A stretch of 54,206 nucleotides of DNA from NCBI GenBank assembly GCA_023259135.1, contig JAHFQX010000002.1, positions 54,026-108,231 of the forward strand, in the 5' to 3' direction. The translations under genes were made by a program, and so were the position numbers. Within the stretch, counting starts at the first letter, position 1. The number at the start of each line of letters is the position of its first letter. The stretch is from Betaproteobacteria bacterium. GTDB taxonomy: Bacteria; Pseudomonadota; Gammaproteobacteria; Burkholderiales; JAHFQX01. The notes beneath the pieces were generated by a model that did no database searches, was not told the DNA's origin, and was given only the letters and a program-made list of their open reading frames with translations. Shown here one piece after another: positions 1 through 54,206 of this stretch.

Positions 1-479
1 CTCCGTTTCGCGATCATGTTGGTTCTTTTGAAATCGATCACCCGCACCCCGTGCTGGTTGAAGCCCTCGGTATGCCAGGTGGCGATGCCCATGTGCTTGT
101 GGGTGGAGGATTCGCGGCGGTCCACCACCGTGCTGCGGGCGGTGAGGGTATCTCCGGGATAGGCGGGGACATGGAAGCTCAGCTCCTCCACTCCCAGAAA
201 AGCGCCGCCGCTTTCGCTCAGATCCTCCACCGTGAGGCCGAATACCGTGTTGAACACCAGCAGGGGGTTCAACACCACGCAGGGATGATCGTGGGCCCGG
301 GCGTATTCGGTGTTGGTATACAGCGGATTGAAATGCAGGGTGAGGGTGCTGAACAGGGAATTGTCGCCCTCGTTGAGCGTCCGGCCCCAGTGGTGATGAA
401 ACACCCGGCCGGGCTCGAAATCCTCGTAATAGTTGCACTTGGGCCGGGGCGCGGCCCGCCGCATGAAGTCGTGTTCCAA
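1..479 (-). CDS. MaoC-like acyl-CoA dehydratase, C-terminus outside window
   Basis: Partial gene reading leftward off the window edge; about 159 residues are visible. The start is read as TTG at 479 because GGGGAG lies 8 bases upstream; an in-frame ATG lies at 464. The visible part looks like the first hot-dog domain of a MaoC/mesaconyl-CoA-hydratase-like protein: GRTLNEGDN near residues 32-40, then NPLYTNTEYA at 51-60. In canonical R-hydratases the fourth position of the latter motif is a catalytic His; here it is Tyr54. Expected role by family: reversible hydration of an enoyl-CoA or of a C4-C5 dicarboxyl-CoA in the cytoplasm. It follows an MmgE/PrpD gene by 67 bases on the same strand, so co-transcription is likely. 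The family is clear; the substrate is not. Confidence 0.8.
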   Translation of the reverse strand, partial: MEHDFMRRAAPRPKCNYYEDFEPGRVFHHHWGRTLNEGDNSLFSTLTLHFNPLYTNTEYARAHDHPCVVLNPLLVFNTVFGLTVEDLSESGGAFLGVEELSFHVPAYPGDTLTARSTVVDRRESSTHKHMGIATWHTEGFNQHGVRVIDFKRTNMIAKR

Positions 480-546
480 GGTTCTCCCCTTAGGCTAAGG
501 TTTTGCGAAGAAATAAAAAGGGTGGCCCCGGCCCAGGCCGAGAACA

Positions 547-1932
547 TCAAGCCGGCACGCAGAGCCCCACCAGCTCGGATAAGTTGGGCAACTCCTCCAG
601 CTTGGCCACCAGGCCGGCGATGCGCTGCGCCCTTTCGGCGCCCAGCAGCGGGCCCGCCAGGCTGTGGAACTTGGCTTCCAGCACTTCGCCTTGCTGCCGC
701 AAATCGGCGGCGGGGACGCCGGAATCGTGGCGGGCCTCGAAACAAGAGCCGTCGGCCAGTTCCACCCGCATTTCCGCATCGGTGATGGCAAAGCCCCGAC
801 CAACCGCTAATTCGACCCGGATCTTGTCACGCATTTGGATGACGGCCGGATCCCCGGCGTTGACTTCGCTGTAGCTGTCGAGCCCCGCCGTGTCGATGCC
901 CAGCAGGGCGAAAGCCACGGTGAGCCGCAGGCTGAACTTGGCTTCCAGGCCGGTCCGGGGATTCTGGATGTTGCACACCTTGTCGGATTCCGGGTCCACC
1001 CGCACCACCACCTGCCGGATTTGCGCCGGATCGAGGCGGCGTTCTTGGCGCAAGCGGCGGGCGCATTCAATGGCGGCGTGGGTGCCGTAGCAAGCGGCGT
1101 GGTACTTGAATAGATTGTTGCGCAAGTGGAAGCCGCCGGCAGGATCGGCCAATGCGGTTTCGGGGGCGTAGTCGGGGCCATGGGTGGCGGCGAAGCCCTG
1201 GGGGCATTCCAGCACATCCTCCCGGCTGGTGAAGCCGCGGGCCGCCAGCCTGGCGGCCAGCAGGCCGTTGTAGCAGGCCTTGCCGGCATGCAGCGGCTTG
1301 CACATGGTGCCGAACATGGATTTGAGACCCGCCGCCTGGGTGCCGGCGATGCCCAGGGCGTAGGCGGTTTGTTGCCGGTTCAATCCCAGCAGCCGGGCGC
1401 AGGCCGCGGCGGCGCCGAAGGTGCCCACCGTTCCGGTGGAGTGGAAGCCGAGGTTATAGTGACCCGGCGCCACCAGGGAGCCCGCCCGGCAAATGGTTTC
1501 GTAGCCGGCGACGAAAGCGGTCATGAAATCCTTGCCGCTGGCGCCGCGCACTTCGGCCAGAGCCAGCAGGGCGGGAATCACCGCCACCGAAGGGTGGCCG
1601 GTGAAGGCGATATTGACGTCGTCGTAATCCAGCGCGTGGGACGCCGAGCCGTTGAGCAGGGCGGCTTGCAGCATGGAGGTTTTGAAGGGATGGCCGATCA
1701 CGGAAGCTTCCGGCTTGCCCCCCTGCTCTCCGATTTCCTCCGCCAGGATGCGGGTCAAGGGCTCGGGGGCTCCCGCCAGGGTGACCGCCAGCCAGTCCAG
1801 CAGGCATTGGCGGGTGAGCCGCCGGATGTCCTGGGGCAGATCCTCGAAGCCCAGGGTTCGGGCCCGCTCGGCCAGAGTCGCGGTGACCGGAACATCCCGC
1901 GGGGAAATAGCTTGGGAGGGAACAGCGCTCAC
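547..1932 (-). CDS. MmgE/PrpD family protein
   Basis: A 461-residue cytoplasmic protein of the MmgE/PrpD family, whose known members include 2-methylcitrate dehydratase and cis-aconitate decarboxylase. Family hallmarks visible: the all-helical N-terminal domain with NGSASHALDYDD and a GHPSVAVIPALLAL segment, then the FHSTGTVGTFGAAAA stretch, and a C-terminal lid domain. I chose the GTG at 1932 because AAGGGGGT sits 6 bases upstream; a longer reading to an ATG at 2022 adds about 30 residues of non-conserved sequence. No methylcitrate synthase or methylisocitrate lyase is nearby, so a methylcitrate-cycle role is not supported. The downstream MaoC-like gene suggests handling of a branched or unsaturated dicarboxylic acid. 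Isomerase or racemase activity is an alternative. Confidence 0.85.
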   Translation of the reverse strand: MSAVPSQAISPRDVPVTATLAERARTLGFEDLPQDIRRLTRQCLLDWLAVTLAGAPEPLTRILAEEIGEQGGKPEASVIGHPFKTSMLQAALLNGSASHALDYDDVNIAFTGHPSVAVIPALLALAEVRGASGKDFMTAFVAGYETICRAGSLVAPGHYNLGFHSTGTVGTFGAAAACARLLGLNRQQTAYALGIAGTQAAGLKSMFGTMCKPLHAGKACYNGLLAARLAARGFTSREDVLECPQGFAATHGPDYAPETALADPAGGFHLRNNLFKYHAACYGTHAAIECARRLRQERRLDPAQIRQVVVRVDPESDKVCNIQNPRTGLEAKFSLRLTVAFALLGIDTAGLDSYSEVNAGDPAVIQMRDKIRVELAVGRGFAITDAEMRVELADGSCFEARHDSGVPAADLRQQGEVLEAKFHSLAGPLLGAERAQRIAGLVAKLEELPNLSELVGLCVPA

Positions 1933-2057
1933 GATAACCCCCTTGGATCGTTTTGAAATTCGGCATCCCCCGAGCCTGGGAGACAATCCGCCGATACTAA
2001 CCAAGGGGCAAAGGGGTGTCAAAGAGCAGTCTTGCCGAAAGAGCGCTCAGGGTCGCC

Positions 2058-2080
2058 CCGGCCCAAGATGTCTTGGCCGG
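2058..2080. other. GC-rich hairpin without a T-tract
   Basis: Arms CCGGCC-C-AAGA and TCTTGGCCGG pair over 10 bases with one bulge and a 2-base loop. It lies just past the end of the small membrane protein gene on the minus strand and before the PrpD gene. It may weaken read-through or protect an mRNA end, but there is no run of T on either side, so I do not call it a terminator. Confidence 0.35.
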
Positions 2081-2089
2081 ATGCGCGGA

Positions 2090-2335
2090 TCAGTGGAATC
2101 GGAAAACGATGCTGTAAGCGACAAACCAGAGCAGGATGCTGTTGACCAACACCAGCACGGAAACGTCCTCTCGGATATGCCGGAGGTCCCAGCGCTGCTG
2201 ATTTTCCGAGGGCGGCTGTTGCGCGTCGTTCCGTTGGTATTCCTTGAGCAGCCACGAGCGTCGGGCCACCCATACAAACCATCCGATGAGCGCCAGAAGA
2301 AACAAACCGGTTTTGATCCAAGCTAAGTTGTCCAT
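2090..2335 (-). CDS. Small two-helix membrane protein, unknown function
   Basis: An 81-residue protein starting at the ATG at 2335, which is preceded by GGGAGGGAAGC; the longer reading to 2452 lacks support. It has one hydrophobic helix at about residues 8-24 (LFLLALIGWFVWVA), a charged and polar middle rich in R, K, E and Q, and a second hydrophobic helix at about 60-78. A hairpin topology with the polar loop on one face is likely. I do not recognise a family. It lies between a GlcD-like oxidase and a PrpD gene on the same strand, 113 and 157 bases away, so it could be independently expressed. Confidence 0.6.
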   Translation of the reverse strand: MDNLAWIKTGLFLLALIGWFVWVARRSWLLKEYQRNDAQQPPSENQQRWDLRHIREDVSVLVLVNSILLWFVAYSIVFRFH

Positions 2336-2448
2336 TGCTTCCCTCCCTGTTGGTAACGACCGCCCATGATATACGTCGCTAGGCGGGATCGCCATGTTCC
2401 CGCCGCAAAATTCGGGGGCCCGCCGCCCGCAGGGCCGATCCAAAGCCA

Positions 2449-3816
2449 TCACGGCAGCACCTTGCCCGGATTGAGTATCCCGTTGGGATCAAACGCCCGC
2501 TTGATGTTTTTCATCAGGGCCAGGGTCACGGGATCAATTTCCTTGGAGACGAAAGGACGTTTTTCCCGGCCCACCCCGTGTTCCCCGGAGAGGGTGCCTT
2601 CCAGAGCGATGACCAGATCGAACACTTCTTCCAGGCAGGCTTCGCCGCGGCGCATGGCTTCGCGGTCGTCGGGATTCAACAGTAGATTGACATGGATGTT
2701 GCCGTTGCCGGCGTGGCCGAAGTTGATGTTGGTAACCTGGTGCTTGGCGCTCAGGGCCGCCAATCCTTCCAGCAGTTCGGGCAAGCGGGAGACGGGAACG
2801 GCGATGTCTTCGTTGATTTTCTTGGGGGCGATGTCCCGCAACAGCGGCGAGAGGGTCTTGCGGGCGGCCCACAGCGCGTCGGGGTCCGGAGTGGGCTCGG
2901 CTTGCAGCAGGCCGGGGTTGCGGCAGGCTTCCAGGATGGCGGCTTGGGTTTCGCGGATGTCCTCGACGGAGCCGTCCACTTCGATCATGAGCAGCGCTTG
3001 GGCCGCGGCGGGAGCCAGTTCGGGACGGCGGGAGCGCACCAGCCCCAGGGAGCCCCGGTCCATGAATTCCAGCGCGCTGGGCAGCCGAGGCTGAGCCATG
3101 ATGCGGGTGACGGCCTGGGCGCAGTGGGCCGCGTCCCGGTAGGTGGCGGTGATGCCGGCGGTGCGCAACGGCGCGGGAGTGAGCTTGAGCGTCGCCTCCA
3201 CGATCACCGCCAGAGTGCCTTCCGAGCCGACCAGCAAGCGGGTCAGATCGTAGCCCACGACGCCCTTGGTGGGCAGGCTGCCGGTGCGGATCAATTCTCC
3301 CGTGCCGGTCACCGCCTTGAGAGCCAGCACGTGGTCCCGGGCGGTGCCGTATTTCACCGCATGGGGGCCGCCGGCGCCGGTGGCGAGATTGCCGCCGATG
3401 CTGCTGTAGGCGGCGCTGGTGGGATCGGGGGGCCAAAAAAGGCCCTCCTGCCGGGCGGCATCCTGCACGGCCTGGTTCAGCACGCCGGGCTCGGCCACCA
3501 GCAGGCGATTGGCGGGGTCCAGCCGCAAGATGCGGTTCATCCGCTCCAAGGACAGCGCCACGCCGCCTTGCTCCGGGATGCTGCCGCCGGCGGTGCCGGT
3601 GCCCCGGCCGCGGGGCGTGACGGGGACCCGATGGGCGTGGCACAACGCCACGATGCCTTGCACCTCCTGGGCGGTCAGGGGAAAGGCCACCGCCTCGGGA
3701 GGAAAAATCTTGCGGCTGTTATCGTAGCCGTAGACGTAGCAATCCACTGGATCGGTGAACAGCCGGTCGGCGGGGAGCCGTTGTTGCAGCCGGCCGAGGA
3801 ATCCTTCGGGAAGCAT
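2449..3816 (-). CDS. FAD-linked oxidase, GlcD / D-lactate dehydrogenase family
   Basis: A 455-residue protein with the FAD_binding_4 fold in the N-terminal half (PRGRGTGTAGGSIPEQGG near residues 68-85; SSIGGNLATGAGGPHAVKYG in the middle) and the FAD-oxidase C domain at the C-terminus (FGHAGNGNIHVN and SGEHGVGREKRPF). These are the marks of the VAO/PCMH family that oxidises 2-hydroxy acids such as glycolate, D-lactate and D-2-hydroxyglutarate. No GlcE or GlcF partner is adjacent, so a stand-alone 2-hydroxyacid dehydrogenase passing electrons to ETF or quinone is most likely. The ATG at 3816 has no strong ribosome-binding site. It lies 51 bases after phaC and may belong to the same transcript. 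Confidence 0.88.
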   Translation of the reverse strand: MLPEGFLGRLQQRLPADRLFTDPVDCYVYGYDNSRKIFPPEAVAFPLTAQEVQGIVALCHAHRVPVTPRGRGTGTAGGSIPEQGGVALSLERMNRILRLDPANRLLVAEPGVLNQAVQDAARQEGLFWPPDPTSAAYSSIGGNLATGAGGPHAVKYGTARDHVLALKAVTGTGELIRTGSLPTKGVVGYDLTRLLVGSEGTLAVIVEATLKLTPAPLRTAGITATYRDAAHCAQAVTRIMAQPRLPSALEFMDRGSLGLVRSRRPELAPAAAQALLMIEVDGSVEDIRETQAAILEACRNPGLLQAEPTPDPDALWAARKTLSPLLRDIAPKKINEDIAVPVSRLPELLEGLAALSAKHQVTNINFGHAGNGNIHVNLLLNPDDREAMRRGEACLEEVFDLVIALEGTLSGEHGVGREKRPFVSKEIDPVTLALMKNIKRAFDPNGILNPGKVLP

Positions 3817-3867
3817 GGGAACGAAAGCAGGGTCGGGAGCTTCGGACCGAGGAACGGAGAATTTCGA

Positions 3868-5634
3868 TCAGGCGTCGGGCCGGTCGAGGCGCCGCGCCGC
3901 GTAGCTGCCGGGGGCGTCTTCCAGGGCCGGCAAGGAACCCTGGCCGGGAACACGGGCCGGCGCCCGCCCCCCCCCATAACGGGCCACCCATTTATCCCAG
4001 TCGGGCCACCAGGAACCTTCGTGCCGCCGCGCTCCGTCCAACCAGGTTTCAGGATCGGCGGGCCGCTTCGGGTTGGTGCGATAGCCGTATTTCCTGGAGC
4101 CCGCCGGATTCACCACGCCGGCGATATGTCCCGAGCCCCCCAGCACGAATTTCACCTTGCCGGGCAGCAAGGCGGCGCCGTAGTAGGTGGATTGCCAGAG
4201 GGCAATGTGGTCTTCGGAGGCGGAAAGGAAATACGCCGGCGCCGAGATCCGGCTGACGTCGATGGGCTCTCCCGCCAGGGTGATGCCGCCGGGCTCCCGC
4301 AGTTTGTTGTGCAGATACATGTTGCGCAGATAAAAGCTGTGCATCTTGGCCGGCATGCGGGTGGAATCGGAATTCCAGAACAGCAGGTCGAAGGGCAGGG
4401 GGTCCTTGCCCAACAGGTAATTGTTGACCACGAAGGACCAGATGAGGTCGTTGGACCGCAGCATGTTGAAAGTCGCCGCCATTTCCTGGCCTTCCAGATA
4501 ACCCCGCTCGTTCATGCGGCGCTCCAGGGCATTCAATTGTTTTTCGTCGATGAACACTCCGAGTTCGCCGGGTTCCCGGAAATCGATCAGGGACGCAAGG
4601 AAGGTGGCGCTGGCCACCCGCCGGTCTTTTCTGGCTTCGAGATAGGCCAGGGCGCAGGCCAGCAGAGTGCCGCCCAGGCAATAGCCCACCGCGTTGAGCT
4701 CGCGCTCGCCGGTGGCCAGCGCCACCGCCTCCATGGCGGCCAGCGCGCCTTCGGTGAGATAGTCGTCGAAGGTTTTGTCGGCGTGGCGCTGGTCCGGATT
4801 CACCCAGGACACGACGAACACCGTATGTCCTTGCTCCACGGTCCAACGCACGAAGGAATTATCCTGCCGCAAGTCGAGGATGTAATACTTGTTGATCCAG
4901 GGCGGGAAGATCAACAGCGGCCGCCGACGGACTTGCCGGGTGGTGGGCTGGTACTGGATCAATTGCATCAGGTCGTTCTGGAACACCACCTTGCCGGGGG
5001 TGGTGGCCACGTTCCTGCCCAATTCGAAGGCGGAGGTGTCGGTCATGCGGACCATGAGGGGGCCGCCCCGGCCGTTCTCCAAATCCTCCAGCAGATTTTT
5101 CAGGCCGTTGACCAAATTCTCGCCGCGAGTTTCCATCATGGCCCGCAACACCTGGGGATTGGTATGAACGAAGTTGCTGGGGGACAGGGCATCCAGATAT
5201 TGCCGGGTGTAGAAATCCACCTTGCGGGCGGTTTGTTCGTCCAGCCCTTCCACGTCCTTCACCGTTTTATGGATGTGCCGGGCGGCGATGAGATAGGACT
5301 GCTTGATGAAATCGAAAGCGAAGTTCTGTTCCCAATCCGGGTGGCTGAACCGCTTGTCTCCCGGTTCGGACGCGGCGGCGGGCGCCGGTTGACCCAGCAT
5401 CCGCAGCAGGGTGTGCTGCCAGAGCCGGGCGTAGTCCTGCCACAGGTCGAGTTGCGTCTGGGCAAGCTTCAGGGGATCGGCCAGCAGCTTGGCGCCCAGA
5501 TCGAGAAAGGCTTGGCTTACCCCCGACTCGTCGGGCGCTCCTTGACGCTTGAGAAATTCCCCCACCAGGCGGGCGCCGACTTGGGCCGCGGCAACGGCGT
5601 CGAAAGCGGGGAAATCGCCTTGCTGAGCGGGCAT
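3868..5634 (-). CDS. phaC: Class I poly(R)-hydroxyalkanoate synthase
   Basis: A 588-residue PHA synthase that polymerises (R)-3-hydroxyacyl-CoA at the granule surface. The lipase-like box GYCLGG spans residues 317-322, with the nucleophile at Cys319, the same number as in the Cupriavidus enzyme. Catalytic partners are Asp475 (SASEDH) and His503 (GGSGHIAG). The N-terminal PhaC_N region is complete, and length and motifs fit a functional class I enzyme. The start at 5634 has GGAG 6 bases upstream. It follows the MBL-fold gene by 15 bases, so they are probably one operon. The usual phaB and phasin genes are not in the window, but a thiolase is divergently placed at 6957 and a PhaM-like gene lies at 47693. 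Confidence 0.96.
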   Translation of the reverse strand: MPAQQGDFPAFDAVAAAQVGARLVGEFLKRQGAPDESGVSQAFLDLGAKLLADPLKLAQTQLDLWQDYARLWQHTLLRMLGQPAPAAASEPGDKRFSHPDWEQNFAFDFIKQSYLIAARHIHKTVKDVEGLDEQTARKVDFYTRQYLDALSPSNFVHTNPQVLRAMMETRGENLVNGLKNLLEDLENGRGGPLMVRMTDTSAFELGRNVATTPGKVVFQNDLMQLIQYQPTTRQVRRRPLLIFPPWINKYYILDLRQDNSFVRWTVEQGHTVFVVSWVNPDQRHADKTFDDYLTEGALAAMEAVALATGERELNAVGYCLGGTLLACALAYLEARKDRRVASATFLASLIDFREPGELGVFIDEKQLNALERRMNERGYLEGQEMAATFNMLRSNDLIWSFVVNNYLLGKDPLPFDLLFWNSDSTRMPAKMHSFYLRNMYLHNKLREPGGITLAGEPIDVSRISAPAYFLSASEDHIALWQSTYYGAALLPGKVKFVLGGSGHIAGVVNPAGSRKYGYRTNPKRPADPETWLDGARRHEGSWWPDWDKWVARYGGGRAPARVPGQGSLPALEDAPGSYAARRLDRPDA

Positions 5635-5649
5635 CGAAATCTCCGGCCT

Positions 5650-6744
5650 TTAGCGGTTCAAGGCAAAACGGTACACCCTGTCTGGGCCAAGTTCCCGGCG
5701 GATTTCTCCGGCGTACATCAGGCAATTCAGGTGGGCGATGGCCTCCCCCATGGCGAAGAACATTTGCCGCTCGTCCATTTTTCTGCGGAACAGCACGGGA
5801 ACCACTTCCGCCGCCGACTTGGGCGTGGTCAAGGCGCTTCGCAACTCCTCGAAGCGAGCGTCATGGTGAGCGATCAGGGCCTCGGCACGGATAGGCAAGC
5901 CGCGAAACGCCTTGCCGTGGGAAGGCAGCACCAGGGTAGCGGCGGGCAGCGTCCGGTAGCGGCGGGCGGAATCCAGGAACAATTGCAGCGGATTGCCGTC
6001 GGGCTCGGTGGGCCAGACGCTGATATTGGTGGTGATGCGGGGCAGCACCATGTCTCCGGAGATCATCACCTTGAGCTTTTCGCAGTAATAGGCGGCGTGC
6101 TCGGGCGCGTGGCCATAGCCCATGATGACTTGCCAGGCGTTGCCGTCGATGACGATTTGTTCATTGTCCATGACGCGACGGTAATAGCTGGGGAGTTCCG
6201 GCACCCCCATCTGGTAGGCGTCCCGGCGCATGTCCATCTTATCCAGATAGGATTCCGACAGGCCGTGGGCCCGGAACAGGCGGTACATGCCGTTGGTCCG
6301 GTAGGCCGCTCCGCCGGACCAGACCAGGTGGGCCGCCATGAACTCGCCCAGGGATATCCAGACTTTGACGCCCCAACGTTCGCTCAGCCAAGTGGCCAGA
6401 CCGAAATGATCGGGATGGAAGTGGGTGATGAGCACCCGGTTGACGGGTTTGCCTTCCAGGTATTTATCGAAAATCCGCTCCCAGAGGACGCGGGTTTCGT
6501 CTCCGCCGCCGTAGCCGGTATCGACGATGGTCCAGCCCTCGCCGTCCCGCAGCAGCCAGAGATTGATGTGATTCAGTTCGAAGGGCAGCGGCATGCGCAG
6601 CCAATGCACTCCCGGGGCGACCTCCAGCAACTCTCCGGGGGCCGGCAAGGTGTCGCCGAAGGGATATTCCAGCGGGTCCGGAGGGGCAATGGAAACCGGC
6701 GCCCCGGACGGGGAAACGGCGGCGGCGGGATTAGGGGGGAGCAT
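5650..6744 (-). CDS. MBL-fold metallo-hydrolase
   Basis: A 364-residue metallo-beta-lactamase-fold hydrolase. The metal-binding motif THFHPDH lies at residues 107-113 (His108, His110, Asp112, His113). Further metal ligands are plausible at GHAPEH, SGDM and SHGK. Relatives act on thioesters or lactones; the substrate cannot be read from sequence. The start at 6744 is chosen over an upstream ATG at 6885: AGGA precedes it at suitable distance, and the extra 47 residues would run into the intergenic inverted repeat. It is the first gene of the likely MBL-phaC(-oxidase) operon, so acyl-CoA or hydroxyacyl ester hydrolysis linked to PHA metabolism is an inference. Confidence 0.85.
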   Translation of the reverse strand: MLPPNPAAAVSPSGAPVSIAPPDPLEYPFGDTLPAPGELLEVAPGVHWLRMPLPFELNHINLWLLRDGEGWTIVDTGYGGGDETRVLWERIFDKYLEGKPVNRVLITHFHPDHFGLATWLSERWGVKVWISLGEFMAAHLVWSGGAAYRTNGMYRLFRAHGLSESYLDKMDMRRDAYQMGVPELPSYYRRVMDNEQIVIDGNAWQVIMGYGHAPEHAAYYCEKLKVMISGDMVLPRITTNISVWPTEPDGNPLQLFLDSARRYRTLPAATLVLPSHGKAFRGLPIRAEALIAHHDARFEELRSALTTPKSAAEVVPVLFRRKMDERQMFFAMGEAIAHLNCLMYAGEIRRELGPDRVYRFALNR

Positions 6745-6783
6745 GGGCGAGGATTCCTGTTCCGATACGGATCGGCTAAACTC

Positions 6784-6809
6784 CCGCCACGGTGAGGGAA
6801 CCGTGGCGG
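6784..6809. promoter_or_regulatory. Perfect 10-bp inverted repeat in a divergent promoter region
   Basis: CCGCCACGGT, a 6-base spacer, then its exact complement ACCGTGGCGG. It lies in the 212-base gap between the leftward MBL-phaC operon and the rightward thiolase gene, 40 bases upstream of the MBL start. Two GGGTTTCCC direct repeats follow at 6821-6829 and 6842-6850. It could be an operator or an mRNA 5' hairpin. Nothing else coding is seen between 6745 and 6956. Confidence 0.45.
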
Positions 6810-6956
6810 AAGCTGAGCCGGGGTTTCCCTTGAATACTACCGGGTTTCCCCAACCCAAACAACGCGCCCGCCACGCCAGGCTCAACCCAATGGGCAGGCT
6901 TTTGAGTTTTATGGCCGGAACCCCGGGGTCGCGTACTTTCGTTAGGAGCGCAAATC

Positions 6957-8141
6957 ATGGAAAAGGATCCAGTCGTTATCGTCGGGTGCGCCCGCACCCC
7001 CATGGGGGGGTTTCAAGGCGCTTTGCAAGCCCTCTCCGCCTCAGAGCTGGGGAGCGCCGCCATCCGCGCCGCGGTACAGCGGGCCGGGGTGAAACCCGAG
7101 CAAGTCGAGGAGGTCCTCATGGGCAATGTGCTGGGCGCCGGCCAAGGCCAGGCCCCGGCGCGGCAGGCTTCCCTGGGAGGCGGATTGCCGCTGGCCACCG
7201 GCTGCACCACCCTCAACAAAATGTGCGGCTCGGGAATGAAGGCCGCCATGCTGGCGCGGGATCTCATCGTCGCCGGCAGCAACGACATCATGGTGGCGGG
7301 GGGCATGGAGAGCATGAGCAACGCGCCTTATCTGCTGACCAAGGTACGGGCCGGGCTGCGCATCGGCCACGGCGAGATCAAGGATCACATGTATCTGGAC
7401 GGCCTGGAGGATGCCTACGACCAGGGCCGGTTGATGGGCAGTTTCGCCGAGGACTGCGCGGACCGCTATCAATTCACCCGCGAGGCCCAGGACCAATACG
7501 CCATCACCTCCTTGCTGCGGGCCCAGCAGGCCATCCAGGACGGTAGCTTTGCCGGAGAGGTCGTCCCGGTGGTCGTCAAGACCGCCAAGGGGGAAAGCAG
7601 CGTCGTCCAGGACGAGCAGCCCCTCAAGGCCAAGCTGGATAAAATTCCCCAACTCAAGCCCGCCTTCCGCAAGGATGGCTCGGTGACCGCCGCCAACTCC
7701 AGTTCCATTTCGGACGGTGCCGCGGCCTTGGTGCTGATGCGCAGGAGCCATGCCGAGAAACTGGGGCTGCGGCCCCTGGCGGCCATTCTCGGCCACGCCA
7801 CCCACGCCCAGCAGCCCGGCTGGTTTAGCACCGCTCCGGTGGGCGCCATCAAGAAACTGCTGGAGAAGACCAACTGGTCGGCCCAGGACGTGGACCTCTA
7901 CGAAATCAACGAAGCCTTCGCGGTGGTCGCCATGGCGGCGATGCGGGAACTGAATCTGCCCCACGACAAGGTGAATGTCCACGGCGGCGCTTGCGCCCTG
8001 GGCCACCCCATCGGCGCTTCCGGCGCCCGCCTCATCGTCACCTTGCTCGCCGCCTTGGAAAAATACGGGCTCAAGCGCGGGGTCGCCAGCCTGTGCATCG
8101 GCGGCGGGGAGGCCACGGCCATGGCCTTCGAGCGTCTTTGA
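6957..8141 (+). CDS. Acetyl-CoA acetyltransferase (thiolase II type)
   Basis: A 394-residue thiolase. The acyl-enzyme nucleophile is Cys90 in [10 protein letters not shown]; His350 ([16 protein letters not shown]) and Cys380 (LCIGGGEA) complete the active site. It makes acetoacetyl-CoA from two acetyl-CoA in the biosynthetic direction, or cleaves 3-ketoacyl-CoA. AGGAG precedes the ATG. It is divergent from the phaC operon and is followed at 26 bases by a DsbA-fold isomerase gene, which points to catabolism of a ring or acid rather than only PHA supply. Acetyl-CoA C-acetyltransferase (AtoB/PhaA group) fits best, but a wider 3-ketoacyl range is possible. Confidence 0.93.
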
Positions 8142-8167
8142 AAATAAATTCCTTGGAGGAGGTTCTC

Positions 8168-8770
8168 ATGAGCGCACCGGTCGAGTTCTACTTCGATTTT
8201 TCCTCCCCCTACGGCTACTTCGCCGCCTGCGGCATCGACGCCCTGGCCGCCAAGCACAGCCGCGAGGTGTCGTGGCGGCCGATCCTGCTGGGGGTGGTAT
8301 TCAAAACCACCGGGGGCAAGCCGCTGCCCGAGCTTCCCTTAAAAGGCGATTACGCCCGCATCGACATGCACCGCTGCGCCCGGCAAGCGGGCATCCCCTT
8401 CAAGCTGCCGGCGAAATTTCCCATTGCCGCCCAGGTTCCCAGCCGGGCCGTCTACTGGGCCGAAACCCAAGGCCCGCGACGGGCCCGGCAATTGGGCTTG
8501 GCGTTGTATCGGGCGCTGTTCGCCGAGGGCCGGGACATCTCCGATCCGGAAGTCGCCGCCGACGTGGCCGCCGCCCAGGGGCTCTCTCGGCAAGCGGCCC
8601 TCGCCGCCCTCAACGACCCGGCCATCAAGGACCGGCTGCGCCAGGAAACCGAGAATGCGATGAAAAAAGGCGTGTTCGGCTCGCCCTATTTCATCGCCGA
8701 CGGCGAGCCTTTTTGGGGCGCCGACCGCATGGAGCAACTGGATCGCTGGCTGGCCACCGGGGGCTGGTGA
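8168..8770 (+). CDS. DsbA-family 2-hydroxychromene-2-carboxylate isomerase-like protein
   Basis: A 200-residue thioredoxin-fold protein. The N-terminus [15 protein letters not shown], with SSP at residues 12-14 in place of a CXXC pair, is typical of the HCCA isomerase / kappa-class glutathione transferase group. The C-terminal [20 protein letters not shown] stretch is the usual cis-Pro loop. Known members isomerise 2-hydroxychromene-2-carboxylate in naphthalene breakdown with glutathione; many others have unknown substrates. The start at 8168 is set by GGAGGTTCTC just upstream; a longer in-frame reading runs back into the thiolase and is rejected. It lies between thiolase and gntR, all on the same strand. 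Confidence 0.88.
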
Positions 8771-8806
8771 ATTTATCCCCGGGGCGGGAGTGTTTATTTT
8801 TTTGTG

Positions 8807-8822
8807 ATTGTGTATACAATAT
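8807..8822. promoter_or_regulatory. GntR-type operator overlapping the gntR promoter
   Basis: The 12-mer TGTATACAATAT at 8811-8822 contains the palindrome TGTATACA, a form known for FadR-subfamily GntR operators. The same 12-mer recurs at 9548-9559, downstream of gntR. TACAAT at 8815-8820 could serve as a -10 box, which would place transcription start at about the gntR ATG (8827). Autoregulation is inferred. Confidence 0.6.
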
Positions 8823-8826
8823 ACTG

Positions 8827-9519
8827 ATGGTCAGCGTTTCACTCCTCAAACCCCTGCCCGCCCGCTCGGCGCTGGCGGATGATATCCGCCACTGGCTGCG
8901 GGATTCGATCGTCAACCTGGACATCAAGCCGGGGGAGCAGCTCAATGAGTTGCTGCTGGCCGAGAAGCTGGGGGTTAGCCGTTCTCCCCTGCGGGAGGCC
9001 TTCCGGCTGCTGGAAGCGGAAGGCTTCGTGGTCCGGCAGTCGGGCAAGGGGGCCTATGTGCGGGAAGTGACGGCCAACGACGTGCTGGAGCTGTTCCCGG
9101 TGCGGGCCGCCCTGGAGGGGCTGGCGGCGGAACTGGCCGCCACCCGGCTCACCGACAAGGAATTGCGCGCACTGGGCAAGATCACCGAGAAAATGGCCCA
9201 AGCCGCCGAGCAGCGGAACGTGAAAGCCTACCAGCGGCTCAACTACGAATGCCACAAAGCCATCGTGCGGGGCGCCCATAACCGCCGCCTGGAAGAAATC
9301 ATCAACAATCTCGGCCGGCAGGCCATGTGGTTCTTCTTCACCACCGTGTTGTTCAGGAAATCCATGGACTATGCCATGGACAGCCACCGCGAGATTTACC
9401 GGGCTCTGGAAGCTCGGGACGGCAAGCTAGCGGCTCAATGTATTAGCGAACACATTATCGAGAGCGGCAAAAAGATCCTCGGTTTGTTCCCTCTCGGGGC
9501 ATCCGGCGGGACGACTTAA
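8827..9519 (+). CDS. GntR family transcriptional regulator, FadR/FCD subfamily
   Basis: A 230-residue DNA-binding regulator. The winged helix-turn-helix is at about residues 15-80 (AEKLGVSRSPLREAFRLLEA at 45-64, then EGFVVRQSGKGAYV), followed by an all-helical FCD ligand-binding domain at about 85-220. FCD regulators usually bind a carboxylic acid or acyl-CoA and are often repressors. The ATG at 8827 has no Shine-Dalgarno sequence and lies 7 bases after a possible -10 box, so a leaderless message is possible. It sits between the thiolase pair and the large catabolic array, and the flanking identical TGTATACAATAT sites suggest it controls itself and whatever begins near 9560. Confidence 0.93.
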   Translation: MVSVSLLKPLPARSALADDIRHWLRDSIVNLDIKPGEQLNELLLAEKLGVSRSPLREAFRLLEAEGFVVRQSGKGAYVREVTANDVLELFPVRAALEGLAAELAATRLTDKELRALGKITEKMAQAAEQRNVKAYQRLNYECHKAIVRGAHNRRLEEIINNLGRQAMWFFFTTVLFRKSMDYAMDSHREIYRALEARDGKLAAQCISEHIIESGKKILGLFPLGASGGTT

Positions 9520-9547
9520 AAACCAGGGTTGTTTTTTAACTTTGTTC

Positions 9548-9559
9548 TGTATACAATAT
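9548..9559. promoter_or_regulatory. Second GntR-type operator copy
   Basis: TGTATACAATAT, identical over 12 bases to the site in front of gntR. It is followed by CAATATTCAATATTG, a near-perfect palindrome at about 9569-9583. It lies 29 bases past the gntR stop and just before the CoA-transferase remnant. It may be the promoter operator of the downstream catabolic array, or of a gene since lost. Confidence 0.5.
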
Positions 9560-9593
9560 TCGATATCCAATATTCAATATTGAGTTACTCTCA

Positions 9594-9960
9594 GCTAATC
9601 GCGAGGCGTTGGATGCAGAATCAACGTCCTGATGCGATAGAGGACCAAGGCTGAATGGGAAAAAATCCTGGAAGAATACGATGTTCCCCACGCGGGCATC
9701 CTGACCATCAACGAGGCCTTGGAACAGCCCCACGCCCAAGCCCGGGAGATGGTGGTAACGGTGGACCACCCGAAAGCCGGGCCGATTCGTATGGTGGGGC
9801 GTCCCATAAAATATACGGGAGCGTCTCACGAACCCCTGGAACCCCCACCAGGGCTCGGGCAGGACACCCGTCAAATGTCTTGGGATACCCCCCCGAAACC
9901 CTGGACGCCTTGGAGCGCGAAGGGGTTGTCAACGCGTCGGATAACCCGGTAACAACTTAG
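9594..9960 (+). pseudogene. Decayed 3' remnant of a family III CoA-transferase gene
   Basis: Translated piecewise, this matches the last third of the CoA-transferases at 23548 and 29313: NREALDAE (9597-9620), then after a one-base loss NVLMR, an in-frame TAG (9638-9640), then AEWEKILEEYDVPHAGIL and MVVTVDHP...IRMVGRPIKYTG. Near 9885 a small deletion shifts frame again, after which GYPPETLDALEREGVV is readable. The 5' two thirds of the gene, including the catalytic Asp region, are absent. It cannot encode an active enzyme. It marks the left edge of the AT-richer block that runs to about 17480. Confidence 0.8.
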
Positions 9961-9971
9961 TGAGCCATACG

Positions 9972-11552
9972 ATGGACAACAGCACCATACGCGCCAGACT
10001 CCTCGATATCCGCGACTACGGCCAGGCTCGACGAGAATTTTCTTGGGAGGGTTTGTGGGAAATCATGGATGGCTCCCCGGCCCATCTCAACATCGCCCAC
10101 GAGTGCATCGACCGTCATCCCGACACCACTATCGCGGCACGCATCCAATTCGCGGACGGTCACCGGGAGATTTACAGCTTCCGGGAACTCAAGGCATGGA
10201 CTTCCCGCTTCGCCTATTTTCTCGGCCACGAGAGGATCGAGCGAGGCGATTGTATCGCCATCATGTTGGATCCTTCGCTGGAGTTCCTCGCGTGCAAATT
10301 TGGCGCCATGAAGCGTGGCGTCACTGTGGCGTTGCTTTCCACCCTGTTCGGGGCGGACGCCGTCCTCCAGCGGATTGAGCAGTGCAAACCCAAGCTATTG
10401 ATCGTGCCGCCCGGCTCTAAAATCCGTCTTGGAGACCATCTCGGCGTGCGGGTGGTTGAGGCCGACGCCGCCCTGCGCACCGCTCTCGCGGCGGAACCCG
10501 ACTCTTTTCCTGTCGCCGACACCTCCGCCGACGATCTGGCCTTCTATCTGTTCACGTCGGGGACGACCCGCAAACGGGCGGCGGCCATTCCACACCGCCA
10601 TAGGGCCGTGGTCACGCTGATGCAAAGTGCCTTATACGGGTTTGGTATCCGCCCCGGTGACGTTTTCTTCTCCCCGTCTTCGCCGGCCTACGGCTTCAGC
10701 GCTCACACCTTGATTTCTCCTTTGGCATTGGGGGTTGGGGTGGGATCTTTGTCGGGCCCCTTCGACCCGATTCGCGTATTGGAAGCCCTGCAAGAATTCC
10801 GCATTACCAATCTTTGTGCCCCACCTACGGCCTACCGGGGGATCATGAAATCGGGGCGAATCGGTGACTATCGTCTAGTTCTGGAAAAAGCCACTTATTC
10901 GGGCGAACCCATGGATTCGACGACGGCGCAGTGGGTACAGGCGAATTTCAAGGTACCGGCGTGCGGCGTTTATGGCTCTGCCGAGGTCAGCACCTTTATC
11001 GGCAATTACCCCGGATTCGACGGCTTTGTTGTCAAGCCCGGCGCCCTGGGCAAGCCTTTTCCCGGCCGGGAAGTCACCATTCTAGACGAAACAGGAAAAC
11101 CCTGTCCTCTCGGGGTTACCGGAGAGATCGCGATCCGCAAGCGTGGGGAATGGTTTCTCATCAAAGATCGGGGTTCGATGGATGAAGACGGCTACTTCTA
11201 CCATGCAGGTCGCTCGGACGACGCCATCATCTCCGCCGGCTACACCATCAGCGCAACCGAAATGGAAGACGTCCTGTTCAGGCACAAGGACGTAAAGGAC
11301 GTCGCCGTGATCGGAGCCAAGGACGAAATGCGCGGCCTGATTCCCAAGGCTTTTATAGTCAGCGACCGGCGTGGACCCGAGTTCGTCTCCGAGTTGCAGA
11401 TGTTCGCCAAGGAGCACCTCGGCAAGCACGAATACCCCAGGGCCGTGGCTTTCCTGGAGGTCCTACCCCGCACCACCGCAAGCAAGATTGACCGCAAAAT
11501 CTTGCGCGCCATGGATGCGGGCAACGACGAGCGGAGCGGTTTGGAAACCTGA
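9972..11552 (+). CDS. AMP-dependent acyl-CoA synthetase, benzoate-CoA-ligase-like
   Basis: A 526-residue ANL-superfamily protein that should form an acyl-CoA from a carboxylic acid, ATP and CoA. Visible motifs are YGSAEVSTF (A5), the DEDGYFYHAGRSDDAI hinge region with SAGYTISATEME (A7-A8), and LPRTTASKIDRKIL (A10 with its Lys). The phosphate-binding A3 loop is unusual: TSGTTRKRA at residues 195-203 instead of the common TSGTTGxPK, so the second glycine and the usual Lys position are changed. The organisation resembles benzoate or short-chain acid ligases. The start is uncertain: ATG at 9972 or GTG at 9960, neither with a good ribosome-binding site. It is followed at 31 bases by a hydratase gene. 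Confidence 0.85.
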   Translation: MDNSTIRARLLDIRDYGQARREFSWEGLWEIMDGSPAHLNIAHECIDRHPDTTIAARIQFADGHREIYSFRELKAWTSRFAYFLGHERIERGDCIAIMLDPSLEFLACKFGAMKRGVTVALLSTLFGADAVLQRIEQCKPKLLIVPPGSKIRLGDHLGVRVVEADAALRTALAAEPDSFPVADTSADDLAFYLFTSGTTRKRAAAIPHRHRAVVTLMQSALYGFGIRPGDVFFSPSSPAYGFSAHTLISPLALGVGVGSLSGPFDPIRVLEALQEFRITNLCAPPTAYRGIMKSGRIGDYRLVLEKATYSGEPMDSTTAQWVQANFKVPACGVYGSAEVSTFIGNYPGFDGFVVKPGALGKPFPGREVTILDETGKPCPLGVTGEIAIRKRGEWFLIKDRGSMDEDGYFYHAGRSDDAIISAGYTISATEMEDVLFRHKDVKDVAVIGAKDEMRGLIPKAFIVSDRRGPEFVSELQMFAKEHLGKHEYPRAVAFLEVLPRTTASKIDRKILRAMDAGNDERSGLET

Positions 11553-11583
11553 ACACTTAAACCCAAGCAAAAGGAATGATTAC

Positions 11584-12738
11584 ATGTCATCAGCACTTGA
11601 AGATCCCACCAAGCACCGGCATCACCAACCCATCACGGAAGAGGCCGTGGAAGAACTGCGTCGGAGGATAGGCGAAAAGATCTCCCCCCAGCCCGATCCA
11701 TGGAACTACGAGGCGACGTGGGACACGATCCGGCATTTTGCCCATGGCGCAGGCGACGACAACCCCCTGTTCTGCGACCCGGAGTACGCCAAGACAACCC
11801 AGTATGGCGACATCATCGCCCCCCCGTCTTTTCTGTTTTCTTGCTCCCGAGTGGTCAGCGGCTGGATCGGCGGCCTGCCCGGGGTCCATGGCATGTATGG
11901 CGGCACCGAATTCGAATTCCATCGCACCGTCCGCCGTGGTGACTCCATTCGCACCGAAGCTTGGCTTGACGATATTAGCGAGAAGAACACCAAGTTCGCC
12001 GGTCGCTCAATCATCCAGACCTACCGGGTCGAATTCTTTAACCAACACGATCAGTTGGTAGCCCAAGGCAAAAGCTGGTTCTTTCGCACCGACCGGGATT
12101 CGACGCGTCGCCGCAACGAAAAGTACCAGGACATCGAGAAAATGCGCCAGCACGTATACTCCGACGAGGAGCTTACCCGCACCTACCGGCTCTACGATGA
12201 AGAGAGCGTCCGTGGCGCCGAGCCCCGCTTATGGGAAGACGTCAAGGTCGGGGAGAGTCTGCCGAGGATGGCCAAGGGGCCGATGACGGTAAGCGGATTC
12301 ATCGCCTTTACCCAAGGATGGGGCGGAATTTACGTCCGCTCCAATAAGATCGCCTACAAGCAGATGAGGCGCCACCCGGCGCTCGGCATCAAGAACCGTT
12401 TCGGGATCCCGGACAACCCCGAACGCGTCCATTGGGAAACCGATTTTGCCCTGGAAGTCGGAGCTCCCGGCGCTTTCGACTACGGCCCGGAACGGGGCTC
12501 CTGGTTCATGCATCAGATTACAAACTGGATGGGGGACGATGGATTTATTGCCTTTCACACCTACAAGATCCGCCGCCACAACCCCGAAGGGGATCTTTTG
12601 TTCATCGACGCGAAGGTGACGCGCAAATTCGAGGAGGCTGGGCGCAAATTAGTGGAAATCGAACAAATTGCTCATAACCAAAACGATGAGCTTTCGGCTT
12701 TTGCTACAGGCCGTGTTGTTCTGCCATCTCGGGGTTGA
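11584..12738 (+). CDS. Double hot-dog MaoC/FAS1-like dehydratase, copy 1
   Basis: A 384-residue protein with two hot-dog domains, roughly residues 20-190 and 215-375. The N-terminal domain carries a hydratase-2-like motif, GDDNPLFCDPEYA at 58-70, with Phe63 where the catalytic His is expected. The C-terminal half has PMTVSGFIAFTQGWGG and NWMGDDGF...KIRRHNPEGD. It is a clear paralogue of the genes at 20227 and 21381. The family suggests hydration or dehydration of an acyl-CoA. AAGGAATG precedes the ATG. It probably shares a transcript with the ligase upstream and the TctC-type gene downstream. Confidence 0.88.
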   Translation: MSSALEDPTKHRHHQPITEEAVEELRRRIGEKISPQPDPWNYEATWDTIRHFAHGAGDDNPLFCDPEYAKTTQYGDIIAPPSFLFSCSRVVSGWIGGLPGVHGMYGGTEFEFHRTVRRGDSIRTEAWLDDISEKNTKFAGRSIIQTYRVEFFNQHDQLVAQGKSWFFRTDRDSTRRRNEKYQDIEKMRQHVYSDEELTRTYRLYDEESVRGAEPRLWEDVKVGESLPRMAKGPMTVSGFIAFTQGWGGIYVRSNKIAYKQMRRHPALGIKNRFGIPDNPERVHWETDFALEVGAPGAFDYGPERGSWFMHQITNWMGDDGFIAFHTYKIRRHNPEGDLLFIDAKVTRKFEEAGRKLVEIEQIAHNQNDELSAFATGRVVLPSRG

Positions 12739-12754
12739 GGGGAATCATGAAATT

Positions 12755-13738
12755 ATGAAATTGCCAATGAAGTTTATCGGGTTATTAGCAAATGGAATGC
12801 TGGCTCTGGCTCTGGCTTTGGGCCCTATTGAGGCTGGGGCCCAGACCTATCCTTCTAAACCGATCCGAATTATCTTGCCCCAGGGTGCCGGCGGCAGCAC
12901 CGATATCGTCGCCCGGATGATTGCCCAGAAGCTGGGGGAATCCTTAGAGCAGCACGTGGTGGTGGAGAACCGGCCAGGCGCTGCTGGGATCATCGGCGTG
13001 GATGCCGTGGCCAAAGCGGCTCCCGATGGTTATACGATTCTGCTTGGTTCCAGTACTATGATGGCTGCCAACATTAGCCTATACAGTAAGCTGCCTTTCG
13101 ACCCGGTGAAGGATCTAACGCCGCTGGCCATGGCTGCCGCGGCTCATTTTGTGTTTGCCGTGCATCCGTCGGTGCCAGCCAACAACATAAAGGAGCTGAT
13201 CGCTCTGGCCAAAGCCGAACCCGGTAAACTCAACTATGGTTCTGGAAGCAGCTCGGCTCAGATCTGCGTCGAGATGCTCAAATCCTTGGCCAGAGTGGAT
13301 ATCACCATGGTGCCTTACAAGAGCTCTTCCCAGGCCTTGAATGATTTGATGGCGGGACAGGTGCAGCTGGTATGCGAGCCCCCGACGACCGCAGTGCCCA
13401 ACGCCAAGGCTGGCAGGCTGAGGATCCTGGCGATCACGAGTCCAGAGCGCACCAGTATTGCCCCAGAATACCCTACAGTGGCGGAGGCAGGTGTGCCGGG
13501 GTTTGAGTACGAGGCCTGGGTCGGTTTCTTCGCCCCGGCCGGGATCCCCAAAAATATTGCCGCTAAATTGAGTGCCGAAATCGTCAAGGTACTGGAGCAG
13601 CCCGATTTGGTAAAAAAAATAAAGAGTGTCGGATTCAAGCCGATCCCCGCCAGCGCCGAACAATTGGCGGCCATTCAGAAGGCTGAAATAGCTCGATTGG
13701 CGAAGGTTATCAAAGAAGCTGGGATCAAGGTCGAGTAG
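12755..13738 (+). CDS. TctC/Bug-type periplasmic substrate-binding protein, copy 1
   Basis: A 327-residue exported protein of the tripartite tricarboxylate transporter receptor (Bug) family. The signal peptide is LLANGMLALALALG..., with likely cleavage after AGA before QTYPSKP. The mature start YPSKPIRIILPQGAGGSTD is the usual ligand loop. These proteins bind carboxylic acids in the periplasm. The ATG at 12755 overlaps the stop of a three-codon ORF (ATG AAA TTA TGA, 12747-12758) that has the better Shine-Dalgarno, GAGGGGAATC, so the true start could be at 12755 or 12767. No TctA/TctB membrane genes are in the window. Base composition is more AT-rich than in flanking genes. Confidence 0.9.
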   Translation: MKLPMKFIGLLANGMLALALALGPIEAGAQTYPSKPIRIILPQGAGGSTDIVARMIAQKLGESLEQHVVVENRPGAAGIIGVDAVAKAAPDGYTILLGSSTMMAANISLYSKLPFDPVKDLTPLAMAAAAHFVFAVHPSVPANNIKELIALAKAEPGKLNYGSGSSSAQICVEMLKSLARVDITMVPYKSSSQALNDLMAGQVQLVCEPPTTAVPNAKAGRLRILAITSPERTSIAPEYPTVAEAGVPGFEYEAWVGFFAPAGIPKNIAAKLSAEIVKVLEQPDLVKKIKSVGFKPIPASAEQLAAIQKAEIARLAKVIKEAGIKVE

Positions 13739-13898
13739 CCATTTTCGGCGACATCCTTATTCCGGAGCACGTAGTTTCCTCTTCCCAGGGTTAATGATCC
13801 AAGGTTGATCGCCTGGGGTGCGCCACTGCGCCACCCGGAAAAAAACTGGTGGGGCCGTTAGACTAAATTGATCGTTACATACCAAGAAGGAAGTCGCT

Positions 13899-14888
13899 AT
13901 GTATTTATTTAGCTATCGAGTGATTTTTAGATTATCTTACGCTGTGGCCCTGGCTGTTTTTACCTTCGCTCTCGCCAGTCATGCAGTCGCCCAAGCCTAT
14001 CCGGCCAAGCCGATTCGCATGATAGTCCCCTATCCTGCCGGGCAGGGCACCGACATCATGGCCAGAACTATCGCGGAGCGCCTGTCCGAGCGCCTTGGGC
14101 AGCGGATAGTCATAGACAATCGGCCGGGGGCCGGGGGCAATATCGGCACTGAACTGGCGGCGAAAGCGATCCCCGATGGTTACACCTTGGTCATGGGAAC
14201 TACCGCCACTCACGCAATGAACGCCAGCCTCTACAGCAACATTCCTTTCGACCACGTTAATGATTTCGCGCCCATCATCCTGGTAGGCGCGTTCCCGATG
14301 ATGCTGGTGACTCATACGGGGATTCCCGCCAGCTCGGTACAGGATGTCATCAAGATGGCCAAAGCAAGCCCCGGGATGTTGAACTTCGGCGTGGGAAGCA
14401 CTAGTTCACGGGTCTCAGTTGAACTTCTGAAGCGAACGGCCGGCATTGATGTGGTGCCGGTGCTTTATAAGGGCGCCACGGCGATGTTCACCGATCTCAT
14501 CGGAGAGCGCATCCAATTCGGATTCGAGACCGTCAGCGCGGCACTGCCCCAGATTAAAGCCGGCAAGCTCAAAGCCATAGCCGTCACCGCCCCCAAGCGC
14601 ACTGAGTTGGCGCCGGGCCTACCCACCTTCGCCGAATCCGGGCTGGCAGGCTACGACGTCGTGGTCTGGGTCGCTTTATTCGCTCCCAAGGGGACTCCTG
14701 GGGAGATTGTGGCAAAACTCAATGCTGAAGCGGAAAAAATCCTCCAAACCACCGAGATGCGCCAGCGAATGGTCACACTCGGCTATGACCCTGTCGGAGG
14801 GACCCCTGAGCAACTTGCTGCCTATGTGAAATCCGAAACCCAGAAATGGTCGCAGGCCATCAAGGAAGCTGGAATCAAGGTCGAGTAG
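13899..14888 (+). CDS. TctC/Bug-type periplasmic substrate-binding protein, copy 2
   Basis: A 329-residue Bug-family protein. A signal peptide of about 31 residues ends AVAQ before AYPAKPIRMIVPYPAGQGTD. AAGAAGGAAG precedes the ATG. It is much closer to the copy at 22566 (shared TDIMAR...IAERL, NRPGAGGNIGT, FGVGSTSSRVS-like stretches) than to copy 1. Its end, EAGIKVE, and about 35 bases past the stop resemble the end of copy 1. The 160-base gap 13739-13898 holds no gene. Expected ligand: a carboxylate related to whatever the adjacent CoA-activating enzymes use. Confidence 0.92.
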   Translation: MYLFSYRVIFRLSYAVALAVFTFALASHAVAQAYPAKPIRMIVPYPAGQGTDIMARTIAERLSERLGQRIVIDNRPGAGGNIGTELAAKAIPDGYTLVMGTTATHAMNASLYSNIPFDHVNDFAPIILVGAFPMMLVTHTGIPASSVQDVIKMAKASPGMLNFGVGSTSSRVSVELLKRTAGIDVVPVLYKGATAMFTDLIGERIQFGFETVSAALPQIKAGKLKAIAVTAPKRTELAPGLPTFAESGLAGYDVVVWVALFAPKGTPGEIVAKLNAEAEKILQTTEMRQRMVTLGYDPVGGTPEQLAAYVKSETQKWSQAIKEAGIKVE

Positions 14889-14940
14889 CCGTTTTCGGAG
14901 AGGCCCTTATTCCGGGGCGAACACCGCTTACCATGTGGAT

Positions 14941-14966
14941 CGCCGCTTTTTCATTCGGAGAAGGAG
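14941..14966 (+). repeat. Leader element similar to the stem-loop before 26944
   Basis: CGCCGCTTTTTCATTCGGAG and the next 6 bases match the element at 26900-26920 apart from a two-base insertion and loss of the second stem arm. It lies 135 bases upstream of the TRAP binding protein gene at 15102. It is probably a leftover leader from a duplication or rearrangement. The rest of 14889-15033 has no visible gene. Confidence 0.5.
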
Positions 14967-15033
14967 TCGTATCGTTTAGATTGGGCGGTAGTCGGCCCTA
15001 GGTGTTTGCCGATCCCCAGGCGCAGGCACCGGC

Positions 15034-16160
15034 ATGTTCAAAACCAGTGGAAGGTTAAATTTGAGGAATTCGTAGGGGTACCCTTAAGAGGAGGAATTAC
15101 CATGGATCGAAGCAAAGCACTAACATGTTTCATTGTAGGAATTTTTGCCATTATCGTTATAGCATCCCAGTCCGCCACGGCCCAGGATAGGAAGCTGGTG
15201 CTCAGGGTCGCCGACCAGTTCCCCGTAAACCATTTTATACCACGCTACGGTATTAAACCCTGGATGGAACAGGTGACCAAGGCCACCAATGGGGAAGTTC
15301 AGTTCGAATACTATCCTGCGGAGCAATTGGGCAAAGCCAAAGATTTGCTGTCCCTGGTGCAGTCCGGGGTAGCCGATATCGTATTGTTTGCGCCGTCTTA
15401 TGCTTCCGACAAAATGCCGCTGGCTGCGGCGCTGGAATTACCCGGCATGTTCGACAGTTCCTGCCAAGGAACCACCATGCATTGGAAGTTGGCCAAGGAA
15501 GGAGGATTCCTTGCTCAGCGGGAATATGCTCCCAATGGCATACGGGTGCTGTTTTCACCCATGCTTCCCCCTTATAAAATGGTTTCAGCGAAGCGCAAGA
15601 TCGAGAATCGCGGGGATATCAAGGGCATGAAGTTGCGCATCTTGGGGGGGGCAATGGAACTGACCATGCACAAGTTGGAAGCAGTGGGTATAAAAATAGT
15701 GAGTTCCGATTTGTTTGAGGCTATCTCCCGAGGCACTCTGGACGGTGCCATCTTTTCCCATAGTGGGACGGTGGCCTACAACCTCCCGGCTAAATATGTC
15801 ACCGCCAGAGAAAGCTTCGGTTCAGCGGTAACGGTCTTCATCATTAGCGAGAACCGCTGGAAGCAGCTTCCCGATCATGTGAAGAAAGCGATGACGGAGG
15901 CGGGGGAGGCAGCCAACCACAGTGTATGCGCCGGGATGGACAAGGAGGAAGCTGATGCCCTGGAAAAACTTAAGCAGAATGGAGTGACGGCGGTACGCTG
16001 GTCGGCTGCGGATAAAAGGGAAATGGACGCGGTACTAGCGTCGGTGGCCGACGAATGGGCCGCGGAACTGGACAAGCGGGGCAAACCCGGCAGCGAAGTT
16101 CTAAAAGCCGTTCTGAAAGCCCGCAGCGGCCGTTGAGGCATGCCAGCAATTCGGTATCCC
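15034..16160 (+). repeat. Duplicated unit A: leader, TRAP binding protein gene and 3' flank
   Basis: The sequence from ATGTTCAAAACCAGTGGAAG through the TRAP binding-protein gene to GCAATTCGGTATCC past its stop is repeated, diverged, at 25713-26828. Because the non-coding leader and tail are also shared, this is a DNA-level duplication rather than two independent acquisitions. Confidence 0.7.
15102..16136 (+). CDS. TRAP transporter substrate-binding protein, DctP type, copy 1
   Basis: A 344-residue periplasmic binding protein. The signal peptide is followed by a likely cleavage site, SATA before QDRK. Mature motifs are LVLRVADQF, FEYYPAEQLGKAKDLLSL and SGVADIV, all standard for DctP proteins, and the organic-anion-binding Arg region LRILGGAMELT is present. 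GAGGAGGAATTACC precedes the ATG at 15102; longer in-frame starts lack support. Neither DctQ nor DctM membrane subunits are in the window. It sits between TctC-type genes and a CoA-transferase. Its closest relative here is the copy at 25773. Confidence 0.92.
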   Translation: MDRSKALTCFIVGIFAIIVIASQSATAQDRKLVLRVADQFPVNHFIPRYGIKPWMEQVTKATNGEVQFEYYPAEQLGKAKDLLSLVQSGVADIVLFAPSYASDKMPLAAALELPGMFDSSCQGTTMHWKLAKEGGFLAQREYAPNGIRVLFSPMLPPYKMVSAKRKIENRGDIKGMKLRILGGAMELTMHKLEAVGIKIVSSDLFEAISRGTLDGAIFSHSGTVAYNLPAKYVTARESFGSAVTVFIISENRWKQLPDHVKKAMTEAGEAANHSVCAGMDKEEADALEKLKQNGVTAVRWSAADKREMDAVLASVADEWAAELDKRGKPGSEVLKAVLKARSGR

Positions 16161-16235
16161 GTATTGAAATGGACCACGAAAAAGAAATAGCAGAGCGGAT
16201 TCCTGAAACAATGTTTAATGGTGGAGGGTCGATCA

Positions 16236-17459
16236 ATGTTCCAGGATATGGGTGATTCAGAACGCCCCTTCGAAGGCGTCCGCATTCTTGATTTCACACG
16301 GTACTTCGCAGGCCCCGTTGGTACGTTTCAGTTGGCCTTGTTGGGAGCAGACGTCATCAAGGTTGAGTCGATTGAAGGCGAGGACTTGCGTTACGATCAA
16401 TTGGCGAGTAGAGAATGGGGGGATCGTGGTATGTCTCCAGGGTTTCTCGCCGTAAACGGCAACAAGCGTAGCCTCGCCATTGATCTACGGCAGTCTAAGG
16501 GAATCGAAGTCGTCAAACGGCTGGCGAAAAATGTTGATGTCGTATGGGAGAACTTTCGACCTGGTGTAATGGACCAGCTCGGCCTGGGCTATACGATGCT
16601 TAGAGAAGCTAATCCGGGGCTGATTTATTGCGCTGTGACCGGCTTCGGTCAAACCGGACCCGAAAAATACACAGCCGCTTTCGATGGTAAAGTGCAAGCG
16701 ATGTCCGGCATGATGTCCCTCAACGGCGAGCCCGAACAGGGTCCCATGCGTGTCGGCTTACCCGCATGTGATTTAATCGGAGGACTGACGTCAGCATTTG
16801 CCGTCTCCAGCGCTCTTTACCAGCGTACCCGGACTGGCAGAGGGCAGTTCGTCGACGTGGCGATGCTCGATGCCACGCTTAGTGCGTTAATGGCGCCGAA
16901 CATAGTCGAGTACACGGTCACGGGGCACGTTCAAAAACAGTATGGGAACCTTTCTGTGTCAAATAAGCCAACTAGCGATCGTTTTCGCTGCGGCGACGGA
17001 TACATCATGTTGGCTGCGGTACGCGAAAAACACTTCGTCAATTTGATGCGCATTTTAGGACGAGAAGACGTACTCGATGATTCCCGCTTCAAAGACTGGT
17101 CGTCGCGGAGAAAAAATGCTCGTTTACTGCGAGAAATCATCGAGACAGCAATGGCGAATAGCACCCCAACAATCTGGGAAGAACGATTAACTAAGGCGGA
17201 CGTTCCATGTGCTACCATACATACTATCGATCAGATCGTTGCTCATCCTCAGCTTCAACGCCGCAATATCTTACAAAGAGTGGAAAGCCGATTTGGACCT
17301 CTTACGCTCGTCGGATCGGGTTTTGAACTCGCCTACGGTACTGGTCGCATCAAGCAGCCCCCACCCCAATTGGGCGAACATACGGAGAAGATTCTTATAG
17401 ATGCTGGTTATAGCTTAGGAGACGTCGGTAGCCTGCGCGAAGCAGGGATAATACTTTAA
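16236..17459 (+). CDS. Family III (CaiB/BaiF) CoA-transferase, AT-richer
   Basis: A 407-residue CoA-transferase that would move CoA between acids, for example from succinyl-CoA to an incoming acid, through an enzyme-bound Asp. Hallmarks: ALLGADVIKVE near residues 35-44, ENFRPGVMDQLGLGY at 105-119, and the catalytic Asp179 in VGLPACDLIGG. The start at 16236 has GGAGGG about 9 bases upstream; an ATG at 16218 is the alternative. Codon use is clearly different from neighbours: the row 17041-17100 has 27 G+C of 60, against 42 of 60 at 18301-18360. That suggests a different origin. It ends 23 bases before a truncated ligase fragment. Confidence 0.92.
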   Translation: MFQDMGDSERPFEGVRILDFTRYFAGPVGTFQLALLGADVIKVESIEGEDLRYDQLASREWGDRGMSPGFLAVNGNKRSLAIDLRQSKGIEVVKRLAKNVDVVWENFRPGVMDQLGLGYTMLREANPGLIYCAVTGFGQTGPEKYTAAFDGKVQAMSGMMSLNGEPEQGPMRVGLPACDLIGGLTSAFAVSSALYQRTRTGRGQFVDVAMLDATLSALMAPNIVEYTVTGHVQKQYGNLSVSNKPTSDRFRCGDGYIMLAAVREKHFVNLMRILGREDVLDDSRFKDWSSRRKNARLLREIIETAMANSTPTIWEERLTKADVPCATIHTIDQIVAHPQLQRRNILQRVESRFGPLTLVGSGFELAYGTGRIKQPPPQLGEHTEKILIDAGYSLGDVGSLREAGIIL

Positions 17460-17482
17460 TTTTCTGTGTCATAAGTGTCATC

Positions 17483-17800
17483 ATGCGTTTTTCCGTCAGC
17501 GCCGGCTATCGCATCGGTCCGACCGAAATCGAGGAATGCATCTTCCGTCATCCGGCGGTGGCCGACGTGGCGGTGGTGGGCGCTCCCGACCCGATACGGG
17601 GTTCGGTGGTGAAGGCCTTCGTGGTGGCCAAACCCGGCTTCGCTCCCGGCGAAAGCCTCAAGGAGGAAATCCAGCTTCTGGTGAAAACCCGCCTCGCCGC
17701 CCATGAATATCCGCGGCAAGTCGAGTTCGTCGCCGATTTGCCGCGCACCGTCACCGGCAAGATTCAGCGCCATCTGCTGCGGGCGCGGGAGGCGGGATGA
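17483..17800 (+). pseudogene. C-terminal fragment of an acyl-CoA synthetase
   Basis: A 105-codon open frame encoding only the AMP-binding C-terminal domain. Homology starts at residue 6 (SAGYRIGPTEIEE, the A8 region) and runs through HEYPRQVEFV to the A10 motif LPRTVTGKIQRHLLR. The adenylate-forming N-terminal domain of about 400 residues is missing, and the sequence just upstream belongs to an unrelated, AT-richer segment. It overlaps the next CoA-transferase by ATGA, the junction expected of an ancestral operon. It is probably a truncated ligase left by the rearrangement that brought in 9594-17480. A free-standing C-domain that still folds cannot be excluded. Confidence 0.78.
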
Positions 17801-18963
17801 CGTTATCGGGACTCACGGTGCTGGAAGCGGGCGAATTCGTCGCCGCCCCCTATTGCGGCCGGCTGCTGGCGGACCTGGGAGCGCGAGTCATCAAGCTGGA
17901 GCCCCCCGGCGGGGACATTTCCCGGCGCTACGGGCCGTTTCCCGGCGGGGCGCCGGATCCGGAAAAAAGCGGCCTGTTCACTTTCCTCAACACCGGCAAG
18001 GAATCGGTGGTAGCGGATTTCGCTGACCCGGCCAGCCGCGAGCAGGTCCAGGCACTGGCGGCCCGGGCCGACGTCTGGCTCACCGGCCATCCCCGCCGCG
18101 GGCTTGCGGAGCAGGGCTTGGACTGGGATGCGCTGAGCCGGGCCAACTCCCGGCTGGTGTACTGCGCTCTGAGCACCTTCGGCTGGAGCGGGCCCTATCG
18201 GGACCGGCAAGGAGGCGGGCTCCATGCCTCGGCGTTGGCCGGCGTCACCTGGGCCATCGGCCAGCCGGGGCGGCCGCCCTTGCAATTGCCCCTGGCCCAG
18301 GCCGATTTCCAGGGCGGGGTGAACGCCGCCTGCGCCATCCTGGTGGCCTTGTACAGCCGGCGCCGGAACGGCGCGGGCCAGTTCATCGATGTGGCCTTGG
18401 CCGAGGTCTTGGCGAATTACGCCGGGATCGGCTCCACCTTATATCTCTATCACGGGCTGCAATGGCGCCGCGACGGTCAGCGGGCCTCGGGGTCCATGGG
18501 GCCCTATCCGCTGGGCATCTTCCCCTGCAAGGATGGCTTGGTGGTGCTGATCGCCCGCACCCCCAGGGACTGGGACCGGTTTCTCAAGGCCATGGGCTCG
18601 CCGGCCTGGGCGGCCAATCCCCGCTACCGGGACCAAGTGGCCATGGGCCGGGATTATCCCGACGAGGTGGATGCCTTGGTGAGGGAGCTGCTCAAGGATT
18701 ACAACCGGGAGGAGTTGTTCCGCATGGCCCGGGAGCAGGGCTTTCCCCTGGCGCCGCTGCGCACCATTCGGGATTCCCTGGAAGACACTCAATTCGCCCA
18801 CCGGGGCTTTTTCGAGACCGTGGAATTGCCGGGCATCGGCCCGGTGAAGCTGCCGCGGCTGCCTTTTCAGTTTTCCTCGGTAAAGCCCAGGCCCCTGGCC
18901 GCGCCCCCGCGCTTGGGCCAGCACACCGCGGCGGCGCTGCGGCGACTGTCCAATCCAGGTTAA
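17797..18963 (+). CDS. Family III (CaiB/BaiF) CoA-transferase
   Basis: A 388-residue CoA-transferase with LLADLGARVIKLEPPGGD at residues 23-40 and the catalytic Asp170 in LPLAQADFQGG. The usual ENFRPG motif is replaced by LTGHPRRGLAEQGLDW, so it is a divergent subgroup. It overlaps the ligase fragment by 4 bases and is followed at 11 bases by another, distinct CoA-transferase. In BbsEF-type enzymes two adjacent, dissimilar CaiB-family subunits form one heteromer; the same could hold here. The substrate is unknown. Confidence 0.9.
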   Translation: MTLSGLTVLEAGEFVAAPYCGRLLADLGARVIKLEPPGGDISRRYGPFPGGAPDPEKSGLFTFLNTGKESVVADFADPASREQVQALAARADVWLTGHPRRGLAEQGLDWDALSRANSRLVYCALSTFGWSGPYRDRQGGGLHASALAGVTWAIGQPGRPPLQLPLAQADFQGGVNAACAILVALYSRRRNGAGQFIDVALAEVLANYAGIGSTLYLYHGLQWRRDGQRASGSMGPYPLGIFPCKDGLVVLIARTPRDWDRFLKAMGSPAWAANPRYRDQVAMGRDYPDEVDALVRELLKDYNREELFRMAREQGFPLAPLRTIRDSLEDTQFAHRGFFETVELPGIGPVKLPRLPFQFSSVKPRPLAAPPRLGQHTAAALRRLSNPG

Positions 18964-18974
18964 ACGGAGAGCCC

Positions 18975-20207
18975 ATGTTGCCCTTGCAAGGATTGCGGGT
19001 GCTGGATTTGGGATGGGTCTGGGCGGGCCCCATGGCCGCGTGCTATCTCGCCGACCTGGGAGCGGAGGTCATCAAGCTGGAGCATACCGAGCGGCTGGAC
19101 AATTCGCGGTTGCGGGGCGCGCCCATCATCGACGGCAAAAAATTCTCCATCCCCGGTAAATCCATCGAGCTGGGACCGTACTACCATAGCTCCAACCGTC
19201 ACAAACTCTCCGCCCGGCTCAATCTCAAGCACCCGCGGGGCGCCGAGCTATTCCGGGCCCTGACGGCGAAGAGCGACATCGTGCTGGAGAACTTCACCCC
19301 CGGCACCTTGGAAGATCTGGGGCTGGATTACCCCGCCCTCAGCCGGGTCAAGCCGGACCTAGTGATGATCTCGCTGTCCACCGCCGGTCAGACCGGGCCC
19401 ATTTCCGATCTGCGGGGTTACGCCCCGGTGATTTCCGCCTACTCGGGGATGGAATCCCTGGTGGGATACGAAGGAGAGCCCCCCACCGGGATGCTGAACT
19501 TCGGCCTCAACGACGCCAGCTCCGGCGTGCATGCCCTGTTCGCCATGCTGGCGGCCCTGCTTCACCGTGACGCAACCGGCCAGGGCCAGTACATCGACCT
19601 GTCCCAGATGGAGGTGGGCGCGGCCCCGCTGGCCGAAGCGATGCTGGAATATCAGTTCAACGGCACGATCATGCAGAGCATCGGCAACAGCCATCGGCTG
19701 CACTGTCCCCACGGCGTGTTTCCCTGTGCCGGGGAGGATCGCTGGGTCGCGCTGAGCGTCGAAAACGATCCGCACTGGCAAGCTTTGCGGACCGCGTTGG
19801 GCGACCCGGAATGGGCGCGGGACGAGTCCTACCGCGCTGCCGCCGGCCGGCTCGCCGCCCGATCCCGGCTGGAGGCGGAGCTGGCTCGCTGGACCGCCGC
19901 CCGGAGCCGGGAAACGGCGGTCGAGCAACTCGTCGCCGCGGGAGTGCCCGCCACCCCGGTGCTGTCCATGGAAGAGCAATTCGAGGATCCCCATTTCGCC
20001 GCCCGGCAGATACGGCAGAAAACCGTCCATCCCTTGCTGGGGGAGGAAATGCTGTACCGCCTGCCCTGGCAAATGTCCGCCACGTCCATCTCCATTCGGG
20101 GTTCCGCTCCGCAGCTCGGAGAGCACGACGATTACGTCTACGGCGAGATCCTCGGCCTCGACGCCGAAACCATCCGTGGCCTGCAACAAGAAAAAATCAT
20201 CTACTGA
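18975..20207 (+). CDS. Family III (CaiB/BaiF) CoA-transferase, possible partner subunit
   Basis: A 410-residue CoA-transferase. Motifs: YLADLGAEVIKLEHTERLDN near residues 24-43, ENFTPGTLEDLGLDYPAL at 105-122, and the catalytic Asp180 in FGLNDASSG. It carries an insert with YYHSSNRHKLSARLNLKHPR not seen in the other copies. The start at 18975 follows CGGAGAGCCC; the longer in-frame reading from 18462 runs inside the previous gene. It is immediately downstream of the 17797 gene and upstream of a hydratase gene at 20 bases, so one transcript is very likely. Confidence 0.92.
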   Translation: MLPLQGLRVLDLGWVWAGPMAACYLADLGAEVIKLEHTERLDNSRLRGAPIIDGKKFSIPGKSIELGPYYHSSNRHKLSARLNLKHPRGAELFRALTAKSDIVLENFTPGTLEDLGLDYPALSRVKPDLVMISLSTAGQTGPISDLRGYAPVISAYSGMESLVGYEGEPPTGMLNFGLNDASSGVHALFAMLAALLHRDATGQGQYIDLSQMEVGAAPLAEAMLEYQFNGTIMQSIGNSHRLHCPHGVFPCAGEDRWVALSVENDPHWQALRTALGDPEWARDESYRAAAGRLAARSRLEAELARWTAARSRETAVEQLVAAGVPATPVLSMEEQFEDPHFAARQIRQKTVHPLLGEEMLYRLPWQMSATSISIRGSAPQLGEHDDYVYGEILGLDAETIRGLQQEKIIY

Positions 20208-20226
20208 TCATCCACCGAAAGGAACC

Positions 20227-21357
20227 ATGCCCATGTCCAGCGACAAGAGATTTCCCGTCATTACCGATCAAGCCCTGGCCGAATTGCGCCAGCGCATCGG
20301 CAAGAAGCTAGAGAAGCAGGTCATCTGGATCAGCGAGTGCAGCGAGGACGCCATCCGCCACTATGCCCACGGCATCGGCGACGACAACCCGCTGTGGTGC
20401 GATCCCGAGTACGCCAAGAGCACCCGCTACGGTTCCCTGCTGGCGCCGCCCTCCATTCTCCACGCCATGACCCCCATGAACGCCTTCCAGGGGCTGCCGG
20501 GAATTCACGCCATGTACGCCGGCGGCGATTGGACTTGGCATTCGCCCATGCGGGTCGGCGACAAGATTCGCACCGAGACCGCCCTCAAGGATCTCATCGA
20601 GCGCAAAACCCGGTTCTCCGGCCGCTCCATCCAGCAAGTGGTGCATTTCGATTTCTACAACCAGCGCAATGAAAAAGTGGCGGAATGCGACCAATGGGCC
20701 TTCCGCACCGAACGGGACACGGCCCGGGAAAAAGGGGTCAAGTACAAGAACCTGAAACCCCCCAAAGTTTACAGCGACGAGGAAATCCAGCGGATCACCG
20801 AAGCCTATGCCAATGAAGCCGTGCGGGGCCGGGATACGCTCTACTGGGAAGACGTCAAGGTGGGCGACGCCCTGCCTTCCATCCTCAAGGGTCCCATGAC
20901 CATCACCGGCTTCATCGCCTACGTGCAGGGCTGGGGGGGCATCTTCGTCCGCGCCCACAAGCTGGCCTTCAAGCTGTTCCGCAGCGCTCCCGGCTCGGCC
21001 ATCCCCAACTCCCGCAACATCCCCGACGTCCCGGAGCGGGTTCACTGGGAAAACGAGTTCGCCACCCGGGTGGGAGCCCCGGCGCCTTACGACTACGGTC
21101 CCGAGCGCATCTCCTGGATGAGCCACATCATGACCAACTGGATCGGCGACGACGGCTGGCTGCATCGGCTCGACGCCCGCATCCGCCGCCACAACCCGGA
21201 AGGCGATTTGCTCACCCTCACCGGCAAGGTCACCGATAAGCGGGAGGAGCAAGGCAAGGCCACGGTGACCTGCGCATTGCGAGCCGAGAACCAAGACGGC
21301 GAGCTGTCCTGCGAAGGCACCGCGGTGGTCATCCTCCCCCGCAGGCAGTCCGCCTAG
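20227..21357 (+). CDS. Double hot-dog MaoC/FAS1-like dehydratase, copy 2
   Basis: A 376-residue protein with two hot-dog domains. The N-terminal motif GDDNPLWCDPEYA (residues 51-63) has Trp57 at the usual catalytic His position. The C-terminal half has PMTITGFIAYVQGWGG, DYGPERISWM and IRRHNPEGD. The start at 20227 follows AAAGGAACC; a second ATG at 20233 is possible. It is a close tandem paralogue of the next gene (21381) and more distant from 11584. The tandem pair may form a heteromer or handle two successive intermediates. The chemistry is inferred from the family only. Confidence 0.88.
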   Translation: MPMSSDKRFPVITDQALAELRQRIGKKLEKQVIWISECSEDAIRHYAHGIGDDNPLWCDPEYAKSTRYGSLLAPPSILHAMTPMNAFQGLPGIHAMYAGGDWTWHSPMRVGDKIRTETALKDLIERKTRFSGRSIQQVVHFDFYNQRNEKVAECDQWAFRTERDTAREKGVKYKNLKPPKVYSDEEIQRITEAYANEAVRGRDTLYWEDVKVGDALPSILKGPMTITGFIAYVQGWGGIFVRAHKLAFKLFRSAPGSAIPNSRNIPDVPERVHWENEFATRVGAPAPYDYGPERISWMSHIMTNWIGDDGWLHRLDARIRRHNPEGDLLTLTGKVTDKREEQGKATVTCALRAENQDGELSCEGTAVVILPRRQSA

Positions 21358-21380
21358 TCCTCAATATTTCCGGAGCCATC

Positions 21381-22523
21381 ATGCAGCAGCAGCAAAAATC
21401 CATCGAGCACTTTCCCACCATCAACGACGCCGCCCTTGAAGACTTGCGCCGCCGCATCGGCGTGAAGATCGTCCACACTCTGGAACCCTGGGTGTCGGAG
21501 GCGAACCGGGACGCCATTCGCCACTATGCCCACGGCATCGGCGACGACAACCCGCTGTGGTGCGATCCGGAATACGCCCAGAACACCCGTTACGGCACGA
21601 TCATCGCCCCCCCCAGCTTCCTCTACGCCGCCAACCGCATCGTCAGCGGCTACGTGGGGGGCTTGCCGGGAGTCCACGCCATGTTCGCCGGCACCGACTG
21701 GACTTGGCTGCTGCCGATCCGGCGCAACGACGAAATCAAAAGCGCGGCTTATCTCAAGGATCTGATCGTGCGGCAGACCCGCTTCGCCGGCCGCGCGGTG
21801 CAGCAGATCTACCATGTGGATTTCTACAACCAGCGCGACGAGAAAATCGCCGAAGCCGATTCCTGGTGTTTCCGCACCGAGCGCCAGACCGCCCGGGACA
21901 AAGGGACCAAATACAAGGATCTCAAGCCCAAGAAGATTTATACCGCCGAGGAAATTCAAGCCATCTCCGAAGCCTATCTGAATGAAGAAGTACGAGGCGC
22001 CACCCCGCGCTACTGGGAGGACGTGAAAGTCGGCGACACCTTGCCCTCCATCGTCAAGGGCCCCATGACCGTGACCGGTTTCATCGGCTATGTGCAGGGC
22101 TGGGGCGGACTTTACATCCGCGCCCACAAAATCGCCTTCAAGACCTTCGCGGCTCACCCCAACCTGGGCATTCCCAACGCCCAGAACATCCCCGACGCCC
22201 CGGAGCGGGTGCATTGGGAGGAAGCCCTGGCCCGCGCCGTGGGCACCCCCGATCCCTACGACTACGGCCCCGAGCGCATCTCCTGGATGGGACATCTGAT
22301 GACCAACTGGATCGGCGACGACGGCTGGCTGTCCCGCCTCAATGCCAAGATCGTGCGCCACAACCCGGTGGGGGATTTGCTCACGATCAACGGCAAGGTG
22401 GTGGGGAAATTCGAGCGGGACGGCGAGGGTTTCGTGGTCTGCGACCTGCTGGCCACCAACCAGGACGGCGAACGTTCCTGCGAAGGCCAAGCCGAGGCCC
22501 GCTTGCCGCGCAAGGGAGGCTAG
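21381..22523 (+). CDS. Double hot-dog MaoC/FAS1-like dehydratase, copy 3
   Basis: A 380-residue tandem paralogue of the 20227 gene, starting 23 bases after it with CCGGAGCC upstream. GDDNPLWCDPEYA has Trp60 in place of His. The C-terminal domain has PMTVTGFIGYVQGWGG, YDYGPERISWMGH and NWIGDDGWLSR. Its N-terminal middle, SRxVSG-like RIVSGYVGGLPGVHAMFAGT, is shared with the 11584 copy, so 21381 may be the more direct counterpart of that gene. It is followed at 42 bases by a TctC-type gene, repeating the hydratase-TctC order seen at 11584-13738. Confidence 0.88.
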   Translation: MQQQQKSIEHFPTINDAALEDLRRRIGVKIVHTLEPWVSEANRDAIRHYAHGIGDDNPLWCDPEYAQNTRYGTIIAPPSFLYAANRIVSGYVGGLPGVHAMFAGTDWTWLLPIRRNDEIKSAAYLKDLIVRQTRFAGRAVQQIYHVDFYNQRDEKIAEADSWCFRTERQTARDKGTKYKDLKPKKIYTAEEIQAISEAYLNEEVRGATPRYWEDVKVGDTLPSIVKGPMTVTGFIGYVQGWGGLYIRAHKIAFKTFAAHPNLGIPNAQNIPDAPERVHWEEALARAVGTPDPYDYGPERISWMGHLMTNWIGDDGWLSRLNAKIVRHNPVGDLLTINGKVVGKFERDGEGFVVCDLLATNQDGERSCEGQAEARLPRKGG

Positions 22524-22565
22524 CCGCCCGGCTATCGATGTTGCTTAACCGAAGAGGAGGCACCA

Positions 22566-23531
22566 ATGAAAAGCTTGGCCATCATCGTTTCATCCATGCT
22601 GCTGGGGGTCGCGGCGATCCTGCCGGTGAACGCCCAGACCTATCCCACCAAGCCGGTTCGCCTGGTGGTGCCTTATCCCGCCGGCCAGGGCACCGACATC
22701 ATGGCCCGAGCCATCGCCGAGCGCTTGGCGGAACGTCTCGGGCACCAGGTAGTAATAGACAACCGGCCGGGGGCCGGCGGCAACATCGGCACAGACCTGG
22801 TCGCCAAGGCCGCTCCCGACGGCTACACGTTGCTGATGGGGACCAACGCCACCCATGCCATGAACCCCAGTTTGTACGGCAACATTCCCTTCGATCCCAT
22901 CAAGGATTTTTCCCCCGTCATTCTCGTGGGCACCCTGCCGCTGATCCTGGTGGCGCATCCCTCGATTACAGCCAATTCGGTCAAGGAGGTCGTGGATCTT
23001 GCCAAAGCCAGGCCCGGCGCCTTGAATTTCGGCATCGGCAGCACCAGCTCACGGGTATCCGCTGAATTGTTCAAGCGCCTAACGGCCATCGACATCGTCC
23101 CGGTGCTCTACAAAGGGGCCACGGCGATGTTCACCGACCTGATTGGCGGCCAAATTCAGTTGGGCTTTGAAACCGTGGCCACGGCTCTGCCCCAGGTGAA
23201 GGCTGGCAAGGTCAAGCCCATCGCCGTCACCAGCGCCAAGCGCACCGATCTGGCCCCCACGGTTCCCACCTTTGCCGAGTCAGGCCTGGCGGGCTACGAC
23301 GTGGTGGGATGGAATGCGCTGTTCGCCCCCAAGGGCACCCCTCCCGAGATCGTCGCCAAGCTCAACGCCGAAATCGGCAAGATCCTGCAAACCCCGGAGA
23401 TGAAGCAACGCATGGCCTCCATCGGCTTCGATCCGGCGGGAGGCAGTGCCGAGCAGTTGGCCGCCTATGTGCGCACGGAAAGCGACAAGTGGGGCCAGAC
23501 CATCAAGGCGGCCGGGATTCGGGCGGATTAG
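22566..23531 (+). CDS. TctC/Bug-type periplasmic substrate-binding protein, copy 3
   Basis: A 321-residue Bug-family protein with a strong ribosome-binding site (GAAGAGGAGG). The signal peptide ends VNAQ before TYPTKPVRLVVPYPAG. It closely parallels the copy at 13899 (GQGTDIMAR, NRPGAGGNIGT, GSTSSRVS, LYKGATAMFTDLIG, FAESGLAGYDVV), so the two are paralogues that diverged fairly recently. It carries flank-like GC content, unlike 13899. No membrane permease partner is adjacent. Confidence 0.93.
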   Translation: MKSLAIIVSSMLLGVAAILPVNAQTYPTKPVRLVVPYPAGQGTDIMARAIAERLAERLGHQVVIDNRPGAGGNIGTDLVAKAAPDGYTLLMGTNATHAMNPSLYGNIPFDPIKDFSPVILVGTLPLILVAHPSITANSVKEVVDLAKARPGALNFGIGSTSSRVSAELFKRLTAIDIVPVLYKGATAMFTDLIGGQIQLGFETVATALPQVKAGKVKPIAVTSAKRTDLAPTVPTFAESGLAGYDVVGWNALFAPKGTPPEIVAKLNAEIGKILQTPEMKQRMASIGFDPAGGSAEQLAAYVRTESDKWGQTIKAAGIRAD

Positions 23532-23547
23532 TCCGAGGGGGGCGACG

Positions 23548-24762
23548 ATGCAAGCCGCGGAATGGGCCGGACCTCTGGCGGGGGTTAAGGTACTCGATCT
23601 GTCTTTGATGGTGGCGGGGCCCTATACCACGACCCTGCTCGGCGACCTGGGCGCCGAGATCTGGAAGGTCGAGCCGCCCTGGGGAGACGGCACCCGCAGC
23701 ATGGCGCCGTACGTGAACGGGGAGAGCCACTACTTCATCGCCATCAACCGCAACAAGAAAAGCCTGGCGGTGGATCTGAAACAGCCGCGGGGCGCGCAAG
23801 TCATCCGTGATCTGGTGCGCCGCGCCGACGTGCTGGTGGAGAACTTCCGGCCCGGGGTCATGGATGCCTTGGGGCTGGACTACGGGACCTTGGCGGAGCT
23901 CAATCCGCGGCTCATCTATTGCTCCATCACCGGCTTCGGCACAGACAGCCCATTGCGGGACAAGCCTTCTTACGACATCGTCACCCAGGCGTTGAGCGGC
24001 GCCATGAGCGTGAACGGCGATCCCGACGGCCCGCCGCAAAAAATCGGGCTGCCGCTGGGAGACTTGGTAGGCGGGATCTACGGCTCCCTGGGCGTGGTCG
24101 CCGCGCTTTTCGAACGGCAAGCCGGCAGTGGCGGCGGCCGGCACATCGATCTCAGCCTGGTGGATGGGATGCTGGGAATGCTGGGATACTTTGCCCAGAT
24201 TTATTTCGTCACCGGAAAGAACCCGGGGCGCGCCGGCTCCAAGCACCCGGCTTTTTCTCCCTACGGCAGCTATCCCACCGCCGACGGGCACATCGTCATC
24301 GCTTGCCTGACCGAGACCTTCTGGGCCAATTTCGCCAAAGCGCTGGAGCACCCCGATCTGCTCGACGACCCGCGCTTCACCGTCAACGAAGCGCGCCTCA
24401 AAAACCGGGATGCGCTGGACGCCGAAGTCAGCGCCGTCATGCGGCGGCGGCCGATGGCGGAATGGCAAGCCATCCTGGAAGCCCACGACGTGCCCCATGC
24501 CCCCATCCTGGGCGTCGGGGAAGCCTTGGAACAGCCCCATGCCCGGGCCCGCGACATGGTGGTCACGGCGGACCATCCGCGGGCCGGAACCCTGCGCATG
24601 GTAGGACGGCCGATCAAATATGTGGGCATGCCGCAACGCCCCCTGGATCCACCGCCCATGTTCGGGGAGCATACGCGGCAAATATTGGCCGAAGAATTGG
24701 GGTACGCAGAGGAGGTGATCAATGCGCTGGAGCAAGATGGGACCATCAATCGTCAGCAATGA
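23548..24762 (+). CDS. Family III (CaiB/BaiF) CoA-transferase, subgroup 1
   Basis: A 404-residue CoA-transferase with GAEIWKVEPPWGDGTR at about residues 35-50, ENFRPGVMDALGLDYG at 98-113, and the catalytic Asp172 in IGLPLGDLVGG. The C-terminal MVVTADHPRAG...MVGRPIKY stretch is shared with 29313 and with the remnant at 9594-9960, so these three form one subgroup. The start at 23548 follows GAGGGGGGCG; longer in-frame starts lie inside the TctC gene. It starts 16 bases after that gene and is followed at 32 bases by a crotonase. Confidence 0.94.
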   Translation: MQAAEWAGPLAGVKVLDLSLMVAGPYTTTLLGDLGAEIWKVEPPWGDGTRSMAPYVNGESHYFIAINRNKKSLAVDLKQPRGAQVIRDLVRRADVLVENFRPGVMDALGLDYGTLAELNPRLIYCSITGFGTDSPLRDKPSYDIVTQALSGAMSVNGDPDGPPQKIGLPLGDLVGGIYGSLGVVAALFERQAGSGGGRHIDLSLVDGMLGMLGYFAQIYFVTGKNPGRAGSKHPAFSPYGSYPTADGHIVIACLTETFWANFAKALEHPDLLDDPRFTVNEARLKNRDALDAEVSAVMRRRPMAEWQAILEAHDVPHAPILGVGEALEQPHARARDMVVTADHPRAGTLRMVGRPIKYVGMPQRPLDPPPMFGEHTRQILAEELGYAEEVINALEQDGTINRQQ

Positions 24763-24794
24763 CATACAACGTAGCTTAACTCAGGAGATCAACC

Positions 24795-25679
24795 ATGGAC
24801 TTTGAATTCATTCTTTACGAGAAGGACCCGAAAGCCCACATCGCCCGGGTCACCATGAACCGCGCCCACAAGCTCAACTGCCTGACCCAGGAAATGTACA
24901 AGGAAATCGGCATCGCCATGGAGGATGCCGAGGACGACGACGATATCAAGGTCATCATCCTGCGGGGCGCGGGCAACAGCTTCTCCACCGGCCAGGACTT
25001 GAGCGAGGTCGGCTTCATCTACGGTTTCCAGGGCCACGGCAAGGCGCGGCGCCCTAGCCAGAAGCGGCGCATGGCGGTGGACAAGCGCTGGATGGAAAAC
25101 CTCGCCAAAGTGTTCTATTGCAACAAGGCCACCATTGCCCAAGTGCAGGGCCATTGCCTCGGCGCCGGCCTGGATCTGTTCATGTCCTGCGACCTGTCGG
25201 TGGTGGCAGAGGATGCCCAGTTCGGTCATCCGGGACAACGGCTGGTGGGACCGGCCTTCGATTTCAACATGCCGCTCTACCTGTGGAAGCTGGGCCCCAC
25301 CCTGGCCAAGAACATTCTCTTCACCGGTGACTCCATCAGCGGCCGCGACGCCGAGCGCTGGGGCATCGTGACCAAGGTGGTGCCGGCCGATCGCCTGGAG
25401 GCGGAAACCGAGACCCTGGCCCGCAAGGTGGCGCTGATGCCGGGGGACGGCATCGTCATGGGCAAGGCCGGCCTGCGGCTGGCGGCCGACATCATGGGCA
25501 TCGGCGCGGGCTATTCCTACGGCCCCATCGCGCATACCTGGGGCACCAACCTGCGCTTCGAGGCCGACGAACACAACTTCTTCCGCGCCCGGAGCGACAA
25601 GGGCGCGCGGGAGGCCTTCCACGAACGCGACCAGCGGTTCGCCGAAGCAGAACAGCGCAACAAAGAGGGCTCCAAGTAG
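24795..25679 (+). CDS. Crotonase-family protein with altered catalytic residues
   Basis: A 294-residue enoyl-CoA hydratase/isomerase-fold protein. The oxyanion-hole stretch GHCLGAGLDLFMSCD (residues 119-133) has Asp127 where hydratases have the first catalytic Glu. The second Glu position, in AQFGHPGQRLVGP (141-153), is Gly147. FTGDSISGRDAERWGIVTKV is a normal family C-terminal part. Without both Glu residues it may not be a plain hydratase; dehalogenase-, hydrolase-, isomerase- or C-C-cleaving crotonases use Asp or other residues. CAGGAGATC precedes the ATG. It is the last gene of the 17.8-25.7 kb run before duplicated unit B. Confidence 0.87.
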   Translation: MDFEFILYEKDPKAHIARVTMNRAHKLNCLTQEMYKEIGIAMEDAEDDDDIKVIILRGAGNSFSTGQDLSEVGFIYGFQGHGKARRPSQKRRMAVDKRWMENLAKVFYCNKATIAQVQGHCLGAGLDLFMSCDLSVVAEDAQFGHPGQRLVGPAFDFNMPLYLWKLGPTLAKNILFTGDSISGRDAERWGIVTKVVPADRLEAETETLARKVALMPGDGIVMGKAGLRLAADIMGIGAGYSYGPIAHTWGTNLRFEADEHNFFRARSDKGAREAFHERDQRFAEAEQRNKEGSK

Positions 25680-25712
25680 CCGCTCCCCGCTCGTTCAGGT
25701 GGGGGGATCGGG

Positions 25713-26828
25713 ATGTTCAAACCAGTGGAAGGTTAAATTTGATGAATTCATAAGCTTTAAGGAGGAATCACCATGGATCGAGGCAAAGCGCTAAAAGTTT
25801 TTGCCGTGGGAATTCTGGCTGCCATCGCCCTGTCATCCCCACCCGCCACGGCTCAGGATAAGAAACTGGTGCTCAGGGTGGCCCACCAATTCTCCCCAAG
25901 CGACACCCGCTACGATGTCAAGCCCTGGATGGAGCAGGTGACCAAGGCCACCAACGGGGAAGTCCAGTTCGAATACTACCCTGCGGAGCAATTGGGCAAA
26001 GCCAAGGATTTGCTGTCCCTGACGCAGGCCGGGGTAGCGGACATCGTACTGTTCGTGCCGTCTTATGTTTCCGACAAAATGCCGCTGACCGCGGCGCTGG
26101 AATTGCCTGGCCTGTTCACCAATGCTTGCCAGGGAACCCTTGCCCATTGGAAGCTGGCCAAGGAGGGAGGCATTCTCGCTCAGCGGGAATACGCCCCCAA
26201 CGGTGTGCGGGTACTGTTCTCCATCGTTACCTCTCCCTATCACCTGATCTCGGCGAAGAACAAGATCGAAAGCCTCAAGGATATCGAGCGCATGAAGGTG
26301 CGCGTCCTGGCGGGGGCAATGGAATTGACCATGCACAAGCTGAAAGTGGTAGGGGTCAGAATGCCGGGGCCAGAGCTATACCAAGCGCTCTCCCGGGGCA
26401 CTTTGGACGGTGTCATCTTCTCCTATGGCGCGATTGTAAGCCCAAGCTATAACCTCCCGGCCAAGTATGTCACGTCCGACAGCTTTGGTTCGGCGGTGCT
26501 CGCCCTCATCATCAGCGAAAACCGCTGGAAGCAGCTTCCCGGTCATGTGAAAAAAGCGATGATCGAGGCGGGGGGGGCAGTTACCAACAGTATATGCACC
26601 GGACTGGACAATGAGGAAGCCGATGCCCTGGAGAAGCTCAAGCAGAGAGGAGTGACGGTGGTACGCTGGTCGGCTGCGGATAAGAAAGAAATGGACGCGG
26701 TACTGGCATCGGTGGCCAGCGAATGGGCCGCGGAACTGGACAAGCGGGGCAAACCCGGCAGCGAGGTGCTGAAAGCCGTGCTGGAAGCTCGAGACAGCCG
26801 CTGAGGCCTACCCGCAATTCGGTATCCT
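25713..26828 (+). repeat. Duplicated unit B: leader, TRAP binding protein gene and 3' flank
   Basis: Diverged copy of 15034-16160. The shared leader reads ATGTTCAAACCAGTGGAAGG, then AAATTTGATGAATTC, and the shared tail is GCAATTCGGTATCC. This copy has shed part of the leader (TAAGCTTTAAGGAGG here against a longer sequence in unit A). It is richer in G+C at third codon positions than unit A. Confidence 0.7.
25773..26804 (+). CDS. TRAP transporter substrate-binding protein, DctP type, copy 2
   Basis: A 343-residue exported protein. The signal peptide ends PATA before QDKK. It has FEYYPAEQLGKAKDLLSL, AGVADIVLFVPSYVSDKM and VRVLAGAMELTMHKL like its duplicate at 15102. The two differ mainly in the region 200-240 (GPELYQALSRGTLDGVIFSY here) and in small indels, which suggests ligand divergence. 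TTAAGGAGGAATC precedes the ATG. It precedes another TRAP binding protein gene by 139 bases and has no DctQM partner in the window. Confidence 0.93.
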   Translation: MDRGKALKVFAVGILAAIALSSPPATAQDKKLVLRVAHQFSPSDTRYDVKPWMEQVTKATNGEVQFEYYPAEQLGKAKDLLSLTQAGVADIVLFVPSYVSDKMPLTAALELPGLFTNACQGTLAHWKLAKEGGILAQREYAPNGVRVLFSIVTSPYHLISAKNKIESLKDIERMKVRVLAGAMELTMHKLKVVGVRMPGPELYQALSRGTLDGVIFSYGAIVSPSYNLPAKYVTSDSFGSAVLALIISENRWKQLPGHVKKAMIEAGGAVTNSICTGLDNEEADALEKLKQRGVTVVRWSAADKKEMDAVLASVASEWAAELDKRGKPGSEVLKAVLEARDSR

Positions 26829-26895
26829 TTCATGATGGCCGTCACAACTAAAGGTAAAGGGAACTCCGAATAGACACATCTCATTTTTCACTTAG

Positions 26896-26925
26896 AGCGC
26901 CGCTTTCATTCGGAGAAGCGGCGCT
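26896..26925 (+). promoter_or_regulatory. Perfect 10-bp stem-loop in the leader of the TRAP gene at 26944
   Basis: AGCGCCGCTT, a 10-base loop TCATTCGGAG, then AAGCGGCGCT. It ends 18 bases before the ATG at 26944 and is followed by the ribosome-binding AAGGAAGAAG. There is no T-tract, so it is not an intrinsic terminator. It could shield or stabilise the message 5' end or serve as an operator. A partial copy lies at 14941-14966. Confidence 0.55.
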
Positions 26926-26943
26926 GTCGAAGGAAGAAGCTCG

Positions 26944-27984
26944 ATGAAAAAGGATCGCTTGAAACAATGGCTACCGTCGCTCGCGTTCGCGCTCTTCGCA
27001 TTCGGTAGCGGGGCAGCCCTCGGCCAGGAGAAAAAGATCGTGCTGCGGGTGGCGGACGCCTTTCCCCCCGGCCACTATATCGCCGAGCACGCGGCCAAGT
27101 ACTGGATGGAAGCCGTCAAGCGGAGCAGCGGCGGCGCGGTGGATTTCGAGTACTACCCGGCCGAGCAGCTCGGCAAGGCCAAGGATCTGCTGGCGCTGAC
27201 GGTCTCGGGGGTGGCCGATGTCGGCTACGTGGCGCCCTCCAATGTTTCGGACAAGATGCCGCTCTCCGCGGTGGCCGAGCTTCCCGGCGGCTTTCCGACC
27301 TCCTGCGCCGGAACCCTCGCCTACTGGAAGATCGCCAAGGACGGAATCCTGGCCCAGAAGGAACTGGAGCCCAACGGGGTCCGGCTGCTGTTCACTTTAG
27401 CCCTGGCGCCTTACCAGATTTTCTCCCGTCAGAAATTCGACTCCCTAAAGAGCATCGAAGGACTGAAAATCCGCACCACCGGGGGCGCCATGGACACCAC
27501 GGTGCGCAAGCTCAAGGCGGTGTCGGTGAAGATGGCCGGCCCTGAAATCAACGAAGCCCTGGCCCGCGGAACCATTGATGCCGGAGTGTTTCCTTACGCC
27601 AGCGTACTGTCCTGGAAGTGGGACGCCCATGCCAAATTCACCACTGTCGGAGAGAATTTCGGCAGCTTCATCGCCAGCTACGTGATCAGCGAAGCGCGAT
27701 GGAAAAAACTGCCGGACAACATTCAGAAGATCATGCTGGAAGCGGGGGAAGCCGCCACTCGCAACGCCTGTGCCCAAGTCGATAAGAGCATCGACGCCGA
27801 CATCGAAAAATTGCAGCAGCGGGGAGTCGCGCTGGTGAAGTTCTCCGCCGCCGATAAAAAAGAAATTGAGTCCCTGCTGGCCACCGTGTCCGCGGAATGG
27901 GCCGAGGCTCTGGATAAGCGCGGCAAGCCCGGCACCGAAGCGCTCAAGGCCTTCCGCGCCGCCCTGGCCCAAGGGAGCCGCTGA
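26944..27984 (+). CDS. TRAP transporter substrate-binding protein, DctP type, copy 3
   Basis: A 346-residue periplasmic binding protein with a signal peptide ending ALGQ before EKKIVLRVADAF. The core FEYYPAEQLGKAKDLLAL and SGVADVGYVAPSNVSDKM match copies 1 and 2, but the rest is more diverged and lacks their leader. Start ATG at 26944 with AAGGAAGAAG upstream. Its stop TGA directly abuts the ATG of the next CoA-transferase (27985), a strong sign that uptake and CoA activation are co-expressed. Confidence 0.94.
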   Translation: MKKDRLKQWLPSLAFALFAFGSGAALGQEKKIVLRVADAFPPGHYIAEHAAKYWMEAVKRSSGGAVDFEYYPAEQLGKAKDLLALTVSGVADVGYVAPSNVSDKMPLSAVAELPGGFPTSCAGTLAYWKIAKDGILAQKELEPNGVRLLFTLALAPYQIFSRQKFDSLKSIEGLKIRTTGGAMDTTVRKLKAVSVKMAGPEINEALARGTIDAGVFPYASVLSWKWDAHAKFTTVGENFGSFIASYVISEARWKKLPDNIQKIMLEAGEAATRNACAQVDKSIDADIEKLQQRGVALVKFSAADKKEIESLLATVSAEWAEALDKRGKPGTEALKAFRAALAQGSR

Positions 27985-29160
27985 ATGGCCGAGGCTTCCT
28001 GGGGCCCCCTGGCCGGGCTGCGCGTGCTGGATTTCTCGGTGCTGTTGCCGGGCCCGGCGGCGACGGGGATGCTGGCTGACTTGGGGGCGGACGTGGTGAA
28101 GGTGGAACCGCTTGCCGGCGATCCGTTCCGCACCATGACCCGGCCGGACACCATGTTCCGCAACGCCAATCGCAATAAGCGCAGCATCGCCCTCAACCTC
28201 AAGCATCCCGCCAGCCGGCAGGTGGTGGAACGGTTGGCCGAGCGCTCCGACGTGGCGCTGGAAGCCTTCCGGCCCGGGGTCGCGGCACGGTTGGGCATCG
28301 ACTCCGAACATCTGAGAAAGATCAATCCGGGACTCGTCTATTGCTCGCTGTCCGGCTATGGGCAGGATGGCCCGTGGCGCGATTTGCCGGGGCACGACGG
28401 CAACTACCTGGCGGCGGCGGGAGCCCTCGCCTTCTCCGGGCACTGGCTGGAAAAGCCGATGCGCTCGGGGCTGCCGGTCGCCGATCTGGCGGGAGGATCG
28501 CTGGCCGTGATCGCGATTCTCGCCGCGCTGCGAGAGCGCGAGGGCACCGGCAAGGGCGCCTATCTGGACATGAGCCTGTTCGAATCGGCCTTGTTCTACA
28601 CCTCGCTGCGGCACGGCATGGCGGCCGACCAGCCGAACCGCGACCATCTGTTTCCGCTCAACGACCTGTTCGAGACGGCGGACGGCCAGCGCATCGCCTT
28701 CGCTCCCGTCGAGGAGCATTTCTGGCAGGGCTTCCAGCGGGCGATCGGCGATTCCGCCCCGGCGCTGCTGCATCCGGATTATGCGACCCCGGAGGGGCGG
28801 CGGCGGCGCGGCGACGAGCTGGCCCAAACCCTGCACGCGCTGTTCCGCACCCGGACCGCCGCCGAATGGATGGCGTTGTTCGAGCGGCACGATCTGCCGG
28901 CGCAGTTGTGCCTCACCCCCGCCCAGGCGGCGGCCGGCTCCCAGGCAACGGCTCGGGAGATGGTGTTGCGAATAAACGGGGAGCCCCTGGTGCCTTTTCC
29001 GGTGCGAGCCGACGGGCGGCGGGGCGGGGTGCTGAAACGCGGCGCGCCCAGCGTAGGCCAAGACACGCTGGCGATTCTGGAAGAGCTGGGATTTGAAAAA
29101 CAGCAACGCACGGCGCTGGTCGAGCGGGCGGTGGTCGGCGTCCCCGCCGACGCCGGTTAG
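27985..29160 (+). CDS. Family III (CaiB/BaiF) CoA-transferase
   Basis: A 391-residue CoA-transferase with LADLGADVVKVEPLAGDPFR near residues 30-49, EAFRPGVAARLGID at 93-106, and the catalytic Asp167 in SGLPVADLAGG. Family members of this subgroup include alpha-methylacyl-CoA racemase-like and succinyl-CoA-dependent transferases. It starts immediately after the TRAP gene stop. A 152-base gap then separates it from the next CoA-transferase; that gap contains the palindrome CCTTTGCGCAAAGG at 29168-29181 and no gene. Confidence 0.93.
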   Translation: MAEASWGPLAGLRVLDFSVLLPGPAATGMLADLGADVVKVEPLAGDPFRTMTRPDTMFRNANRNKRSIALNLKHPASRQVVERLAERSDVALEAFRPGVAARLGIDSEHLRKINPGLVYCSLSGYGQDGPWRDLPGHDGNYLAAAGALAFSGHWLEKPMRSGLPVADLAGGSLAVIAILAALREREGTGKGAYLDMSLFESALFYTSLRHGMAADQPNRDHLFPLNDLFETADGQRIAFAPVEEHFWQGFQRAIGDSAPALLHPDYATPEGRRRRGDELAQTLHALFRTRTAAEWMALFERHDLPAQLCLTPAQAAAGSQATAREMVLRINGEPLVPFPVRADGRRGGVLKRGAPSVGQDTLAILEELGFEKQQRTALVERAVVGVPADAG

Positions 29161-29167
29161 GGAACCT

Positions 29168-29181
29168 CCTTTGCGCAAAGG
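29168..29181. promoter_or_regulatory. 14-bp perfect palindrome after a CoA-transferase gene
   Basis: CCTTTGCGCAAAGG, 7 bases past the stop of the gene at 27985. It could be an operator for a promoter serving the gene at 29313, or a short mRNA-end hairpin. No T-tract follows. Confidence 0.3.
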
Positions 29182-29312
29182 GCCCCAAGCAAGGCGAGGA
29201 CCATGATAGCAACCCTGCCGAGAGGCAAATCCGGTAGGATTGCTTACGTCCGGCGCGCCCACAACCCCGCCACGGTTTTCAAAGCTTCAACAATCCGCTT
29301 AAAGAGGACATT

Positions 29313-30524
29313 ATGGAAAATCCAGGATGGGCCGGACCCCTGGCCGACATCAAAGTGCTGGACCTGACCCGGGTGCTGGCCGGCCCCTACGCCACCCTGC
29401 TGCTGGGGGACCTGGGGGCCGAGGTCCTAAAAATCGAGCCGCCGGGCAAAGGCGACGACATCCGGATCATGGCGCCGTTCATCAACGGCGAGAGCCATTA
29501 TTTCATCGCGCTCAACCGCAACAAGAAAAGCTTGGTGATCGACCTCAAAAAACCCGAAGGGGTGCAAGCGGTGATGGATCTCGCCCGCAAGGCCGACGTG
29601 CTGGTGGAAAACTACCGGCCCGGTGTCATGGATTCCCTGGGACTAGGCTACGAAAAGCTGGCGCAGCTCAATCCGCGGCTGGTTTATTGCTCCATCAGCG
29701 GTTTCGGCGCTCATGGGCCGCTGCGGGACAAGCCCTCCTTCGACATCGTTACCCAGGCCTTGAGCGGCGCCATGAGCGTGAACGGCTCCCCGGACACCCC
29801 GCCGGAAAAGCTCGGCATTCCACTAGGGGATATGGTGGGAGGGGTGTACGGCTCGCTGGCCATCATGTCGGCGATCCATGAGCGCCACTCCACGAACCGG
29901 GGCCGGCACATCGACATCAGCCTGCTAGACGGCATGCTGGGGATGCTCGGATATCTGGCCCAAATCTATTTCGTCTCCGGCCAGAGTCCGGGGCGGGTGG
30001 GATCCAAGCACCCTAATATCACCCCCTACGGCGCCTACCCGGCCTCCGACGGCCATCTCATCGTCGCCTGTCTGACCGAAGGCTTCTGGATCAATTTCGC
30101 CAAGGCCCTGGGCCGGCCCGATTTTCTGCAGGACCCCCGTTTCAGCGGCTACGAAATCCGCCTCAAGAACCGTCAAGTTCTGGATGACGAGATCAACGCC
30201 ATCATGCGCCGCCGCAGCATGGCCGAATGGAAGAAAATTCTGGAGGAGCACGACGTTCCCCACGCCCCCATTCTGAGCGTGGGCGAGGCTCTGGAAAGCG
30301 CCCATGCCCAGGCTCGCGACATGGTGGTGACGGCGGATCACCCCAGCGCCGGGAAAATTCGCATGGTGGGCCGCCCCATCAAATTCACCGGCGCCCAACA
30401 GACCCCCCTTGCCCCGCCGCCCCGCTTGGGAGAGCATACCCGGCAAGTGCTCGCCGAGGCGGCGGGATATTCCCCGCAGACCCTCGATGCCTTGGAGCGG
30501 GCCGGGGTTATTCCCAGGCCTTAG
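29313..30524 (+). CDS. Family III (CaiB/BaiF) CoA-transferase, subgroup 1
   Basis: A 403-residue CoA-transferase, a close paralogue of 23548. The stretch FINGESHYFIALNRNKKSLV is nearly the same in both, as are SGAMSVNG and LLDGMLGMLGYLAQIYFV. The catalytic Asp173 lies in LGIPLGDMVGG. AAAGAGGACATT precedes the ATG. Close duplication within one array suggests either a second substrate or gene dosage. It is followed at 55 bases by an SDR gene with which it probably forms a transcript. Confidence 0.95.
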   Translation: MENPGWAGPLADIKVLDLTRVLAGPYATLLLGDLGAEVLKIEPPGKGDDIRIMAPFINGESHYFIALNRNKKSLVIDLKKPEGVQAVMDLARKADVLVENYRPGVMDSLGLGYEKLAQLNPRLVYCSISGFGAHGPLRDKPSFDIVTQALSGAMSVNGSPDTPPEKLGIPLGDMVGGVYGSLAIMSAIHERHSTNRGRHIDISLLDGMLGMLGYLAQIYFVSGQSPGRVGSKHPNITPYGAYPASDGHLIVACLTEGFWINFAKALGRPDFLQDPRFSGYEIRLKNRQVLDDEINAIMRRRSMAEWKKILEEHDVPHAPILSVGEALESAHAQARDMVVTADHPSAGKIRMVGRPIKFTGAQQTPLAPPPRLGEHTRQVLAEAAGYSPQTLDALERAGVIPRP

Positions 30525-30579
30525 CGGTTTGCTTGGCGGCCGGCGAGCTGTATTTTTTCGTTCACTGAGGAGGAAAATC

Positions 30580-31503
30580 GTGGCAAAAGACGGAATGCTG
30601 AAGGGCAAGGTAGCGGTGGTCACCGGCGCGGGCCGGGGCATCGGGCGGGCGATGGCGATGGCCATGGCCGCGGAGGGCGCCAAGGTGGTGGTCAATGACC
30701 TGGGCACCGGCATCGACGGCCAGGGCAAGGACAGCGGGCCGGCCCAGCAAGTCGTGGAGGAGATCAAGGCCCAGGGCGGAGAGGCCGCCGCCAACACCGA
30801 CAGCGTGGCGGATTGGAACGGCGCCCAGGGGATCATCGCCACCGCCATCGACAAGTTCGGCCGCATCGACTGCGTGGTCAACAACGCCGGCATCCTGCGG
30901 GACCGCATGTTCCACAAAATGGAGCCGGAGGAATGGAAGGCCGTGATCGACGTTCACCTCAACGGCGCCTTCTTCGTCAGCCGCGCCGCCGCGCCCCATT
31001 TCCGCCAGCAGGAAAGCGGCTGCTACATCCACATGACCTCCGGCGCCGGCCTCATCGGCAACGTCGGCCAGGCCAACTACGCTACCGCCAAGATCGGCTT
31101 GCAGGGGCTGTCCAAATCCATCGCCCTGGACATGAAGCCTTTCAACGTGCGCTCCAATCTGCTCTCGCCCCGCGCCTGGAGCCGCATGGTGGGCTCGATT
31201 CCCGCCAATACCCCGGAACAGGCCGCCTTCGTGGAGAAGTTGAAAAAGGGCCTGGACCCCGCCCAGATCGCGCCGATGGCGGTGTTCCTGGCCAGCGAGG
31301 CGGCCAAGGACATCTCCGGGCAGATTTTCACGGTGATCGGCAATGAGGTTTTCCTGCTGAGCCAGCCCCGCCCGATCCGCGCCATCCACCGCGACGGCGG
31401 CTGGACCCCCCAGGCCCTGGCGGAGCGCATTCCGCTGGCGTTCAAGACCTCCTTCACGCCGCTGGAGCGCACCATGGACGTGTTCTGCTGGGATCCGATT
31501 TGA
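30580..31503 (+). CDS. SDR-family 3-hydroxyacyl-CoA dehydrogenase-like protein
   Basis: A 307-residue short-chain dehydrogenase. The cofactor loop TGAGRGIG is at residues 15-22, NNAG at 101-104, Ser154 in HMTSGAGL, and Tyr167-x3-Lys171 in NYATAKIGL. The HLNGAFFVSRAAAPHF and NVGQANYATAK context is that of the SDR domain of peroxisomal multifunctional enzyme 2, which oxidises (R)-3-hydroxyacyl-CoA with NAD. That fits with R-specific hot-dog hydratases upstream. The start is GTG at 30580, with GAGGAGGAAAATC ahead; longer ATG starts lie inside the previous gene. It is the last gene before the terminator at 31528. Confidence 0.92.
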   Translation: MAKDGMLKGKVAVVTGAGRGIGRAMAMAMAAEGAKVVVNDLGTGIDGQGKDSGPAQQVVEEIKAQGGEAAANTDSVADWNGAQGIIATAIDKFGRIDCVVNNAGILRDRMFHKMEPEEWKAVIDVHLNGAFFVSRAAAPHFRQQESGCYIHMTSGAGLIGNVGQANYATAKIGLQGLSKSIALDMKPFNVRSNLLSPRAWSRMVGSIPANTPEQAAFVEKLKKGLDPAQIAPMAVFLASEAAKDISGQIFTVIGNEVFLLSQPRPIRAIHRDGGWTPQALAERIPLAFKTSFTPLERTMDVFCWDPI

Positions 31504-31527
31504 TCCGGAATCCCGGGCGGCTCTCGG

Positions 31528-31558
31528 CCAAGCGCCGTTCCGCGGCGCTTGGTTTTTT
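31528..31558 (+). terminator. Rho-independent terminator of the catabolic array
   Basis: CCAAGCGCC, a 7-base loop GTTCCGC, GGCGCTTGG, then six T. It lies 25 bases after the SDR stop, so it ends the long plus-strand array. Confidence 0.9.
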
Positions 31559-31592
31559 CATGCCGCCCCCCGGAAAACCGCCGCGGCGGGAA

Positions 31593-31601
31593 TGCTAGAA
31601 T
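31593..31601 (+). promoter_or_regulatory. Extended -10 promoter element for the UPF0114 gene
   Basis: TGCTAGAAT is an extended -10 (TGnTAGAAT) placed about 50 bases ahead of the ATG at 31651. No clear -35 box is seen. The element sits in the loop of an inverted repeat (GGCGGGA at 31585-31591 and TCCCGCC at 31601-31607). Confidence 0.5.
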
Positions 31602-31650
31602 CCCGCCTTCGCCAAGGCTGTCCGCGGCGCATTAAGGGACGACCCATTTC

Positions 31651-32178
31651 ATGAGCGGTTCTCGCGCTATCAAGGCCCTGGAGGCCTTCGTCTTCTGGAG
31701 TCGCTGGCTCCAGGCCCCTCTGTATCTGGGGCTGATCATCGCCCAGGGCGTCTACGTCTACCAGTTCATGGTAGAGCTGGTCCACCTGGTCGGCAAGGCG
31801 GGCGCCCTGTCCGACACCGACATCATGCTCATCGTGCTGGGCCTGATCGACGTGGTCATGATCGCCAACTTGCTGATCATGGTTATCATCGGCGGCTATG
31901 AGACTTTCGTCTCCCGGCTGGATCTGGAAAATCATCCGGACCAGCCGGAGTGGCTATCCCACGTGAACGCCGGCGTGCTCAAGGTTAAGCTTGCCACCGC
32001 CTTGATCGGCATTTCCTCGATTCACCTGCTCAAGACCTTCATCAACGCGGCCAACCTGGAGGATCGGGTGATTGTATGGCAGGTAGCGATCCATATCACC
32101 TTCGTGATGTCGGCCTTGGCGCTGGCCTGGACCGACCGGGTGATGAACGTCACGGTGCTGATGGGCAAAAAACATTGA
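31651..32178 (+). CDS. UPF0114 (YqhA/TIGR00645) family membrane protein
   Basis: A 175-residue inner-membrane protein with four likely transmembrane helices (about residues 20-40, 58-82, 108-128 and 140-160). The segment MIANLLIMVIIGGYETFVSR, followed by LDLENHPDQPEWL, is the conserved family core. The function of the family is unknown. It has its own promoter element and is followed after 4 bases by a diguanylate cyclase gene, so the two are probably co-expressed. Confidence 0.9.
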   Translation: MSGSRAIKALEAFVFWSRWLQAPLYLGLIIAQGVYVYQFMVELVHLVGKAGALSDTDIMLIVLGLIDVVMIANLLIMVIIGGYETFVSRLDLENHPDQPEWLSHVNAGVLKVKLATALIGISSIHLLKTFINAANLEDRVIVWQVAIHITFVMSALALAWTDRVMNVTVLMGKKH

Positions 32179-32182
32179 TTCC

Positions 32183-33898
32183 ATGTTCAAGCATATCGGC
32201 AGAAAAATTCTTGCCGTCGTCGGCATCGCGGCCATCATCGGTCTAGCGGGTCTGTGGTCATTCTATAACTACCAGCAAGAGCAAACCGCCCTGAGGCAAA
32301 ACGAGCGCACCATGGCCAAGCTCACGGAAAGCGTAATCCGGGGGCTGGAGGCGGTGATGCTGGCAGGCCACGCCGAAGTGGTGCAAAGCTACGCGGACCG
32401 ACTCAAGACCATATCGGAGATCCAGGACTTCCGCATCCTGCGTATCGATGGGAACGAAGCCTTCCGAGACAACGCCACCATTCGGAAGGTCAACGAACGC
32501 CGCGGCAAGGAGGAATTTCCGCTGCGCGAAGAACAGCAAGTCATTCGGGTCATGGAGCCGAGCCACCCCCGGTTCGCCGCGGCGGTGACCTCCGGGGCGA
32601 AGGCCGGGGCTCCCGTAATCCATTACGAAGCCGGGCCGGACGGCCATACCCTCCTTACCTTTCTTGATCCTATTCGCAACGGCGGCAAATGCGCCAAATG
32701 CCACGGCAAGGACCACCCGGTCCGCGGCATATTGAAGCTAACCACCTCCCTGGCGCCGGTGGAACGGGAGATCCAAGCCACACGATATCAGTCATTGATC
32801 TTCCTGCTGGGGGCAGTCGCCGGCATCACGTTGCTGACCTACTTCCTGATTCGCCGTACCGTAGTCGCGCCGATTCTGCGCATCACTCAAGCCATGGCGA
32901 ATGTCGCCAGCGGCGACTTGTCCCAGCAAGTGCCTGAAGTGGGCCGGGACGAGCTCTTCGAAATGGCGAAGAGTTTCAACCTGATGGCCGGGAAACTTCT
33001 CGCCACTTACACTGGCTTGCACTACGAGCAGGACAAGCTCACCACCATCATCCAAAGCACCCGCGAAGGCATTGTCGTCACCGATAAATCCGGGAAAATC
33101 GTGCTGATCAATCCGGCGGCCCAGCAGTTGCTGCAAAAACCGGTCGATCTGGTCGTCCGGGAGGGATTTCTGAGTCTTTTCGACGATCCCGACAACATGC
33201 GCAAATGGCTGGACGACCGCCATTCGACCATTCCGGAAACGATCGTCTATAAGGAGCGAACCCTAAATGTCTACGCCTCGACCATCCTGGCTCCCGACGG
33301 CCACATTTCCGGCTCCGCCGCGCTAATCCGGGACATTACCGAGGAAAAGCGCCTGGAGGAAGAACTGCGCAAGCTTTCCACCACCGACGGTCTCACCGGC
33401 CTTTACAACCGCCGCCACTTGGATCAAACACTGGAAAAAGAACTGTCTCGCGCCCAGCGCTATAAGGAAAACCTTTCCATCATCATGATCGATGTTGACC
33501 ATTTCAAGCGGTTCAACGATCTGTACGGCCACGAAAAAGGGGACCGGGTACTGGAAGCGGTGGCGCAAGCGGCGCAACACTGCCTGCGCAAAACCGACAT
33601 AGCCTGCCGCTACGGCGGCGAGGAATTCCTGCTGATTCTGCCCAGCACCGACCAGGAAGGCGCGGCCGTGGTGGCCGAACGAATCAGGGAAGGCATAGAA
33701 GCGATGATCGTCGAAGAGGTGAAGGTAACCGTGAGCCTGGGTGTCGCCGCCTTCCCCGAATCCGCGGCGCCGACCCCGGAGGCGCTGGTGGGGGCCGCCG
33801 ACAAGGCGCTTTATGATGCCAAGCGTGGGGGACGCAACCAGGTACGGCAAGCCCCTCCGGCCACTATTAGCCCGCCACCGGACAAGCCTCAAGAATAA
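32183..33898 (+). CDS. Heme-c-type sensor diguanylate cyclase (HAMP-PAS-GGDEF)
   Basis: A 571-residue inner-membrane signalling protein that should make cyclic di-GMP. Layout: TM1 at about 9-27; a periplasmic sensor at about 30-203 with a c-type heme motif CAKCH at 170-174; TM2 at about 204-224; HAMP at 225-277; PAS at 285-385; GGDEF domain at 395-555 with GGEEF at 478-482 and an inhibitory RxxD site (Arg469-Asp472). The motif and periplasmic placement suggest covalent heme for sensing redox state or a gas. The sensor resembles heme-binding DUF3365-like domains. It converges, 16 bases apart, on a redox-protein gene. Confidence 0.9.
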   Translation: MFKHIGRKILAVVGIAAIIGLAGLWSFYNYQQEQTALRQNERTMAKLTESVIRGLEAVMLAGHAEVVQSYADRLKTISEIQDFRILRIDGNEAFRDNATIRKVNERRGKEEFPLREEQQVIRVMEPSHPRFAAAVTSGAKAGAPVIHYEAGPDGHTLLTFLDPIRNGGKCAKCHGKDHPVRGILKLTTSLAPVEREIQATRYQSLIFLLGAVAGITLLTYFLIRRTVVAPILRITQAMANVASGDLSQQVPEVGRDELFEMAKSFNLMAGKLLATYTGLHYEQDKLTTIIQSTREGIVVTDKSGKIVLINPAAQQLLQKPVDLVVREGFLSLFDDPDNMRKWLDDRHSTIPETIVYKERTLNVYASTILAPDGHISGSAALIRDITEEKRLEEELRKLSTTDGLTGLYNRRHLDQTLEKELSRAQRYKENLSIIMIDVDHFKRFNDLYGHEKGDRVLEAVAQAAQHCLRKTDIACRYGGEEFLLILPSTDQEGAAVVAERIREGIEAMIVEEVKVTVSLGVAAFPESAAPTPEALVGAADKALYDAKRGGRNQVRQAPPATISPPPDKPQE

Positions 33899-33914
33899 GG
33901 GCGGCGTCTATCGG

Positions 33915-34829
33915 CTACTTGATACGGGAAAAGTCGAATAACAGCGGTTCTGAAACGCTCTTATGTTCCAATTCGGCCCGATTGAACACCGCTATCTGGC
34001 CGAGCAGTTTCTGGCCGGGTTTGAAAGCCGCGTCGTCGGGATGGCCGGTGGCAAGCTTCCGCGAGAATTCCAGGTTCCAGTACCCGCCTTTCCATGTCCC
34101 TTTGGCCATCACGTCTGTCGCGCTACCGGAGGCGTTGCCCGTAAGGGTGAACTGGGGCCGCACATCCCCCTCGCGTTTTTTGGGCGCCGGTAGGGCTCTA
34201 TAAATCGCACCGCCGGCGTCCCGGTCTTTCTTGATATAGACCGTGCCCTTGCCGGGGATATCATAGGCCTGGGCGTCGTCGATTTCCTGGGGGGAAATGC
34301 GGTGCACCATGTCTTCGGCAAGCCCCGCCGGATTGGTGCGTCCCGCCGACCAGAGCCAAACGTCCACCCGGTACTCTTTCATGGCAAGCATGGAACGGTC
34401 GAAATCCTTGTCGGCGCCCAGGTTGAAGCGCACCGCAAACATGTCGTCCAGTTGCCGCTTATCTTGCTTATACGCATCGTCATCCCACCGCCAGGGGCGG
34501 TACTCGGTGTCGGCGGTCTTGTCGGGCCAGCGGGCGGCCAAATAAAAGCGCCCGCCCGCGACCCCCGCCTTAAGCTGCACCGTGATGCTCCCCGTATTGT
34601 TGCGGTCTGGCCCGTCCAAGCCGAGTTTGGAGCGCTCTCCCTTTTCCACCGCGGGCTTGATGGGGACATGGACCCAGCCGCCGTCCCCCCATTCTTGCAA
34701 CTCACCGTCCACGGTGGGCGGGCTGGCTAGCGCGGCTACCGGAACCTCCTGGGGCGGCGCTTCCGCCCTGCCGGCGGCCGGCGGCAATAACAGGATCGAC
34801 AGCAGCAGCGGAACTACGGCGCGTTTCAT
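33915..34829 (-). CDS. Ethylbenzene-dehydrogenase gamma-like heme-binding protein
   Basis: A 304-residue exported protein: signal peptide LLLSILLLPPAAG with cleavage near RAEA, then an immunoglobulin-like domain of the EB_dh type seen in the gamma subunit of ethylbenzene and dimethylsulfide dehydrogenases, which holds heme b. Segments such as TVDGELQEW, FYLAARWPDKT and DDMFAVRFNL are typical. No molybdopterin catalytic or FeS beta subunit is in the window, so it may be a free periplasmic electron carrier. The start ATG at 34829 overlaps the preceding gene's end region (stop at 34831), so the pair is translationally linked. Confidence 0.78.
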   Translation of the reverse strand: MKRAVVPLLLSILLLPPAAGRAEAPPQEVPVAALASPPTVDGELQEWGDGGWVHVPIKPAVEKGERSKLGLDGPDRNNTGSITVQLKAGVAGGRFYLAARWPDKTADTEYRPWRWDDDAYKQDKRQLDDMFAVRFNLGADKDFDRSMLAMKEYRVDVWLWSAGRTNPAGLAEDMVHRISPQEIDDAQAYDIPGKGTVYIKKDRDAGGAIYRALPAPKKREGDVRPQFTLTGNASGSATDVMAKGTWKGGYWNLEFSRKLATGHPDDAAFKPGQKLLGQIAVFNRAELEHKSVSEPLLFDFSRIK

Positions 34830-34830
34830 T

Positions 34831-35298
34831 TCATTCAACGGTGATCGTCCCTTCCATGCCTTTTTCACGGTGATCGTCGATGGTGCAGTAGACGGTGTAA
34901 GTCCCTGCCTTCACCGGCACGAAATAGAGATCGATCTGTCCGCTTTTCTTGAGGATTTCGAAGGCATCGAAATAAGGCGCCTTGATCTCCGCGAACTTGT
35001 TCACCATGGCCTTGCGGGTGGCAATGGCTTTGTAAAAGTCCGGCGCCGTGTAGTAATGGTCTTTATCCCCCATGTTTTTCATTTCCAGCTTATAGGCTTG
35101 GCCGATTTTCAATTTCAGATTTCTGGGAGTGTAGTCGTGCTCGGTGATTTTCACCGTGACGGTTTGCGTGTTCTTCCAATCGGCGGCCTTCACAATGTCC
35201 GCGCTGTTGGTTATATAGCTCGGCCCGGAAGCGCAACCCGCGATTAAACCGGCCCCCAAAACAAAAACGGCTGAGTTGGGGAAGAAAGAACACGTCAT
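34831..35298 (-). CDS. Cupredoxin-fold lipoprotein
   Basis: A 155-residue lipoprotein: lipobox LIAGC with Cys22, then a cupredoxin domain. Likely copper ligands are His81 (DKDHYYTA) and the C-terminal cluster Cys138, His143 and Met148 (YCTIDDHREKGM), a type 1 copper pattern. CCGGAGGATTTATC precedes the ATG at 35298; the longer reading to 35403 adds unsupported sequence. It sits directly upstream of the heme-binding EB_dh-like gene. Together they look like a two-protein periplasmic electron-transfer unit; partners are unknown. Confidence 0.82.
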   Translation of the reverse strand: MTCSFFPNSAVFVLGAGLIAGCASGPSYITNSADIVKAADWKNTQTVTVKITEHDYTPRNLKLKIGQAYKLEMKNMGDKDHYYTAPDFYKAIATRKAMVNKFAEIKAPYFDAFEILKKSGQIDLYFVPVKAGTYTVYCTIDDHREKGMEGTITVE

Positions 35299-35491
35299 GA
35301 TAAATCCTCCGGTAGATTGAATTTCAATAATCGACGGCATCAAACCCGTCGCCCTAATTCTGTCATCGACGCAACCAAAATGGAAATGCCCTGGCAAATC
35401 CAAAGGGAAATCCCCGATAGACGGCGAGACGGGTTAACCGAGAGGAAGCCAGGAGGAGGCTTTTTCCGCCATTCATTGGCAAACCTCCTTG

Positions 35492-35497
35492 TATAAT
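35492..35497 (+). promoter_or_regulatory. Possible -10 box of the carboxylase operon
   Basis: TATAAT preceded by TTG, 46 bases ahead of the ATG at 35543. No -35 at standard spacing is convincing. The 35299-35542 gap holds no other gene. Confidence 0.35.
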
Positions 35498-35542
35498 CTT
35501 GCTGGCGCCGAATCGTTCGGCTGTCCCTTACCCGAAAAAAAC

Positions 35543-37150
<1,608 letters not shown>

Positions 37151-37155
37151 CCCCG

Positions 37156-39177
37156 ATGTTCCGCAAAATCCTCATCGCCAATCGCGGCGAAATCGCCTGC
37201 CGTATCGCCAAAACCGCGAAACGTCTGGGGATCCGCACCGTCGCCGTTTATTCCGACGCCGACGCGGCCGCGCCGCACGTGGCGCTGTGCGACGCAGCCC
37301 GCCACATCGGCGGCCCGGCCCCGCGGGACTCTTACCTCAACGGCCCGCGCATCGTCGCGGCGGCCCGGCAAAGCGGCGCCGAAGCGGTGCACCCCGGCTA
37401 CGGCTTCCTGTCGGAAAACGCGGAGTTCGCCGCGCTGTGCCGGGAAGCCGGCCTGGTCTTCATTGGCCCGCCGCCTTCGGCCATCCGCGCCATGGGCTCC
37501 AAGAGCCAGGCCAAGGAAATCATGGGGGCGGCGGGAGTGCCGCTGATTCCCGGCTATCACGGCGAAAGCCAAGATCCGGAGATCCTCCGGCGGGCCGCCG
37601 AGGAAATCGGCTACCCGGTGCTCATCAAGGCCGCCTACGGTGGCGGCGGCCGGGGCATGCGGGTGGTGGAGCGCCCCGCGGAACTGTCCGCCGCCCTGCA
37701 ATCGGCCAAACGGGAAGCCGCGGCCGCCTTCGGCAACGACCGCCTGCTGCTGGAGAAATACCTGTCGCGGCCGCGCCACATCGAGCTGCAAGTGTTCGCA
37801 GACCAACAAGGCAGCACACTGCACCTATTCGAACGGGACTGCTCGGTGCAGCGGCGGCACCAGAAAGTGCTGGAAGAGGCTCCGGCTCCCGGCATGACCG
37901 CCCAGCGACGCCGACAGATGGGCGAGGCGGCCGTCGCCGCGGCCCGCGCCGTGGGCTACGTCGGAGCCGGAACGGTGGAGTTCATCGTCGATTCCGCCGG
38001 GGAATTCTATTTCATGGAGATGAACACCCGGCTTCAGGTGGAACATCCCGTCACCGAGATGATCACCGGGCTGGACCTGGTGGAATGGCAGTTGCGGATA
38101 GCCGCCGGGGAGCCCTTGCCCCTGTCCCAGGAACAAATCGCCCTGCGCGGCCATGCCATCGAGGCCCGGGTCTACGCCGAGGATCCCGGCCGGGATTTCC
38201 TGCCCGCCACCGGCCGGCTGGATCATCTGCGCTTCCCCGAGGCTTCCCCCCATGTGCGGGTGGATGCCGGAGTGCGGGAGGGCGACGCCATCACCGTGCA
38301 CTACGACCCGATGATCGCCAAGCTCATCGTCTGGGACGAGGACCGCGACGCGGCCTTGCGGCGGCTGCGCGGCGCCTTGGCGGAATTCCAGGTGGCCGGC
38401 TTGGTCACCAATCTGCCCTTCCTCGCCGCGGTGGCGGCCCATCCGGCCTTCGCCGAGGCGCACCGGGAAACCGGCGGCCTGGATACCGGCCTCATCGACC
38501 GCCACCGGGACGAGTTGATTCCCCTCCCGCGCCCGGCCGATGACTCGGTGCTGGCCCTGGCCGCCCTGAGCGAGTTGCTGCGGGTGGATCGGGAAGTCGC
38601 CGCCCATGCCGCCCGCTCCGGCGACCCGACCTCCCCCTGGCACTATCGGGACGGCTGGCGTCTCAACCAAGATCATTGCCACGCGCTGCAATTCAAGGAT
38701 GGCGAGCAAATTCGCCGAGTCACCGCCCATTTCCGCCGCAACGGCTATTTGCTGGAATTGCCGGAAAGCACCGTGGAAGCCGCCGGCGAGCTGGATGAGG
38801 CGGGGCGGCTGACGGCCACCTTGGGGGGCGCGGTAGCGCGAGCCACGGTGGTCCGGCGGGGCGGCGAGATCACTGTCATCGGCGCCGACGGCTGCCATGC
38901 CTTGACGCTTCACAACCCGTGGCAGCAGAGCATGGAAGAAGAAGATCTGGGGAGCGGATTGCTGGCTCCCATGCCCGGCACGGTGATCCGGGTCGGCGTC
39001 GCGGCCGGCGAACTGGTGGAGAAAGGCGCGCCCTTGATGGTGCTGGAGGCCATGAAAATGGAACACACTTTGCGCGCCCCCGCCGACGGGCGGGTCACCG
39101 AAATCTTTTTCGCGGCCGGCGAACAGGTCGCGGAAGGGGCCCAATTGCTGGCCTTCGAGGCGGAAGCCAAGCCATGA
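37156..39177 (+). CDS. liuD: Acyl-CoA carboxylase alpha subunit (biotin carboxylase + BCCP)
   Basis: A 673-residue protein. The N-terminal biotin carboxylase domain (about 1-445) has KILIANRGEIACRI, HPGYGFLSEN, the ATP-grasp glycine loop AYGGGGRGM, and EMNTRLQVEHPVTE. A linker domain follows, and the C-terminal biotinyl domain has VLEAMKMEHT with biotin-accepting Lys634. It carboxylates biotin with ATP and bicarbonate for the beta subunit upstream. Substrate choice (methylcrotonyl-, geranyl- or another acyl-CoA) lies with the beta subunit. The next gene's ATG overlaps its stop. Confidence 0.93.
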   Translation: MFRKILIANRGEIACRIAKTAKRLGIRTVAVYSDADAAAPHVALCDAARHIGGPAPRDSYLNGPRIVAAARQSGAEAVHPGYGFLSENAEFAALCREAGLVFIGPPPSAIRAMGSKSQAKEIMGAAGVPLIPGYHGESQDPEILRRAAEEIGYPVLIKAAYGGGGRGMRVVERPAELSAALQSAKREAAAAFGNDRLLLEKYLSRPRHIELQVFADQQGSTLHLFERDCSVQRRHQKVLEEAPAPGMTAQRRRQMGEAAVAAARAVGYVGAGTVEFIVDSAGEFYFMEMNTRLQVEHPVTEMITGLDLVEWQLRIAAGEPLPLSQEQIALRGHAIEARVYAEDPGRDFLPATGRLDHLRFPEASPHVRVDAGVREGDAITVHYDPMIAKLIVWDEDRDAALRRLRGALAEFQVAGLVTNLPFLAAVAAHPAFAEAHRETGGLDTGLIDRHRDELIPLPRPADDSVLALAALSELLRVDREVAAHAARSGDPTSPWHYRDGWRLNQDHCHALQFKDGEQIRRVTAHFRRNGYLLELPESTVEAAGELDEAGRLTATLGGAVARATVVRRGGEITVIGADGCHALTLHNPWQQSMEEEDLGSGLLAPMPGTVIRVGVAAGELVEKGAPLMVLEAMKMEHTLRAPADGRVTEIFFAAGEQVAEGAQLLAFEAEAKP

Positions 39178-39392
39178 CCCCACCCTCCGCCGCCGAGGCT
39201 GGCATTCCCTCGCCTTGCGTGCGGGTATGCCAGTTGGACGAGGCCACCCGCTGGTGCTACGGCTGCTTCCGCAATCTCAACGAAATCGCCCGCTGGGGGC
39301 GCATGAGCGAGACGGAAAAAGCCGAAACCCTGGAGCGCATCCGGGAACGCAAGGAGCTGATGGGGCTGGATGACGCCGGCCCGGCGGCTTGA
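39174..39392 (+). CDS. DUF1289 family protein
   Basis: A 72-residue protein with the DUF1289 cysteine set: SPCVRVCQLDE, then WCYGCFRNLNEIARW. Four Cys could bind a metal or FeS cluster; the function of the family is not established. The ATG overlaps the carboxylase stop (ATGA), so it is translationally coupled to the operon. The terminator at 39375-39407 overlaps its last codons. Confidence 0.85.
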   Translation: MTPPSAAEAGIPSPCVRVCQLDEATRWCYGCFRNLNEIARWGRMSETEKAETLERIRERKELMGLDDAGPAA

Positions 39393-39407
39393 GGCCGGCT
39401 TTTATTG
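39375..39407 (+). terminator. Probable terminator after the carboxylase operon
   Basis: GCCGGCC, an 11-base loop, GGCCGGC, then TTTTATT. The 5' arm is within the last codons of the DUF1289 gene. It lies between convergent genes. Confidence 0.55.
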
Positions 39408-39761
39408 TTCTCCGGTATACACGCATCCACAAGTGCAGGTTTCATGCACCACCACCTTGCTCAATAGCGGCAAGCCGGGCTTCACCCTTCGCCAAATCCA
39501 CTTCGCCAGATTTTCGCTGGTGGGATTCTCCAAGCCGGCCACCTCGTTGAGATAACGATGGTCCAACTGCTCGAACAGCGGCTGGAACGCCGCCTTGATG
39601 TCGGCGAAATCCAGCACCCAGCCCAGGCGAGCATCCACTGCTCCGGAAACGTGCAGCTCCACCCGGAACGAATGCCCATGAATCCGGGAGCATTTGTGGT
39701 CCGCCGGCAGGTTGGGCAGCCGGTGAGCCGATTCGAGGGTAAAAGCCTTGAAAATGTCCAA
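39402..39761 (-). CDS. queD: 6-carboxytetrahydropterin synthase
   Basis: A 119-residue enzyme that turns dihydroneopterin triphosphate into 6-carboxytetrahydropterin for queuosine synthesis. The zinc ligands are His13, His28 and His30 (SAHRL, HGHSF), and the catalytic Cys is Cys24. The frame begins at TTG (39761); no ATG is available in frame that keeps the FTLESAH strand. It lies 16 bases after queE on the same strand. QueC and QueF are not in the window. Confidence 0.93.
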
Positions 39762-39777
39762 CGCCGCGGCCCGTTCT

Positions 39778-40413
39778 TCAGCGAATGCCGATGATCTTGT
39801 GGGTTTGCAAGCTCAAGCGCCAGCGGGGATGGGCCAAGCAATAAGCGATGGCCCAACGGATACTCTCTTCCCGTTGCGGCCCGTCCATGGGCTGCAAGGA
39901 AAAGTGCCGGAACTCCCAGCCGGCGAAATCCTCCGGGTCTAAATTTTCCTGGGGAACCACCAGCTTCAACTCGTCCCCCCGTCGCTGCACTACCCGGCTG
40001 CCGGCCTTGGGGCTGACGCACAGCCAGTCGATGCCGGCGGGAGCCGGAAGCGTGCCGTTGGTTTCCACCGCCACCCGGAAACCGCGGTAGTGTAGGGCTT
40101 CGATGAGCGCCTCGTCCACCTGCAACAAGGGCTCCCCGCCGGTCAGCACCGCGTAGCGCTGCCCGGAAATTCCGGCCGGCCACAGCGTCTCGATCCCCTC
40201 GGCCAGGAGCTGCGCGGAATCGAATTTGCCGCCGTTGATCCCGTCGGTATCCGCGAAATCGGTATCGCAAAACCGGCACACCGCCCCCGCCCGATCCTGC
40301 TCCCGGCCGCTCCATAGATTGCAGCCGGCGAAGCGGCAGAATACCGCCACCCGGCCGGTTTGCGCCCCCTCCCCTTGCAGGGTGAGGAAAATTTCCTTGA
40401 TCCCGTAAGCCAT
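39778..40413 (-). CDS. queE: 7-carboxy-7-deazaguanine synthase (radical SAM)
   Basis: A 211-residue radical-SAM enzyme that makes 7-carboxy-7-deazaguanine from QueD's product. It shows the expanded QueE cluster motif CX14CX2C: Cys31, Cys46 and Cys49. FLTLQGEG at the N-terminus and [11 protein letters not shown] and VAVETNGT further on are diagnostic. GGGGAGC precedes the ATG. It heads a queE-queD operon and is divergent from the diguanylate cyclase at 40619. Confidence 0.95.
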
Positions 40414-40531
40414 GCTCCCCGGCCCGACCTTTTCCGTAAAAGGCGCCGATTGTACCGGTTCGGGAAAATGGCGGCCATGCGCGTCGATGGGTGAACGGGC
40501 CGGTTTCCCGGCTCGCCGCCTACGGCGCAGG

Positions 40532-40561
40532 ATGACATAGGGCGCAAATGACCCCTATAAT
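40532..40561 (+). promoter_or_regulatory. Sigma70-like promoter for the diguanylate cyclase gene
   Basis: ATGACA (40532-40537), an 18-base spacer, TATAAT (40556-40561). This is 5 of 6 and 6 of 6 matches to the consensus boxes, ending 57 bases before the ATG at 40619. Confidence 0.65.
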
Positions 40562-40618
40562 GAGGCGGACTATCATTTCGGGCTTCCCCCTGGGCCGGTT
40601 TCCAAATATAGCCATTTC

Positions 40619-41671
40619 ATGACCGCCACCTCCGCCGCCTCGGATCTCCAGCCCCAATGGGATGAGCTTCGGGGATTCTCCCGCACCGTCGCGGAAATCC
40701 AATGGCTGCTGCTGATTCTGGTGCTGCTCTACCAAGTGGTGGCCGAGTCGGCTACCGAGGAAAGAACGGCGATTTATACGGGGCTGTTCTTTTACGGCGC
40801 CCTGGTGGTGGGGTTCCGTTATTACAATTTCTACCGCCGCGACAGCCTGTGGAAACTGGCCGCCGAAACCTGGGCCATGCTGTTGTTCATCTCCTTCGCG
40901 GTTTGGTTCAGCGGCAAGCTGGAAAGCCCGCTGCTCAATCTCTACTTGCTACCCATCATCACCAGCGCCCTGACCCTGGGCAAGCTGTCCACTTTGCTGG
41001 AAGCGGCCCTGGTCTGCGCCTGCTACATCCTGCTGGGCTCCTCCGTCAATACCGCTTCCATCCTGAGTTCCGCCTATTGGAGTGCTTTTCTAGCCCAGGT
41101 GGCCCCGGTGCTGTTGGTAGCCTACATTACCACCATGCTGTCCGCCGATATCCACTATGCGGTCGGCAGGCTACGGGAGCTTTCCGAAACCGACGAGCTC
41201 ACCGGGATCTACAACATCCGGGCATTCAACTTCATTGCCGAAAAAACCCTGCTGCAAGCGGCGCGCTATTCCCAACCCTTCAGCCTGGTCATGGTGGATT
41301 CCGACGACCTGAAGCGCATCAACGACCACTACGGCCACGAAGCCGGGAATCACCTGCTCCAATCCCTGGTCACCGCTACCCGGAAAGCGCTGCGCGCCAC
41401 CGATATCATGGCCCGTTACGGCGGCGACGAATTCGTGGTCATGCTGCCCCACACCAATGCCAAGGGGGCGGCGGAGGTGGCGGAGAAAATCCGCGCTTCG
41501 GTGGAAATCTCGCGGTTATCCGTGCGTGGCCAGCTCATTCCGATCACCGTCAGCATCGGTATCGCCAGCTACCCGGAAAACGGCGACACTTACACCGATC
41601 TGCTGGAGGCCGCCGACCGAGCCATGTACCAGGCCAAGCAGCAGGGCAAGAACCGCGTATCCCCAGCCTGA
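40619..41671 (+). CDS. Membrane-bound diguanylate cyclase (GGDEF)
   Basis: A 350-residue inner-membrane protein. About five or six transmembrane helices span residues 28-175, with no recognised sensor fold. The C-terminal GGDEF domain follows RLRELSETDELTGIYN, with GGDEF at 268-272 and an intact RxxD inhibitory site at Arg259-Asp262. It should make cyclic di-GMP and be subject to product inhibition. It stands alone behind its own promoter. The 144-base gap to the next gene holds no clear terminator. Confidence 0.93.
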   Translation: MTATSAASDLQPQWDELRGFSRTVAEIQWLLLILVLLYQVVAESATEERTAIYTGLFFYGALVVGFRYYNFYRRDSLWKLAAETWAMLLFISFAVWFSGKLESPLLNLYLLPIITSALTLGKLSTLLEAALVCACYILLGSSVNTASILSSAYWSAFLAQVAPVLLVAYITTMLSADIHYAVGRLRELSETDELTGIYNIRAFNFIAEKTLLQAARYSQPFSLVMVDSDDLKRINDHYGHEAGNHLLQSLVTATRKALRATDIMARYGGDEFVVMLPHTNAKGAAEVAEKIRASVEISRLSVRGQLIPITVSIGIASYPENGDTYTDLLEAADRAMYQAKQQGKNRVSPA

Positions 41672-41815
41672 TTTTTCCGCCCCGTCTGAGCTTGGTTTTA
41701 GCTTGGCATGGCTAGGGCGGTGTGTTAAGGTCCGGACAACCGGCTCAGGTTCCGGTCAAGGGCCATCCATCGGTCGCTTTTGTTTTCAGATCGAACGATT
41801 AGGAGGAGTGCTCCA

Positions 41816-43033
41816 ATGAAATCCAGCTACCGCCGTTGGTTCATGCGGCTTTTCGCCGTCGTTTGCGTGGCTCCCGTTCTGGTTTTTGCCCAAAGCGGGA
41901 ATCCCATCGCCATTCCCATGATCACGCCGCTCACCGGCCCCGGCGCCATACTGGGGCAGGATATGCAAAAGGGCGTCGCCGTCGCCGTGGAACAGATCAA
42001 CAAGGCGGGAGGCATCAAGGCCTTCGGCGGCCGGCCGCTGCAAATCGAGGTGGTGGACACCCAGGGCAAACCCGAGGTGGTGCGGGTGGAGATGGAGCGC
42101 TTGGCGGTGCGCAACAACGCCCCCATGATCCTGGGCGGCGAGATCAGCGCCGGCACCGGAGCGGCGGCTCAGTTCGCCGAAACCTACGGGATACCGTTCA
42201 TCAATTCGGCGGCGGCCAACGCCGATCTGCTGCGTCGGGGCTACAAGTGGTATTTCACCGAGCAAATGACCAGCGAGGACGAAGCCGCCACTTGGCTGGC
42301 CCTGCTCAAGCACCTGGCGGAAAAAGCCGGAGGCCCCGCGCCCACGGTAGCCTTTTTGTACGAGGACAGCCCTCGTGGGGCGGGAATCGTTAAGCTCGCC
42401 AAAAAGCCGGTGGAAGGAGCCGGCTTCAAGGTGGTGGCCGACGTTGCTTATAACCGGGCCGAGCGCAACTTGCTGACCCATGTCGCCAAGGTGCAGCAAG
42501 CGGCTCCGGAAGTGGTGATGTGGGCCGGTTATCTCGATGACGTAGCGGCGGGGCTCAAGGCCATGCAGCAACTCAACTTCGCTCCCTACATCCTGGGAGC
42601 CGGCGGCGGGCCGGGGGATCCCCGCATGCCGGAACTGGTGGGCGCCGCCTTCGTGGAAAAAGTGAAGCTCTCCACGGTAGATTACTTCGCGCCCGATACC
42701 GAGCGGGCGAAGAAGTTCGTGGTGCCGTTCATCAAAAAATACGGCCATGTCCCCAGCAGCTACGCCTCCATCGGCTATCGGGCGGCCTTCCTCGCCAAGG
42801 CCATCCTGGAAAAGTCCGGCAAGCTGGACCGCGCCGCCATCCGCACGGCGATCCAGGGCTTGAACATCCCCGGCGAGGATCTGATCAGCCCCTTCAAATC
42901 CGTGCGGTTCGGGCCCGACGGCCGCAACCTGGGGGCACAGAATGCCGTCACCCAATGGCAAGGCGGACAGAGAATCACCGTTTGGCCTCCGGCCGTCGCC
43001 GTCAAACCCCCCGCGCCGTTGCGCCGCCGCTGA
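41816..43033 (+). CDS. LivK-type ABC transporter substrate-binding protein
   Basis: A 405-residue type I periplasmic binding protein with a signal peptide ending FAQ before SGNPIAIP. ITPLTGPGAILGQDMQKGV and VEQINKAGGI are the family N-terminal signature. Such proteins bind branched-chain amino acids, but also aromatic acids, amides and urea. AGGAGGAGTG precedes the ATG. Here it leads an operon containing an acyl-CoA dehydrogenase, which makes an organic acid ligand more likely than leucine (inference). Confidence 0.93.
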   Translation: MKSSYRRWFMRLFAVVCVAPVLVFAQSGNPIAIPMITPLTGPGAILGQDMQKGVAVAVEQINKAGGIKAFGGRPLQIEVVDTQGKPEVVRVEMERLAVRNNAPMILGGEISAGTGAAAQFAETYGIPFINSAAANADLLRRGYKWYFTEQMTSEDEAATWLALLKHLAEKAGGPAPTVAFLYEDSPRGAGIVKLAKKPVEGAGFKVVADVAYNRAERNLLTHVAKVQQAAPEVVMWAGYLDDVAAGLKAMQQLNFAPYILGAGGGPGDPRMPELVGAAFVEKVKLSTVDYFAPDTERAKKFVVPFIKKYGHVPSSYASIGYRAAFLAKAILEKSGKLDRAAIRTAIQGLNIPGEDLISPFKSVRFGPDGRNLGAQNAVTQWQGGQRITVWPPAVAVKPPAPLRRR

Positions 43034-43084
43034 TCCATGACAGCCGATTCATACCAACTCATCCACGATCAATAGCGCAATTTC

Positions 43085-43963
43085 GTGATCACCGGCACCC
43101 TGCTGGTCCAAGCCCTCATTTCCGGCCTGCTGATGGGCGGCATCTACGCCCTGGTGGCCCTGGCTTTGGCCCTGGCCTTCGGGGTGCTGCGGGTGCTCAA
43201 CTTCGCTCACGGCGACCTGTTGATGGTGGCCATGTACGGCGCCGTGGTGCTGCACCGCTGGCTGGGGCTGCATCCCTATGGGTCGATTCTGGTGCTGGCA
43301 GTCCCCATGCTGCTGTTGGGCTGGGCCATGTTCGTCGGACTGATCCGGCCGGTGCAGCGGGCCGGGGTGCTGGTCCAGGCGCAGATGACCCTGGGGGTGT
43401 CCTTCGTCATCCAAAGCGCCGCCCTCATGATCTTCGGCGCCGACCTGCTTAACATCCGCACCGATCTGGAAATGTCGGTGCTGCGCGTCGCGGGCGTGGT
43501 GGTGAGCATCCCGCTGGCCGTCGGCTTCGCGGTATCCTTGTTGATTTCCGGAATCTTGTCGTGGGCCCTGTTGGGCACCGACGCCGGCCGCCGGGTGCGG
43601 GCCACCGCCCAGGACCCGGACATGGCGCGGCTGTGCGGCGTCGACGTGGAGCGCACCCAGCGTTGGGTGTTCGCCCTGAGCGTTGCCTTGTTGGCGGGGG
43701 TGGCGGGGTGCCTGATGACCTTTACCTACGTGGTTCCCACCGCCGGACTGCAATACAGCGTGCTGGCCCTGCTGGTAGTGATGCTGGGGGGGCTGGGGGA
43801 TCTCAAGGGGGCCTTCCTCGGAGGCCTGCTGATCGGCGTGGCGGAAGCCCTGGCCGGGGTGTTCCTCAACAGCGCGGTGGGACCGGCGGTGATTTACGTG
43901 TTGTTCGGCTTGACGCTGCTGTTCCGTCCCCGCGGTTTGTTCAGCCGGGGCATGGAAGCATGA
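43085..43963 (+). CDS. livH: LivH-type ABC transporter permease
   Basis: A 292-residue membrane permease with about eight helices. GLLMGGIYALVALALALAFG and the following VLRVLNFAHGDLLM are the LivH N-terminal signature. GTG at 43085 gives the full-length N-terminus; no strong ribosome-binding site is seen. It is followed after 1 base by the fused LivM-LivG gene. Confidence 0.93.
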   Translation: MITGTLLVQALISGLLMGGIYALVALALALAFGVLRVLNFAHGDLLMVAMYGAVVLHRWLGLHPYGSILVLAVPMLLLGWAMFVGLIRPVQRAGVLVQAQMTLGVSFVIQSAALMIFGADLLNIRTDLEMSVLRVAGVVVSIPLAVGFAVSLLISGILSWALLGTDAGRRVRATAQDPDMARLCGVDVERTQRWVFALSVALLAGVAGCLMTFTYVVPTAGLQYSVLALLVVMLGGLGDLKGAFLGGLLIGVAEALAGVFLNSAVGPAVIYVLFGLTLLFRPRGLFSRGMEA

Positions 43964-43964
43964 C

Positions 43965-45755
43965 ATGAAGGGCTACTCCATCCGCCAAGCCATCGCCGCC
44001 GCCGTCCTGATCTGGGCGGCGGTACTTATGGTGCCGGAATTGCTGGGCATCCACTGGGGCAACGTGCTGGTCCTCACCCTGCTGTGGGCTTATCTGTGCG
44101 TTGCCTGGAATCTGACCGGCGGCATGCTGGGGCAAATCTCCTTCGGTCACGCGGCTTTCTTCGGCATCGGCGCCTATGCCTCCACCGCCCTGCTGATCCG
44201 CTTCGGCCTGTCGCCCTGGCTGGGCATGCTGGCGGGGGGCGCGGTGGCTGTCCTGGCGGCCTTTTTGGTGGGCTATATTCCCTTCCGCTGGCGGCTGACG
44301 CATCTGGTGTTCGCCTTGTTCACCATGGCCTTCGATTTCGTCCTGCTCTATCTGGTGGGCGGATTGTCCTTCCTGGGAGACGTCAACGGCCTGTATTTGC
44401 CGGTGGGAACCGACCCCTGGATGTTCCAGTTCGCGGACCGGAGCTTTTACCTCACCACCATCGCCGCCTTGCTGACCCTGGCGCTGTTCCTTACCGTGGC
44501 GCTGTCCCGCACCGCCACCGGGCAATTCTGGAGAGCCATCCGGGAGAACGAGGAAGCCGCAGCGGCGGTGGGCATTAACCTGTTCCGCATGAAACAGGCG
44601 GGTTTGGCGATCAGCGCTTTCCTCACCGCCCTGGGCGGCACTTTTTACGTCCAATACGTTGCCTTCATCGACCCCCATTCGGCCTTCGGCATGGATATCG
44701 CCATCAAGCTCATCCTGTTCACCGTGGTGGGCGGCATCGGCACCCTGCTGGGGCCGCTGGCGGGAGCCGTGGTGCTGGTCCCCCTGGGAGAGATCCTGCG
44801 CACCGAGCTGACCGGAGGGCCGGGATTCGCTGGCATCTCCGGGCTGGTCTACGGTATCGCCCTCATCGGGGTGATCCTGGCGGCGCCCCACGGTCTGGTG
44901 GGAAGCTTCACCGGCCGCGGGCGCAAGGCCGCCGTCCCGGCCGAGGAGGGCGAACCTTCCCCCGGCGTGGCGGCGCCGGAAAAGCCGGCCGCCCCCTCCG
45001 GCGGCACTCTGTTGGAAGTGGCGGGACTCGACAAGCGCTTCGGCGGAGTCCATGCGGTAAAGGACGTGTCCTTCACGGTCGAGGCCGGGGAAATCCTCGG
45101 CATCATCGGCCCCAACGGCGCGGGTAAAACCACGGTCTTTGCCATGCTGTCGGGATTCCAGCAGCCCGACAGCGGGCGCATCCGTTTCCTGGGCCGCCCC
45201 ATCGAGGGCCTGGAGCCTCATCAAGCGTGCCGCGCCGGCATCGCCCGCACTTTTCAGATCACCCAGACCTTCCCCGGCTTCACGGTGCTGGAGACCGTCA
45301 CCACCGCCGCCTGGGCGGGTCACAGCCGCCATGCGGCGGACGCCGCCGCCCGCCGCCTGCTCCAGGAAACCGGACTGTGGCCGCGCCGTCATATCCTTTG
45401 CGCCAATCTCACCCTGGCGGAGCAGCGCCGGCTGGAAATCGCCCGGGCGCTGGCCACCCAGCCCAGAATGCTGCTGCTGGACGAGGTCATGGCCGGCCTG
45501 ACTCCCACCGAAATTCAAGAAGTCGTGGCCTACGTGGCCGGCTTGCGGGAGCGGGGGCTCACTGTCGTCATGACCGAGCACGTGGTGCGGGTGGTGATGA
45601 ATCTATGCCGGCGGGTGCTGGTGCTGGACGCCGGAGAAGTGATCGCCCTGGGGACTCCGGAGGCCGTGAGCCGGGATCCCAAGGTGATCGAAGCCTATCT
45701 GGGACGCAAATCGGCCTCGTCGATGCAGGTCCCCGCACCGGCTTCCTCGTCTTGA
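43965..45755 (+). CDS. LivM-LivG fusion: ABC permease plus ATPase
   Basis: A 596-residue protein joining a LivM-type permease (about 1-318; GQISFGHAAFFGIGAYAS at 56-73) to a LivG-type ATPase (about 347-585) through a Pro/Ala/Glu-rich linker at about 319-346. The ATPase has Walker A GPNGAGKT (382-389) and Walker B MLLLDE (502-507), with the signature region reading NLTLAEQRRLEIARAL rather than LSGGQ. Such fusions occur in some proteobacterial HAAT transporters. With LivH and LivF it forms a complete importer. Confidence 0.94.
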   Translation: MKGYSIRQAIAAAVLIWAAVLMVPELLGIHWGNVLVLTLLWAYLCVAWNLTGGMLGQISFGHAAFFGIGAYASTALLIRFGLSPWLGMLAGGAVAVLAAFLVGYIPFRWRLTHLVFALFTMAFDFVLLYLVGGLSFLGDVNGLYLPVGTDPWMFQFADRSFYLTTIAALLTLALFLTVALSRTATGQFWRAIRENEEAAAAVGINLFRMKQAGLAISAFLTALGGTFYVQYVAFIDPHSAFGMDIAIKLILFTVVGGIGTLLGPLAGAVVLVPLGEILRTELTGGPGFAGISGLVYGIALIGVILAAPHGLVGSFTGRGRKAAVPAEEGEPSPGVAAPEKPAAPSGGTLLEVAGLDKRFGGVHAVKDVSFTVEAGEILGIIGPNGAGKTTVFAMLSGFQQPDSGRIRFLGRPIEGLEPHQACRAGIARTFQITQTFPGFTVLETVTTAAWAGHSRHAADAAARRLLQETGLWPRRHILCANLTLAEQRRLEIARALATQPRMLLLDEVMAGLTPTEIQEVVAYVAGLRERGLTVVMTEHVVRVVMNLCRRVLVLDAGEVIALGTPEAVSRDPKVIEAYLGRKSASSMQVPAPASSS

Positions 45756-45786
45756 AATTTTTCTCAAATTTACCTTGGAGGATGTC

Positions 45787-46947
45787 ATGAGCACACCAGT
45801 AAACTTTTCCCTGGAAGACCAACAGCAACTTCGGCAAACCATTGAGGCCGTGGCCCACAAGCGGGTCGCCCCGCGGGCGGCGGAGATTGACGCCAAGGCG
45901 GAATATCCCCAGGACATGTTCGACCTGCTCAAGGAAATGGGATTGTTCGCCTTGCCCTTCCCCGCCGAGTACGGCGGCACCGGCAGCTCGGTGGCGGCAT
46001 GCATCGCCGTCGAGGAATTGGGGCGCTTCTGCTACAACACCGGTTATCTGCTGATCACCCAATGGGGCCCCGTCGGCGCGATTCTCGCGGGGGGCCGGGA
46101 AGACCAGAAAGCGAAATATCTGAATGGGCTGCTGAAAGGGGATTTGCGCGCCGCCTTGTCGGTCACCGAGCCCGGCGGCGGGTCGGACGTGGCCAACATC
46201 ATCACCCGAGCCGACAAGCGTCCCGGCGGCTACGCGCTGACCGGCACCAAGATCTTCGCCACCAATTCCTCCGTCGCCGACTTCGTGCTGGTGGCGGCCA
46301 AGACTTCTCCCGGCCGGGGTCATAACAACATCGGCCTGTTCATCATGGGAAAGGGCACCCCGGGCTTCTTGGTGGCTCGTCATGAAAACAAGCTGGGCGC
46401 CCGCGGGGTGCCCTCCTGCGAGCTGCGCTTCGACGAAGCCTTCGTTCCCGAGGAGAACGTGCTGGGAGAGGGTTCCAAAGGCTTCAAGCTGGTCATGGAG
46501 GCGTTCAACCGGACTCGGCCCATCATCGGCGCCCGCGGGGTAGGGCTGGCGCGGGGCGCCCTGGAATTGGCCACCCGTTTCGTCAAGGAGCGCCAAGCCT
46601 TCGGTCAATCGGTGTCGGAGTTCCAGGGCATTCAATGGATGCTGGCGGACATGCAGATGCAAATCGAAGCGGCTCGGCTGCTGGTCTACAAGGCGGCGGG
46701 GATGGTGGATCAGGGAGTGTCGGGCAAGGCCCTGGCGCCGTGGGCCGCCATGGCCAAGTGCTTCGCCACCGACATGGCCATGAAGGTGGCCACCGACGCG
46801 GTGCAGTTATTCGGCTCGGCGGGGATTTCCAAGGACAACCCCATCGAGCGCTATTTCCGCGATGCCAAGGTCACCCAGATCATCGAGGGCACCAACCAGA
46901 TCCAGCGCAATATCATCGGGCGCTATGTGATCGATACCCTGGGGTGA
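45787..46947 (+). CDS. Acyl-CoA dehydrogenase
   Basis: A 386-residue FAD acyl-CoA dehydrogenase. Motifs: LSVTEPGGGSD at 124-134, the FAD-binding FVKERQAFGQSVSEFQ, and the catalytic Glu367 in QIIEGTNQIQRNIIGR. The start at 45787 follows TTGGAGGATGTC. It introduces an alpha-beta double bond and passes electrons to ETF. It is placed between LivMG and LivF, so its substrate is probably the CoA ester of the imported acid. Short-chain or branched-chain specificity is plausible but cannot be read directly. Confidence 0.94.
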   Translation: MSTPVNFSLEDQQQLRQTIEAVAHKRVAPRAAEIDAKAEYPQDMFDLLKEMGLFALPFPAEYGGTGSSVAACIAVEELGRFCYNTGYLLITQWGPVGAILAGGREDQKAKYLNGLLKGDLRAALSVTEPGGGSDVANIITRADKRPGGYALTGTKIFATNSSVADFVLVAAKTSPGRGHNNIGLFIMGKGTPGFLVARHENKLGARGVPSCELRFDEAFVPEENVLGEGSKGFKLVMEAFNRTRPIIGARGVGLARGALELATRFVKERQAFGQSVSEFQGIQWMLADMQMQIEAARLLVYKAAGMVDQGVSGKALAPWAAMAKCFATDMAMKVATDAVQLFGSAGISKDNPIERYFRDAKVTQIIEGTNQIQRNIIGRYVIDTLG

Positions 46948-46957
46948 CGCCCGGTTC

Positions 46958-47674
46958 ATGAAGCCCTTGCTGCAAGTCGACAAGCTGCGCGCCGGCTACG
47001 GCGCCGTGGAAGTGCTGCATGGCGTCGGGCTGCGGGTCGAAGCCGGGGAAGCCGTGGCGGTGCTGGGCCCCAACGGCGCGGGAAAGTCCACCCTGCTGCG
47101 GACGCTGTCGGGGCTGGCGCGGGCGGCGGCGGGCGAAATCCTGCTGGACGGCGCGCCCATCCAAGCCTTGCCGGCCCACCGCATCGTCGGCGCCGGCCTG
47201 GTGCAGGTTCCCGAGGCCCGGCACATCTTTCCCTACCTGACGGTGCTGGAAAATCTGCGGGTGGGAGCCACCCCGGTGCGGGACCCGGCCCACAAGGAGC
47301 AAACCCTGGAACGGGTGTTCACCCTTTTCCCCATGCTGCGGGACAAGGCCAAGAGCCCGGCCCGCACCCTGTCCGGCGGTCAGCAGCAGATGCTGGCCAT
47401 CGGCCGGGCCTTGATGGGACGGCCGCGGCTGCTGATGCTCGACGAGCCCTCGCTGGGCCTGGCGCCGCGGGTGGTGGAGGAAGTCTACGAAGCCCTGCGT
47501 CAGTTGCGCAGCGCATCCGGCTTGACTATCCTGCTGGTGGAGCAGGATGTCTACCAGGCCCTGGATTTCGCCGATCGGGCTTACGTCCTGCAAAACGGGG
47601 AGTTCGCTTTATCCGGAAGCAGCGCCGAACTCCGGAACAACGACACCATTCGCGCCGCTTACCTGGGCATGTGA
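46958..47674 (+). CDS. livF: LivF-type ABC transporter ATPase
   Basis: A 238-residue ATPase. Walker A GPNGAGKST is at about 37-45, the signature is LSGGQQQML, and Walker B is LLMLDEPSLGLAP. It pairs with the LivG half of the fusion to power import. It starts 10 bases after the acyl-CoA dehydrogenase stop, with no clear ribosome-binding site, so translation is likely coupled. Confidence 0.95.
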   Translation: MKPLLQVDKLRAGYGAVEVLHGVGLRVEAGEAVAVLGPNGAGKSTLLRTLSGLARAAAGEILLDGAPIQALPAHRIVGAGLVQVPEARHIFPYLTVLENLRVGATPVRDPAHKEQTLERVFTLFPMLRDKAKSPARTLSGGQQQMLAIGRALMGRPRLLMLDEPSLGLAPRVVEEVYEALRQLRSASGLTILLVEQDVYQALDFADRAYVLQNGEFALSGSSAELRNNDTIRAAYLGM

Positions 47675-47692
47675 TTTCGGAGGTTTTCCGCC

Positions 47693-47956
47693 ATGGCCGA
47701 AGACAAATCTCCCAACGAACTGCTGGAACTGTTCCAAAAGATGTGGGGGCCGGCGTCCTTTCCCTTCCCGGGGCTCATGACCCCCGCCCTCAACGCCGAA
47801 GACGTGGAAAAGAAGATCGCCGAATTGAAAGCCGTGGAAGGCTGGCTGTCCACCAACATCGGCTTCCTGCAACTCACCATCAAAACCCTGGAAATGCAGA
47901 AAGCGGCCCTGGAAACCTTGGCCGCGAGCCGGGATAAATCGCCGAAACCGGGTTGA
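47693..47956 (+). CDS. phaM: PhaM-like PHA granule regulatory protein
   Basis: An 87-residue protein matching the PhaM family: FQKMWGPA near the N-terminus, and the core DVEKKIAELKAVEGWLSTNI followed by LQLTIKTLEMQKAALETL. PhaM in Cupriavidus binds and activates the PHA synthase and tethers granules to DNA. It lacks the long basic Lys-rich C-terminal tail of the Cupriavidus protein (here RDKSPKPG only), so DNA binding may be absent. GGAGG precedes the ATG. It is the last gene of the liv-acyl-CoA dehydrogenase run, 18 bases after livF. Confidence 0.82.
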   Translation: MAEDKSPNELLELFQKMWGPASFPFPGLMTPALNAEDVEKKIAELKAVEGWLSTNIGFLQLTIKTLEMQKAALETLAASRDKSPKPG

Positions 47957-47984
47957 TCCCATTCGCGGCGGGCGGGTGACGCCG

Positions 47985-48479
47985 TCAGATTTGGGGTACG
48001 ACCGACACTTGAACCTTGACGCGATTGCCGGGGTTGTAGCCCATTATGCTGTTGTAGACGCGGCCCTGGTACTCGTAGCTGACGTCATAACCCGTGGTCC
48101 GCGATTCCCAGCGATCGACGATGCGGCAGTTCCGTGCCGCTCTTTCCGCTTCGGCCGGCCGGCTGTTGTCCATTCGGTCTCCGGCGATAGCCCCGGTAAT
48201 CGCGCCAACGGCAGTAGCGGCGGTACGGCCGTTGCCCTGGCCCACTTGGTTGCCCAGTATCGCTCCCGCCACGCCGCCGATAATCGACCCGGCCATGCTA
48301 CGCTGCTGGGGAGCCGCCGACCGATATTCGGTACTGCATTCTTCTCGCGGGGAATTGACCTGTTCGACTCGCGGAGTGGCGCTGATCACGCGGGCGTAGT
48401 CGTCGAATTCCGCGGCCTGGGCATAGGGTATCGCTCCCAAAACGGATAGCGCCAAAAGGGTCTTGAATTGTGCGTTCAT
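47985..48479 (-). CDS. Glycine-zipper (17-kDa antigen-like) exported protein
   Basis: A 164-residue protein with signal peptide LALSVLGAIPYAQA and then a glycine-zipper segment SIIGGVAGAILGNQVGQGNG, followed by TAVGAITGAIAGDRMDN, typical of the Rickettsia 17-kDa surface antigen family. It has no lipobox Cys, so it is probably periplasmic or outer-membrane-associated. The C-terminal half (CRIVDRWESRTTGYDVSYEY) is the usual extension. GAGGTGAATC precedes the ATG. Role: envelope structure, not further known. Confidence 0.87.
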   Translation of the reverse strand: MNAQFKTLLALSVLGAIPYAQAAEFDDYARVISATPRVEQVNSPREECSTEYRSAAPQQRSMAGSIIGGVAGAILGNQVGQGNGRTAATAVGAITGAIAGDRMDNSRPAEAERAARNCRIVDRWESRTTGYDVSYEYQGRVYNSIMGYNPGNRVKVQVSVVPQI

Positions 48480-48494
48480 GATTCACCTCGTGAT

Positions 48495-48929
48495 TTAATT
48501 TCGTTGGTTCGGCACTGAGTTGGATGGGCCTCGGTCCGCCCCCCGACGCTTGGCTTTATCGGGAGGGTTGCCATCGGCCCGGTTTTTCCACTCTTTGCAT
48601 TTTTCCGGATTTTTCGCGCAGCGTTCCTCGAATCGCCGCTTGGCCTTGTCTCGCCATTCGGCTTTGCGCTGCTCGCAGGCCTGCGGGTCTTGCGCGCATT
48701 TCTCGCGCATCGCATCCCGGCGCGCCTTCATTTTCTCGCAGCGCTGCGGATTATTGTTGCACCACTGCTCGTGACGCTCTTTCGCTTGGCGGCATTTTTC
48801 CGGGTTGTCCGCGCACCAGGCTTCGCGGCTGGCGCTGGATTGAGGGAGGGGCTGCTGCTGTGCGTAGCCGGCCATCGACAAGCTTGCGAGGGCGGCCAGG
48901 GAAAGGCTTATCAGGCTTGATCGGATCAT
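48495..48929 (-). CDS. Exported protein with four CX6C repeats, unknown function
   Basis: A 144-residue protein with signal peptide LISLSLAALASLSMAGYA and then a highly charged, probably helical region with four evenly built CX6C pairs: Cys39-46, Cys57-64, Cys78-85 and Cys104-111, each with the pattern C-x-x-N/D-P-x-x-C. The repeat could form helical hairpins closed by disulphides in the periplasm, or bind metal. The start at 48929 follows CAGGAGTTCTC; longer readings are unsupported. I do not recognise an established function. It is 15 bases upstream of the glycine-zipper gene on the same strand. The 156-base gap 48930-49085 is without a gene. Confidence 0.75.
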   Translation of the reverse strand: MIRSSLISLSLAALASLSMAGYAQQQPLPQSSASREAWCADNPEKCRQAKERHEQWCNNNPQRCEKMKARRDAMREKCAQDPQACEQRKAEWRDKAKRRFEERCAKNPEKCKEWKNRADGNPPDKAKRRGADRGPSNSVPNQRN

Positions 48930-49085
48930 TTGAGAACTCCTGAGCATGAAGGAACGACAACCGCAGTGTAGCCACCGCAACGCCCGGAGGTATTTCAAAA
49001 ATCCGGAAAATTGTAATGAATTGTAAACAGATGTTGCCGGCGGCCGGGGACCCGGCGCCGGCGATGAATCACGCAAAGCCGCGGG

Positions 49086-50237
49086 CTATGAGGCCAGTAG
49101 CCGGGTCATCGCCATTCGTTCAGCGACCCGCCCGCCGGTGAGAGCAAAGCCGATCAGCCGCCCATCCGGCGTCAGAAAGCGCATCCTCACGCCATTTTCG
49201 CCCGCCTCGGTTTGCCATGCGCCTGCTGCATCCCGCGCCACCGGCAGCACCGCCACCGGGCAGGCGGGGGTTTTCACCACCACCGGCATGGGAGGGAATG
49301 CCACCTCCGCCGGCTGGCCGGCCAGGGTTTGGGCCAAGGCCTTGGCGGCATGCATGATGGGCAGCACATAAGGCCGCACCTGGCCGTCGATCTCGGCGCA
49401 ATCGCCCAGGGCGAAGATATGGGGGTCGCGGGTCTGCAGGGTCCGATCCACCACGATGCCGCGCTTGCACGCCAGCCCCGCCTCGGCCGCCAGCGCCGTG
49501 CGCGGGCGCAGGCCCACGGCGGACAGCACCCGTTCGGCAGGCAGCGTGGAAGCGTCGCCGAGGGTCAGCCGGCATCCCGAATTGGCGCGATCCACCGCCT
49601 GGACCGCTTTCCCGAATACCCAGGTGATTCCCAGCCGGCCGAGGGGCTCCAGCAGCGCCTTGCCGGCCGGCTCCGGCAACAGTCCGGCGAGCGGATAGGG
49701 CGACGGATCGATGACCGTGACCCGATACCCGGCTCCCGCCAGGTCGTTGGCGAACTCGCAGCCGATCAGTCCGCCGCCGAGAATCGCCACCGTTTCGACG
49801 CCTTCCAGGTGCTCCCGGAAAATCCGGTAGTCGTTCAGATCGTTGACCGATAGAACTTCCCCGGCGGCGTCTCCTGTCAAGGGCAGACGAATGGGGTCCG
49901 CTCCCAGGGCCAAGACCAGCTTGGCGTAGGGCTGTTCCGCCTCGCTCCCGTGGAGTTCGATCCGCCGGCCCTGGGGGCGAATGCGGCTGACCTTGGCGCC
50001 CTTGAGCAGGGTGACTTTCCATTGCGCCGCCATCGGCTCGGCGGGAGTGGTCACCAACTGCGCGGCGGTCTTGCCCTGGGCCAAGGCATTGGACAACATG
50101 GGCTTGGAATAGAAATCCCCGCCGTCGGCGGTTACCAGCACGATTCGGGAATCGCCGTCGAGCTTGCGAAACTCCCGGATCAGCGTCCAGCCGGCCAGCC
50201 CGGAACCCACGACGACCAGCGGATCGGCGGTGGGCAT
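49086..50237 (-). CDS. Rubredoxin-NAD(+) reductase-like flavoprotein
   Basis: A 383-residue FAD/NAD(P) pyridine-nucleotide oxidoreductase. The FAD loop VVVGSGLAGWTLI is at about 8-20, the NAD loop VAILGGGLIGCEFA is in the middle, and the second FAD site is HIFALGDCAE. The C-terminal region PPMPVVVKTPACPVAV matches rubredoxin reductases. It should reduce the rubredoxin encoded at 50797-50970 with NADH. It starts 3 bases after the Dps stop, so it is probably in the same operon. Related ferredoxin reductases are the alternative. Confidence 0.85.
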   Translation of the reverse strand: MPTADPLVVVGSGLAGWTLIREFRKLDGDSRIVLVTADGGDFYSKPMLSNALAQGKTAAQLVTTPAEPMAAQWKVTLLKGAKVSRIRPQGRRIELHGSEAEQPYAKLVLALGADPIRLPLTGDAAGEVLSVNDLNDYRIFREHLEGVETVAILGGGLIGCEFANDLAGAGYRVTVIDPSPYPLAGLLPEPAGKALLEPLGRLGITWVFGKAVQAVDRANSGCRLTLGDASTLPAERVLSAVGLRPRTALAAEAGLACKRGIVVDRTLQTRDPHIFALGDCAEIDGQVRPYVLPIMHAAKALAQTLAGQPAEVAFPPMPVVVKTPACPVAVLPVARDAAGAWQTEAGENGVRMRFLTPDGRLIGFALTGGRVAERMAMTRLLAS

Positions 50238-50240
50238 GGG

Positions 50241-50723
50241 TCAGCGCCCCAACAAGCTGCGCAGCATCCAGGCGTTCTTCTCGTGGATCTGCATGCGCTG
50301 GGTGAGCAAATCCGCCGTGGGCTGGTCGTTGGCCTTTTCCGCCACTTGAAATACTTCCCGCGCCGTCCGGGCCACCGCCTCCTGGCCGTCGATCAGTTGG
50401 CGAATCATGTCCTCGGCCTTGGGCACGCCCTTGGCCTCCGGGATGGAGGTCAGCTTGGCGAACTCCTTGTAGGTTCCCGGCGCCGGAAAACCCAGGGAGC
50501 GGATGCGCTCGGCGATCACGTCCAGGGCGTTCCATTGCTCCGCGTATTGGGTCTGGAACAGCAGGTGCAGGGTCTGGAACATCGGGCCGGTGACGTTCCA
50601 ATGAAAGCTGTGGGTCTTGAGGTACAGGGTAGAGCTGTCCGCCAGCAGCCGAGACAAGCCGTCGGCGATGGCGGCGCGGTCCTTGGCGCTGATGCCGATA
50701 TTGATCTCGGTGGATTGCTTCAT
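50241..50723 (-). CDS. dps: Dps-family ferritin-like DNA-protection protein
   Basis: A 160-residue Dps protein. Ferroxidase residues are recognisable at His41 (HSFHWNVTG), Asp68 and Glu72 ([12 protein letters not shown]). It forms a 12-mer shell that oxidises iron with peroxide. The start at 50723 follows AAGGAGCGCACC; an upstream ATG at 50741 is not favoured. A TATAAT box on the minus strand (50773-50768) lies 45 bases ahead, with no good -35, as expected for an activator-dependent promoter such as an OxyR target. Confidence 0.93.
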
Positions 50724-50767
50724 GGTGCGCTCCTTATTCATTGGGATGGGGATTGAACGGCGTTCCC

Positions 50768-50773
50768 ATTATA
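50768..50773 (-). promoter_or_regulatory. Possible -10 box for dps
   Basis: TATAAT read on the minus strand, between the rubredoxin stop and the dps ATG. The -35 position reads AGGCCG, a poor match. Confidence 0.4.
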
Positions 50774-50796
50774 AACAACCCGGCTTGGCCCGGCCT

Positions 50797-50970
50797 TTAA
50801 CAGGCCGCGATCTCCGCCATTTCGAAATCCGCCTTGGCCACCCCGCAATCCGGGCAGGCCCAGTCCCCGGGAATGTCCTGCCAGCGGGTGCCGGGAGCGA
50901 TGCCGTCTTCCGGCAGGCCCTTGACCTCGTCATAAATAAAACCGCATACGATGCATTGCCAAATTTTCAT
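50797..50970 (-). CDS. Rubredoxin
   Basis: A 57-residue iron protein with the two iron-binding CxxC pairs: CIVCG (Cys6, Cys9) and CPDCG (Cys39, Cys42). Typical rubredoxin features [20 protein letters not shown] are present. It carries single electrons from the reductase at 49086 to the rubrerythrin at 51005. The ATG at 50970 lies 34 bases after the rubrerythrin stop, with AGGAGATTCAG ahead. Confidence 0.96.
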
Positions 50971-51004
50971 CTGAATCTCCTGGGTTGTCGTTCCGTGATC
51001 GGGC

Positions 51005-51487
51005 TCAGGCCGCGGCCTGTTCCGCCTGGGCCAATGCCGCCCGGTATTGGTTGGCGTGGCGCTCTTCCACCTTGGCCAGGGCCGCGAAGCGCTTGGCGGC
51101 TTTTTCCAGCACGGCGGCGAAGCGTTGGGCGTGCTCCCTGGACTCCGCGATCTGCTCGCCCATCTCCCGCGCCGCCGCTCCATTGCCCTCGGCTATCGCG
51201 GTCTCGCGGAACCGGGGGTACATCTCGGTGTATTCGTAGGTTTCTCCGGCGATGGCCATTTCCAGGCAACGCGCGGGGGTCAGCTCGGCCTTCGGATAGA
51301 GCAAATCCAGATGGCCGAAGGCGTGTTGCACTTCCTGATCGGCGGTTTCCTCGAAGATGCGGGCGGTTTCGCCATCCCCCAGGCTTCGGGCGATTCGAGC
51401 GAAATAGCGGTACTTGATATGGGCCATGGATTCCCCGGCGAAAGCCGCTTCCAGGTTCTCTATGGTTTTGATCTCGGGACGTTGCAT
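51005..51487 (-). CDS. Rubrerythrin without a C-terminal rubredoxin domain
   Basis: A 160-residue diiron peroxidase. The ferritin-like ligands are visible as Glu19 ([12 protein letters not shown]) and the [11 protein letters not shown] helix. The C-terminus ends in an Ala-rich helix; the rubredoxin domain of classic rubrerythrins is absent and is supplied by the separate gene downstream. AAGGAGCCCGAC precedes the ATG at 51487; the longer reading to 51583 enters the promoter region. It heads the rubrerythrin-rubredoxin(-dps-reductase) run and is divergent from oxyR. Confidence 0.93.
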
Positions 51488-51641
51488 GTCGGGCTCCTTA
51501 AAAAGGTTTCGGGTTTCGATCGGTGTCATCGGCGATGACATGGAACGCAGTTTAAGAACCGCCGTCTGATATATCCAATTCAATTTATAAAATCTTGTGA
51601 TTTGATATAATTATCAGAAAAGACCTTCTCATCGACCACTC
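51488..51641. promoter_or_regulatory. AT-rich divergent promoter region between rubrerythrin and oxyR
   Basis: A 154-base gap with an AT-rich core at about 51570-51615. It includes TATAAT at 51606-51611, 30 bases before the oxyR ATG, and short inverted arms TGATA and TATCA around it. OxyR commonly binds such regions to control itself and the divergent gene; this is inferred. Confidence 0.5.
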
Positions 51642-52550
51642 ATGACCCTCACCGAACTGCGCTACATCGTCGCCGTGGCCCAGGAGCGCAACTTCCGCCG
51701 CGCCGCCCAGCGCTGCTTCATCAGCCAGCCGGCCTTGTCCCTGGCCGTGCAAAAGCTGGAAGAGGAATTGGGCATCCGGATTTTCGAGCGCTCCAAGACC
51801 GAGGTGTCGGTGACCCCCATCGGCGACCGGGTGATCGAACAGGCCCAGCGGGCCCTGGAAGAAATCGCCCAGATCAAGGCCCTGGCCGGGCAGGGCAAAA
51901 ATCCGCTGGCCGGCCCGCTGCGGCTGGGCGTGATCTACACCATCGGCCCCTACCTGCTGCCGGAGCTGATCCCGGCGCTGCACGAAAAGGCGCCGCACAT
52001 GCCCCTGGAAGTGGAGGAGAACACCACCGCCAATCTGGAGCAACTGCTGCGCAACGGCCGCATCGATGCCGCCATCGTCGCTCTGCCCTTCGAGGTGCCG
52101 GGAGTGGAAACGCGGCCGCTTTACGACGAGCCCTTCGCCACCGTCGTGCCCAAAACCCATCCCTGGGCCAAACGGGCCTCCATCAAGGCCGAGGAACTGG
52201 CATCGGAAAAAGTGCTGCTGCTGGCCAGCGGCCATTGCTTCAGCAACCAAGTGGTGGAGGCCTGCCCCGAATTACAGCGCAACGGCGGCGAGGTGTTGCA
52301 GGGCAACTCCCTGGAGACCTTGCGCAACATGGTGGCCTCCGGCCTGGGGATCACCGTGCTGCCGCGCAGCGCCATCAGCCCGCGCCACAACAGCCCGCTG
52401 CTGAAAGTGATCTCCTTCAAAGCCCCCGCCCCTTCGCGGCGGGTGGCCCTGGCCTGGCGCAAGAGCTTTGCCCGCCGCCCCGCCATGGACGCTCTGGCCG
52501 CGGCCATCCGCACGCTGCAAATCCCCGGCATCAAGCACCTGTCTCGTTGA
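51642..52550 (+). CDS. oxyR: Hydrogen-peroxide sensor OxyR (LysR family)
   Basis: A 302-residue LysR-type regulator. The N-terminal helix-turn-helix is FRRAAQRCFISQPALSLAVQ. The redox pair is Cys199 and Cys208 (SGHCFSNQVVEAC), with numbering equal to the Escherichia coli protein, so a peroxide-sensing disulphide is expected. It activates peroxide defence when oxidised. Divergent placement beside rubrerythrin supports that role. It is followed at 14 bases by the release factor gene. Confidence 0.96.
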   Translation: MTLTELRYIVAVAQERNFRRAAQRCFISQPALSLAVQKLEEELGIRIFERSKTEVSVTPIGDRVIEQAQRALEEIAQIKALAGQGKNPLAGPLRLGVIYTIGPYLLPELIPALHEKAPHMPLEVEENTTANLEQLLRNGRIDAAIVALPFEVPGVETRPLYDEPFATVVPKTHPWAKRASIKAEELASEKVLLLASGHCFSNQVVEACPELQRNGGEVLQGNSLETLRNMVASGLGITVLPRSAISPRHNSPLLKVISFKAPAPSRRVALAWRKSFARRPAMDALAAAIRTLQIPGIKHLSR

Positions 52551-52564
52551 GGAAAACGTTCTCC

Positions 52565-54169
<1,605 letters not shown>

Positions 54170-54206
54170 GGAAAACGCGGGCTCCCAGCGTCACGGTCGG
54201 CGCCTT

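Follow-up and report, generated by a model that had tools for sequence, protein, structure and literature searches.

The run of genes of about 22 kb described here, found in a small genome of 2.6 Mb, may be a mosaic that joins two copies of the same type of catabolic operon, whose core in other bacteria consists of ligase, hydratase, CoA-transferase and then either a short-chain dehydrogenase (SDR) or a TctC receptor. We give this reading a probability of about one half. The window, meaning the whole stretch of 54,206 nucleotides that was analysed, contained no tRNA and no Rfam match. Within positions 9972-31503, Pfam confirmed all the families named in the original prediction, all on the plus strand, with the ligase, three hydratases, three TctC and three DctP receptors, crotonase and SDR located where they had been placed (Table 1). 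The order of hydratase followed by TctC is indeed present twice, and the zero-base junction at 27984/27985 is exact. Two further elements are a broken seventh PF02515 gene (9617-9958), 70% identical to CoAT6 over 86 amino acids, and a second, 5′-truncated ligase (17483-17800), which was missing from that list.

Table 1. Features of the array and its borders, by position in the window. MCC is the label that we assume for the carboxylase pair.
Feature	Position	Strand	Domains and remarks
GntR/FCD regulator	8818..9519	+	PF00392, PF07729; directly 5′ of array
Broken CoA-transferase	9617..9958	+	only the C-terminal part remains, with an in-frame TAG; left block starts here
LIG, acyl-CoA ligase	9972..11552	+	PF00501, PF13193
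HYD_A, double hot-dog hydratase	11584..12738	+	PF13452
TctC1 receptor	12755..13738	+	PF03401
TctC2 receptor	13899..14888	+	PF03401
DctP1 receptor	15102..16136	+	PF03480
CoAT1, family III CoA-transferase	16236..17459	+	PF02515; catalytic Asp position kept
LIG′, remnant of second ligase	17483..17800	+	PF13193; C-terminal domain only
CoAT2	17797..18963	+	PF02515; possible CoAT3 partner
CoAT3	18975..20207	+	PF02515; top PDB match is a benzylsuccinate CoA-transferase subunit
HYD_B hydratase	20233..21357	+	PF13452
HYD_C hydratase	21381..22523	+	PF13452; modelled
TctC3 receptor	22566..23531	+	PF03401
CoAT4	23548..24762	+	PF02515
CROT, crotonase-family protein	24795..25679	+	PF00378
DctP2 receptor	25773..26804	+	PF03480
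DctP3 receptor	26944..27984	+	PF03480; abuts CoAT5, gap 0
CoAT5, racemase-like protein	27985..29160	+	PF02515; His, Asp, Asp, Glu at racemase positions
CoAT6	29313..30524	+	PF02515; type present in conserved core
SDR, MFE-2-like (3R)-hydroxyacyl-CoA dehydrogenase	30595..31503	+	PF00106; PDB 2et6, 1zbq, 1gz6
Terminator-like hairpin	31526..31554	+	13 pairs; array end

Two blocks and the seam between them

The truncated ligase end marks the seam between a left and a right block. LIG′ is 49% identical to positions 420-521 of LIG and has a stop that overlaps the CoAT2 start. At about 17460-17483 there is a break in both composition and reading frame, with GC3 stepping from 0.53-0.71 in the left block to 0.72-0.92 in the right block. 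The right block shares the composition of the flanks, from which the left block differs. The left block comprises the broken CoA-transferase, LIG, HYD_A, TctC1, TctC2, DctP1, and CoAT1, while the right block begins with LIG′, CoAT2, CoAT3, HYD_B, HYD_C, TctC3, and CoAT4 and continues with CROT, DctP2, DctP3, CoAT5, CoAT6, and the SDR. This arrangement suggests that two related operons were probably joined, one being inserted into the ligase of the other. The left block probably entered later, and would thereby have cut the ligase of the right block. A search for repeats of the kind that mark insertions, at both ends of the left block, returned only matches of 10-12 bases. The GntR/FCD regulator may be tied to the array, which ends at a hairpin with the longest stem among the 24 such sites in the window (19.6 in shuffled sequences).

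A simultaneous change of composition and reading frame in a draft genome of 86 contigs could also be produced by an assembly misjoin of two contigs, in which case the array as such would be absent from the cell. We regard this as improbable, as the other end of the left block is also a broken gene, the estimated contamination is 0.47%, and close paralogues lie on both sides of the seam (DctP1 and DctP2 are 74% identical, TctC2 and TctC3 70%).

The original prediction had treated the 21.5 kb as a single pathway. This is not supported, given the seam near 17.46 kb, the lack of an acyl-CoA dehydrogenase in the array and of a membrane subunit adjoining its receptors, the racemase-like character of one of the six supposed CoA-transferases, and a complete array seen in none of the loci examined.

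The conserved core and its proposed catalytic steps

The core was seen in 80 loci. A ligase lies directly 5′ in 62 of the 75 hydratase relatives with room for one, and a CoA-transferase follows 3′ in 40 of 64. Next to the CoA-transferase comes either an SDR (23) or a TctC gene (8), never both. This ligase-hydratase core, often extended by the CoA-transferase and the SDR or TctC, occurs in many named genomes, and CoAT6 is 53-60% identical to the core CoA-transferases of sphingomonads and Gammaproteobacteria. Relatives also share partial orders with the array, namely two CoA-transferases, hydratase, and DctP in L009, and CoA-transferase, TctC, ligase, and hydratase in G002 and G051. The complete array was absent from every locus examined, the relatives compared all belonging to other genera and families. 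In Mycobacterium nebraskense (L088), the hydratase lies among a ligase, two acyl-CoA dehydrogenases, thiolases, and a ChsH2-type OB protein. The ligase of the array matched no NCBIfam model at cut-off among the matches listed. Among the papers listed in searches of the open-access literature, none dealt with a ligase-hydratase-CoA-transferase operon of this type.

The three hydratases are clearly related, HYD_A being 51-52% identical to HYD_B and HYD_C, which share 64% identity. Among the matches listed, the model of HYD_C displays the hydratase-2 (double hot-dog) fold, with the human MFE-2 hydratase 1s9c at Z 18.1 and 4v12 at Z 23.1. Its pLDDT falls under 50 at residues 275-280, which include the presumed catalytic His. 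We take this His and an Asp to be the active-site residues of hydratases, and the active-site roles in the crotonase are assumed likewise. His278, in the C-terminal half, is invariant in 39 alignment rows, and Asp272 is nearly invariant; its distance from the His departs by one residue from the HadB spacing, and the two mycobacterial rows have Glu in its place. The N-terminal half carries the motif GDDNPLW or GDDNPLF, and the notion that these hydratases have no active site was rejected because the C-terminal His is invariant and aligned with that of HadB. Tandem duplication of all three hydratases was likewise rejected for HYD_A, since a starred branch (95) sets it apart from HYD_B and HYD_C and its composition differs; the tree comes from a quick search and has long end branches (HYD_A 1.26, L154 2.01, L155 5.1), so that the place of HYD_A in it is unsure.

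The best PDB matches of the SDR by sequence are (3R)-hydroxyacyl-CoA dehydrogenases of MFE-2 (2et6, E 6.7e-103; 1zbq; 1gz6). Meanwhile, CoAT5 changes the original count of six family III CoA-transferases. Six intact PF02515 proteins are indeed present, and every one of the 31 PF02515 frames that we examined across the genome keeps the Asp that we take to be the catalytic residue of family III CoA-transferases. However, aligned with the racemases 2g04 and 8rmw, CoAT5 (27985-29160) has His, Asp, Asp, and Glu at the racemase positions, which have active-site roles in those enzymes. Both His and Glu are present in only 4 of the 31 frames. Five transferases and one racemase-like protein is therefore the better count, and CoAT5 is a candidate alpha-methylacyl-CoA racemase-like protein. 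Its score is 176 bits with the transferase entry 10uh versus 137-144 with racemases, and its NCBIfam matches are transferases, all below cut-off, with no racemase model among them.

Branched-chain beta-oxidation in animal peroxisomes uses AMACR and MFE-2, and the array resembles this route split into genes; we propose that it works like MFE-2, not that it is MFE-2 itself. It encodes together a hydratase-2 fold, a (3R) dehydrogenase similar to that of MFE-2, and a family III protein with racemase features. Unlike the peroxisomal route, it keeps dehydrogenase and hydratase in separate genes and not in one polypeptide, adds CoA-transferase activation and adjoining binding proteins, and has neither an acyl-CoA dehydrogenase nor an SCP2 part. 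We tentatively postulate that alpha-branched acids may be degraded by an R-specific, MFE-2-like beta-oxidation split over several proteins, and that a widespread and apparently undescribed type of bacterial operon encodes it, with IclR, ligase, hydratase, CoA-transferase, and SDR or TctC. In this lineage the operon may have fused and multiplied with orphan receptors, so that pairs of receptor and CoA-transferase would serve as capture-and-activate units with a few permeases in common across the genome. If the hydratase core is such an R-specific route, a protein family found repeatedly in several bacterial classes would gain a function.

Of the steps in the original prediction, activation, hydration, and R-specific oxidation are sustained at the level of family or fold, by the hydratase-2 fold, the MFE-2-like SDR and the recurring core. 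In the pathway we propose, periplasmic receptors would bind carboxylic acids and pass them to shared TTT/TRAP permeases encoded elsewhere. Judging from their families, the ligase or the CoA-transferases (perhaps a heteromer of CoAT2 and CoAT3) would form the CoA thioester, and the residues of CoAT5 suggest that it may set the configuration of the alpha-methyl carbon. An acyl-CoA dehydrogenase encoded outside the array could yield the enoyl-CoA, which HYD, by its fold, would hydrate to (3R)-hydroxyacyl-CoA. The SDR, by its family, would oxidise this with R specificity, and a thiolase, possibly the one encoded outside the array at 6957-8141, would cleave the product. Acids with an alpha-methyl branch, or acids that are bulky in some other way, are the likely substrates.

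R-specific hydratases of the HYD superfamily can also supply polyhydroxyalkanoate (PHA) synthesis. MaoC is reported to do likewise (PMC3823801). A PhaC-type synthase is encoded at 3868-5634 on the opposite strand, and the hydratases might therefore feed (R)-3-hydroxyacyl-CoA into synthesis instead of breakdown. We consider this unlikely, since the conserved partnership with ligase, CoA-transferase, and SDR or TctC indicates that external acids are taken up and activated. The double hot-dog fold is also found in mesaconyl-CoA and itaconyl-CoA hydratases (8hgn; PaIch, 8huc/8khg), to which identity is just 12-14%; HYD differs from these also in its partners, namely ligase, CoA-transferase, and MFE-2-like SDR or TctC.

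The CoAT2 and CoAT3 pair

CoAT2 and CoAT3 are adjacent, and each scores higher with a different subunit of benzylsuccinate CoA-transferase BbsEF (PDB 9fn0). CoAT3 reaches 238 bits with 9fn0_B and 98 with 9fn0 A, while CoAT2 reaches 138 with A and 114 with B. They are perhaps a heteromer. An EB_dh-type protein is encoded at 33915-34868. One could thus imagine a right block that degrades substituted succinates, with CoAT2 and CoAT3 acting like BbsEF. This is very improbable, as the best match of CoAT2 overall is another protein (4ed9, 176 bits) and, unlike the setting of BbsEF, this genome has no match to the glycyl-radical enzyme family PF02901. The cell therefore probably makes no fumarate-addition acids, which were rejected as self-made substrates; it could still take them up.

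Receptors and their pairing with CoA-transferases

No membrane subunit lies beside the receptors of the array. The genome has 29 TctC genes versus one TctA, on contig 69, and 26 DctP versus four DctM, on contigs 17, 33, and 60; contig 13, which carries the window, has no TctA or DctM match. In many TctC and few membrane genes, it resembles the orphan TTT receptor expansions of Bordetella and Rhodoplanes, as described in the main text of the Rhodoplanes paper, in which the term CoA does not appear (PMC5994714). It differs from them in that 13 of its 37 PF02515 matches lie no more than 500 bp from a receptor (TctC or DctP) of the same strand. When clusters were placed at random 2000 times, the mean was 0.9 and the maximum 8. 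The remaining 24 matches have no receptor so near. A good part of the receptors is linked in this genome to CoA-activating enzymes, which makes testable the question of why some bacteria retain orphan TTT receptors by the dozen or even the hundred. The papers listed in a search of the open-access literature for the pairing of CaiB and TctC dealt with unrelated subjects.

The array could instead bring together receptors and CoA-transferases in pairs that each work alone on acids of unrelated kinds, the hydratase core being one passenger among several. Apart from CoAT4 and CoAT6 (68% identical), its PF02515 proteins share just 29-41% identity, pairs without hydratases are also found elsewhere in the genome, and several junctions have gaps of 93-213 bp, room enough for promoters. 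Nonetheless, promoter-like sites show no excess inside the array (four found in each of two scans, 5.3 and 4.0 in shuffles), and the combination of ligase, hydratase, CoA-transferase, and SDR or TctC recurs jointly in other genomes. Independent pairs are thus a possible explanation, though a rather doubtful one.

In the relative G005, which has a larger TctC expansion, two of 64 PF02515 matches are paired within 500 bp on the same strand, versus 2.2 in the null, a test that covered 64 of 66 PF02515 matches (the two weakest left out) and 150 of 386 TctC candidates, with DctP uncounted. Pairing as a general rule of receptor expansions was rejected on this partial TctC list. The original claim that a receptor repeatedly stands directly before a CoA-transferase is borne out at 27984/27985 and is no genome-wide rule, as within 500 bp the receptor lies upstream in 8 cases and downstream in 6.

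Layout and mosaic structure of the array

Pfam bore out all of the gene families originally predicted between positions 9972 and 31503, at the coordinates given and on a single strand. The observation of a modular array holds, but it needs corrections, as the array is a mosaic carrying a ligase remnant (LIG') and one of its CoA-transferases, CoAT5, is racemase-like. GC3 is 0.53-0.71 from the broken CoA-transferase through CoAT1 (left block) and 0.72-0.92 from LIG' through the SDR (right block). LIG' is 49% identical to residues 420-521 of the intact ligase (LIG), and its stop overlaps the start of CoAT2. No front half of a ligase with similar likeness was found among the ligase matches of the genome, since the remaining ones do not exceed 40% identity to LIG. 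The opposite end of the left block is the broken CoA-transferase. In a tree of 43 hydratases, the starred branch groups HYD_A with 34 other rows, while HYD_B and HYD_C fall on its other side, together with loci L009 and L010 and four outer rows. The plainest reading of this mosaic is that one operon was inserted into another; an assembly misjoin would look similar at the junction.

Right-block intergenic gaps are 0-42 bp, apart from four junctions of 93, 139, 152, and 70 bp, figures that predate a 3-bp shift of the CoAT3 and CoAT4 start codons. DctP3 and CoAT5 abut, with 0 bases between them. The hairpin that follows the SDR has the longest stem among the 24 terminator-like sites of the window (shuffles give 19.6).

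Features within and around the array
Feature	Position	Strand	Remark
PhaC-type synthase	3868-5634	-	upstream of array
Acetyl-CoA acetyltransferase	6957-8141	+	upstream of array
GntR/FCD regulator			directly upstream of array
LIG'	17483-17800		AMP ligase C-terminal domain, at block junction
Crotonase-family protein	24795-25679	+	array gene
Terminator-like hairpin	31526-31554		13 pairs, 3' of SDR, hairpin scan
Protein with ethylbenzene-dehydrogenase-type domain PF09459	33915-34868	-	
Biotin-dependent acyl-CoA carboxylase	35543-39177	+	two genes, downstream of array
Acyl-CoA dehydrogenase	45775-46947		outside array

Through the synthase and acetyltransferase, (R)-3-hydroxyacyl-CoA might be connected with storage polymer. 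The carboxylase pair is presumably of the methylcrotonyl type.

A hydratase core in other genomes

Named genomes were scanned with HYD_C, and the best 80 of 125 relatives were kept for neighbour analysis. Among these best 80, the neighbour clusters were ligase (69 loci), IclR (52), CoA-transferase (47), SDR (27), and TctC (13); one representative each of IclR, CoA-transferase, and SDR was verified by Pfam. The ligase lies directly upstream of the hydratase in 62 of the 75 loci with room, a CoA-transferase downstream in 40 of 64, and a divergent IclR upstream in 45/80. The core CoA-transferase is followed by an SDR in 23 of these loci (sphingomonads and Gammaproteobacteria) and by TctC in eight (seven in genomes from Bordetella, Variovorax and their relatives, plus one Alphaproteobacterium MAG), but by both in none, unlike the array described here, in which both are present. 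A carboxylase pair similar to that of the window occurs near the core in 14-15 of the 80.

Locus L009, from a record titled SAR324 MAG, keeps the order CoA-transferase, CoA-transferase, hydratase (71%), DctP. G002 and G051, from the order of the window's genome, keep CoA-transferase, TctC, ligase, and hydratase, plus more TctC genes. HYD_C had matches at E 0.001 in just 7/59 relatives, strong in four (G002, G005, G051, and G054), so a hydratase of this type is not general to the order.

Receptors and CoA-transferases

The window's genome (a 2.58-Mb draft of 86 contigs, 99% complete) has 37 matches to the CoA-transferase family PF02515, a few of them short fragments, and 29 TctC and 26 DctP receptor matches. 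Membrane subunits gave one TctA and four DctM matches, all on contigs other than that of the window. Among 40 same-order relatives, 16 lack a PF02515 match, and only G005 (36 matches, or 66 in a separate search of this genome; 6.2 Mb), G002 (27; 4.9 Mb), and G011 (24; 4.6 Mb) exceed 12. The window's genome has the highest density of the set, with 14.3 per Mb vs 10.6 for G005.

Of the 37 PF02515 matches, 13 have a same-strand TctC or DctP match no more than 500 bp away, vs a mean of 0.9 and a maximum of 8 in 2000 random placements of the same clusters. Pairing also occurs outside the window's contig (10/29), and is not universal, as 24 of the 37 have no receptor within this distance. Paired receptors sit upstream eight times and downstream six times. 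In G005, pairing was found for 2 of 64 PF02515 matches vs a null of 2.2, with 150 of 386 TctC candidates used and DctP not counted. The link therefore looks like a trait of the window's genome rather than a general accompaniment of receptor expansion. G005 itself displays a very large receptor expansion (386 TctC candidates, 66 PF02515 matches) with no pairing above the null for the 150 TctC scored.

Another receptor/CoA-transferase array of the window's genome (L131 and L132, G000:C52:25000-51000) spans 22 kb, with nine matches to DctP and three to PF02515. Two family I (PF01144) CoA-transferase genes at L145:3094-4835 are flanked by TctC on one side and, on the other, by a family III gene that precedes DctP.

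Orphan TTT receptor expansions have already been described (PMC5994714), and another report describes one TctC gene as needed for Variovorax growth on 3,3'-thiodipropionate (PMC8102459). Among the open-access papers listed by our literature searches, none dealt with either the hydratase core or the receptor/CoA-transferase link. The array enzymes belong to known families, and their arrangement is a variation on an established type.

Predicted chemistry

The AlphaFold model of HYD_C (mean pLDDT 79, pTM 0.81; pLDDT below 50 at residues 230-244, 275-280, and 287-292) matched structures of hydratase-2 and related dehydratases, namely 4v12 (Z 23.1), 5i7n (Z 22.6), and mesaconyl-CoA hydratase 8hgn (Z 19.0), with human MFE-2 hydratase 1s9c at Z 18.1. 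His278 is invariant across 39 sequences, and falls in a model stretch with pLDDT below 50; the hydratases of the window have Trp or Phe at the matching site in the N-terminal half. The top PDB matches of the SDR are MFE-2-type (3R)-hydroxyacyl-CoA dehydrogenases (2et6, 1zbq, and 1gz6).

CoAT5 has His, Asp, Asp, and Glu at the racemase positions, and both His and Glu are present in 4/31 PF02515 frames examined in the genome. As a transferase entry scores highest in overall similarity, CoAT5 may be called racemase-like at most. The neighbours of the hydratase in Mycobacterium nebraskense (locus L088) include thiolases, a ligase, a ChsH2-type OB protein, and two acyl-CoA dehydrogenases, a setting that likewise hints at branched acyl chains.

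From these computed folds and families we infer chemistry, step order, and substrates: the hydratase fold, SDR matches, CoAT5 residues, and L088 neighbours together point to R-specific beta-oxidation. Its dehydrogenase step would be supplied by genes outside the array, and acyl-CoA dehydrogenases are coded elsewhere in the window and in other stretches. The original interpretation is half right: its R-specific acid-degrading gene set has good family-level support, but the array resembles two joined operons rather than the single pathway proposed. The crotonase-family protein has HPGQ where its top PDB match has EPEL, and the usual catalytic Glu of crotonases seems to be missing from its sequence.
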